64,000 nucleotides of DNA, taken from NCBI GenBank assembly GCA_947561715.1, contig OX387202.1, forward strand, positions 8,011,001 through 8,075,000, in the 5' to 3' direction. Positions 1 to 64,000 of the stretch are shown piece after piece; position 1 is the first letter of the stretch, and every line of letters begins with the position of its first letter. The translations under genes and the position numbers were made by a program. The notes under the pieces are model-generated. The model was not told the DNA's origin, did no database searches, and worked only from the letters and a program-made list of their open reading frames with translations. This DNA is from Ascidia mentula (taxonomy: Eukaryota > Chordata > Ascidiacea > Phlebobranchia > Ascidiidae).

Positions 1-99
1 GTGGAAAACGCTGGTACTCCAGTATTGCTTTTGCGGTTGCACAACGTATGTAACTGAGCGATTTCAGCACTTGTCCATTTTGCAGTATATGATTTTTCG
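1..99 (+). repeat. Partial monomer at left edge
   Basis: This corresponds to monomer positions 40-138, cut by the window boundary. It carries the TAACTGAGCG variant at 51-60, which puts a TGA in the otherwise open forward frame. The same variant appears about 27 times in the window, usually immediately upstream of a monomer with TTGCGTTTGC, as it is here (monomer at 100). Confidence 0.95.
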
Positions 100-651
100 A
101 TGAAAAATATTTTTTTGCAGTACAAGCTTTATTATACAGTGGAAAACGCTGATACTCCAGTATTGCGTTTGCGGTTGCACAACGTATGTAACTGTGCAAT
201 TTCAGCACTTGTCCATTTTGCAGTATATGACTTTTCGATGAAAAATATTTTTTTGCAGTACAAGCTTTATTGTACAGTGGAAAACGCTGATACTCCAGTA
301 TTGCTTTTGCGGTTGAACAACGTATGTAACTATGCGATTTCAGCACTTGTCCATTTTGCAGTATATGACTTTTCGATGAAAAATATTTTTTTGCAGTACA
401 AGCTTTATTATACAGTGGAAAACGCTGATACTCCATTATTGCTTTTGCGGTTGCACAACGTATGTAACTGTGCGATTTCAGCACTTGTCCATTTTGCAGT
501 ATATGACTTTTCGATGAAAAATATTAATTTGCAGTACAAGCTTTATTATACAGTGGAAAACGTTGATACTCCAGTATTGCTTTTGCGGTTGCACAACGTA
601 TGTAACTATGCGATTTCAGCACTTGTCCATTTTGCAGTATATGACTTTTCG

Positions 652-789
652 ATGAAAAATATTTTTTTGCAGTACAAGCTTTATTATACAGTGGAAAACG
701 CTGATACTCCAGTATTGCTTTTGCGGTTGCACAACGTATGTAACTATGCGATTTCAGCACTTGTCCATTTTGCAGTATATGACTTTTCG
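652..789 (+). repeat. Reference A-type monomer, exact consensus
   Basis: This copy carries the commonest base at every position I compared and serves as the reference unit. Its first 21 bp have T at position 11 and G at position 18, so it contains the perfect 12-bp palindrome AAAAATATTTTT (4-15) and ends in TTGCAG. TTTTGCAGTA occurs twice (14-23 and 117-126), and a related TTTTGCGGTT lies at 68-77. GTTG-CA-CAAC (75-84) is a short inverted repeat. The phase is arbitrary: the array does not show where the biological unit begins. Confidence 0.95.
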
Positions 790-1202
790 ATGAAAAATAT
801 TTTTTTGCAGTACAAGCTTTATTTTTCAGTGGAAAACGCTGATACTCCAGTATTGCTTTTGCGGTTGCACAAAGTATGTAACTATGCAATTTCAGCACTT
901 GTCCATTTTGCAGTATATGACTTTTCGATGAAAAATATTTTTTTGCAGTACCAGCTTTATTATACAGTGGAAAACGCTGATACTCCAGTATTGCTTTTGC
1001 GGTTGCACAACGTATGTAACTATGAGATTTCAGCACTTGTCCATTTTGCAGTGTATGACTTTTCGACAAAAAATAATTTTTTCAGTACAAGCTTTATGAT
1101 ACAGTGGAAAACGCTGATACTCCAGTATTGCTTTTGCGGTTGCACAACGTATGTAACTATGCGATTTCAGCACTTGTCCATTTTGCAGTATATGACTTTT
1201 CG

Positions 1203-1340
1203 ATGAAAAATAATTTTTTTCAGTACAAGCTTTATTATACAGTGGAAAACGCTGATACTCCAGTATTGCTTTTGCGGTTGCACAACGTATGTAACTATGC
1301 GATTTCAGCACTTGTCCATTTTGCAGTATATGACTTTTCG
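1203..1340 (+). repeat. Reference B-type monomer
   Basis: This copy equals the A-type consensus except at two linked positions in its first 21 bp: T11 to A and G18 to T. These changes destroy the AAAAATATTTTT palindrome and turn TTGCAG into TTTCAG. B-type copies occur throughout the array in several sub-versions, with position 1-5 reading ATGAA, ATAAA, ACAAA or ATGCA, and a further form carrying an additional A at position 12. A-type and B-type copies are interspersed but do not alternate strictly. A few copies have only one of the two changes and look like recombinants, for example 7276 and 34739. Confidence 0.9.
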
Positions 1341-2997
1341 ATGAAAAATATTTTTTTGCAGTACAAGCTTTATTATACAGTGGAAAACGCTGATACTCCA
1401 GTGTTGCTTTTGCGGTTGCACAACGTATGTAACTATGAGATTTCAGCACTTGTCCATTTTGCAGTGTATGACTTTTCGACAAAAAATAATTTTTTTCAGT
1501 ACAAGCTTTATTATACAGTGGAAAACGCTGATACTCCAGTATTGCTTTTGCGGTTGCACAACGTATGTAACTATGAGATTTTAGCACTTGTCCATTTTGC
1601 AGTGTATGACTTTTCGATAAAAAATAAAATTTTTTCAGTACAAGCTTTATTATACAGTGGAAAACGCTGATACTCCAGTATTGCTTTTGTGGTTGCACAA
1701 CGTATGTAACTGTGCGATTTCAGCACTTGTCCATTTTGCAGTATATGACTTTTCGATGAAAAATATTTTTTTGCAGTACAAGCTTTATTATACAGTGGAA
1801 AACGCTGATACTCCAGTATTGCTTTTGCGGTTGCACAACGTATGTAACTATGCGATTTCAGCACTTGTCCATTTTGCAGTATATAACTTTTCGATGAAAA
1901 ATATTTTTTTGCAGTACAAGCTTTATTTTTCAGTGGAAAACGCTGATACTCCAGTATTGCTTTTGCGGTTGCACAAAGTATGTAACTATGCAATTTCAGC
2001 ACTTGTCCATTTTGCAGTATATGACTTTTCGATGAAAAATATTTTTTTGCAGTACCAGCTTTATTATACAGTGGAAAACGCTGATACTCCAGTATTGCTT
2101 TTGCGGTTGCACAACGTATGTAACTATGAGATTTCAGCACTTGTCCATTTTGCAGTGTATGACATTTCGACAAAAAATAATTTTTTTCAGTACAAGTTTT
2201 ATGATACAGTGGAAAATGCTGATACTCCAGTATTGCTTTTGCGGTTGCACAACGTATGTAACTATGCGATTTCAGCACTTGTCCATTTTGCAGTATATGA
2301 CTTTTCGATGAAAAATAATTTTTTTCAGTACATGCTTTATTATACAGTGGAAAACGCTGATACTCCAGTATTGCTTTTGCGGTTGCACAACGTATGTAAC
2401 TATGAGATTTTAGCACTTGTCCATTTTGCAGTGTATGACTTTTCGATAAAAAATAAATTTTTTCAGTACAAGCTTTATTATACAGTGGAAAACGCTGATA
2501 CTCCAGTATTGCTTTTGTGGTTGCACAACGTATGTAACTGTGCGATTTCAGCACTTGTCCATTTTGCAGTATATGACTTTTCGATGAAAAATATTTTTTT
2601 GCAGTACAAGCTTTATTGTACAGAGGAAAACGCTGATACTCCAGTATTGCTTTTGCGGTTGAACAACGTATGTAACTATGAGATTTTAGCACTTGTCCAT
2701 TTTGCAGTGTATGACTTTTCGATAAAAAATAATTTTTTTCAGTACAAGTTTTATTATACAGTGGAAAACGCTGATACTCCAGTATTGCTTTTTCGGTTGC
2801 ACAACGTATGTAACTGTTCGATTTCAGCACTTGTCCATTTTGCAGTATATGACTTTTCGATGCAAAATAATTTTTTTCAGTACAAGCTTTATTATACAGT
2901 GGAAAACGCTGGTACTCCAGTATTGCTTTTGCGGTTGCACAACGTATGTAACTGAGCGATTTCAGCACTTGTCCATTTTGCAGTATATGATTTTTCG

Positions 2998-5757
2998 ATG
3001 AAAAATATTTTTTTGCAGTACAAGCTTTATTATACAGTGGAAAACGCTGATACTCCAGTATTGCGTTTGCGGTTGCACAACGTATGTAACTGTGCAATTT
3101 CAGCACTTGTCCATTTTGCAGTATATGACTTTTCGATGAAAAATATTTTTTTGCAGTACAAGCTTTATTGTACAGTGGAAAACGCTGATACTCCAGTATT
3201 GCTTTTGCGGTTGAACAACGTATGTAACTATGCGATTTCAGCACTTGTCCATTTTGCAGTATATGACTTTTCGATGAAAAATATTTTTTTGCAGTACAAG
3301 CTTTATTATACAGTGGAAAACGCTGATACTCCAGTATTGCTTTTGCGGTTGCACAACGTATGTAACTATGCGATTTCAGCACTTGTCCATTTTGCAGTAT
3401 ATGACTATTCGATGAAAAATATTTTTTTGCAGTACAAGCTTTATTATACAGTGGAAAACGCTGATACTCCAGTATTGCTTTTGCTGTTGCACAACGTATG
3501 TAACTATGCGATTTCAGCACTTGTCCATTTTGCAGTATATGACTTTTCGATGAAAAATATTTTTTTGCTGTACAAGCTTTATTATACACTGGAAAACGCT
3601 GATACTCCAGTATTGCATTTGCGGTTGCACAACGTATGTAACTATGAGATTTCAGCACTTGTCCATTTTGCAGTGTATGACTTTTCGATAAAAAATAATT
3701 TTTTTCAGTACAAGCTTTATTATACAGTGGAAAACGCTGATACTCCAGTATTGCTTTTGCGGTTGCACAACGTATGTAACTATGCGATTTCAGCACTTGT
3801 CCATTTTGCAGTATATGACTTTTCGATGAAAAATATTTTTTTGCAGTACAAGCTTTATTTTTCAGTGGAAAACGCTGATACTCCAGTATTGCTTTTGCGG
3901 TTGCACAAAGTATGTAACTATGCAATTTCAGCAATTGTCCATTTTGCAGTATATGACTTTTCGATGAAAAATATTTTTTTGCAGTACAAGCTTTATTATA
4001 CAGTGGAAAACGCTGATACTCCAGTATTGCTTTTGCGGTTGTACAACGTATGTAACTATGAGATTTCAGCACTTGTCCATTTTGCAGTGTATGACTTTTC
4101 GATAAAAAATAATTTTTTTCAGTACAAGCTTTATTATACAGTGGAAAACGCTGATACTCCAGTATTGCTTTTGCGGCTGCACAACGTATGTAACTGTGCG
4201 ATTTCAGTACTTGTCCATTTTGCAGTATATGACTTTTCGATAAAAAATAATTTTTTTCAGTACAAGCTTTATTTTACAGTGGAAAACGCTGGTACTCCAG
4301 TATTGCCTTTGCGGTTGCACAACGTATGTAACTGTGCGATTTCAGCACTTGTCCATTTTGCAGTATATGATTTTTCGATGAAAAATATTTTTTTGCAGTA
4401 CAAGCTTTATTATACAGTGGAAAACGCTGATACTCCAGTATTGCTTTTGCGGTTGCACAACGTATGTAACTGTGCAATTTCAGCACTTGTCCATTTTGCA
4501 GTATATGATTTTTTGTGAAAAAATAATTTTTTTCAGTACAAGCTTTATTATACAGTGGAAAACGCTGGTATTCCAGTATTGCTTTTGCTGTTGCACAACG
4601 TATGTAACTATGCGATTTCAGCACTTGTCCATTTTGCAGTATATGACTTTTCGATGAAAAATATTTTTTTGCTGTACAAGCTTTATTATACACTGGAAAA
4701 CGCTGATACTCCAGTATTGCATTTGCGGTTGCACAACGTATGTAACTATGCGATTTCAGCACTTGTCCATTTTGCAGTATATGAATTTTCGATGAAAAAT
4801 ATTTTTTTTGCAGTACAAGCTTTATTATACCGTGGAAAACGCTGATACTCCAGTATTGCTTTTGCGGTTGCACAACGTCTGTAACTATGCGATTTCAGCA
4901 CTTGTCCATTTTGCAGTATATGACTTTACGATGAAAAATATTTTTTTGCAGTACAAGTTTTATTATACAGTGGAAAACGCTGATACTCCAGTATTGCTTT
5001 TGCGGTTGCACAACGTATGTAACTGTGCGATTTCAGCACTTGTCCATTTTGCAGTATATGACTTTTCGATGAAAAATATTAATTTGCAGTACAAGCTTTA
5101 TTATACAGTGGAAAACGTTGATACTCCAGTATTGCTTTTGCGGTTGCACAACGTATGTATCTATGCGATTTCAGCACTTGTCCATTTTGCAGTATATGAC
5201 TTTTCGATGAAAAATATTTTTTTGCTGTACAAGATTTATTATACAGTGGAAAACGTTGATACTCCAGTATTGCTTTTGCGGTTGCACAACGTATGTAACT
5301 ATGCGATTTCAGCACTTGTCCATTTTGCAGTATATGACTTTTCGATGAAAAATATTTTTTTGCAGTACAAGCTTTATTTTTCAGTGGAAAACGCTGATAC
5401 TCCAGTATTGCTTTTGCGGTTGCACAAAGTATGTAACTATGCAATTTCAGCACTTGTCCATTTTGCAGTATATGACTTTTCGATGAAAAATATTTTTTTG
5501 CAGTACCAGCTTTATTATACAGTGGAAAACGCTGATACTCCAGTATTGCTTTTGAGGTTGCACAACGTATGTAACTATGAGATTTCAGCACTTGTCCATT
5601 TTGCAGTGTATGACTTTTCGACAAAAAATAATTTTTGCAGTACAAGCTTTATGATACAGTGGAAAACGCAGATACTCCAGTATTGCTTTTGCGGTTGCAC
5701 AACGTATGTAACTATGCGATTTCAGCACTTGTCCATTTTGCAGTATATGACTTTTCG
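2998..5757 (+). repeat. P module, copy 1 (20 monomers)
   Basis: Diagnostic order: TTGCGTTTGC (2998), TATTGTACAG (3136), two consensus-like copies, GCTGTACAAG with TACACTGG (3550), B-type, TATTTTTCAG (3826), GGTTGTACAAC (3964), CAGTACTTG (4102), TTGCCTTTGC (4240), then TTTTTTGTGAAAA (end of the 4378 monomer), GGTATTCCAG (4516), the 8-T insertion with TATACCGTGG (4792) and a compensating 1-bp loss in the monomer at 5621. Related copies start at 15004, 31702, 37361 and 51985. They differ in the number of monomers before TTTTTTGTGAAAA (11, 11, 10, 10 and 9). Confidence 0.85.
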
Positions 5758-5895
5758 ATGAAAAATAATTTTTTTCAGTACAAGCTTTATGATACAGTGG
5801 AAAACGCTGATACTCCAGTATTGCTTTTGCGGTTGCACAACGTATGTAACTATGCGATTTCAGCACTTGTCCATTTTGCAGTATATGACTTTTCG

Positions 5896-7370
5896 ATGAA
5901 AAATAATTTTTTTCAGTACAAGCTTTATTATACAGTGGAAAACGCTGGTACTCCAGTATTGCTTTTGCGGTTGCACAACGTATGTAACTATGCGATTTCA
6001 GCACTTGTCCATTTTGCAGTATACGACTTTTCGATGAAAAATATTTTTTTGCAGTACAAGCTTTGTTATACAGTGGAAAACGCTGATACTCCAGTATTGC
6101 TTTTGCGGTTGCACAACGTATGTAACTATGCGATTTCAGCACTTGTCCATTTTGCAGTATATGACTTTTCGATGAAAAATATTTTTTTGCAGTACAAGCT
6201 TTATTATACAGTGGAAAACGCTGATACTCCAGTATTGCTTTTGCGGTTGCACAACGTATGTAACTATGAGATTTCAGCACTTGTCCATTTTGCAGTGTAT
6301 GACTTTTCGACAAAAAATAATTTTTTTCAGTACAAGCTCTATTATACAGTGGAAAACGCTGATACTCCAGTATTGCTTTTGCGGTTGCACAACGTATGTA
6401 ACTATGCGATTTTAGCACTTGTCCATTTTGCAGTGTATGACTTTTCGATAAAAAATAAATTTTTTCAGTACAAGCTTTATTATACAGTGGAAAACGCTGA
6501 TACTCCAGTATTGCTTTTGTGGTTGCACAACGTATGTAACTGTGCGATTTCAGCACTTGTCCATTTTGCAGTATATGACTTTTCGATGCAAAATAATTTT
6601 TTTCAGTACAAGCTTTATTATACAGTGGAAAAAGCTGGTACTCCAGTATTGCTTTTGCGGTTGCACAACGTATGTAACTGAGCGATTTCAGCACTTGTCC
6701 ATTTTGCAGTATATGAATTTTCGATGAAAAATATTTTTTTGCAGTACAAGCTTTATTATACAGTGGAAAACGCTGATACTCCAGTATTGCTTTTGCGGTT
6801 GCACAACGTATGTAACTGTGCAATTTCAGCACTTGTCCATTTTGCAGTATATGACTTTTCGATGAAAAATATTTTTTTGCAGTACAAGCTTTATTATACA
6901 GTGGAAAACGCTGATACTCCAGTATTGCTTTTGCGGTTGCACAACGTATGTAACTATGAGATTTCAGCACTTGTCCATTTTGCAGTGTATGACTTTTCGA
7001 CAAAAAATAATTTTTTTCAGTACAAGCTTTATTATACAGTGGAAAACGCTGATACTCCAGTATTGCTTTTGCGGTTGCACAACGTATGTAACTATGAGAT
7101 TTCAGCACTTGTCCATTTTGCAGTGTATGACTTTTCGACAAAAAATAATTTTTTTCAGTACAAGCTTTATTATACAGTGGAAAACGCTGATACTCCAGTA
7201 TTGCTTTTGTGGTTGCACAACGTCTGTAACTATGCGATTTCAGCACGTGTCTATTTTGCAGTGTATGACTTTTCGATGAAAAATATTTTTTTTCAGTACA
7301 AGCTTTATTATACAGTGGAAAACGCTGATACTCCAGTATTGCTTTTGCGGTTGCACAACGTATGTAACTA
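5896..7370 (+). repeat. R sub-block, first of a 42-monomer-spaced pair
   Basis: Landmarks are GGTACTCC with a B-type head (5896), GCTTTGTTAT (6034), GAAAAAGCTGG (6586), the TGA variant (about 6679), GAATTTTCG (about 6715) and GCACGTGTCTATTTT (about 7244). All recur 5796 bp (42 x 138) downstream at 11692-13166. The two copies part company inside the 7276/13072 monomer (TATGAGATT versus TATGCGATT). The pair lies inside the 87-monomer unit and explains how that unit ends. Confidence 0.8.
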
Positions 7371-8103
7371 TGAGATTTCAGCACTTGTCCATTTTGCAGT
7401 ATATGACTTTTCGATGAAAAATATTTTTTTGCAGTACAAGCTTTATTATACAGTGGAAAACGCTGATACTCCAGTATTGCTTTTGCGGTTGCACAACGTA
7501 TGTAACTATGCGATTTCAGCACTTGTCCATTTTGCAGTATATGACTTTTCGATGAAAAATATTTTTTTGCAGTACAAGCTTTATTATACAGTGGAAAACG
7601 CTGATACTCCAGTATTGCTTTTGCGGTTGCACAAGGTATGTAACTATGCGATTTCAGCACTTGTCCATTTTGCAGTATATGACTTTTCGATAAAAAATAA
7701 TTTTTTTCAGTACAAGCTTTATTATACAGTGAAAAACGCTGATACTCCAGTATTCCTTTTGCGGTTGCACAACGTATGTAACTATGCGATTTCAGCACTT
7801 GTCCATTTTGCAGTATATGACTTTTCGATGAAAAATATTTTTTTGCAGTAAAAGCTTTATTATACAGTGGAAAACGCTGATACTCCAGTATTGCTTTTGC
7901 GGTTGCACACCGTATGTAACTATGCGATTTCAGCACTTGTCCATTTTGCAGTATATGACTTTTCGATAAAAAATAATTTTTTTCAGTACAAGCTTTATTA
8001 TACGGTGGAAAACGCTGATACTCCAGTATTGCTTGTGCGGTTGCACAACGTATGTAACTATCAGATTTCAGCACTTGTCCATTTTGCAGTGTATGACATT
8101 TCG

Positions 8104-10311
8104 ATAAAAAATATTTTTTTTCAGTACAAGCTTTATTATACAGTGGAAAACGCTGATACTCCAGTATTGCTTTTGCGGTTGCACAACGTATGTAACTGTG
8201 CGATTTCAGCACTTGTCCATTTTGCAGTATATGATTTTTCGATGAAAAATATTTTTTTGCAGTACAAGCTTTATTATACAGAGGAAAACGCTGATACTCC
8301 AGTATTGCATTTGCGGTTGCACAACGTATGTAACTGTGCAATTTCAGCACTTGTCCATTTTGCAGTATATGACTTTTCGATAAAAAATATTTTTTTGCGG
8401 TACAAGCTTTATTATACAGTGGAAAACGCTGATACTCCAGTATTGCTTTTGCGGTTGCACAACGTATGTAACTATGCGATTTCAGCACTTGTCCATTTTG
8501 CAGTATATGACTTTTCGATGAAAAATATTTTTTTGCAGTAAAAGCTTTATTATACAGTGGAAAACGCTGATACTCCAGTATTGCTTTTGCGGTTGCACAA
8601 CGTATGAAACTATGCGATTTCAGGACTTGTCCATTTTGCAGTATATGACTTTTCGATGAAAAATATTTTTTTGCAGTACAAGCTTTATTATACAGTGGAA
8701 AACGCTGATAATCCAGTATTGCTTTTGCGGTTGCACACCGTATGTAACTATGCGATTTCAGCACTTGTCCATTTTGCAGTATATGACTTTTCGATAAAAA
8801 ATAATTTTTTTCAGTACAAGCTTTATTATACGGTGGAAAACGCTGATACTCCAGTATTGCTTGTGCGGTTGCACAACGTATGTAACTATCAGATTTCAGC
8901 ACTTGTCCATTTTGCAGTGTATGACATTTCGATAAAAAATATTTTTTTTCAGTACAAGCTTTATTATACAGTGGAAAACGCTGATACTCCAGTATTGCTT
9001 TTGCGGTTGCACAACGTATGTAACTGTGCGATTTCAGCACTTGTCCATTTTGCAGTATATGATTTTTCGATGAAAAATATTTTTTTGCAGTACAAGCTTT
9101 ATTATACAGTGGAAAACGCTGATACTCCAGTATTGCATTTGCGGTTGCACAACGTATGTAACTATGCGATTTCAGCACTTGTCCATTTTGCAGTATATGA
9201 CTTTTCGATGAAAAATATTTTTTTGCAGTACAAGCTTTATTATACAGTGGAAAACGCTGATACTCCAGTATTGCTTTTGCGGTTGCACAACGTATGTAAC
9301 TATGAGATTTTAGCACTTGTCCATTTTGCAGTGTATGACTTTTCGATAAAAAATAAATTTTTTCAGTACAAGCTTTATTATACAGTGGAAAACGCTGATA
9401 CTCCAGTATTGCTTTTGTGGTTGCACAACGTATGTAACTGTGCGATTTCAGCACTTGTCCATTTTGCAGTATATGACTTTTCGATGCAAAATATTTTTTT
9501 GCAGTACAAGCTTTATTATACAGTGGAAAACGCTGATACTCCAGTATTGCTTTTGCGGTTGCACAACGTATGTAACTGTGCAATTTCAGCACTTGTCCAT
9601 TTTGCAGTATATGACTTTTCGATGAAAAATATTTTTTTGCAGTACAAGCTTTATTGTACAGAGGAAAACGCTGATACTCCAGTATTGCTTTTGCGGTTGA
9701 ACAACGTATGTAACTATGAGATTTTAGCACTTGTCCATTTTGCAGTGTATGACTTTTCGATAAAAAATAATTTTTTTCAGTACAAGTTTTATTATACAGT
9801 GGAAAACGCTGATACTCCAGTATTGCTTTTTCGGTTGCACAACGTATGTAACTGTGCGATTTCAGCACTTGTCAATTTTGCAGTATATGACTTTTCGATG
9901 CAAAATAATTTTTTTCAGTACAAGCTTTATTATACAGTGGAAAACGCTGGTACTCCAGTATTGCTTTTGCGGTTGCACAACGTATGTAACTGAGCGATTT
10001 CAGCACTTGTCCATTTTGCAGTATATGATTTTTCGATGAAAAATATTTTTTTGCAGTACAAGCTTTATTATACAGTGGAAAACGCTGATACTCCAGTATT
10101 GCGTTTGCGGTTGCACAACGTATGTATCTGTGCAATTTCAGCACTTGTCCATTTTGCAGTATATGACTTTTCGATGAAAAATATTTTTTTGCAGTACAAG
10201 CTTTATTGTACAGTGGAAAACGCTGATACTCCAGTATTGCTTTTGCGGTTGCACAACGTATGTAACTATCAGATTTCAGCACTTGTCCATTTTGCAGTGT
10301 ATGACATTTCG
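8104..10311 (+). repeat. R module, 16-monomer (2208-bp) tandem unit, copy 1
   Basis: The unit runs from an ATAAAAAATATTTTTTTTCAG-like hybrid head (8104) through CAGAGGAAAA/TTGCATTTGC (8242), TTGCGGTACAAG (8380), GCAGTAAAAG (8518, in-frame TAA), GTATGAAAC with TTTCAGGACTT (about 8602-8627), and GATAATCC with GCACACCGT (8656). The same order restarts at 10312. Equivalent 2208-bp spacing is seen at 20662/22870 and 25492/27700. Confidence 0.82.
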
Positions 10312-11630
10312 ATAAAAAATATTTTTTTTCAGTACAAGCTTTATTATACAGTGGAAAACGCTGATACTCCAGTATTGCTTTTGCGGTTGCACAACGTATG
10401 TAACTGTGCGATTTCAGCACTTGTCCATTTTGCAGTATATGATTTTTCGATGAAAAATATTTTTTTGCAGTACAAGCTTTATTATACAGAGGAAAACGCT
10501 GATACTCCAGTATTGCATTTGCGGTTGCACAACGTATGTAACTGTGCAATTTCAGCACTTGTCCATTTTGCAGTATATGACTTTTCGATAAAAAATATTT
10601 TTTTGCGGTACAAGCTTTATTATACAGTGGAAAACGCTGATACTCCAGTATTGCTTTTGCGGTTGCACAACGTATGTAACTATGCGATTTCAGCACTTGT
10701 CCATTTTGCAGTATATGACTTTTCGATGAAAAATATTTTTTTGCAGTAAAAGCTTTATTATACAGTGGAAAACGCTGATACTCCAGTATTGCTTTTGCGG
10801 TTGCACAACGTATGAAACTATGCGATTTCAGGACTTGTCCATTTTGCAGTATATGACTTTTCGATGAAAAATATTTTTTTGCAGTACAAGCTTTATTATA
10901 CAGTGGAAAACGCTGATAATCCAGTATTGCTTTTGCGGTTGCACACCGTATGTAACTATGCGATTTCAGCACTTGTCCATTTTGCAGTATATGACATTTC
11001 GATAAAAAATAATTTTTTTCAGTACAAGCTTTATTATACGGTGGAAAACGCTGATACTCCAGTATTGCTTGTGCGGTTGCACAACGTATGTAACTATCAG
11101 ATTTCAGCACTTGTCCATTTTGCAGTGTATGACATTTCGATAAAAAATATTTTTTTTCAGTACAAGTTTTATTATACAGTGGAAAACGCTGATACTCCAG
11201 TATTGCTTTTGCGGTTGCACAACGTATGTAACTGTGCGATTTCAGCACTTGTCCATTTTGCAGTATCTGATTTTTCGATGAAAAATATTTTTTTGCAGTA
11301 CAAGCTTTATTATACAGTGGAAAACGCTGATACTCCAGTATTGCATTTGCGGTTGCACAACGTATGTAACTATGCGATTTCAGCACTTGTCCATTTTGCA
11401 GTATATGACTTTTCGATGAAAAATATTTTTTTGCAGTACAAGCTTTATTATACAGTGGAAAACGCTGATACTCCAGTATTGCTTTTGCGGTTGCACAACG
11501 TATGTAACTATGAGATTTTAGCACTTGTCCATTTTGCAGTGTATGACTTTTCGATAAAAAATAAATTTTTTCAGTACAAGCTTTATTATACAGTGGAAAA
11601 CGCTGATACTCCAGTATTGCTTTTGCGGTT
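10312..11630 (+). repeat. R module, 16-monomer unit, copy 2 (partial)
   Basis: This repeats 8104-9420 at +2208 bp, including the GTATGAAAC/GGACTT monomer (10810) and the GATAATCC monomer (10864). It diverges in the monomer at 11554, which has TTTTGCGG where the first copy (9346) has TTTTGTGG. From 11692 the sequence switches to the 5896-type block. Confidence 0.8.
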
Positions 11631-13209
11631 GCACAACGTATGTAACTATGCGATTTCAGCACTTGTCCATTTTGCAGTATATGACTTTTCGATGAAAAAT
11701 AATTTTTTTCAGTACAAGCTTTATTATACAGTGGAAAACGCTGGTACTCCAGTATTGCTTTTGCGGTTGCACAACGTATGTAACTATGCGATTTCAGCAC
11801 TTGTCCATTTTGCAGTATACGACTTTTCGATGAAAAATATTTTTTTGCAGTACAAGCTTTGTTATACAGTGGAAAACGCTGATACTCCAGTATTGCTTTT
11901 GCGGTTGCACAACGTATGTAACTATGCGATTTCAGCACTTGTCCATTTTGCAGTATATGACTTTTCGATGAAAAATATTTTTTTGCAGTACAAGCTTTAT
12001 TATACAGTGGAAAACGCTGATACTCCAGTATTGCTTTTGCGGTTGCACAACGTATGTAACTATGAGATTTCAGCACTTGTCCATTTTGCAGTGTATGACT
12101 TTTCGACAAAAAATAATTTTTTTCAGTACAAGCTCTATTATACAGTGGAAAACGCTGATACTCCAGTATTGCTTTTGCGGTTGCACAACGTATGTAACTA
12201 TGGGATTTTAGCACTTGTCCATTTTGCAGTGTATGACTTTTCTATAAAAAATAAATTTTTTCAGTACAAGCTTTATTATACAGTGGAAAACGCTGATACT
12301 CCAGTATTGCTTTTGTGGTTGCACAACGTATGTAACTGTGCGATTTCAGCACTTGTCCATTTTGCAGTATATGACTTTTCGATGCAAAATAATTTTTTTC
12401 AGTACAAGCTTTATTATACAGTGGAAAAAGCTGGTACTCCAGTATTGCTTTTGCGGTTGCACAACGTATGTAACTGAGCGATTTCAGCACTTGTCCATTT
12501 TGCAGTATATGAATTTTCGATGAAAAATATTTTTTTGCAGTACAAGCTTTATTATACAGTGGAAAACGCTGATACTCCAGTATTGCTTTTGCGGTTGCAC
12601 AACGTATGTAACTGTGCAATTTCAGCACTTGTCCATTTTGCAGTATATGACTTTTCGATGAAAAATATTTTTTTGCAGTACAAGCTTTATTATACAGTGG
12701 AAAACGCTGATACTCCAGTATTGCTTTTGCGGTTGCACAACGTATGTAACTATGAGATTTCAGCACTTGTCCATTTTGCAGTGTATGACTTTTCGACAAA
12801 AAATAATTTTTTTCAGTAGAAGCTTTATTATACAGTGGAAAACGCTGATACTCCAGTATTGCTTTTGCGGTTGCACAACGTATGTAACTATGAGATTTCA
12901 GCACTTGTCCATTTTGCAGTGTATGACTTTTCGACAAAAAATAATTTTTTTCAGTACAAGCTTTATTATACAGTGGAAAACGCTGATACTCCAGTATTGC
13001 TTTTGTGGTTGCACAACGTCTGTAACTATGCGATTTCAGCACGTGTCTATTTTGCAGTGTATGACTTTTCGATGAAAAATATTTTTTTTCAGTACAAGCT
13101 TTATTATACAGTGGAAAACGCTGATACTCCAGTATTGCTTTTGCGGTTGCACAACGTATGTAACTATGCGATTTCAGCACTTGTCCATTTTGCAGTATAT
13201 GACTTTTCG

Positions 13210-16200
13210 ATGAAAAATAATTTTTTTCAGTACAAGCTTTATTATACAGTGGAAAACGCTGATACTCCAGTATTGCTTTTGCGGTTGCACAACGTATGTA
13301 ACTATGCGATTTCAGCACTTGTCCATTTTGCAGTATATGACTTTTCGATGAAAAATATTTTTTTGCAGTACAAGCTTTATTATACAGTGGAAAACGCTGA
13401 TACTCCAGTATTGCTTTTGCGGTTGCACAACGTATGTAACTATGAGATTTCAGCACTTGTCCATTTTGCAGTGTATGACTTTTCGACAAAAAATAATTTT
13501 TTTCAGTACAAGCTTTATTATACAGTGGAAAACGCTGATACTCCAGTATTGCTTTTGCGGTTGCACAACGTATGTAACTATGAGATTTTAGCACTTGTCC
13601 ATTTTGCAGTGTATGACTTTTCGATAAAAAATAAATTTTTTCAGTACAAGCTTTATTATACAGTGGAAAACGCTGATACTCCAGTATTGCTTTTGTGGTT
13701 GCACAACGTATGTAACTGTGCGATTTCAGCACTTGTCCATTTTGCAGTATATGACTTTTCGATGAAAAATATTTTTTTGCAGTACAAGCTTTATTATACA
13801 GTGGAAAACGCTGATACTCCAGTATTGCTTTTGCGGTTGCACAACGTATGTAACTATGCGATTTCAGCACTTGTCCATTTTGCAGTATATGACTTTTCGA
13901 TGAAAAATATTTTTTTGCAGTACAAGCTTTATTTTTCAGTGGAAAACGCTGATACTCCAGTATTGCTTTTGCGGTTGCACAAAGTATGTAACTATGCAAT
14001 TTCAGCACTTGTCCATTTTGCAGTATATGACTTTTCGATGAAAAATATTTTTTTGCAGTACCAGCTTTATTATACAGTGGAAAACGCTGATACTCCAGTA
14101 TTGCTTTTGCGGTTGCACAACGTATGTAACTATGAGATTTCAGCACTTGTCCATTTTGCAGTGTATGACATTTCGACAAAAAATAATTTTTTTCAGTACA
14201 AGTTTTATGATACAGTGGAAAATGCTGATACTCCAGTATTGCTTTTGCGGTTGCACAACGTATGTAACTATGCGATTTCAGCACTTGTCCATTTTGCAGT
14301 ATATGACTTTTCGATGAAAAATAATTTTTTTCAGTACATGCTTTATTATACAGTGGAAAACGCTGGTACTCCAGTATTGCTTTTGCGGTTGCACAACGTA
14401 TGTAACTATGAGATTTTAGCACTTGTCCATTTTGCAGTGTATGACTTTTCGATAAAAAATAAATTTTTTCAGTACAAGCTTTATTATACAGTGGAAAACG
14501 CTGATACTCCAGTATTGCTTTTGTGGTTGCACAACGTATGTAACTGTGCGATTTCAGCACTTGTCCATTTTGCAGTATATGACTTTTCGATGAAAAATAT
14601 TTTTTTGCAGTACAAGCTTTATTGTACAGAGGAAAACGCTGATACTCCAGTATTGCTTTTGCGGTTGAACAACGTATGTAACTATGAGATTTTAGCACTT
14701 GTCCATTTTGCAGTGTATGACTTTTCGATAAAAAATAATTTTTTTCAGTACAAGTTTTATTATACAGTGGAAAACGCTGATACTCCAGTATTGCTTTTTC
14801 GGTTGCACAACGTATGTAACTGTTCGATTTCAGCACTTGTCCATTTTGCAGTATATGACTTTTCGATGCAAAATAATTTTTTTCAGTACAAGCTTTATTA
14901 TACAGTGGAAAACGCTGGTACTCCAGTATTGCTTTTGCGGTTGCACAACGTATGTAACTGAGCGATTTCAGCACTTGTCCATTTTGCAGTATATGATTTT
15001 TCGATGAAAAATATTTTTTTGCAGTACAAGCTTTATTATACAGTGGAAAACGCTGATACTCCAGTATTGCGTTTGCGGTTGCACAACGTATGTAACTGTG
15101 CAATTTCAGCACTTGTCCATTTTGCAGTATATGACTTTTCGATGAAAAATATTTTTTTGCAGTACAAGCTTTATTGTACAGTGGAAAACGCTGATACTCC
15201 AGTATTGCTTTTGCGGTTGAACAACGTATGTAACTATGCGATTTCAGCACTTGTCCATTTTGCAGTATATGACTTTTCGATGAAAAATATTTTTTTGCAG
15301 TACAAGCTTTATTATACAGTGGAAAACGCTGATACTCCAGTATTGCTTTTGCGGTTGCACAACGTATGTAACTATGCGATTTCAGCACTTGTCCATTTTG
15401 CAGTATATGACTTTTCGATGAAAAATATTTTTTTGCAGTACAAGCTTTATTATACAGTGGAAAACGCTGATACTCCAGTATTGCTTTTGCTGTTGCACAA
15501 CGTATGTAACTATGCGATTTCAGCACTTGTCCATTTTGCAGTATATGACTTTTCGATGAAAAATATTTTTTTGCTGTACAAGCTTTATTATACACTGGAA
15601 AACGCTGATACTCCAGTATTGCATTTGCGGTTGCACAACGTATGTAACTATGAGATTTCAGCACTTGTCCATTTTGCAGTGTATGACTTTTCGATAAAAA
15701 ATAATTTTTTTCAGTACAAGCTTTATTATACAGTGGAAAACGCTGATACTCCAGTATTGCTTTTGCGGTTGCACAACGTATGTAACTATGCGATTTCAGC
15801 ACTTGTCCATTTTGCAGTATATGACTTTTCGATGAAAAATATTTTTTTGCAGTACAAGCTTTATTTTTCAGTGGAAAACGCTGATACTCCAGTATTGCTT
15901 TTGCGGTTGCACAAAGTATGTAACTATGCAATTTCAGCAATTGTCCATTTTGCAGTATATGACTTTTCGATGAAAAATATTTTTTTGCAGTACAAGCTTT
16001 ATTATACAGTGGAAAACGCTGATACTCCAGTATTGCTTTTGCGGTTGTACAACGTATGTAACTATGAGATTTCAGCACTTGTCCATTTTGCAGTGTATGA
16101 CTTTTCGATAAAAAATAATTTTTTTCAGTACAAGCTTTATTATACAGTGGAAAACGCTGATACTCCAGTATTGCTTTTGCGGCTGCACAACGTATGTAAC

Positions 16201-19200
16201 TGTGCGATTTCAGTACTTGTCCATTTTGAAGTATATGACTTTTCGATAAAAAATAATTTTTTTCAGTACAAGCTTTATTTTACAGTGGAAAACGCTGGTA
16301 CTCCAGTATTGCCTTTGCGGTTGCACAACGTATGTAACTGTGCGATTTCAGCACTTGTCCATTTTGCAGTATATGATTTTTCGATGAAAAATATTTTTTT
16401 GCAGTACAAGCTTTATTATACAGTGGAAAACGCTGATACTCCAGTATTGCTTTTGCGGTTGCACAACGTATGTAACTGTGCAATTTCAGCACTTGTCCAT
16501 TTTGCAGTATATGATTTTTTGTGAAAAAATAATTTTTTTCAGTACAAGCTTTATTATACAGTGGAAAACGCTGGTATTCCAGTATTGCTTTTGCTGTTGC
16601 ACAACGTATGTAACTATGCGATTTCAGCACTTGTCCATTTTGCAGTATATGACTTTTCGATGAAAAACATTTTTTTGCTGTACAAGCTTTATTATACACT
16701 GGAAAACGCTGATACTCCAGTATTGCATTTGCGGTTGCACAACGTATGTAACTATGCGATTTCAGCACTTGTCCATTTTGCAGTATATGAATTTTCGATG
16801 AAAAATATTTTTTTTGCAGTACAAGCTTTATTATACCGTGGAAAACGCTGATACTCCAGTATTGCTTTTGCGGTTGCACAACGTCTGTAACTATGCGATT
16901 TCAGCACTTGTCCATTTTGCAGTATATGACTTTACGATGAAAAATATTTTTTTGCAGTACAAGTTTTATTATACAGTGGAAAACGCTGATACTCCAGTAT
17001 TGCTTTTGCGGTTGCACAACGTATGTAACTGTGCGATTTCAGCACTTGTCCATTTTGCAGTATATGACTTTTCGATGAAAAATATTAATTTGCAGTACAA
17101 GCTTTATTATACAGTGGAAAACGTTGATACTCCAGTATTGCTTTTGCGGTTGCACAACGTATGTAACTGTGCGATTTCAGCACTTGTCCATTTTGCAGTA
17201 TATGACTTTTCGATGAAAAATATTTTTTTGCTGTACAAGATTTATTATACAGTGGAAAACGTTGATACTCCAGTATTGCTTTTGCGGTTGCACAACGTAT
17301 GTAACTATGCGATTTCAGCACTTGTCCATTTTGCAGTATATGACTTTTCGATGAAAAATATTTTTTTGCAGTACAAGCTTTATTTTTCAGTGGAAAACGC
17401 TGATACTCCAGTATTGCTTTTGCGGTTGCACAAAGTATGTAACTATGCAATTTCAGCACTTGTCCATTTTGCAGTATATGACTTTTCGATGAAAAATATT
17501 TTTTTGCAGTACCAGCTTTATTATACAGTGGAAAACGCTGATACTCCAGTATTGCTTTTGAGGTTGCACAACGTATGTAACTATGAGATTTCAGCACTTG
17601 TCCATTTTGCAGTGTATGACTTTTCGACAAAAAATAATTTTTTCAGTACAAGCTTTATGATACAGTGGAAAACGCAGATACTCCAGTATTGCTTTTGCGG
17701 TTGCACAACGTATGTAACTATGCGATTTCAGCACTTGTCCATTTTGCAGTATATGACTTTTCGATGAAAAATAATTTTTTTCAGTACAAGCTTTATTATA
17801 CAGTGGAAAACGCTGATACTCCAGTATTGCTTTTGCGGTTGCACAACGTATGTAACTATGCGATTTCAGCACTTGTCCATTTTGCAGTATATGACTTTTC
17901 GATGAAAAATAATTTTTTTCAGTACAAGCTTTATTATACAGTGGAAAACGCTGGTACTCCAGTATTGCTTTTGCGGTTGCACAACGTATGTAACTATGCG
18001 ATTTCAGCACTTGTCCATTTTGCAGTATACGACTTTTCGATGAAAAATATTTTTTTGCAGTACAAGCTTTGTTATACAGTGGAAAACGCTGATACTCCAG
18101 TATTGCTTTTGCGGTTGCACAACGTATGTAACTATGCGATTTCAGCACTTGTCCATTTTGCAGTATATGACTTTTCGATGAAAAATATTTTTTTGCAGTA
18201 CAAGCTTTATTATACAGTGGAAAACGCTGATACTCCAGTATTGCTTTTGCGGTTGCACAACGTATGTAACTATGAGATTTCAGCACTTGTCCATTTTGCA
18301 GTGTATGACTTTTCGACAAAAAATAATTTTTTTCAGTACAAGCTCTATTATACAGTGGAAAACGCTGATACTCCAGTATTGCTTTTGCGGTTGCACAACG
18401 TATGTAACTATGCGATTTTAGCACTTGTCCATTTTGCAGTGTATGACTTTTCGATAAAAAATAAATTTTTTCAGTACAAGCTTTATTATACAGTGGAAAA
18501 CGCTGATACTCCAGTATTGCTTTTGTGGTTGCACAACGTATGTAACTGTGCGATTTCAGCACTTGTCCATTTTGCAGTATATGACTTTTCGATGCAAAAT
18601 AATTTTTTGCAGTACAAGCTTTATTATACAGTGGAAAAAGCTGGTACTCCAGTATTGCTTTTGCGGTTGCACAACGTATGTAACTGAGCGATTTCAGCAC
18701 TTGTCCATTTTGCAGTATATGAATTTTCGATGAAAAATATTTTTTTGCAGTACAAGCTTTATTATACAGTGGAAAACGCTGATACTCCAGTATTGCTTTT
18801 GCGGTTGCACAACGTATGTAACTGTGCAATTTCAGCACTTGTCCATTTTGCAGTATATGACTTTTCGATGAAAAATATTTTTTTGCAGTACAAGCTTTAT
18901 TATACAGTGGAAAACGCTGATACTCCAGTATTGCTTTTGCGGTTGCACAACGTATGTAACTATGAGATTTCAGCACTTGTCCATTTTGCAGTGTATGACT
19001 TTTCGACAAAAAATAATTTTTTTCAGTACAAGCTTTATTATACAGTGGAAAACGCTGATACTCCAGTATTGCTTTCGCGGTTGCACAACGTATGTAACTA
19101 TGAGATTTCAGCACTTGTCCATTTTGCAGTGTATGACTTTTCGACAAAAAATAATTTTTTTCAGTACAAGCTTTATTATACAGTGGAAAACGCTGATACT

Positions 19201-22200
19201 CCAGTATTGCTTTTGTGGTTGCACAACGTCTGTAACTATGCGATTTCAGCACGTGTCTATTTTGCAGTGTATGACTTTTCGATGAAAAATATTTTTTTTC
19301 AGTACAAGCTTTATTATACAGTGGAAAACGCTGATACTCCAGTATTGCTTTTGCGGTTGCACAACGTATGTAACTATGAGATTTCAGCACTTGTCCATTT
19401 TGCAGTATATGACTTTTCGATGAAAAATATTTTTTTGCAGTACAAGCTTTATTATACAGTGGAAAACGCTGATACTCCAGTATTGCTTTTGCGGTTGCAC
19501 AACGTATGTAACTATGCGATTTCAGCACTTGTCCATTTTGCAGTATATGACTTTTCGATGAAAAATATTTTTTTGCAGTACAAGCTTTATTATACAGTGG
19601 AAAACGCTGATACTCCAGTATTGCTTTTGCGGTTGCACAAGGTATGTAACTATGCGATTTCAGCACTTGTCCATTTTGCAGTATATGACTTTTCGATAAA
19701 AAATAATTTTTTTCAGTACAAGCTTTATTATACAGTGAAAAACGCTGATACTCCAGTATTCCTTTTGCGGTTGCACAACGTATGTAACTATGCGATTTCA
19801 GCACTTGTCCATTTTGCAGTATATGACTTTTCGATGAAAAATATTTTTTTGCAGTAAAAGCTTTATTATACAGTGGAAAACGCTGATACTCCAGTATTGC
19901 TTTTGCGGTTGCACACCGTATGTAACTATGCGATTTCAGCACTTGTCCATTTTGCAGTATATGACTTTTCGATAAAAAATAATTTTTTTCAGTACAAGCT
20001 TTATTATACGGTGGAAAACGCTGATACTCCAGTATTGCTTGTGCGGTTGCACAACGTATGTAACTATCAGATTTCAGCACTTGTCCATTTTGCAGTGTAT
20101 GACATTTCGATAAAAAATATTTTTTTTCAGTACAAGCTTTATTATACAGTGGAAAACGCTGATACTCCAGTATTGCTTTTGCGGTTGCACAACGTATGTA
20201 ACTGTGCGATTTCAGCACTTGTCCATTTTGCAGTATATGATTTTTCGATGAAAAATATTTTTTTGCAGTACAAGCTTTATTATACAGAGGAAAACGCTGA
20301 TACTCCAGTATTGCATTTGCGGTTGCACAACGTATGTAACTGTGCAATTTCAGCACTTGTCCATTTTGCAGTATATGACTTTTCGATAAAAAATATTTTT
20401 TTGCGGTACAAGCTTTATTATACAGTGGAAAACGCTGATACTCCAGTATTGCTTTTGCGGTTGCACAACGTATGTAACTATGCGATTTCAGCACTTGTCC
20501 ATTTTGCAGTATATGACTTTTCGATGAAAAATATTTTTTTGCAGTAAAAGCTTTATTATACAGTGGAAAACGCTGATACTCCAGTATTGCTTTTGCGGTT
20601 GCACAACGTATGAAACTATGCGATTTCAGGACTTGTCCATTTTGCAGTATATGACTTTTCGATGAAAAATATTTTTTTGCAGTACAAGCTTTATTATACA
20701 GTGGAAAACGCTGATAATCCAGTATTGCTTTTGCGGTTGCACACCGTATGTAACTATGCGATTTCAGCACTTGTCCATTTTGCAGTATATGACTTTTCGA
20801 TAAAAAATAATTTTTTTCAGTACAAGCTTTATTATACGGTGGAAAACGCTGATACTCCAGTATTGCTTGTGCGGTTGCACAACGTATGTAACTATCAGAT
20901 TTCAGCACTTGTCCATTTTGCAGTGTATGACATTTCGATAAAAAATATTTTTTTTCAGTACAAGCTTTATTATACAGTGGAAAACGCTGATACTCCAGTA
21001 TTGCTTTTGCGGTTGCACAACGTATGTAACTGTGCGATTTCAGCACTTGTCCATTTTGCAGTATATGATTTTTCGATGAAAAATATTTTTTTGCAGTACA
21101 AGCTTTATTATACAGTGGAAAACGCTGATACTCCAGTATTGCATTTGCGGTTGCACAACGTATGTAACTATGCGATTTCAGCACTTGTCCATTTTGCAGT
21201 ATATGACTTTTCGATGAAAAATATTTTTTTGCAGTACAAGCTTTATTATACAGTGGAAAACGCTGATACTCCAGTATTGCTTTTGCGGTTGCACAACGTA
21301 TGTAACTATGAGATTTTAGCACTTGTCCATTTTGCAGTGTATGACTTTTCGATAAAAAATAAATTTTTTCAGTACAAGCTTTATTATACAGTGGAAAACG
21401 CTGATACTCCAGTATTGCTTTTGTGGTTGCACAACGTATGTAACTGTGCGATTTCAGCACTTGTCCATTTTGCAGTATATGACTTTTCGATGCAAAATAT
21501 TTTTTTGCAGTACAAGCTTTATTATACAGTGGAAAACGCTGATACTCCAGTATTGCTTTTGCGGTTGCACAACGTATGTAACTGTGCAATTTCAGCACTT
21601 GTCCATTTTGCAGTATATGACTTTTCGATGAAAAATATTTTTTTGCAGTACAAGCTTTATTGTACAGAGGAAAACGCTGATACTCCAGTATTGCTTTTGC
21701 GGTTGAACAACGTATGTAACTATGAGATTTTAGCACTTGTCCATTTTGCAGTGTATGACTTTTCGATAAAAAATAATTTTTTTCAGTACAAGTTTTATTA
21801 TACAGTGGAAAACGCTGATACTCCAGTATTGCTTTTTCGGTTGCACAACGTATGTAACTGTGCGATTTCAGCACTTGTCAATTTTGCAGTATATGACTTT
21901 TCGATGCAAAATAATTTTTTTCAGTACAAGCTTTATTATACAGTGGAAAACGCTGGTACTCCAGTATTGCTTTTGCGGTTGCACAACGTATGTAACTGAG
22001 CGATTTCAGCACTTGTCCATTTTGCAGTATATGATTTTTCGATGAAAAATATTTTTTTGCAGTACAAGCTTTATTATACAGTGGAAAACGCTGATACTCC
22101 AGTATTGCGTTTGCGGTTGCACAACGTATGTATCTGTGCAATTTCAGCACTTGTCCATTTTGCAGTATATGACTTTTCGATGAAAAATATTTTTTTGCAG

Positions 22201-23973
22201 TACAAGCTTTATTGTACAGTGGAAAACGCTGATACTCCAGTATTGCTTTTGCGGTTGCACAACGTATGTAACTATCAGATTTCAGCACTTGTCCATTTTG
22301 CAGTGTATGACATTTCGATAAAAAATATTTTTTTTCAGTACAAGCTTTATTATACAGTGGAAAACGCTGATACTCCAGTATTGCTTTTGCGGTTGCACAA
22401 CGTATGTAACTGTGCGATTTCAGCACTTGTCCATTTTGCAGTATATGATTTTTCGATGAAAAATATTTTTTTGCAGTACAAGCTTTATTATACAGAGGAA
22501 AACGCTGATACTCCAGTATTGCATTTGCGGTTGCACAACGTATGTAACTGTGCAATTTCAGCACTTGTCCATTTTGCAGTATATGACTTTTCGATAAAAA
22601 ATATTTTTTTGCGGTACAAGCTTTATTATACAGTGGAAAACGCTGATACTCCAGTATTGCTTTTGCGGTTGCACAACGTATGTAACTATGCGATTTCAGC
22701 ACTTGTCCATTTTGCAGTATATGACTTTTCGATGAAAAATATTTTTTTGCAGTAAAAGCTTTATTATACAGTGGAAAACGCTGATACTCCAGTATTGCTT
22801 TTGCGGTTGCACAACGTATGAAACTATGCGATTTCAGGACTTGTCCATTTTGCAGTATATGACTTTTCGATGAAAAATATTTTTTTGCAGTACAAGCTTT
22901 ATTATACAGTGGAAAACGCTGATAATCCAGTATTGCTTTTGCGGTTGCACACCGTATGTAACTATGCGATTTCAGCACTTGTCCATTTTGCAGTATATGA
23001 CATTTCGATAAAAAATAATTTTTTTCAGTACAAGCTTTATTATACGGTGGAAAACGCTGATACTCCAGTATTGCTTGTGCGGTTGCACAACGTATGTAAC
23101 TATCAGATTTCAGCACTTGTCCATTTTGCAGTGTATGACGTTTCGATAAAAAATATTTTTTTTCAGTACAAGTTTTATTATACAGTGGAAAACGCTGATA
23201 CTCCAGTATTGCTTTTGCGGTTGCACAACGTATGTAACTGTGCGATTTCAGCACTTGTCCATTTTGCAGTATCTGATTTTTCGATGAAAAATATTTTTTT
23301 GCAGTACAAGCTTTATTATACAGTGGAAAACGCTGATACTCCAGTATTGCATTTGCGGTTGCACAACGTATGTAACTATGCGATTTCAGCACTTGTCCAT
23401 TTTGCAGTATATGACTTTTCGATGAAAAATATTTTTTTTCAGTACAAGCTTTATTATACAGTGGAAAACGCTGATACTCCAGTATTGCTTTTGCGGTTGC
23501 ACAACGTATGTAACTATGAGATTTTAGCACTTGTCCATTTTGCAGTGTATGACTTTTCGATAAAAAATAAATTTTTTCAGTACAAGCTTTATTATACAGT
23601 GGAAAACGCTGATACTCCAGTATTGCTTTTGCGGTTGCACAACGTATGTAACTATGCGATTTCAGCACTTGTCCATTTTGCAGTATATGACTTTTCGATG
23701 AAAAATAATTTTTTTCAGTACAAGCTTTATTATACAATGGAAAACGCTGGTACTCCAGTATTGCTTTTGCGGTTGCACAACGTATGTAACTATGCGATTT
23801 CAGCACTTGTCCATTTTGCAGTATACGACTTTTCGATGAAAAACATTTTTTTGCAGTACAAGCTTTGTTATACAGTGGAAAACGCTGATACTCCAGTATT
23901 GCTTTTGCGGTTGCACAACGTATGTAACTGTGCAATTTCAGCACTTGTCCATTTTGCAGTATATGACTTTTCG
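13210..23973 (+). repeat. 87-monomer higher-order repeat, copy 2 (incomplete)
   Basis: This matches 1203-11967 at an offset of 12,006 bp. Visible differences are scattered single substitutions, for example AACTTT/GACTTT at about 1886/13892, GACTATTC/GACTTTTC at about 3404/15410, TTTTGCAG/TTTTGAAG at about 4224/16230 and TTTTGCGG/TTTCGCGG at about 7068/19074. The match ends inside the monomer at 23836: its first part equals the GCTTTGTTAT monomer at 11830, and its second part equals the monomer at 12520. Five monomers (690 bp) present in copy 1 are therefore missing at this junction. Confidence 0.88.
15004..17763 (+). repeat. P module, copy 2
   Basis: This is the counterpart of 2998-5757 at +12,006 bp, with the same 11 monomers before TTTTTTGTGAAAA (about 16512), the same 8-T plus TATACCGTGG monomer (16798) and the same compensating 1-bp loss (monomer 17627). 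Small differences from copy 1 include AAACATTTT in the monomer at 16660 and TGTAACTGTGC near 17161 against TGTATCTATGC near 5155. Confidence 0.85.
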
Positions 23974-25050
23974 ATGAAAAATATTTTTTTGCAGTACAAG
24001 CTTTATTATACAGTGGAAAACGCTGATACTCCAGTATTGCTTTTGCGGTTGCACAACGTATGTAACTATGAGATTTCAGCACTTGTCCATTTTGCAGTGT
24101 ATGACTTTTCGACAAAAAATAATTTTTTTCAGTACAAGCTTTATTATACAGTGGAAAACGCTGATACTCCAGTATTGCTTTTGCGGTTGCACAACGTATG
24201 TAACTATGAGATTTCAGCACTTGTCCATTTTGCAGTGTATGACTTTTCGACAAAAAATAATTTTTTTCAGTACAAGCTTTATTATACAGTGGAAAACGCT
24301 GATACTCCAGTATTGCTTTTGTGGTTGCACAACGTCTGTAACTATGCGATTTCAGCACGTGTCTATTTTGCAGTGTATGACTTTTCGATGAAAAATATTT
24401 TTTTTCAGTACAAGCTTTATTATACAGTGGAAAACGCTGATACTCCAGTATTGCTTTTGCGGTTGCACAACGTATGTAACTATGAGATTTCAGCACTTGT
24501 CCATTTTGCAGTATATGACTTTTCGATGAAAAATATTTTTTTGCAGTACAAGCTTTATTATACAGTGGAAAACGCTGATACTCCAGTATTGCTTTTGCGG
24601 TTGCACAAAGTATGTAACTATGCGATTTCAGCACTTGTCCATTTTGCAGTATATGACTTTTCGATGAAAAATATTTTTTTGCAGTACAAGCTTTATTATA
24701 CAGTGGAAAACGCTGATACTCCAGTATTGCTTTTGCGGTTGCACAAGGTATGTAACTATGCGATTTCAGCACTTGTCCATTTTGCAGTATATGACTTTTC
24801 GATAAAAAATAATTTTTTTCAGTACAAGCTTTATTATACAGTGAAAAACGCTGATACTCCAGTATTCCTTTTGCGGTTGCACAACGTATGTAACTATGCG
24901 ATTTCAGCACTTGTCCATTTTGCAGTATATGACTTTTCGATGAAAAATATTTTTTTGCAGTAAAAGCTTTATTATACAGTGGAAAACGCTGATACTCCAG
25001 TATTGCTTTTGCGGTTGCACACCGTATGTAACTGTGCGATTTCAGCACTT
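23974..25050 (+). repeat. R segment joined by two in-register deletions
   Basis: From 23.93 to about 25.04 kb the sequence follows 18.82-19.94 kb at an offset of 5106 bp (37 x 138), including the GCACGTGTCTATTTT monomer (24.36 kb) and the GCAGTAAAAG stop variant (24.96 kb). At about 25.03 kb the monomer changes from a GCACACCGT type to a TGTGCGATT type. The offset then becomes 4830 bp (35 x 138), so two monomers (276 bp) are missing relative to 19.9-20.2 kb. Confidence 0.8.
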
Positions 25051-28000
25051 GTCCATTTTGCAGTATATGATTTTTCGATGAAAAATATTTTTTTGCAGTA
25101 CAAGCTTTATTATACAGAGGAAAACGCTGATACTCCAATATTGCATTTGCGGTTGCACAACGTATGTAACTGTGCAATTTCAGCACTTGTCCATTTTGCA
25201 GTATATGACTTTTCGATAAAAAATATTTTTTTGCGGTACAAGCTTTATTATACAGTGGAAAACGCTGATACTCCAGTATTGCTTTTGCGGTTGCACAACG
25301 TATGTAACTATGCGATTTCAGCACTTGTCCATTTTGCAGTATATGACTTTTCGATGAAAAATATTTTTTTGCAGTAAAAGCTTTATTATACAGTGGAAAA
25401 CGCTGATACTCCAGTATTGCTTTTGCGGTTGCACAACGTATGAAACTATGCGATTTCAGGACTTGTCCATTTTGCAGTATATGACTTTTCGATGAAAAAT
25501 ATTTTTTTGCAGTACAAGCTTTATTATACAGTGGAAAACGCTGATAATCCAGTATTGCTTTTGCGGTTGCACACCGTATGTAACTATGCGATTTCAGCAC
25601 TTGTCCATTTTGCAGTATATGACTTTTCGATAAAAAATAATTTTTTTCAGTACAAGCTTTATTATACGGTGGAAAACGCTGATACTCCAGTATTGCTTGT
25701 GCGGTTGCACAACGTATGTAACTATCAGATTTCAGCACTTGTCCATTTTGCAGTGTATGACATTTCGATAAAAAATAATTTTTTTCAGTACAAGCTTTAT
25801 TATACAGTGGAAAACGCTGATACTCCAGTATTGCTTTTGCGGTTGCACAACGTATGTAACTGTGCGATTTCAGCACTTGTCCATTTTGCAGTATATGATT
25901 TTTCGATGAAAAATATTTTTTTGCAGTACAAGCTTTATTATACAGTGGAAAACGCTGATACTCCAGTATTGCATTTGCGGTTGCACAACGTATGTAACTA
26001 TGCGATTTCAGCACTTGTCCATTTTGCAGTATATGACTTTTCGATGAAAAATATTTTTTTGCAGTACAAGCTTTATTATACAGTGGAAAACGCTGATACT
26101 CCAGTATTGCTTTTGCGGTTGCACAACGTATGTAACTATGAGATTTTAGCACTTGTCCATTTTGCAGTGTATGACTTTTCGATAAAAAATAAATTTTTTC
26201 AGTACAAGCTTTATTATACAGTGGAAAACGCTGATACTCCAGTATTGCTTTTGTGGTTGCACAACGTATGTAACTGTGCGATTTCAGCACTTGTCCATTT
26301 TGCAGTATATGACTTTTCGATGCAAAATATTTTTTTGCAGTACAAGCTTTATTATACAGTGGAAAACGCTGATACTCCAGTATTGCTTTTGCGGTTGCAC
26401 AACGTATGTAACTGTGCAATTTCAGCACTTGTCCATTTTGCAGTATATGACTTTTCGATGAAAAATATTTTTTTGCAGTACAAGCTTTATTGTACAGAGG
26501 AAAACGCTGATACTCCAGTATTGCTTTTGCGGTTGAACAACGTATGTAACTATGAGATTTTAGCACTTGTCCATTTTGCAGTGTATGACTTTTCGATAAA
26601 AAATAATTTTTTTCAGTACAAGTTTTATTATACAGTGGAAAACGCTGATACTCCAGTATTGCTTTTTCGGTTGCACAACGTATGTAACTGTGCGATTTCA
26701 GCACTTGTCAATTTTGCAGTATATGACTTTTCGATGCAAAATAATTTTTTTCAGTACAAGCTTAATTATACAGTGGAAAACGCTGGTACTCCAGTATTGC
26801 TTTTGCGGTTGCACAACGTATGTAACTGAGCGATTTCAGCACTTGTCCATTTTGCAGTATATGATTTTTCGATGAAAAATATTTTTTTGCAGTACAAGCT
26901 TTATTATACAGTGGAAAACGCTGATACTCCAGTATTGCGTTTGCGGTTGCACAACGTATGTATCTGTGCAATTTCAGCACTTGTCCATTTTGCAGTATAT
27001 GACTTTTCGATGAAAAATATTTTTTTGCAGTACAAGCTTTATTGTACAGTGGAAAACGCTGATACTCCAGTATTGCTTTTGCGGTTGCACAACGTATGTA
27101 ACTATCAGATTTCAGCACTTGTCCATTTTGCAGTGTATGACATTTCGATAAAAAATATTTTTTTTCAGTACAAGCTTTATTATACAGTGGAAAACGCTGA
27201 TACTCCAGTATTGCTTTTGCGGTTGCACAACGTATGTAACTGTGCGATTTCAGCACTTGTCCATTTTGCAGTATATGATTTTTCGATGAAAAATATTTTT
27301 TTGCAGTACAAGCTTTATTATACAGAGGAAAACGCTGATACTCCAGTATTGCATTTGCGGTTGCACAACGTATGTAACTGTGCAATTTCAGCACTTGTCC
27401 ATTTTGCAGTATATGACTTTTCGATAAAAAATATTTTTTTGCGGTACAAGCTTTATTATACAGTGGAAAACGCTGATACTCCAGTATTGCTTTTGCGGTT
27501 GCACAACGTATGTAACTATGCGATTTCAGCACTTGTCCATTTTGCAGTATATGACTTTTCGATGAAAAATATTTTTTTGCAGTAAAAGCTTTATTATACA
27601 GTGGAAAACGCTGATACTCCAGTATTGCTTTTGCGGTTGCACAACGTATGAAACTATGCGATTTCAGGACTTGTCCATTTTGCAGTATATGACTTTTCGA
27701 TGAAAAATATTTTTTTGCAGTACAAGCTTTATTATACAGTGGAAAACGCTGATAATCCAGTATTGCTTTTGCGGTTGCACACCGTATGTAACTATGCGAT
27801 TTCAGCACTTGTCCATTTTGCAGTATATGACATTTCGATAAAAAATAATTTTTTTCAGTACAAGCTTTATTATACGGTGGAAAACGCTGATACTCCAGTA
27901 TTGCTTGTGCGGTTGCACAACGTATGTAACTATCAGATTTCAGCACTTGTCCATTTTGCAGTGTATGACATTTCGATAAAAAATATTTTTTTTCAGTACA

Positions 28001-28450
28001 AGTTTTATTATACAGTGGAAAACGCTGATACTCCAGTATTGCTTTTGCGGTTGCACAACGTATGTAACTGTGCGATTTCAGCACTTGTCCATTTTGCAGT
28101 ATCTGATTTTTCGATGAAAAATATTTTTTTGCAGTACAAGCTTTATTATACAGTGGAAAACGCTGATACTCCAGTATTGCATTTGCGGTTGCACAACGTA
28201 TGTAACTATGCGATTTCAGCACTTGTCCATTTTGCAGTATATGACTTTTCGATGAAAAATATTTTTTTGCAGTACAAGCTTTATTATACAGTGGAAAACG
28301 CTGATACTCCAGTATTGCTTTTGCGGTTGCACAACGTATGTAACTATGAGATTTTAGCACTTGTCCATTTTGCAGTGTATGACTTTTCGATAAAAAATAA
28401 ATTTTTTCAGTACAAGCTTTATTATACAGTGGAAAACGCTGATACTCCAG
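25051..28450 (+). repeat. R segment, copy of 20.2-23.6 kb (+4830 bp)
   Basis: Landmarks 20608, 20662, 21446, 22042 and 22870 reappear at 25438, 25492, 26276, 26872 and 27700, all +4830 bp (35 x 138). The match ends in the monomer at 28390, which has TTTTGTGG where 23560 has TTTTGCGG. The GTATGAAAC/GGACTT monomers at 25438 and 27646 keep both linked variants. Confidence 0.83.
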
Positions 28451-29217
28451 TATTGCTTTTGTGGTTGCACAACGTATGTAACTGTGCGATTTCAGCACTT
28501 GTCCATTTTGCAGTATATGACTTTTCGATGCAAAATAAATTTTTTCAGTACAAGCTTTATTATACAGTGGAAAACGCTGGTACTCCAGTATTGCTTTTGC
28601 GGTTGCACAACGTATGTAACTGAGCGATTTCAGCACTTGTCCATTTTGCAGTATATGAATTTTCGATGAAAAATATTTTTTTGCAGTACAAGCTTTATTA
28701 TACAGTGGAAAACGCTGATACTCCAGTATTGCTTTTGCGGTTGCACAACGTATGTAACTGTGCAATTTCAGCACTTGTCCATTTTGCAGTATATGACTTT
28801 TCGATGAAAAATATTTTTTTGCAGTACAAGCTTTATTGTACAGAGGAAAACGCTGATACTCCAGTATTGCTTTTGCGGTTGAACAACGTATGTAACTATG
28901 AGATTTTAGCACTTGTCCATTTTGCAGTGTATGACTTTTCGATAAAAAATAATTTTTTTCAGTACAAGTTTTATTATACAGTGGAAAACGCTGATACTCC
29001 AGTATTGCTTTTTCGGTTGCACAACGTATGTAACTGTGCGATTTCAGCACTTGTCCATTTTGCAGTATATGACTTTTCGATGCAAAATAATTTTTTTCAG
29101 TACAAGCTTTATTATACAGTGGAAAACGCTGGTACTCCAGTATTGCTTTTGCGGTTGCACAACGTATGTAACTGAGCGATTTCAGCACTTGTCCATTTTG
29201 CAGTATATGATTTTTCG
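26872..29217 (+). repeat. 17-monomer higher-order unit
   Basis: The unit begins with a TTGCGTTTGC/GTATGTATCTG monomer (26872) and ends with the TGA variant monomer at 29080. It is followed directly by a nearly identical 18-monomer unit (29218-31701). The extra monomer in the second is a single-unit duplication at its start. Inner landmarks 27700, 28484, 28666 and 29036 recur 2484 bp downstream. Confidence 0.87.
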
Positions 29218-29493
29218 ATGAAAAATATTTTTTTGCAGTACAAGCTTTATTATACAGTGGAAAACGCTGATACTCCAGTATTGCGTTTGCGGTTGCACAA
29301 CGTATGTATCTGTGCAATTTCAGCACTTGTCCATTTTGCAGTATATGACTTTTCGATGAAAAATATTTTTTTGCAGTACAAGCTTTATTATACAGTGGAA
29401 AACGCTGATACTCCAGTATTGCGTTTGCGGTTGCACAACGTATGTATCTGTGCAATTTCAGCACTTGTCCATTTTGCAGTATATGACTTTTCG
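29218..29493 (+). repeat. Single-monomer tandem duplication
   Basis: Two successive monomers, 29218-29355 and 29356-29493, share the rare pair TTGCGTTTGC and GTATGTATCTGTGCAATT. Elsewhere in R this monomer occurs once per unit. This accounts exactly for the 138-bp difference between the 17- and 18-monomer units. Confidence 0.85.
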
Positions 29494-31701
29494 ATGAAAA
29501 ATATTTTTTTGCAGTACAAGCTTTATTGTACAGTGGAAAACGCTGATACTCCAGTATTGCTTTTGCGGTTGCACAACGTATGTAACTATCAGATTTCAGC
29601 ACTTGTCCATTTTGCAGTGTATGACATTACGATAAAAAATATTTTTTTTCAGTACAAGCTTTATTATACAGTGGAAAACGCTGATACTCCAGTATTGCTT
29701 TTGCGGTTGCACAACGTATGTAACTGTGCGATTTCAGCACTTGTCCATTTTGCAGTATATGATTTTTCGATGAAAAATATTTTTTTGCAGTACAAGCTTT
29801 ATTATACAGAGGAAAACGCTGATACTCCAGTATTGCATTTGCGGTTGCACAACGTATGTAACTGTGCAATTTCAGCACTTGTCCATTTTGCAGTATATGA
29901 CTTTTCGATAAAAAATATTTTTTTGCGGTACAAGCTTTATTATACAGTGGAAAACGCTGATACTCCAGTATTGCTTTTGCGGTTGCACAACGTATGTAAC
30001 TATGCGATTTCAGCACTTGTCCATTTTGCAGTATATGACTTTTCGATGAAAAATATTTTTTTGCAGTAAAAGCTTTATTATACAGTGGAAAACGCTGATA
30101 CTCCAGTATTGCTTTTGCGGTTGCACAACGTATGAAACTATGCGATTTCAGGACTTGTCCATTTTGCAGTATATGACTTTTCGATGAAAAATATTTTTTT
30201 GCAGTACAAGCTTTATTATACAGTGGAAAACGCTGATAATCCAGTATTGCTTTTGCGGTTGCACACCGTATGTAACTATGCGATTTCAGCACTTGTCCAT
30301 TTTGCAGTATATGACATTTCGATAAAAAATAATTTTTTTCAGTACAAGCTTTATTATACGGTGGAAAACGCTGATACTCCAGTATTGCTTGTGCGGTTGC
30401 ACAACGTATGTAACTATCAGATTTCAGCACTTGTCCATTTTGCAGTGTATGACATTTCGATAAAAAATATTTTTTTTCAGTACAAGTTTTATTATACAGT
30501 GGAAAACGCTGATACTCCAGTATTGCTTTTGCGGTTGCACAACGTATGTAACTGTGCGATTTCAGCACTTGTCCATTTTGCAGTATCTGATTTTTCGATG
30601 AAAAATATTTTTTTGCAGTACAAGCTTTATTATACAGTGGAAAACGCTGATACTCCAGTATTGCATTTGCGGTTGCACAACGTATGTAACTATGCGATTT
30701 CAGCACTTGTCCATTTTGCAGTATATGACTTTTCGATGAAAAATATTTTTTTGCAGTACAAGCTTTATTATACAGTGGAAAACGCTGATACTCCAGTATT
30801 GCTTTTGCGGTTGCACAACGTATGTAACTATGAGATTTTAGCACTTGTCCATTTTGCAGTGTATGACTTTTCGATAAAAAATAAATTTTTTCAGTACAAG
30901 CTTTATTATACAGTGGAAAACGCTGATACTCCAGTATTGCTTTTGTGGTTGCACAACGTATGTAACTGTGCGATTTCAGCACTTGTCCATTTTGCAGTAT
31001 ATGACTTTTCGATGCAAAATAATTTTTTTCAGTACAAGCTTTATTATACAGTGGAAAACGCTGGTACTCCAGTATTGCTTTTGCGGTTGCACAACGTATG
31101 TAACTGAGCGATTTCAGCACTTGTCCATTTTGCAGTATATGAATTTTCGATGAAAAATATTTTTTTGCAGTACAAGCTTTATTATACAGTGGAAAACGCT
31201 GATACTCCAGTATTGCTTTTGCGGTTGCACAACGTATGTAACTGTGCAATTTCAGCACTTGTCCATTTTGCAGTATATGACTTTTCGATGAAAAATTTTT
31301 TTTTGCAGTACAAGCTTTATTGTACAGAGGAAAACGCTGATACTCCAGTATTGCTTTTGCGGTTGAACAACGTATGTAACTATGAGATTTTAGCACTTGT
31401 CCATTTTGCAGTGTATGACTTTTCGATAAAAAATAATTTTTTTCAGTACAAGTTTTATTATACAGTGGAAAACGCTGATACTCCAGTATTGCTTTTTCGG
31501 TTGCACAACGTATGTAACTGTGCGATTTCAGCACTTGTCCATTTTGCAGTATATGACTTTTCGATGCAAAATAATTTTTTTCAGTACAAGCTTTATTATA
31601 CAGTGGAAAACGCTGATACTCCAGTATTGCTTTTGCGGTTGCACAACGTATGTAACTGAGCGATTTCAGCACTTGTCCATTTTGCAGTATATGATTTTTC
31701 G
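29218..31701 (+). repeat. 18-monomer higher-order unit (2484 bp)
   Basis: This repeats 26872-29217 with one added monomer. It contains GTATGAAAC/GGACTT (30130), GATAATCC (30184), CAGAGGAAAA (31288 monomer) and the TGA variants (about 31105 and 31657). One local oddity is AAAAATTTTTTTTTGCAG at about 31291, where an A to T change lengthens the T tract. At 31702 the sequence switches to the P module. Confidence 0.87.
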
Positions 31702-33634
31702 ATGAAAAATATTTTTTTGCAGTACAAGCTTTATTATACAGTGGAAAACGCTGATACTCCAGTATTGCGTTTGCGGTTGCACAACGTATGTATCTGTGCA
31801 ATTTCAGCACTTGTCCATTTTGCAGTATATGACTTTTCGATGAAAAATATTTTTTTGCAGTACAAGCTTTATTGTACAGTGGAAAACGCTGATACTCCAG
31901 TATTGCTTTTGCGGTTGAACAACGTATGTAACTATGCGATTTCAGCACTTGTCCATTTTGCAGTATATGACTTTTCGATGAAAAATATTTTTTTGCAGTA
32001 CAAGCTTTATTATACAGTGGAAAACGCTGATACTCCAGTATTGCTTTTGCGGTTGCACAACGTATGTAACTATGCGATTTCAGCACTTGTCCATTTTGCA
32101 GTATATGACTTTTCGATGAAAAATATTTTTTTGCAGTACAAGCTTTATTATACAGTGGAAAACGCTGATACTCCAGTATTGCTTTTGCGGTTGCACAACG
32201 TATGTAACTATGAGATTTCAGCACTTGTCCATTTTGCAGTGTATGACTTTTCGATAAAAAATATTTTTTTGCAGTACAAGCTTTATTATACAGTGGAAAA
32301 CGCTGATACTCCAGTATTGCTTTTGCGGTTGCACAACGTATGTAACTATGCGATTTCAGCACTTGTCCATTTTGCAGTATATGACTTTTCGATGAAAAAT
32401 ATTTTTTTGCAGTACAAGCTTTATTTTTCAGTGGAAAACGCTGATACTCCAGTATTGCTTTTGCGGTTGCACAAAGTATGTAACTATGCAATTTCAGCAC
32501 TTGTCCATTTTGCAGTATATGACTTTTCGATGAAAAATATTTTTTTGCAGTACAAGCTTTATTATACAGTGGAAAACGCTGATACTCCAGTATTGCTTTT
32601 GCGGTTGCACAACGTATGTAACTATGAGATTTCAGCACTTGTCCATTTTGCAGTGTATGACTTTTCGATAAAAAATAATTTTTTTCAGTACAAGCTTTAT
32701 TATACAGTGGAAAACGCTGATACTCCAGTATTGCTTTTGCGGTTGCACAACGTATGTAACTGTGCGATTTCAGTACTTGTCCATTTTGCAGTATATGACT
32801 TTTCGATAAAAAATAATTTTTTTCAGTACAAGCTTTATTATACAGTGGAAAACGCTGGTACTCCAGTATTGCCTTTGCGGTTGCACAACGTATGTAACTG
32901 TGCGATTTCAGCACTTGTCCATTTTGCAGTATATGATTTTTCGATGAAAAATATTTTTTTGCAGTACAAGCTTTATTATACAGTGGAAAACGCTGATACT
33001 CTAGTATTGCTTTTGCGGTTGCACAATGTATGTAACTGTGCAATTTCAGCACTTGTCCATTTTGCAGTATATGATTTTTTGTGAAAAAATAATTTTTTTC
33101 AGTACAAGCTTTATTATACAGTGGAAAACGCTGGTATTCCAGTATTGCTTTTGCTGTTGCACAACGTATGTAACTATGCGATTTCAGCACTTGTCCATTT
33201 TGCAGTATATGACTTTTCGATGAAAAATATTTTTTTGCTGTACAAGCTTTATTATACAGTGGAAAACGCTGATACTCCAGTATTGCTTTTGCAGTTGCAC
33301 AACGTATGTAACTATGCGATTTCAGCACTTGTCCATTTTGCAGTATATGAATTTTCGATGAAAAATATTTTTTTTGCAGTACAAGCTTTATTATACCGTG
33401 GAAAACGCTGATACTCCAGTATTGCTTTTGCGGTTGCACAACGTCTGTAACTATGCGATTTCAGCACTTGTCCATTTTGCAGTATATGACTTTTCGATGA
33501 AAAATATTTTTTTGCAGTACAAGTTTTATTATACAGTGGAAAACGCTGATACTCCAGTATTGCTTTTGCGGTTGCACAACGTATGTAACTGTGCGATTTC
33601 AGCACTTGTCCATTTTGCAGTATATGACTTTTCG
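31702..33634 (+). repeat. P module, copy 3 (5' part)
   Basis: Ten monomers run from TTGCGTTTGC (31702) to TTTTTTGTGAAAA (about 33072), one fewer than at 2998 and 15004. It keeps GTATGTATCTG from the preceding R unit in its first monomer, so the module switch falls at or just after 31.8 kb. ACTCTAGTATT (about 32998) is a rare variant shared only with about 40865. The 8-T/TATACCGTGG monomer is at 33358, with no compensating loss downstream, so the array register shifts by +1 from here. Confidence 0.82.
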
Positions 33635-36532
33635 ATGCAAAATATTTTTTTGCAGTACAAGCTTTATTGTACAGTGGAAAACGCTGATACTCCAGTATTG
33701 CTTTTGCGGTTGAACAACGTATGTAACTATGCGATTTCAGCACTTGTCCATTTTGCAGTATATGACTTTTCGATGAAAAATATTTTTTTGCAGTACAAGC
33801 TTTATTGTACAGTGGAAAACGCTGATACTCCAGTATTGCTTTTGCGGTTGAACAACGTATGTAACTATGCGATTTCAGCACTTGTCCATTTTGCAGTATA
33901 TGACTTTTCGATGAAAAATATTTTTTTGCAGTACAAGCTTTATTATACAGTGGAAAACGCTGATACTCCATTATTGCTTTTGCGGTTGCACAACGTATGT
34001 AACTGTGCGATTTCAGCACTTGTCCATTTTGCAGTATATGACTTTTCGATGAAAAATATTAATTTGCAGTACAAGCTTTATTATACAGTGGAAAACGTTG
34101 ATACTCCAGTATTGCTTTTGCGGTTGCACAACGTATGTAACTATGCGATTTCAGCACTTGTCCATTTTGCAGTATATGACTTTTCGATGAAAAATATTTT
34201 TTTGCAGTACAAGCTTTATTATACAGTGGAAAACGCTGATACTCCAGTATTGCTTTTGCGGTTGCACAACGTATGTAACTATGCGATTTCAGCACTTGTC
34301 CATTTTGCAGTATATGACTTTTCGATGAAAAATATTTTTTTGCAGTACAAGCTTTATTTTTCAGTGGAAAACGCTGATACTCCAGTATTGCTTTTGCGGT
34401 TGCACAAAGTATGTAACTATGCAATTTCAGCACTTGTCCATTTTGCAGTATATGACTTTTCGATAAAAAATATTTTTTTGCAGTACCAGCTTTATTATAC
34501 AGTGGAAAACGCTGATACTCCAGTATTGCTTTTGCGGTTGCACAACGTATGTAACTATGAGATTTCAGCACTTGTCCATTTTGCAGTGTATGACTTTTCG
34601 ACAAAAAATAATTTTTTTCAGTACAAGCTTTATGATACAGTTGAAAACGCTGATACTCCAGTATTGCTTTTGCGGTTGCACAACGTATGTAACTATGCGA
34701 TTTCAGCACTTGTCCATTTTGCAGTATATGACTTTTCGATGAAAAATAATTTTTTGCAGTACAAGCTTTATTATACAGTGGAAAACGCTGATACTCCAGT
34801 ATTGCTTTTGCGGTTGCACAACGTATGTAACTATGCGATTTCAGCACTTGTCCATTTTGCAGTATATGACTTTTCGATGAAAAATATTTTTTTGCAGTAC
34901 AAGCTTTATTATACAGTGGAAAACGCTGATACTCCAGTATTGCTTTTGCGGTTGCACAACGTATGTAACTATGAGATTTCAGCACTTGTCCATTTTGCAG
35001 TGTATGACTTTTCGACAAAAAATAATTTTTTTCAGTACAAGCTTTATTATACAGTGGAAAACGCTGATACTCCAGTATTGCTTTTGCGGTTGCACAACGT
35101 ATGTAACTATGAGATTTTAGCACTTGTCCATTTTGCAGTGTATGACTTTTCGATAAAAAATAAATTTTTTCAGTACAAGCTTTATTATACAGTGGAAAAC
35201 GCTGATACTCCAATATTGCTTTTGTGGTTGCACAACGTATGTAACTGTGCGATTTCAGCACTTGTCCATTTTGCAGTATATGACTTTTCGATGAAAAATA
35301 TTTTTTTGCAGTACAAGCTTTATTATACAGTGGAAAACGCTGATACTCCAGTATTGCTTTTGCGGTTGCACAACGTATGTAACTATGCGATTTCAGCACT
35401 TGTCCATTTTGCAGTATATGACTTTTCGATGAAAAATATTTTTTTGCAGTACAAGCTTTATTTTTCAGTGGAAAACGCTGATACTCCAGTATTGCTTTTG
35501 CGGTTGCACAAAGTATGTAACTATGCAATTTCAGCACTTGTCCATTTTGCAGTATATGACTTTTCGATGAAAAATATTTTTTTGCAGTACCAGCTTTATT
35601 ATACAGTGGAAAACGCTGATACTCCAGTATTGCTTTTGCGGTTGCACAACGTATGTAACTATGAGATTTCAGCACTTGTCCATTTTGCAGTGTATGACTT
35701 TTCGACAAAAAATAATTTTTTTCAGTACAAGTTTTATGATACAGTGGAAAATGCTGATACTCCAGTATTGCTTTTGCGGTTGCACAACGTATGTAACTAT
35801 GCGATTTCAGCAATTGTCCATTTTGCAGTATATGACTTTTCGATGAAAAATAATTTTTTTCAGTACATGCTTTATTATACAGTGGAAAACGCTGGTACTC
35901 CAGTATTGCTTTTGCGGTTGCACAACGTATGTGACTATGAGATTTTAGCACTTGTCCATTTTGCAGTGTATGACTTTTCGATAAAAAATAAATTTTTTCA
36001 GTACAAGCTTTATTATACAGTGGAAAACGCTGATACTCCAGTATTGCTTTTGTGGTTGCACAACGTATGTAACTGTGGGATTTCAGCACTTGTCCATTTT
36101 GCAGTATATGACTTTTCGATGAAAAATATTTTTTTGCAGTACAAGCTTTATTGTACAGAGGAAAACGCTGATACTCCAGTATTGCTTTTGCGGTTGAACA
36201 ACGTATGTAACTATGAGATTTTAGCACTTGTCCATTTTGCAGTGTATGACTTTTCGATAAAAAATAATTTTTTTCAGTACAAGTTTTATTATACAGTGGA
36301 AAACGCTGATACTCCAGTATTGCTTTTTCGGTTGCACAACGTATGTAACTGTGCGATTTCAGCACTTGTCCATTTTGCAGTATATGACTTTTCGATGCAA
36401 AATAATTTTTTTCAGTACAAGCTTTATTATACAGTGGAAAACGCTGGTACTCCAGTATTGCTTTTGCGGTTGCACAACGTATGTAACTGAGCGATTTCAG
36501 CACTTGTCCATTTTGCAGTATATGATTTTTCG
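33635..36532 (+). repeat. Q module, copy 2 (21 monomers)
   Basis: This matches copy 1 over the 2760 bp from 33773 and matches 46053-48812 at +12,280 bp (89 x 138 minus 2). Two consecutive TATTGTACAG/GTTGAACAAC monomers (33635 and 33773) open the block, whereas other Q copies have one. Variants private to this copy include ATACAGTTGAAAA (about 34635), TCCAATATT (about 35210) and GTATGTGACTATG (about 35927). Confidence 0.85.
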
Positions 36533-37360
36533 ATGAAAAATATTTTTTTGCAGTACAAGCTTTATTATACAGTGGAAAACGCTGATACTCCAGTATTGCG
36601 TTTGCGGTTGCACAACGTATGTAACTGTGCAATTTCAGCACTTGTCCATTTTGCAGTATATGATTTTTCGATGAAAAATATTTTTTTGCAGTACAAGCTT
36701 TATTATACAGTGGAAAACGCTGATACTCCAGTATTGCTTTTTCGGTTGCACAACGTATGTAACTGTGCTATTTCAGCACTTGTCCATTTTGCAGTATATG
36801 ACTTTTCGATGCAAAATAATTTTTTTCAGTACAAGCTTTATTATACAGTGGAAAACGCTGGTACTCCAGTATTGCTTTTGCGGTTGCACAACGTATGTAA
36901 CTGAGCGATTTCAGCACTTGTCCATTTTGCAGTATATGACTTTTCGATGAAAAATATTTTTTTGCAGTACAAGCTTTATTGTACAGAGGAAAACGCTGAT
37001 ACTCCAGTATTGCTTTTGCGGTTGCACAACGTATGTAACTGAGCGATTTCAGCACTTGTCCATTTTGCAGTATATGACTTTTCGATAAAAAATAATTTTT
37101 TTCAGTACAAGTTTTATTATACAGTGGAAAACGCTGATACTCCAGTATTGCTTTTTCGGTTGCACAACGTATGTAACTGTGCGATTTCAGCACTTGTCCA
37201 TTTTGCAGTATATGACTTTTCGATGCAAAATAATTTTTTTCAGTACAAGCTTTATTATACAGTGGAAAACGCTGGTACTCCAGTATTGCTTTTGCGGTTG
37301 CACAACGTATGTAACTGAGCGATTTCAGCACTTGTCCATTTTGCAGTATATGATTTTTCG
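36533..37360 (+). repeat. S-like 6-monomer segment, single copy
   Basis: Six monomers: TTGCGTTTGC (36533), TTTTTCGG with CTGTGCTATT (36671), ATGCAAAATAA with GGTACTCC and TGA (36809), CAGAGGAAAA with TGA (36947), GTACAAGTTT (37085) and ATGCAAAATAA with TGA (37223). The same six-step order appears at 50469-51294. The first three monomers also match the starts of the 828-bp units at 48813 and 49641. This looks like the unamplified precursor or a remnant of the S module. Confidence 0.78.
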
Positions 37361-40119
37361 ATGAAAAATATTTTTTTGCAGTACAAGCTTTATTATACAG
37401 TGGAAAACGCTGATACTCCAGTATTGCGTTTGCGGTTGCACAACGTATGTAACTGTGCAATTTCAGCACTTGTCCATTTTGCAGTATATGACTTTTCGAT
37501 GAAAAATATTTTTTTGCAGTACAAGCTTTATTGTACAGTGGAAAACGCTGATACTCCAGTATTGCTTTTGCGGTTGAACAACGTATGTAACTATGCGATT
37601 TCAGCACTTGTCCATTTTGCAGTATATGACTTTTCGATGAAAAATATTTTTTTGCAGTACAAGCTTTATTATACAGTGGAAAACGCTGATACTCCAGTAT
37701 TGCTTTTGCGGTTGCACAACGTATGTAACTATGCGATTTCAGCACTTGTCCATTTTGCAGTATATGACTTTTCGATGAAAAATATTTTTTTGCAGTACAA
37801 GCTTTATTATACAGTGGAAAACGCTGATACTCCAGTATTGCTTTTGCGGTTGCACAACGTATGTAACTATGAAATTTCAGCACTTGTCCATTTTGCAGTG
37901 TATGACTTTTCGATAAAAAATAATTTTTTTCAGTACAAGCTTTATTATACAGTGGAAAACGCTGATACTCCAGTATTGCTTTTGCGGTTGCACAACGTAT
38001 GTAACTATGCGATTTCAGCACTTGTCCATTTTGCAGTATATGACTTTTCGATGAAAAATATTTTTTTGCAGTACAAGCTTTATTTTTCAGTGGAAAACGC
38101 TGATACTCCAGTATTGCTTTTGCGGTTGCACAAAGTATGTAACTATGCAATTTCAGCAATTGTCCATTTTGCAGTATATGACTTTTCGATGAAAAATATT
38201 TTTTTGCAGTACAAGCTTTATTATACAGTGGAAAACGCTGATACTCCAGTATTGCTTTTGCGGTTGTACAACGTATGTAACTATGAGATTTCAGCACTTG
38301 TCCATTTTGCAGTGTATGACTTTTCGATAAAAAATAATTTTTTTCAGTACAAGCTTTATTATACAGTGGAAAACGCTGATACTCCAGTATTGCTTTTGCG
38401 GCTGCACAACGTATGTAACTGTGCGATTTCAGTACTTGTCCATTTTGCAGTATATGACTTTTCGATAAAAAATAATTTTTTTCAGTACAAGCTTTATTTT
38501 ACAGTGGAAAACGCTGGTACTCCAGTATTGCCTTTGCGGTTGCACAACGTATGTAACTGTGCGATTTCAGCACTTGTCCATTTTGCAGTATATGATTTTT
38601 CGATGAAAAATATTTTTTTGCAGTACAAGCTTTATTATACAGTGGAAAACGCTGATACTCCAGTATTGCTTTTGCGGTTGCACAACGTATGTAACTGTGC
38701 AATTTCAGCACTTGTCCATTTTGCAGTATATGATTTTTTGTGAAAAAATAATTTTTTTCAGTACAAGCTTTATTATACAGTGGAAAACGCTGGTATTCCA
38801 GTATTGCTTTTGCTGTTGCACAACGTATGTAACTATGCGATTTCAGCACTTGTCCATTTTGCAGTATATGACTTTTCGATGAAAAATATTTTTTTGCTGT
38901 ACAAGCTTTATTATACACTGGAAAACGCTGATACTCCAGTATTGCATTTGCGGTTGCACAACGTATGTAACTATGCGATTTCAGCACTTGTCCATTTTGC
39001 AGTATATGAATTTTCGATGAAAAATATTTTTTTTGCAGTACAAGCTTTATTATACCGTGGATAACGCTGATACTCCAGTATTGCTTTTGCGGTTGCACAA
39101 CGTCTGTAACTATGCGATTTCAGCACTTGTCCATTTTGCAGTATATGACTTTTCGATGAAAAATATTTTTTTGCAGTACAAGTTTTATTATACAGTGGAA
39201 AACGCTGATACTCCAGTATTGCTTTTGCGGTTGCACAACGTATGTAACTGTGCGATTTCAGCACTTGTCCATTTTGCAGTATATGACTTTTCGATGAAAA
39301 ATATTAATTTGCAGTACAAGCTTTATTATACAGTGGAAAACGTTGATACTCCAGTATTGCTTTTGCGGTTGCACAACGTATGTAACTATGCGATTTCAGC
39401 ACTTGTCCATTTTGCAGTATATGACTTTTCGATGAAAAATATTTTTTTGCTGTACAAGCTTTATTATACAGTGGAAAACGTTGATACTCCAGTATTGCTT
39501 TTGCGGTTGCACAACGTATGTAACTATGCGATTTCAGCACTTGTCCATTTTGCAGTATATGACTTTTCGATGAAAAATATTTTTTTGCAGTACAAGCTTT
39601 ATTTTTCAGTGGAAAACGCTGATACTCCAGTATTGCTTTTGCGGTTGCACAACGTATGTAACTATGCAATTTCAGCACTTGTCCATTTTGCAGTATATGA
39701 CTTTTCGATGAAAAATATTTTTTTGCAGTACCAGCTTTATTATACAGTGGAAAACGCTGATACTCCAGTATTGCTTTTGCGGTTGCACAACGTATGTAAC
39801 TATGAGATTTCAGCACTTGTCCATTTTGCAGTGTATGACTTTTCGACAAAAAATAATTTTTTCAGTACAAGCTTTATGATACAGTGGAAAACGCAGATAC
39901 TCCAGTATTGCTTTTGCGGTTGCACAACGTATGTAACTGTGCAATTTCAGCACTTGTCCATTTTGCAGTGTATGACTTTTCGACAAAAAATAATTTTTTC
40001 AGTACAAGCTTTATGATACAGTGGAAAACGCAGATACTCCAGTATTGCTTTTGCGGTTGCACAACGTATGTAACTATGCGATTTCAGCACTTGTCCATTT
40101 TGCAGTATATGACTTTTCG
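37361..40119 (+). repeat. P module, copy 4
   Basis: Ten monomers precede TTTTTTGTGAAAA (about 38732). The 8-T/TATACCGTGG monomer is at 39017 (here continuing GGATAACGC), followed by ATATTAATTTGC (39294), GCTGTACAAG with AACGTTGAT (39432), TATTTTTCAG (39570) and GTACCAGC (39708). The 1-bp-short B-type monomer at the end is present twice in tandem (39846 and 39983), so the register returns to zero at 40120. Confidence 0.83.
39846..40119 (+). repeat. Tandem pair of 137-bp short monomers
   Basis: Monomers 39846-39982 and 39983-40119 both carry a T tract one base shorter, TATGATACAG and AACGCAGAT. They differ in the middle (CTGTGCAATT with GTGTATGAC, against CTATGCGATT with GTATATGAC). This is a one-unit duplication of the rare 137-bp form. 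Confidence 0.85.
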
Positions 40120-41223
40120 ATGAAAAATAATTTTTTTCAGTACAAGCTTTATTATACAGTGGAAAACGCTGATACTCCAGTATTGCTTTTGCGGTTGCAC
40201 AACGTATGTAACTATGCGATTTCAGCACTTGTCCATTTTGCAGTATATGACTTTTCGATGAAAAATAATTTTTTTCAGTACAAGCTTTATTATACAGTGG
40301 AAAACGCTGGTACTGCAGTATTGCTTTTGCGGTTGCACAACGTATGCAACTATGCGATTTCAGCACTTGTCCATTTTGCAGTATACGACTTTTCGATGAA
40401 AAATATTTTTTTGCAGTACAAGCTTTGTTATACAGTGGAAAACGCTGATACTCCAGTATTGCTTTTGCGGTTGCACAACGTATGTAACTATGCGATTTCA
40501 GCACTTGTCCATTTTGCAGTATATGACTTTTCGATGAAAAATATTTTTTTGCAGTACAAGCTTTATTATACAGTGGAAAACGCTGATACTCCAGTATTGC
40601 TTTTGCGGTTGCACAACGTATGTAACTATGAGATTTCAGCACTTGTCCATTTTGCAGTGTATGACTTTTCGACAAAAAATAATTTTTTTCAGTACAAGCT
40701 TTATTATACAGTGGAAAACGCTGATACTCCATTATTGCTTTTGCGGTTGCACAACGTATGTAACTATGCGATTTTAGCACTTGTCCATTTTGCAGTGTAT
40801 GACTTTTCGATGAAAAATATTTTTTTGCAGTACAAGCTTTATTATACAGTGGAAAACGCTGATACTCTAGTATTGCTTTTGCGGTTGCACAACGTATGTA
40901 ACTGTGCAATTTCAGCACTTGTCCATTTTGCAGTATATGATTTTTTGTGAAAAAATAATTTTTTTCAGTACAAGCTTTATTATACAGTGGAAAACGCTGG
41001 TATTCCAGTATTGCTTTTGCTGTTGCACAACGTATGTAACTATGCGATTTCAGCACTTGTCCATTTTGCAGTATATGACTTTTCGATGAAAAATATTTTT
41101 TTGCTGTACAAGCTTTATTATACAGTGGAAAACGCTGATACTCCAGTATTGCTTTTGCGGTTGCACAACGTATGTAACTATGCGATTTCAGCACTTGTCC
41201 ATTTTGCAGTATATGAATTTTCG
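40120..41223 (+). repeat. P-type segment with a template switch near 40.8 kb
   Basis: From 40120 to about 40.8 kb the array follows the 5758-6447 type (GGTACT monomer at 40258, here GGTACTGCAG; GCTTTGTTAT at 40396). At the monomer starting at 40810 it jumps to sequence matching 32944 onward, including the rare ACTCTAGTATT and then TTTTTTGTGAAAA (about 40938) and GGTATTCCAG. The join is in perfect monomer register. Confidence 0.8.
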
Positions 41224-44200
41224 ATGAAAAATATTTTTTTTGCAGTACAAGCTTTATTATACCGTGGAAAACGCTGATACTCCAGTATTGCTTTTGCGGT
41301 TGCACAACGTCTGTAACTATGCGATTTCAGCACTTGTCCATTTTGCAGTATATGACTTTTCGATGAAAAATATTTTTTTGCAGTACAAGTTTTATTATAC
41401 AGTGGAAAACGCTGATACTCCAGTATTGCTTTTGCGGTTGCACAACGTATGTAACTGTGCGATTTCAGCACTTGTCCATTTTGCAGTATATGACTTTTCG
41501 ATGCAAAATAATTTTTTTCAGTACAAGCTTTATTATACAGTGGAAAACGCTGGTACTCCAGTATTGCTTTTGCGGTTGCACAACGTATGTAACTGAGCGA
41601 TTTCAGCACTTGTCCATTTTGCAGTATATGACTTTTCGATGAAAAATATTTTTTTGCTGTACAAGCTTTATTATACAGTGGAAAACGTTGATACTCCAGT
41701 ATTGCTTTTGCGGTTGCACAACGTATGTAACTATGCGATTTCAGCACTTGTCCATTTTGCAGTATATGACTTTTCGATGAAAAATATTTTTTTGCAGTAC
41801 AAGCTTTATTTTTCAGTGGAAAACGCTGATACTCCAGTATTGCTTTTGCGGTTGCACAACGTATGTAACTATGCAATTTCAGCACTTGTCCATTTTGCAG
41901 TATATGACTTTTCGATGAAAAATATTTTTTTGCAGTACCAGCTTTATTATACAGTGGAAAACGCTGATACTCCAGTATTGCTTTTGCGGTTGCACAACGT
42001 ATGTAACTATGAGATTTCAGCACTTGTCCATTTTGCAGTGTATGACTTTTCGACAAAAAATAATTTTTTCAGTACAAGCTTTATGATACAGTGGAAAACG
42101 CAGATACTCCAGTATTGCTTTTGCGGTTGCACAACGTATGTAACTATGCGATTTCAGCACTTGTCCATTTTGCAGTATATGACTTTTCGATGAAAAATAA
42201 TTTTTTTCAGTACAAGCTTTATTATACAGTGGAAAACGCTGATACTCCAGTATTGCTTTTGCGGTTGCACAACGTATGTAACTATGCGATTTCAGCACTT
42301 GTCCATTTTGCAGTATATGACTTTTCGATGAAAAATAATTTTTTTCAGTACAAGCTTTATTATACAGTGGAAAACGCTGATACTCCAGTATTGCGTTTGC
42401 GGTTGCACAACGTATGTAACTGTGCAATTTCAGCACTTGTCCATTTTGCAGTATATGACTTTTCGATGAAAAATATTTTTTTGCAGTACAAGCTTTATTG
42501 TACAGTGGAAAACGCTGATACTCCAGTATTGCTTTTGCGGTTGAACAACGTATGTAACTATGCGATTTCAGCACTTGTCCATTTTGCAGTATATGACTTT
42601 TCGATGAAAAATATTTTTTTGCAGTACAAGCTTTATTATACAGTGGAAAACGCTGATACTCCATTATTGCTTTTGCGGTTGCACAACGTATGTAACTGTG
42701 CGATTTCAGCACTTGTCCATTTTGCAGTATATGACTTTTCGATGAAAAATATTAATTTGCAGTACAAGCTTTATTATACAGTGGAAAACGTTGATACACC
42801 AGTATTGCTTTTGCGGTTGCACAACGTATGTAACTATGCGATTTCAGCACTTGTCCATTTTGCAGTATATGACTTTTCGATGAAAAATATTTTTTTGCAG
42901 TACAAGCTTTATTATACAGTGGAAAACGCTGATACTCCAGTATTGCTTTTGCGGTTGCACAACGTATGTAACTATGCGATTTCAGCACTTGTCCATTTTG
43001 CAGTATATGACTTTTCGATGAAAAATATTTTTTTGCAGTACAAGCTTTATTTTTCAGTGGAAAACGCTGATACTCCAGTATTGCTTTTGCGGTTGCACAA
43101 AGTATGTAACTATGCAATTTCAGCACTTGTCCATTTTGCAGTATATGACTTTTCGATGAAAAATATTTTTTTGCAGTACCAGCTTTATTATACAGTGGAA
43201 AACGCTGATACTCCAGTATTGCTTTTGCGGTTGCACAACGTATGTAACTATGAGATTTCAGCACTTGTCCATTTTGCAGTGTATGACTTTTCGACAAAAA
43301 ATAATTTTTTTCAGTACAAGCTTTATGATACAGTGGAAAACGCTGATACTCCAGTATTGCTTTTGCGGTTGCACAACGTATGTAACTATGCGATTTCAGC
43401 ACTTGTCCATTTTGCAGTATATGACTTTTCGATGAAAAATAATTTTTTTCAGTACAAGCTTTATTATACAGTGGAAAACGCTGATACTCCAGTATTGCTT
43501 TTGCGGTTGCACAACGTATGTAACTATGCGATTTCAGCACTTGTCCATTTTGCAGTATATGACTTTTCGATGAAAAATATTTTTTTGCAGTACAAGCTTT
43601 ATTATACAGTGGAAAACGCTGATACTCCAGTATTACTTTTGCGGTTGCACAACGTATGTAACTATGAGATTTCAGCACTTGTCCATTTTGCAGTGTATGA
43701 CTTTTCGACAAAAAATAATTTTTTTCAGAACAAGCTTTATTATACAGTGGAAAACGCTGATACTCCAGTATTGCTTTTGCGGTTGCACAACGTATGTAAC
43801 TATGAGATTTTAGCACTTGTCCATTTTGCAGTGTATGACTTTTCGATAAAAAATAAATTTTTTCAGTACAAGCTTTATTATACAGTGGAAAACGCTGATA
43901 CTCCAGTATTGCTTTTGTGGTTGCACAACGTATGTAACTGTGCGATTTCAGCACTTGTCCATTTTGCAGTATATGACTTTTCGATGAAAAATATTTTTTT
44001 GCAGTACAAGCTTTATTATACAGTGGAAAACGCTGATACTCCAGTATTGCTTTTGCGGTTGCACAACGTATGTAACTATGCGATTTCAGCACTTGTCCAT
44101 TTTGCAGTATATGACTTTTCGATGAAAAATATTTTTTTGCAGTACAAGCTTTATTTTTCAGTGGAAAACGCTGATACTCCAGTATTGCTTTTGCGGTTGC

Positions 44201-44811
44201 ACAAAGTATGTAACTATGCAATTTCAGCACTTGTCCATTTTGCAGTATATGACTTTTCGATGAAAAATATTTTTTTGCAGTACCAGCTTTATTATACAGT
44301 GGAAAACGCTGATACTCCAGTATTGCTTTTGCGGTTGCACAACGTATGTAACTATGAGATTTCAGCACTTGTCCATTTTGCAGTGTATGACTTTTCGACA
44401 AAAAATAATTTTTTTCAGTACAAGTTTTATGATACAGTGGAAAATGCTGATACTCCAGTATTGCTTTTGCGGTTGCACAACGTATGTAACTATGCGATTT
44501 CAGCACTTGTCCATTTTGCAGTATATGACTTTTCGATGAAAAATATTTTTTTGCTGTACAAGCTTTATTATACAGTGGAAAACGCTGATACTCCAGTATT
44601 CCTTTTGCGGTTGCACAACGTATGTAACTATGCGATTTCAGCACTTGTCCATTTTGCAGTATATGACTTTTCGATGAAAAATATTTTTTTGCTGTACAAG
44701 CTTTATTATACAGTGGAAAACGCTGATACTCCAGTATTGCTTTTGCGGTTGCACAACGTATGTAACTATGCGATTTCAGCACTTGTCCATTTTGCAGTAT
44801 ATGAATTTTCG
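41224..44811 (+). repeat. 26-monomer (3588-bp) tandem unit, copy 1 (P end plus Q)
   Basis: The unit starts at the 8-T/TATACCGTGG monomer (41224) and ends just before the next one (44812), exactly 3588 bp (26 x 138) away. Order: GTACAAGTTT (41363), ATGCAAAATAA with TGA (41501), GCTGTACAAG with AACGTTGAT (41639), TATTTTTCAG (41777), GTACCAGC (41915), 1-bp-short B-type (42053), then Q from 42328 to about 44.5 kb. The Q part is truncated and followed by two GCTGTACAAG monomers (44536 and 44674). Confidence 0.86.
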
Positions 44812-47800
44812 ATGAAAAATATTTTTTTTGCAGTACAAGCTTTATTATACCGTGGAAAACGCTGATACTCCAGTATTGCTTTTGCGGTTGCACAACGTCT
44901 GTAACTATGCGATTTCAGCACTTGTCCATTTTGCAGTATATGACTTTTCGATGAAAAATATTTTTTTGCAGTACAAGTTTTATTATACAGTGGAAAACGC
45001 TGATACTCCAGTATTGCTTTTGCGGTTGCACAACGTATGTAACTGTGCGATTTCAGCACTTGTCCATTTTGCAGTATATGACTTTTCGATGCAAAATAAT
45101 TTTTTTCAGTACAAGCTTTATTATACAGTGGAAAACGCTGGTACTCCAGTATTGCTTTTGCGGTTGCACAACGTATGTAACTGAGCGATTTCAGCACTTG
45201 TCCATTTTGCAGTATATGACTTTTCGATGAAAAATATTTTTTTGCTGTACAAGCTTTATTATACAGTGGAAAACGTTGATACTCCAGTATTGCTTTTGCG
45301 GTTGCACAACGTATGTAACTATGCGATTTCAGCACTTGTCCATTTTGCAGTATATGACTTTTCGATGAAAAATATTTTTTTGCAGTACAAGCTTTATTTT
45401 TCAGTGGAAAACGCTGATACTCCAGTATTGCTTTTGCGGTTGCACAACGTATGTAACTATGCAATTTCAGCACTTGTCCATTTTGCAGTATATGACTTTT
45501 CGATGAAAAATATTTTTTTGCAGTACCAGCTTTATTATACAGTGGAAAACGCTGATACTCCAGTATTGCTTTTGCGGTTGCACAACGTATGTAACTATGA
45601 GATTTCAGCACTTGTCCATTTTGCAGTGTATGACTTTTCGACAAAAAATAATTTTTTCAGTACAAGCTTTATTATACAGTGGAAAACGCTGATACTCCAG
45701 TATTGCGTTTGCGGTTGCACAACGTATGTAACTGTGCAATTTCAGCACTTGTCCATTTTGCAGTATATGACTTTTCGATGAAAAATATTTTTTTGCAGTA
45801 CAAGCTTTATTGTACAGTGGAAAACGCTGATACTCCAGTATTGCTTTTGCGGTTGCACAACGTATGTAACTATGCGATTTCAGCACTTGTCCATTTTGCA
45901 GTGTATGACTTTTCGACAAAAAATAATTTTTTCAGTACAAGCTTTATTATACAGTGGAAAACGCTGATACTCCAGTATTGCGTTTGCGGTTGCACAACGT
46001 ATGTAACTGTGCAATTTCAGCACTTGTCCATTTTGCAGTATATGACTTTTCGATGAAAAATATTTTTTTGCAGTACAAGCTTTATTGTACAGTGGAAAAC
46101 GCTGATACTCCAGTATTGCTTTTGCGGTTGAACAACGTATGTAACTATGCGATTTCAGCACTTGTCCATTTTGCAGTATATGACTTTTCGATGAAAAATA
46201 TTTTTTTGCAGTACAAGCTTTATTATACAGTGGAAAACGCTGATACTCCATTATTGCTTTTGCGGTTGCACAACGTATGTAACTGTGCGATTTCAGCACT
46301 TGTCCATTTTGCAGTATATGACTTTTCGATGAAAAATATTAATTTGCAGTACAAGCTTTATTATACAGTGGAAAACGTTGATACTCCAGTATTGCTTTTG
46401 CGGTTGCACAACGTATGTAACTATGCGATTTCAGCACTTGTCCATTTTGCAGTATATGACTTTTCGATGAAAAATATTTTTTTGCAGTACAAGCTTTATT
46501 ATACAGTGGAAAACGCTGATACTCCAGTATTGCTTTTGCGGTTGCACAACGTATGTAACTATGCGATTTCAGCACTTGTCCATTTTGCAGTATATGACTT
46601 TTCGATGAAAAATATTTTTTTGCAGTACAAGCTTTATTTTTCAGTGGAAAACGCTGATACTCCAGTATTGCTTTTGCGGTTGCACAAAGTATGTAACTAT
46701 GCAATTTCAGCACTTGTCCATTTTGCAGTATATGACTTTTCGATGAAAAATATTTTTTTGCAGTACCAGCTTTATTATACAGTGGAAAACGCTGATACTC
46801 CAGTATTGCTTTTGCGGTTGCACAACGTATGTAACTATGAGATTTCAGCACTTGTCCATTTTGCAGTGTATGACTTTTCGACAAAAAATAATTTTTTTCA
46901 GTACAAGCTTTATGATACAGTGGAAAACGCTGATACTCCAGTATTGCTTTTGCGGTTGCACAACGTATGTAACTATGCGATTTCAGCACTTGTCCATTTT
47001 GCAGTATATGACTTTTCGATGAAAAATAATTTTTTTCAGTACAAGCTTTATTATACAGTGGAAAACGCTGATACTCCAGTATTGCTTTTGCGGTTGCACA
47101 ACGTATGTAACTATGCGATTTCAGCACTTGTCCATTTTGCAGTATATGACTTTTCGATGAAAAATATTTTTTTGCAGTACAAGCTTTATTATACAGTGGA
47201 AAACGCTGATACTCCAGTATTACTTTTGCGGTTGCACAACGTATGTAACTATGAGATTTCAGCACTTGTCCATTTTGCAGTGTATGACTTTTCGACAAAA
47301 AATAATTTTTTTCAGAACAAGCTTTATTATACAGTGGAAAACGCCGATACTCCAGTATTGCTTTTGCGGTTGCACAACGTATGTAACTATGAGATTTTAG
47401 CACTTGTCCATTTTGCAGTGTATGACTTTTCGATAAAAAATAAATTTTTTCAGTACAAGCTTTATTATACAGTGGAAAACGCTGATACTCCAGTATTGCT
47501 TTTGTGGTTGCACAACGTATGTAACTGTGCGATTTCAGCACTTGTCCATTTTGCAGTATATGACTTTTCGATGAAAAATATTTTTTTGCAGTACAAGCTT
47601 TATTATACAGTGGAAAACGCTGATACTCCAGTATTGCTTTTGCGGTTGCACAACGTATGTAACTATGCGATTTCAGCACTTGTCCATTTTGCAGTATATG
47701 ACTTTTCGATGAAAAATATTTTTTTGCAGTACAAGCTTTATTTTTCAGTGGAAAACGCTGATACTCCAGTATTGCTTTTGCGGTTGCACAAAGTATGTAA

Positions 47801-48120
47801 CTATGCAATTTCAGCACTTGTCCATTTTGCAGTATATGACTTTTCGATGAAAAATATTTTTTTGCAGTACCAGCTTTATTATACAGTGGAAAACGCTGAT
47901 ACTCCAGTATTGCTTTTGCGGTTGCACAACGTATGTAACTATGAGATTTCAGCACTTGTCCATTTTGCAGTGTATGACTTTTCGACAAAAAATAATTTTT
48001 TGCAGTACAAGTTTTATGATACAGTGGAAAATGCTGATACTCCAGTATTGCTTTTGCGGTTGCACAACGTATGTAACTATGCGATTTCAGCACTTGTCCA
48101 TTTTGCAGTATATGACTTTT
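44812..48120 (+). repeat. 26-monomer tandem unit, copy 2
   Basis: This repeats 41224-44530 at +3588 bp (+3587 after a local 1-bp loss at 45916). Shared rare variants include TATTACTTTT (43633 and 47219) and TTTTTTTCAGAAC (about 43728 and 47315). It diverges at about 48.12 kb, where it continues with GTACATGC and the full Q 3' end instead of GCTGTACAAG. The local difference at 45.64-46.19 kb is a two-monomer duplication. Confidence 0.85.
45641..46190 (+). repeat. 275-bp tandem duplication (two monomers)
   Basis: Segments 45641-45915 and 45916-46190 are each one 137-bp short monomer with TTGCGTTTGC plus one TATTGTACAG monomer. They differ at GGTTGCACAAC against GGTTGAACAAC in the second monomer, and in its end (CAGTGTATGAC against CAGTATATGAC). 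Duplication of the short monomer is why the register drops to -1 from 46053. Confidence 0.85.
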
Positions 48121-48812
48121 CGATGAAAAATAATTTTTTTCAGTACATGCTTTATTATACAGTGGAAAACGCTGGTACTCCAGTATTGCTTTTGCGGTTG
48201 CACAACGTATGTAACTATGAGATTTTAGCACTTGTCCATTTTGCAGTGTATGACTTTTCGATAAAAAATAAATTTTTTCAGTACAAGCTTTATTATACAG
48301 TGGAAAACGCTGATACTCCAGTATTGCTTTTGTGGTTGCACAACGTATGTAACTGTGGGATTTCAGCACTTGTCCATTTTGCAGTATATGACTTTTCGAT
48401 GAAAAATATTTTTTTGCAGTACAAGCTTTATTGTACAGAGGAAAACGCTGATACTCCAGTATTGCTTTTGCGGTTGAACAACGTATGTAACTATGAGATT
48501 TTAGCACTTGTCCATTTTGCAGTGTATGACTTTTCGATAAAAAATAATTTTTTTCAGTACAAGTTTTATTATACAGTGGAAAACGCTGATACTCCAGTAT
48601 TGCTTTTTCGGTTGCACAACGTATGTAACTGTGCGATTTCAGCACTTGTCCATTTTGCAGTATATGACTTTTCGATGCAAAATAATTTTTTTCAGTACAA
48701 GCTTTATTATACAGTGGAAAACGCTGGTACTCCAGTATTGCTTTTGCGGTTGCACAACGTATGTAACTGAGCGATTTCAGCACTTGTCCATTTTGCAGTA
48801 TATGATTTTTCG
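46053..48812 (+). repeat. Q module, copy 4 (20 monomers from TATTGTACAG)
   Basis: This has the same length (2760 bp) and order as 238-2997 (offset 45,815) and 33773-36532 (offset 12,280). It ends with the TGA variant at about 48767 and is followed by the amplified S units. A private change is AACGCCGATACTCC near 47344. Confidence 0.85.
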
Positions 48813-50882
48813 ATGAAAAATATTTTTTTGCAGTACAAGCTTTATTATACAGTGGAAAACGCTGATACTCCAGTATTGCGTTTGCGGTTGCACAACGTAT
48901 GTAACTGTGCAATTTCAGCACTTGTCCATTTTGCAGTATATGATTTTTCGATGAAAAATATTTTTTTGCAGTACAAGCTTTATTATACAGTGGAAAACGC
49001 TGATACTCCAGTATTGCTTTTTCGGTTGCACAACGTATGTAACTGTGCTATTTCAGCACTTGTCCATTTTGCAGTATATGACTTTTCGATGCAAAATAAT
49101 TTTTTTCAGTACAAGCTTTATTATACAGTGGAAAACGCTGGTACTCCAGTATTGCTTTTGTGGTTGCACAACGTATGTAACTGTGGGATTTCAGCACTTG
49201 TCCATTTTGCAGTATATGACTTTTCGATGAAAAATATTTTTTTGCAGTACAAGCTTTATTGTACAGAGGAAAACGCTGATACTCCAGTATTGCTTTTGCG
49301 GTTGAACAACGTATGTAACTATGAGATTTTAGCACTTGTCCATTTTGCAGTGTATGACTTTTCGATAAAAAATAATTTTTTTCAGTACAAGTTTTATTAT
49401 ACAGTGGAAAACGCTGATACTCCAGTATTGCTTTTTCGGTTGCACAACGTATGTAACTGTGCGATTTCAGCACTTGTCCATTTTGCAGTATATGACTTTT
49501 CGATGCAAAATAATTTTTTTCAGTACAAGCTTTATTATACAGTGGAAAACGCTGGTACTCCAGTATTGCTTTTGCGGTTGCACAACGTATGTAACTGAGC
49601 GATTTCAGCACTTATCCATTTTGCAGTATATGATTTTTCGATGAAAAATATTTTTTTGCAGTACAAGCTTTATTATACAGTGGAAAACGCTGATACTCCA
49701 GTATTGCGTTTGCGGTTGCACAACGTATGTAACTGTGCAATTTCAGCACTTGTCCATTTTGCAGTATATGATTTTTCGATGAAAAATATTTTTTTGCAGT
49801 ACAAGCTTTATTATACAGTGGAAAACGCTGATACTCCAGTATTGCTTTTTCGGTTGCACAACGTATGTAACTGTGCTATTTCAGCACTTGTCCATTTTGC
49901 AGTATATGACTTTTCGATGCAAAATAATTTTTTTCAGTACAAGCTTTATTATACAGTGGAAAACGCTGGTACTCCAGTATTGCTTTTGTGGTTGCACAAC
50001 GTATGTAACTGTGGGATTTCAGCACTTGTCCATTTTGCAGTATATGACTTTTCGATGAAAAATATTTTTTTGCAGTACAAGCTTTATTGTACAGAGGAAA
50101 ACGCTGATACTCCAGTATTGCTTTTGCGGTTGAACAACGTATGTAACTATGAGATTTTAGCACTTGTCCATTTTGCAGTGTATGACTTTTCGATAAAAAA
50201 TAATTTTTTTCAGTACAAGTTTTATTATACAGTGGAAAACGCTGATACTCCAGTATTGCTTTTTCGGTTGCACAACGTATGTAACTGTGCGATTTCAGCA
50301 CTTGTCCATTTTGCAGTATATGACTTTTCGATGCAAAATAATTTTTTTCAGTACAAGCTTTATTATACAGTGGAAAACGCTGGTACTCCAGTATTGCTTT
50401 TGCGGTTGCACAACGTATGTAACTGAGCGATTTCAGCACTTGTCCATTTTGCAGTATATGATTTTTCGATGAAAAATATTTTTTTGCAGTACAAGCTTTA
50501 TTATACAGTGGAAAACGCTGATACTCCAGTATTGCGTTTGCGGTTGCACAACGTATGTAACTGTGCAATTTCAGCACTTGTCCATTTTGCAGTATATGAT
50601 TTTTCGATGAAAAATATTTTTTTGCAGTACAAGCTTTATTATACAGTGGAAAACGCTGATACTCCAGTATTGCTTTTTCGGTTGCACAACGTATGTAACT
50701 GTGCTATTTCAGCACTTGTCCATTTTGCAGTATATGACTTTTCGATGCAAAATAATTTTTTTCAGTACAAGCTTTATTATACAGTGGAAAACGCTGGTAC
50801 TCCAGTATTGCTTTTGCGGTTGCACAACGTATGTAACTGAGCGATTTCAGCACTTGTCCATTTTGCAGTATATGACTTTTCG
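48813..50882 (+). repeat. S module: 6-monomer (828-bp) units, two and a half copies
   Basis: Units 48813-49640 and 49641-50468 are nearly identical, and a third (50469-50882) contributes three monomers. Each unit is TTGCGTTTGC, TTTTTCGG/GTGCTATT, ATGCAAAATAA with GGTACTCC joined to TTTTGTGG/CTGTGGGATT, CAGAGGAAAA/GTTGAACAAC, GTACAAGTTT/TTTTTCGG, and ATGCAAAATAA with TGA. The third monomer is a chimera: its first half matches 36809 and its second half matches 48261, which marks the exchange point. One visible difference is GCACTTATCC at about 49611 (others read GCACTTGTCC). Confidence 0.88.
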
Positions 50883-51294
50883 ATGAAAAATATTTTTTTG
50901 CAGTACAAGCTTTATTGTACAGAGGAAAACGCTGATACTCCAGTATTGCTTTTGCGGTTGCACAACGTATGTAACTGAGCGATTTCAGCACTTGTCCATT
51001 TTGCATTATGACTTTTCGATAAAAAATAATTTTTTTCAGTACAAGTTTTATTATACAGTGGAAAACGCTGATACTCCAGTATTGCTTTTTCGGTTGCACA
51101 ACGTATGTAACTGTGCGATTTCAGCACTTGTCCATTTTGCAGTATATGACTTTTCGATGCAAAATAATTTTTTTCAGTACAAGCTTTATTATACAGTGGA
51201 AAACGCTGGTACTCCAGTATTGCTTTTGCGGTTGCACAACGTATGTAACTGAGCGATTTCAGCACTTGTCCATTTTGCAGTATATGATTTTTCG
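50883..51294 (+). repeat. S module tail with the only 2-bp deletion
   Basis: Three monomers follow the last 828-bp unit, matching 36947-37360. The first, 50883-51018, is 136 bp because TTTTGCAGTATATGAC reads TTTTGCATTATGAC at about 51000-51013. This is the only indel in the window outside the A/T tract at monomer positions 4-18, and it is unique to this copy. Confidence 0.85.
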
Positions 51295-51984
51295 ATGAAA
51301 AATATTTTTTTGCAGTACAAGCTTTATTATACAGTGGAAAACGCTGATACTCCAGTATTGCGTTTGCGGTTGCACAACGTATGTAACTGTGCAATTTCAG
51401 CACTTGTCCATTTTGCAGTATATGACTTTTCGATGAAAAATATTTTTTTGCAGTACAAGCTTTATTGTACAGTGGAAAACGCTGATACTCCAGTATTGCT
51501 TTTGCGGTTGAACAACGTATGTAACTATGCGATTTCAGCACTTGTCCATTTTGCAGTATAAGACTTTTCGATGAAAAATATTTTTTTGCAGTACAAGCTT
51601 TATTATACAGTGGAAAACGCTGATACTCCAGTATTGCTTTTGCGGTTGCACAACGTATGTAACTATGAAATTTCAGCACTTGTCCATTTTGCAGTGTATG
51701 ACTTTTCGATAAAAAATAATTTTTTTCAGTACAAGCTTTATTATACAGTGGAAAACGCTGATACTCCAGTATTGCTTTTTCGGTTGCACAACGTATGTAA
51801 CTGTGCGATTTCAGCACTTGTCCATTTTGCAGTGTATGACTTTTCGATGCAAAATAATTTTTTTCAGAACAAGCTTTATTATACAGTGGAAAACGCTGGT
51901 ACTCCAGTATTCCTTTTGCGGTTGCACAACGTATGTAACTGAGCGATTTCAGCACTTGTCCATTTTGCAGTATATGATTTTTCG
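51295..51984 (+). repeat. 5-monomer (690-bp) partial duplicate before P copy 5
   Basis: The first three monomers (51295, 51433, 51571) match 51985, 52123 and 52261 at +690 bp (5 x 138). The last two (51709 and 51847) switch to TTTTTCGG and ATGCAAAATAA types, ending in the TGA variant. Private changes are CAGTATAAGAC (about 51555) and CAGTATTCC with TTTCAGAAC in the monomer at 51847. Confidence 0.8.
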
Positions 51985-53641
51985 ATGAAAAATATTTTTT
52001 TGCAGTACAAGCTTTATTATACAGTGGAAAACGCTGATACTCCAGTATTGCGTTTGCGGTTGCACAACGTATGTAACTGTGCAATTTCAGCACTTGTCCA
52101 TTTTGCAGTATATGACTTTTCGATGAAAAATATTTTTTTGCAGTACAAGCTTTATTGTACAGTGGAAAACGCTGATACTCCAGTATTGCTTTTGCGGTTG
52201 AACAACGTATGTAACTATGCGATTTCAGCACTTGTCCATTTTGCAGTATATGACTTTTCGATGAAAAATATTTTTTTGCAGTACAAGCTTTATTATACAG
52301 TGGAAAACGCTGATACTCCAGTATTGCTTTTGCGGTTGCACAACGTATGTAACTATGAGATTTCAGCACTTGTCCATTTTGCAGTGTATGACTTTTCGAT
52401 AAAAAATAATTTTTTTCAGTACAAGCTTTATTATACAGTGGAAAACGCTGATACTCCAGTATTGCTTTTGCGGTTGCACAACGTATGTAACTATGCGATT
52501 TCAGCACTTGTCCATTTTGCAGTATATGACTTTTCGATGAAAAATATTTTTTTGCAGTACAAGCTTTATTTTTCAGTGGAAAACGCTGATACTCCAGTAT
52601 TGCTTTTGCGGTTGCACAAAGTATGTAACTATGCAATTTCAGCAATTGTCCATTTTGCAGTATATGACTTTTCGATGAAAAATATTTTTTTGCAGTACAA
52701 GCTTTATTATACAGTGGAAAACGCTGATACTCCAGTATTGCTTTTGCGGTTGTACAACGTATGTAACTATGAGATTTCAGCACTTGTCCATTTTGCAGTG
52801 TATGACTTTTCGATAAAAAATAATTTTTTTCAGTACAAGCTTTATTATACAGTGGAAAACGCTGATACTCCAGTATTGATTTTGCGGTTGCACAACGTAT
52901 GTAACTGTGCGATTTCAGTACTTGTCCATTTTGCAGTATATGACTTTTCGATAAAAAATAATTTTTTTCAGTACAAGCTTTATTTTACAGTGGAAAACGC
53001 TGGTACTCCAGTATTGCCTTTGCGGTTGCACAACGTATGTAACTGTGCGATTTCAGCACTTGTCCATTTTGCAGTATATGATTTTTCGATGAAAAATATT
53101 TTTTTGCAGTACAAGCTTTATTATACAGTGGAAAACGCTGATACTCCAGTATTGCTTTTGCGGTTGCACAACGTATGTAACTGTGCAATTTCAGCACTTG
53201 TCCATTTTGCAGTATATGATTTTTTGTGAAAAAATAATTTTTTTCAGTACAAGCTTTATTATACAGTGGAAAACGCTGGTATTCCAGTATTGCTTTTGCT
53301 GTTGCACAACGTATGTAACTATGCGATTTCAGCACTTGTCCATTTTGCAGTATATGACTTTTCGATGAAAAATATTTTTTTGCTGTACAAGCTTTATTAT
53401 ACAGTGGAAAACGCTGATACTCCAGTATTGCATTTGCGGTTGCACAACGTATGTAACTATGCGATTTCAGCACTTGTCCATTTTGCAGTATATGAATTTT
53501 CGATGAAAAATTTTTTTTTTGCAGTACAAGCTTTATTATACCGTGGAAAACGCTGATACTCCAGTATTGCTTTTGCGGTTGCACAACGTCTGTAACTATG
53601 CGATTTCAGCACTTGTCCATTTTGCAGTATATGACTTTTCG
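51985..53641 (+). repeat. P module, copy 5 (shortest)
   Basis: Only nine monomers lie between TTGCGTTTGC (51985) and TTTTTTGTGAAAA (about 53218), against 10 or 11 in other copies. The other P landmarks are present: GGTTGTACAAC (52675 monomer), CAGTACTTG, TTGCCTTTGC, and the lengthened T tract with TATACCGTGG (53503). In the last, an A to T change beside the insertion makes an even longer T run. Confidence 0.82.
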
Positions 53642-54607
53642 ATGAAAAATATTTTTTTGCAGTACAAGTTTTATTATACAGTGGAAAACGCTGATACTCC
53701 AGTATTGCTTTTGCGGTTGCACAACGTATGTAACTGTGCGATTTCAGCACTTGTCCATTTTGCAGTATATGACTTTTCGATGCAAAATAAATTTTTTCAG
53801 TACAAGCTTTATTATACAGTGGAAAACGCTGGTACTCCAGTATTGCTTTTGCAGTTGCACAACGTATGTAACTGAGCGATTTCAGCACTTGTCCATTTTG
53901 CAGTATATGACTTTTCGATGAAAAATATTTTTTTGCAGTACAAGCTTGATTATACATTGGAAAACGCTGATACTCCATTATTGCTTTTGCGGTTGCACAA
54001 CGTATGTAACTGTGCGATTTCAGCACTTGTCCATTTTGCAGTATATGACTTTTCGATGAAAAATATTTTTTTGCAGTACAAGATTTATTATACAGTGGAA
54101 AACGCTGATACTCCAGTATTGCTTTTGCGGTTGCACAACGTATGTAACTATGAGATTTCAGCACTTGTCCATTTTGCAGTGTATGACTTTTCGATAAAAA
54201 ATAATTTTTTTCAGTACAAGCTTTATTATACAGTGGAAAACGCTGATACTCCAGTATTGCTTTTGCGGTTGCACAACGTATGTAACTATGCGATTTCAGC
54301 ACTTGTCCATTTTGCAGTATATGACTTTTCGATGAAAAATATTTTTTTGCAGTACAAGCTTTATTATACAGTGGAAAACGCTGATACTCCAGTATTGCTT
54401 TTGCGGTTGCACAACGTATGTAACTATGCGATTTCAGCACTTGTCCATTTTGCAGTATATGACTTTTCGATGAAAAATATTTTTTTGCAGTACAAGCTTT
54501 ATTATACAGTGGAAAACGCTGATACTCCAGTATTGCTTTTGCGGTTGCACAACGTATGTAACTGTGCGATTTCAGCACTTGTCCATTTTGGAGTATATGA
54601 TTTTTCG
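53642..54607 (+). repeat. Transition from P to T module
   Basis: Monomers of P type (GTACAAGTTT at 53642; ATGCAAAATAA with TGA at 53780) lead into copies with several private changes: AAGCTTGATTATACATTGG (about 53943-53961), TACAAGATTT (about 54076) and CATTTTGGAGTATATG (about 54583). No unit of this stretch recurs as a block elsewhere in the window. Confidence 0.75.
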
Positions 54608-57091
54608 ATGAAAAATATTTTTTTGCAGTACAAGCTTTATTATACAGTGGAAAACGCTGATACTCCAGTATTGCATTTGCTGTTGCACAACGTATGTGAC
54701 TGTGCGATTTCAGCACTTGTCCATTTTGCAGTATATGACTTTTCGATGAAAAATATTTTTTTGCAGTACAAGCTTTATTATACAGTGGAAAACGCTGATA
54801 CTCCAGTATTGCTTTTGCGGTTGCACAACGTATGTAACTATGAGATTTCAGCACTTGTCCATTTTGCTGTGTATGACTTTTCGATAAAAAATAATTTTTT
54901 TCAGTACAAGCTTTATTATACAGTGGAAAATGCTGATACTCCAGTATTGCTTTTGCGGTTGCACAACGTATGCAATTGTGCGATTTCAGCACTTGTCCGT
55001 TTTGCAGTATATGACTTTTCGATAAAAAATAATTTTTTTCAGTACAAGCTTTATTTTACAGTGGAAAACGCTGGTACTCCAGTATTGCCTTTGCGGTTGC
55101 ACAACGTATGTAACTGTGCGATTTCAGCACTTGTCCATTTTGCAGTATATGACTTTTCGATGAAAAATATTTTTTTGCAGTACAAGCTTTATTATACAGT
55201 GGAAAACTCTGATACTCCAGTATTGCTTTTGCGGTTGCACAACGTATGTAACTATGAGATTTCAGCACTTGTCCATTTTGCAGTGTATGACTTTTCGACA
55301 AAAAATAATTTTTTTCAGTACAAGCTTTATTATACAGTGGAAAACGCTGATACTCCAGTATTGCTTTTGTGGTTGCACAACGTCTGTAACTATGCGATTT
55401 CAGCACTTGTCCATTTTGCAGTATATGACTTTTCGATGAAAAATATTTTTTTGCAGTACAAGCTTTATTATACAGTGGAAAACGCTGATACTCCAGTATT
55501 GCTTTTGCGGTTGCACAACGTATGTAACTATGAGATTTCAGCACTTGTCCATTTTGCAGTATATGACTTTTCGATGAAAAATATTTTTTTGCAGTACAAG
55601 CTTTATTATACAGTGGAAAACGCTGATACTCCAGTATTGCTTTTGCGGTTGCACAACGTATGTAACTATGCGATTTCAGCACTTGTCCATTTTGCAGTAT
55701 ATGACTTTTCGATGAAAAATATTTTTTTGCAGTACAAGCTTTATTATACAGTGGAAAACGCTGATACTCCAGTATTGCTTTTGCGGTTGCACAACGTATG
55801 TAACTATGCGATTTCAGCACTTGTCTATTTTGCAGTGTATGACTTTTCGATGAAAAATATTTTTTTTCAGTACAAGCTTTATTATACAGTGGAAAACGCT
55901 GATACTCCAGTATTGCTTTTGTGGTTGCACAACGTCTGTAACTATGCGATTTCAGCACTTGTCTATTTTGCAGTATATGACTTTTCGATGAAAAATATTT
56001 TTTTTCAGTACAAGCTTTATTATACAGTGGAAAACGCTGATACTCCAGTATTGCTTTTGCGGTTGCACAACGTATGTAACTATGAGATTTCAGCACTTGT
56101 CCATTTTGCAGTATATGACTTTTCGATGAAAAATATTTTTTTGCAGTACAAGCTTTATTATACAGTGGAAAACGCTGATACTCCAGTATTGCTTTTGCGG
56201 TTGCACAACGTATGTAACTATGCGATTTCAGCACTTGTCCATTTTGCAGTATATGACTTTTCGATGAAAAATATTTTTTTGCAGTACAAGCTTTATTATA
56301 CAGTGGAAAACGCTGATACTCCAGTATTGCTTTTGCGGTTGCACAACGTATGTAACTATGCGATTTCAGCACTTGTCCATTTTGCAGTATATGACTTTTC
56401 GATAAAAAATAATTTTTTTCAGTACAAGCTTTATTATACAGTGGAAAACGCTGATACTCCAGTATTCCTTTTGCGGTTGCACAACGTATGTAACTATGCG
56501 ATTTCAGCACTTGTTCATTTTGCAGTATATGACTTTTCGATGAAAAATATTTTTTTGCAGTAAAAGCTTTATTATACAGTGGAAAACGCTGATACTCCAG
56601 TATTGCTTTTGCGGTTGCACACCGTATGCAACTATGCGATTTCAGCACTTGTCCATATTGCAGTATATGACTTTTCGATAAAAAATAATTTTTTTCAGTA
56701 CAAGCTTTATTATACGGTGGAAAACGCTGATACTCCAGTATTGCTTGTGCGGTTGCACAACGTATGTAACTATCAGATTTCAGCACTTGTCCATTTTGCA
56801 GTGTATGACATTTCGATAAAAAATATTTTTTTTCAGTACAAGCTTTATTATACAGTGGAAAACGCTGATACTCCAGTATTGCTTTTGCGGTTGCAAAACG
56901 TATGAAACTGTGCGATTTCAGCACTTGTCCATTTTGCAGTATATGACTTTTCGATGAAAAATATTTTTTTGCAGTACAAGCTTTATTATACAGTGGAAAA
57001 CGCTGATACTCCAGTATTGCTTTTGCGGTTGCACAACGTATGTAACTATGCGATTTCAGCACTTGTCCATTTTGCAGTATATGACTTTTCG
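54608..57091 (+). repeat. T module, 18-monomer (2484-bp) unit, copy 1
   Basis: The unit opens with TTGCATTTGC/GTATGTGACTG (54608) and contains TTTGCTGTGTATG (about 54865), GTCCGTTTTGC (about 54995), GAAAACTCTG (about 55202), CTTGTCTATTTT (twice, about 55822 and 55960), GCAGTAAAAG (about 56558) and GTCCATATTGC (about 56650). The same opening series recurs at +2484 bp (57092, 57738). Its 55.77-56.9 kb part also matches 60.05-61.15 kb at +4278 bp (31 x 138). Confidence 0.83.
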
Positions 57092-59161
57092 ATGAAAAAT
57101 ATTTTTTTGCAGTACAAGCTTTATTATACAGTGGAAAACGCTGATACTCCAGTATTGCATTTGCTGTTGCACAACGTATGTGACTGTGCGATTTCAGCAC
57201 TTGTCCATTTTGCAGTATATGACTTTTCGATGAAAAATATTTTTTTGCAGTACAAGCTTTATTATACAGTGGAAAACGCTGATACTCCAGTATTGCTTTT
57301 GCGGTTGCACAACGTATGTAACTATGAGATTTCAGCACTTGTCCATTTTGCTGTGTATGATTTTTCGATAAAAAATAATTTTTTTCAGTACAAGCTTTAT
57401 TATACAGTGGAAAATGCTGATACTCCAGTATTGCTTTTGCGGTTGCACAACGTATGCAACTGTGCGATTTCAGCACTTGTCCGTTTTGCAGTATATGACT
57501 TTTCGATAAAAAATAATTTTTTTCAGTACAAGCTTTATTTTACAGTGGAAAACGCTGGTACTCCAGTATTGCCTTTGCGGTTGCACAACGTATGTAACTG
57601 TGCGATTTCAGCACTTGTCCATTTTGCAGTATATGACTTTTCGATGAAAAATATTTTTTTGCAGTACAAGCTTTATTATACAGTGGAAAACTCTGATACT
57701 CCAGTATTGCTTTTGCGGTTGCACAACGTATGTAACTATGAGATTTCAGCACTTGTCCATTTTGCAGTGTATGACTTTTCGACAAAAAATAATTTTTTTC
57801 AGTACAAGCTTTATTATACAGTGGAAAACGCTGATACTCCAGTATTGCTTTTGTGGTTGCACAACGTCTGTAACTATGCGATTTCAGCACTTGTCCATTT
57901 TGCAGTATATGACTTTTCGATGAAAAATATTTTTTTGCAGTACAAGCTTTATTATACAGTGGAAAACGCTGATACTCCAGTATTGCTTTTGCGGTTGCAC
58001 AACGTATGTAACTATGAGATTTCAGCACTTGTCCATTTTGCAGTATATGACTTTTCGATGAAAAATATTTTTTTGCAGTACAAGCTTTATTATACAGTGG
58101 AAAACGCTGATACTCCAGTATTGCTTTTGCGGTTGCACAACGTATGTAACTATGCGATTTCAGCACTTGTCCATTTTGCAGTATATGACTTTTCGATGAA
58201 AAATATTTTTTTGCAGTACAAGCTTTATTATACAGTGGAAAACGCTGATACTCCAGTATTGCTTTTGCGGTTGCACAACGTATGTAACTATGCGATTTCA
58301 GCACTTGTCTATTTTGCAGTGTATGACTTTTCGATGAAAAATATTTTTTTTCAGTACAAGCTTTATTATACAGTGGAAAACGCTGATACTCCAGTATTGC
58401 TTTTGTGGTTGCACAACGTCTGTAACTATGCGATTTCAGCACTTGTCCATTTTGCAGTATATGACTTTTCGATGAAAAATATTTTTTTGCAGTACAAGCT
58501 TTATTATACAGTGGAAAACGCTGATACTCCAGTATTGCTTTTGCGGTTGCACAACGTATGTAACTATGCGATTTCAGCCCTTGTCCATTTTGCAGTATAT
58601 GACTTTTCGATGAAAAATATTTTTTTGCAGTACAAGCTTTATTATACAGTGGAAAACGCTGATACTCCAGTATTGCTTTTGCGGTTGCACAACGTATGTA
58701 ACTATGCGATTTCAGCACTTGTCCATTTTGCAGTATATGACTTTTCGATAAAAAATAATTTTTTTCAGTACAAGCTTTATTATACAGTGGAAAACGCTGA
58801 TACTCCAGTATTCCTTTTGCGGTTGCACAACGTATGTAACTATGCGATTTCAGCACTTGTCCATTTTGCAGTATATGACTTTTCGATGAAAAATAATTTT
58901 TTTCAGTACAAGCCTTATTATACGGTGGAAAACGCTGATACTCCAGTATTGCTTGTGCGGTTGCACAACGTATGTAACTATCAGATTTCAGCACTTGTCC
59001 ATTTTGCAGTGTATGACATTTCGATAAAAAATATTTTTTTTCAGTACAAGCTTTATTATACAGTGGAAAACGCTGATACTCCAGTATTGCTTTTGCGGTT
59101 GCACAACGTATGAAACTGTGCGATTTCAGCACTTATCCATTTTGCAGTATATGATTTTTCG
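57092..59161 (+). repeat. T module, copy 2 (shortened)
   Basis: This follows copy 1 at +2484 bp through GAAAACTCTG (about 57686) and the first CTTGTCTATTTT (about 58306). It then lacks the second CTTGTCTATTTT monomer and later the GCAGTAAAAG/GCACACCGT stretch, rejoining at the CTTGTGCGG monomer (58886, with TACAAGCCTTAT). The joins are in register. Confidence 0.78.
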
Positions 59162-61507
59162 ATGAAAAATATTTTTTTGCAGTACAAGCTTTATTATACA
59201 GAGGAAAACGCTGATACTCCAGTATTGCATTTGCGGTTGCACAACGTATGTAACTGTGCAATTTCAGCACTTGTCCATTTTGCAGTATATGACTTTTCGA
59301 TGAAAAATATTTTTTTGCAGTAAAAGCTTTATTATACTGTGGAAAACGCTGATACTCCAGTATTGCTTTTGCGGTTGCACAACGTATGAAACTATGCGAT
59401 TTCAGGACTTGTCCATTTTGCAGTATATGACTTTTCGATGAAAAATATTTTTTTGCAGTACAAGCTTTATTATACAGTGGAAAACGCTGATAATCCAGTA
59501 TTGCTTTTGCGGTTGCACTCCGTATGTAACTATGCGATTTCAGCACTTGTCCATTTTGCAGTATATGACTTTTCGATAAAAAATAATTTTTTGCAGTACA
59601 AGCTTTATTATACGGTGGAAAACGCTGATACTCCAGTATTGCTTTTGCGGTTGCACAACGTATGTAACTGTGCGATTTCAGTACTTGTCCATTTTGCAGT
59701 ATATGACTTTTCGATAAAAAATAATTTTTTTCAGTACAAGCTTTATTATACAGTGGAAAACGCTGGTACTCCAGTATTGCCTTTGCGGTTGCACAACGCA
59801 TGTAACTGTGCGATTTCAGCACTTGTCGATTTTGCAGTATATGATTTTTCGATGAAAAATATTTTTTTGCAGTACAAGCTTTATTATACAGTGGAAAACG
59901 CTGATACTCCAGTATTGCTTTTGCGGTTGCACAACGTATGTAACTGTGCAATTTCAGCACTTGTCCATTTTGCAGTATATGATTTTTTGTGAAAAAATAA
60001 TTTTTTTCAGTACAAGCTTTATTATACCGTGGAAAACGCTGATACTCCAGTATTGCTTTTGCGGTTGCACAACGTATGTAACTATGCGATTTCAGCACTT
60101 GTCTATTTTGCAGTGTATGACTTTTCGATGAAAAATATTTTTTTTCAGTACAAGCTTTATTATACAGTGGAAAACGCTGATACTCCAGTATTGCTTTTGT
60201 GGTTGCACAACGTCTGTAACTATGCGATTTCAGCACTTGTCTATTTTGCAGTATATGACTTTTCGATGAAAAATATTTTTTTTCAGTACAAGCTTTATTA
60301 TACAGTGGAAAACGCTGATACTCCAGTATTGCTTTTGCGGTTGCACAACGTATGTAACTATGAGATTTCAGCACTTGTCCATTTTGCAGTATATGACTTT
60401 TCGATGAAAAATATTTTTTTGCAGTACAAGCTTTATTATACAGTGGAAAACGCTGATACTCCAGTATTGCTTTTGCGGTTGCACAACGTATGTAACTATG
60501 CGATTTCAGCACTTGTCCATTTTGCAGTATATGACTTTTCGATGAAAAATATTTTTTTGCAGTACAAGCTTTATTATACAGTGGAAAACGCTGATACTCC
60601 AGTATTGCTTTTGCGGTTGCACAACGTATGTAACTATGCGATTTCAGCACTTGTCCATTTTGCAGTATATGACTTTTCGATAAAAAATAATTTTTTTCAG
60701 TACAAGCTTTATTATACAGTGGAAAACGCTGATACTCCAGTATTGCTTTTGCGGTTGCACAACGTATGTAACTATGCGATTTCAGCACTTGTCCATTTTG
60801 CAGTATATGACTTTTCGATGAAAAATATTTTTTTGCAGTAAAAGCTTTATTATACAGTGGAAAACGCTGATACTCCAGTATTGCTTTTGCGGTTGCACAC
60901 CGTATGCAATTATGCGATTTCAGCACTTGTCCATATTGCAGTATATGACTTTTCGATAAAAAATAATTTTTTTCAGTACAAGCTTTATTATACGGTGGAA
61001 AACGCTGATACTCCAGTATTGCTTGTGCGGTTGCACAACGTATGTAACTATCAGATTTCAGCACTTGTCCATTTTGCAGTGTATGACATTTCGATAAAAA
61101 ATATTTTTTTTCAGTACAAGCTTTATTATACAGTGGAAAACGCTGATACTCCAGTATTGCTTTTGCGGTTGCACAACGTATGTAACTGTGCGATTTCAGC
61201 ACTTGTCCATTTTGCAGTATATGATTTTTCGATGAAAAATATTTTTTTGCAGTACAAGCTTTATTATACAGAGGAAAACGCTGATACTCCAGTACTGCAT
61301 TTGCGGTTGCACAACGTATGTAACTGTGCAATTTCAGCACTTGTCCATTTTGCAGTATATGACTTTTCGATGAAAAATATTTTTTTGCAGTAAAAGCTTT
61401 ATTATACAGTGGAAAACGCTGATAATCCAGTATTGCTTTTGCGGTTGCACAATGTATGAAACTATGCGATTTCAGGACTTGTCCATTTTGCAGTATATGA
61501 CTTTTCG
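59162..61507 (+). repeat. T/R segment with P insert
   Basis: Starting with CAGAGGAAAA/TTGCATTTGC (59162), it passes GCAGTAAAAG (about 59320), GTATGAAAC with GGACTT (59386), GATAATCC with GCACTCCGT (59438), and then P-type monomers (CAGTACTTG, TTGCCTTTGC, TTTTTTGTGAAAA at about 59986). From about 60.05 kb it matches 55.77 kb onward (+4278 bp). The opening 0.5 kb recurs at 61232 (+2070 bp, 15 x 138). Confidence 0.78.
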
Positions 61508-63162
61508 ATGAAAAATATTTTTTTGCAGTACAAGCTTTATTATACAGTGGAAAACGCTGATAATCCAGTATTGCTTTTGCGGTTGCACTCCGTATGTAAC
61601 TATGCGATTTCAGCACTTGTCCATTTTGCAGTATATGACTTTTCGATAAAAAATAATTTTTTGCAGTACAAGCTTTATTATACGGTGGAAAACGCTGATA
61701 CTCCAGTATTGCTTGTGCGGTTGCACAACGTATGTACCTATCAGATTTCAGCACTTGTCCATTTTGCAGTGTATGACATTTCGATAAAAAATATTTTTTT
61801 TCAGTACAAGCTTTATTATACAGTGGAAAACGCTGATACTCCAGTATTGCTTTTGCGGTTGCACAACGTATGTAACTGTGCGATTTCAGCACTTGTCCAT
61901 TTTGCAGTATATGATTTTTCGATGAAAAATATTTTTTTGCAGTACAAGCTTTATTATACAGTGGAAAACGCTGATACTCCAGTATTGCTTTTGCGGTTGC
62001 ACAACGTATGTAATTATGAGATTTCAGCACTTGTCCATTTTGCAGTATATGACTTTTCGATGAAAAATATTTTTTTGCAGTACAAGCTTTATTATACAGT
62101 GGAAAACGCTGATACTCCAGTATTGCTTTTGCGGTTGCACAACGTATGTAACTATGCGATTTCAGCACTTGTCCATTTTGCAGTATATGACTTTTCGATG
62201 AAAAATATTTTTTTGCAGTACAAGCTTTATTATACAGTGGAAAACGCTGATACTCCAGTATTGCTTTTGCGGTTGCACAACGTATGTAACTATGCGATTT
62301 CAGCACTTGTCCATTTTGCAGTATATGACTTTTCGATGAAAAATATTTTTTTGCAGTACAAGCTTTATTATACAGTGGAAAACGCTGATACTCCAGTATT
62401 GCTTTTGCGGTTGCACAACGTATGTAACTGTGCAATTTCAGCACTTGTCCATTTTGCAGTATATGACTTTTCGATAAAAAATATTTTTTTGCGGTAAAAG
62501 CTTTATTATACATTGGAAAACGCTGATACTCCAGTATTGCTTTTGTGGTTGCACAACGTCTGTAACTATGCGATTTCAGCACTTGTCCATTTTGCAGTAT
62601 ATGACTTTTCGATGAAAAATATTTTTTTGCAGTACAAGCTTTATTATACAGTGGAAAACGCTGATACTACAGTATTGCTTTTGCGGTTGCACAACGTATG
62701 TAACTATGAGATTTCAGCACTTGTCCATTTTGCAGTGTATGACTTTTCGATAAAAAATATTTTTTTTCAGTACAAGCTTTATTTTACAGTGGAAAACGCT
62801 GGTACTCCAGTATTGCCTTTGCGGTTGCCCAACGTATGTGACTGTGCGATTTCAGCACTTGTCCATTTTGCAGTATATGACTTTTCGATGAAAAATATTT
62901 TTTTGCAGTACAAGCTTTATTATACAGTGGAAAACGCTGATACTCCAGTATTGCTTTTGCGGTTGCACAACGTATGTAACTATGAGATTTCAGCACTTGT
63001 CCATTTTGCTGTGTATGACTTTTCGATAAAAAATAATTTTTTCAGTACAAGCTTTATTATACAGTGGAAAACGCTGATACTCCAGTATTGCTTTTGCGGT
63101 TGCACAACGTATGCAACTGTGCGATTTCAGCACTTGTCCGTTTTGCAGTATATGACTTTTCG
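61508..63162 (+). repeat. T/R segment, right part
   Basis: GATAATCC/GCACTCCGT (61508) is followed by CTTGTGCGG with GTATGTACCTATC (about 61729), several near-consensus A-type monomers (61922-62335), TTGCGGTAAAAG (about 62492) and TTGCCCAACGTATGTGACTG (about 62825). The monomer at 63026 is 1 bp short in its T tract, which moves the register to -3. Confidence 0.75.
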
Positions 63163-63990
63163 ATAAAAAATAATTTTTTTCAGTACAAGCTTTATTTTAC
63201 AGTGGAAAACGCTGGTACTCCAGTATTGCCTTTGCGGTTGCACAACGTATGTAACTGTGCGATTTCAGCACTTGTCCATTTTGCAGTATATGACTTTTCG
63301 ATGAAAAATATTTTTTTGCAGTACAAGCTTTATTATACAGTGGAAAACGCTGATACTCCAGTATTGCTTTTGCGGTTGCACAACGTATGTAACTATGAGA
63401 TTTCAGCACTTGTCCATCTTGCAGTGTATGACTTTTCGACAAAAAATAATTTTTTTCAGTACAAGCTTTATTATACAGTGGAAAACGCTGATACTCCAGT
63501 ATTGCTTTTGTGGTTGCACAACGTCTGTAACTATGCGATTTCAGCACTTGTCCATTTTGCAGTATATGACTTTTCGATGAAAAATATTTTTTTGCAGTAC
63601 AAGCTTTATTATACAGTGGAAAACGCTGATACTCCAGTATTGCTTTTGCGGTTGCACAACGTATGTAACTATGCGATTTCAGCACTTGTCCATTTTGCAG
63701 TATATGACTTTTCGATGAAAAATAATTTTTTTCAGTACAAGCTTTATTATACAGTGGAAAACGCTGATACTCCAGTATTGCTTTTGCGGTTGCACAACGT
63801 ATGTAACTATGCGATTTCAGCACTTGTCCATTTTGCAGTATATGACTTTTCGATGAAAAATATTTTTTTGCAGTACAAGCTTTATTATACAGTGGAAAAC
63901 GCTGATACTCCAGTATTACTTTTGCGGTTGCACAACGTATGTAACTATGAGATTTCAGCACTTGTCCATTTTGCAGTGTATGACTTTTCG
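63163..63990 (+). repeat. T module remnant grading into Q-like monomers
   Basis: The monomer at 63163 (TTGCCTTTGC) and the next two match 57506 onward (offset 5657). The last three monomers, ending with TATTACTTTT (about 63914), match the Q middle (43.44-43.7 kb and 47.03-47.3 kb). The array therefore appears to re-enter a Q module at the right edge. A private change is GTCCATCTTGC (about 63412). Confidence 0.75.
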
Positions 63991-64000
63991 ACAAAAAATA
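63991..64000 (+). repeat. Partial monomer at right edge
   Basis: Ten bases (ACAAAAAATA) of a B-type monomer are cut by the window end, so the satellite continues beyond the window. Confidence 0.9.

Follow-up and report, generated by a model that had tools for sequence, protein, structure and literature searches.

We propose that the 138-bp satellite described here is very probably the centromeric satellite of Ascidia mentula. The window, by which we mean the whole stretch of 64,000 nucleotides that was analysed (8,011,001-8,075,000 of contig C70), lies inside chromosome 6 and would be a piece of that chromosome's centromeric array. Our reading is based on genomic context: on each of the nine chromosomes one non-terminal, sub-megabase, block-duplicated region of this satellite was found, as in monocentric animals with satellite centromeres.

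The 138-bp array on chromosome 6

Tandem Repeats Finder described the window in a single row (1-64000, period 138, 463.8 copies, 95% matches, 0% indels). Self-identity was 0.924 at a lag of 138; the highest value at a lag that is not a multiple of 138 was 0.456 (lags 20-5999). Wrap-around alignment yielded 465 rows, 463 of them complete monomers, and every monomer has the same orientation. Small gaps or insertions (1-2 bases) affect 25 of these 463. The complete monomers are on average 97.0% identical to the consensus (minimum 93.5%), mean pairwise identity among the window's monomers is 95.1%, and 173 distinct monomer sequences are present. The majority consensus has a GC content of 35.5% and is exactly the sequence at positions 652-789 (plus strand). 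The window (1-64000, plus strand) is thus one uninterrupted head-to-tail satellite that belongs to an array of about 600 kb. A sequence-only reading of this DNA had counted 463 complete monomers in one orientation, which both the single Tandem Repeats Finder row and the alignment confirmed, and had named 652-789 as the consensus, which the exact match bears out.

The order of the monomers is a mosaic of block duplications and not a fixed higher-order repeat. We found 77 recurring runs of at least three consecutive identical monomers, compared with a mean of 0.15 over 20 shuffles of the order, and 61.8% of the window's monomers lie inside such runs. The blocks recur at shifts of 87, 122, 18, 26, 35, 89 and 16 monomers, among others; at the 87-monomer shift, 17.3% of the pairs are identical. 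The longest exact duplicated block of whole monomers comprises 28 monomers (3,864 bp) at 7138-11001, with exact identity around this copy reaching over 7071-11133 (4,063 bp), and its identical second copy lies 12,006 bp downstream at 19144-23007. A ten-monomer block at 27148-28527 has an exact copy at a distance of 2,484 bp downstream, or 18 monomers, which is a local duplication resembling a higher-order repeat (all on the plus strand, from comparison of monomer order). There is no single dominant multi-monomer period in the window, as a classical higher-order repeat array would have. Thus, the earlier claim of higher-order organisation holds for the recurrent blocks, but not for a fixed period, as the shifts are many. 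The array of chromosome 1 may differ from the window in its higher-order organisation.

Among aligned monomers of the window, mean identity was 94.7-95.3% at the reported shifts within 1-29 and 95.9% at shift 87. Monomer identity is therefore nearly independent of distance, and neighbours are not generally more alike. A first autocorrelation pass had seemed to show identity decaying with distance. We rejected this decay because indels shift the phase; aligned monomers are flat, at about 95% at nearly all shifts.

The extent of the array outside the window rests on spot samples. The satellite was present in 13 of 13 samples from 7.850 to 8.451 Mb and in none of four outside, which places the edges near 7.8509 and 8.4506 Mb and gives a length of about 600 kb (7.851-8.451 Mb). 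As sampled, the orientation is minus at 7.851-7.872 Mb, plus at 7.880-8.327 Mb and minus at 8.340-8.4506 Mb, and the sample at 8.200 Mb begins with a quarter kilobase of non-satellite sequence. The description of the satellite as free of transposons, spacers and inversions is therefore correct for the window, but it does not extend to the whole array, where both margins are inverted and other sequence occurs at 8.20 Mb. Reading frames at the array edges look to us like those of retroelements, perhaps of the BEL/Pao type, but neither matched a Pfam family at E 0.01. Telomere repeats (TTAGGG) lie at both ends of chromosome 6, and of chromosome 2, away from the satellite.

The margins also differ from the core in sequence. 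Monomers of the window are 0.951 identical to one another, and within each of four samples taken at 8.1-8.4 Mb the value is 0.937-0.955; at the left margin it is 0.880 (8 monomers) and 0.919 (7 monomers), and at the right 0.943 (22 monomers). As the right margin is not below the inner sample at 8.20 Mb (0.937), the gradient in homogeneity from core to margin is clear at the left only. Samples at 8.1-8.4 Mb are 0.965-0.975 identical to the consensus of the window, versus 0.920 and 0.940 at the left margin and 0.950 at the right; monomers entered the comparisons between samples if they had no more than 8 gaps and exceeded 75% identity. At three positions the consensus of the window has G, G and A, whereas all three margin samples carry 3A, 18T and 53G. 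Because 3A and 18T are each the majority state on six of the eight other chromosomes, the window consensus is probably derived. We infer that older margins surround a younger core on chromosome 6, clearly at the left and weakly at the right.

Distribution of the satellite over the genome

The assembly searched comprises 195.84 Mb in 79 contigs; the published version has 196.98 Mb in 95 scaffolds. According to the available text of the genome note (PMC11109543), the nine chromosomes measure 27.92, 19.88, 23.17, 22.72, 22.35, 21.17, 19.87, 19.66 and 15.45 Mb, the longest scaffold 27,920,005 bp and the mitochondrion 19.46 kb. Contigs C1, C2, C52, C67, C69, C70, C71, C72 and C73 correspond in this order to chromosomes 1-9, and those of chromosomes 6 and 9 are 1-5 kb shorter than published. 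The mitochondrial COX1 gene (contig C79, 19,461 bp) reads best with AGA and AGG as glycine, the ascidian code.

As the sequence-only reading had suggested, we searched the source assembly with a probe derived from the consensus. This 28-base probe, allowed up to 3 mismatches, gave 39,489 matches (23,623 forward and 15,866 reverse), and its reversed-pattern control gave none in the genome. At 138 bp per match this amounts to 5.4 Mb, or about 2.8% of the assembly. Among the matches listed and the direct samples, the satellite occurs on all nine chromosomes, in one region each. The matches listed place it at 12.46-13.28 Mb on chromosome 1, 11.90-12.77 Mb on chromosome 3, 11.67-12.33 Mb on chromosome 4, 11.29-11.87 Mb on chromosome 7, 10.05-10.66 Mb on chromosome 8 and 6.85-7.19 Mb on chromosome 9; one direct sample from each of these six chromosomes also contained it. 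On chromosome 6, listed matches at 7.85-8.41 Mb and direct samples together give 7.85-8.45 Mb.

The regions on chromosomes 2 and 5 depend more on direct samples. Chromosome 2 had one place (17.81 Mb) among the matches listed, and the satellite was found in five of five samples at 17.81-18.00 Mb, in none of four between 17.60 and 17.78 Mb and in none of three at 18.2, 19.0 and 19.5 Mb. Chromosome 5 had three places at 11.63 Mb; eight of nine samples at 11.55-12.10 Mb contained the satellite, the one at 11.70 Mb being without it, and a single sample at 11.45 Mb had none. The only places outside the nine regions, among the matches listed, were 10 on an unplaced 90-kb contig (C68). We also searched the genome with six rare single-base variants of the probe, which gave 29, 58, 110, 9, 55 and 695 matches. 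For the variants with 29, 58, 9 and 55 matches, all 151 places fell inside the one-per-chromosome regions. The regions are located at 44-60% of the chromosome length on seven chromosomes, at 37-40% on chromosome 6 and at about 90% on chromosome 2, and none lies at a chromosome end. Each is a candidate for a sub-megabase tandem array of one unit of the kind seen on chromosome 6, where 64 kb are pure and about 600 kb are indicated by spot samples.

Subfamilies were compared in samples of 25-29 monomers per chromosome, and 463 for chromosome 6. Monomers are 94.5-97.1% identical within a chromosome and 92.5-96.4% between chromosomes. Chromosomes 1, 3, 5 and 9 have 68G in common, and 67A is also found on chromosomes 1, 5 and 9. 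The monomers of chromosomes 4, 6, 7 and 8 are more alike among themselves, and chromosome 2 stands apart. With chromosomes 2 and 5 excluded, 5 of 337 distinct monomers are found on two or more contigs, and chromosome 6 has 3 of these in common with another chromosome. Given these few common monomers and the identities between chromosomes, exchange between non-homologous chromosomes thus seems to be partial.

Centromere interpretation and its alternatives

In a survey of 282 species (PMC4053949), the available text of which we follow here, the most abundant tandem repeat was taken as candidate centromere DNA, and neither the monomer length nor the GC content of centromere repeats was conserved, with a slight AT preference in animals. 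The sequence-only reading had called the satellite a centromere candidate on the grounds of near-nucleosome length, AT-richness and higher-order organisation. In view of the survey the first two properties are not diagnostic, and the higher-order duplications are irregular; the candidacy itself is well supported by the genomic context, with one non-terminal region on each of the nine chromosomes. Against the centromeric reading stand, among other observations, the chromosome 2 region, which is off-centre and had one match among those listed, and the negative sequence results given below. The functional centromere could also be a subdomain of the array, or could lie on a different sequence within the arrays or next to them.

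We found no sequence-specific recruiting signal in the satellite. The 64-kb window contains no exact match to NTTCGNNNNANNCGGGN, which we take to be the CENP-B box motif. Dyad-rich centromeric satellites are a recognised class, and one consensus monomer, folded as a single strand, did not fold better than shuffled sequence; it folded more weakly than the shuffle mean (z +1.09), and 168 of 200 shuffles folded at least as well. There was no 10-bp periodicity of AA/TT/TA, which had 0.044 of the power, while 500 shuffles averaged 0.046; among the AA/TT/TA harmonics of the satellite, the one at 8.1 bp is the strongest. In a balanced pool of 203 distinct monomers from the nine chromosomes, no conserved box was significant against column shuffles (p 0.15-0.53), and the most conserved 17 bp, TTTGCGGTTGCACAACG, did not exceed them (p 0.34). 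Nor was there any CpG decay as a sign of methylation, as CpG columns vary by 0.036 and other columns by 0.035. A candidate structured RNA was rejected: the one Rfam match in window positions 1-3000 scored 17.9 bits (E 0.75), below the cut-off of 80, and we took it as chance.

Satellite arrays are mostly pericentromeric in many species. It is conceivable, though in our judgement unlikely, that the 138-bp satellite forms pericentromeric heterochromatin and that the true centromere lies on another sequence, such as an insertion-rich island in the array. The absence of a CENP-B box, of favourable folding and of a conserved box is in keeping with this alternative, and so is the non-satellite sequence inside at least two regions, at 8.20 Mb on chromosome 6 and 11.70 Mb on chromosome 5. 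However, one region per chromosome was found, and on chromosome 6 all 13 spot samples within the array contained the satellite, so that any island there would have to fit between neighbouring samples.

It is very improbable that the satellite is non-centromeric and was amplified at some arbitrary or heterochromatic location, for example as a knob. Maize offers a precedent, as its knob repeats outnumber the centromere repeat (PMC4053949, available text). However, the satellite was found in a single region on every one of the nine chromosomes, the 151 rare-variant places given above are confined to these regions, and only the few places on the unplaced contig lie elsewhere among the matches listed.

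The idea that the satellite is a gene for a tandem-repeat protein, for which 138 bp would be 46 codons and open frames extend to 1,608 codons, has practically no chance of being correct: two of the six consensus frames are open, and the open minus frame shows some synonymous excess (0.276 vs 0.220 expected), but across the 438 of 463 complete monomers without indels that were used for this test the two open frames contain 53 (plus) and 28 (minus) in-frame stops, frame-shifting indels occur in the window's array, the synonymous fraction in the open plus frame is below expectation (0.176 vs 0.213), the doubled frames have no Pfam match above the cut-off (one to DUF5831 reached 17.4 bits vs 25), and the probe matches in the genome number in the tens of thousands. 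We rejected it on the stops and indels. Long open frames arise because 138 is divisible by 3, and from the frame list and the test of stops and variants we judge the 1,608-codon frame (21878-26704, minus strand) to be a by-product and not a gene.

We return to the centromeric reading, under which the arrays would carry a centromeric histone. A Pfam histone search of the genome found tandem clusters on chromosome 3 and contig C53, and an H3-like match on chromosome 2. The latter gene has two exons near 7.692-7.694 Mb on the minus strand, which were joined by eye. Over the 98 residues so obtained, the best match is canonical H3 (101 bits); relative to it, loop 1 is longer by one residue and a W is aligned with the F that we take as F84. 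Each of the best 60 of 176 PDB matches is an H3 type or a histone-domain protein; the name CENP-A does not appear among these 60. In Oikopleura, the available text describes a CenH3 whose tail is very divergent, whose L1 is extended and in which F84 is replaced by W, all given as characteristic of CenH3, and a gene with introns (PMC3156773). Thus, the chromosome 2 gene is a candidate that likely encodes a CenH3-like histone, and its loop 1 extension and W for F therefore make a CenH3-based centromere likely in Ascidia mentula. Other divergent histone matches, on chromosomes 8 and 5, were set aside as H2B-like from their translations.

Based on these observations, we propose a model in which the arrays would carry CenH3 nucleosomes and one kinetochore would be built per chromosome. 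The satellite DNA would most likely be a permissive, homogeneous platform, with centromere identity inherited epigenetically. We favour such a platform because the searches above detected no sequence-specific signal that would recruit CenH3. Uniformity of the array may be maintained by unequal exchange and by duplication of blocks of up to thousands of bases, with older inverted monomers seemingly remaining behind at the margins, clearly at the left one only.

Comparison with known systems

Among the papers listed in literature searches, titles and abstract openings contained no description of this satellite or of an Ascidia mentula centromere, and in a word search of the genome note (PMC11109543) centromer-, satellite and tandem repeat were all absent. 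The kind of sequence is in itself ordinary, but it is a useful handle in a group with poorly known centromeres. In tunicates, the sister group of vertebrates, centromeric DNA is unresolved (Oikopleura, PMC8008620) or predicted only (Botryllus, PMC12448946), according to the available texts. A satellite on nine chromosomes, together with a candidate CenH3 gene, offers a ready probe and a testable map of ascidian centromeres.

Within the tunicates, the Botryllus schlosseri paper, in its available text, predicts centromeric repeats and reports a long stretch of tandem repeats that lies between 16 and 17 Mb in one sequence (PMC12448946). Our case is similar in being a long tandem-repeat region with a computational prediction, a likeness by description only. 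Oikopleura dioica, also a tunicate, has the CenH3 with extended L1 and F84 to W mentioned above (PMC3156773); it differs in that, according to the available text, the authors did not succeed in finding high-copy tandem repeats that mark its centromeres (PMC8008620). The Eurasian badger has a satellite monomer of 138 bp (PMC10153287, available text). Here the unit length alone is alike; the badger is a mammal, and we liken the two without reference to sequence.

The CEN178 arrays of Arabidopsis show irregular, mosaic higher-order duplications rather than fixed higher-order repeats. They resemble the present array in these duplications and in their near-nucleosome unit, again without likeness of sequence being implied. 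They differ in monomer length (PMC4053949, available text) and belong to another kingdom.

A further parallel, drawn on organisation, is with human alpha satellite. Like the Ascidia satellite, alpha satellite forms large homogeneous arrays in one region per chromosome, with block duplication and with groups of chromosomes that have subfamilies in common. Its monomer differs in length, at 171 bp (PMC4053949, available text), and the window has neither a CENP-B box nor a fixed higher-order repeat. It is possible, at somewhat less than an even chance, that the centromeres of ascidians rest on a genome-wide satellite in which the main features of alpha satellite have arisen independently, without a CENP-B-like box, and which is maintained by exchange between non-homologous chromosomes. 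These features would be large block-duplicated arrays, older inverted monomers at the margins, and chromosome groups with common subfamilies, namely chromosomes 1, 3, 5 and 9 versus 4, 6, 7 and 8, with chromosome 2 apart. If this likeness to alpha satellite is real, tunicates would offer a clean test of whether CenH3 chromatin generally gives rise to such an architecture.

Structure of the consensus monomer

The majority consensus of the window, represented by the monomer at 652-789, contains two exact copies of the 10-base repeat TTTTGCAGTA, located at window positions 665-674 and 768-777, with a spacing of 103/35. The exactness of this repeat depends on a G at monomer position 18 (G18). Because T18 is the majority base on six of the eight other chromosomes, the G18 variant looks derived. 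The AA/TT/TA harmonic of the same monomer peaks at 8.1 bp, not 10 bp, and accounts for a raw share of 20% of the power over the 39 harmonics examined.

Possible higher-order repeats and array edges

On chromosome 1 (13.142-13.193 Mb), matches to a rare single-base variant of the satellite consensus recur at 5,945-bp steps in four places and then at 4,701-bp steps in four places. These recurrences suggest that the chromosome 1 satellite forms true higher-order repeats of ~43 and ~34 monomers.

The chromosome 6 array is adjoined at both edges by open coding-like stretches, on the minus strand at the left (near 7.8500-7.8507 Mb) and on the plus strand at the right (near 8.4506-8.4510 Mb). We take their appearance to be retroelement-like (BEL/Pao); a Pfam search of both pieces matched no family to either.

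Histone genes

Chromosome 3 (12.95-13.06 Mb) and a further contig, C53, carry histone genes in tandem clusters whose repeat unit measures ~4.7 kb. The chromosome 3 cluster lies ~0.2 Mb away from the satellite region of that chromosome.

Chromosome 2 carries, on the minus strand near 7.692-7.694 Mb, a two-exon H3-like gene. We propose this gene as a candidate CenH3 of Ascidia mentula: in its protein, loop 1 is longer by one residue and tryptophan replaces the phenylalanine preceding QS.
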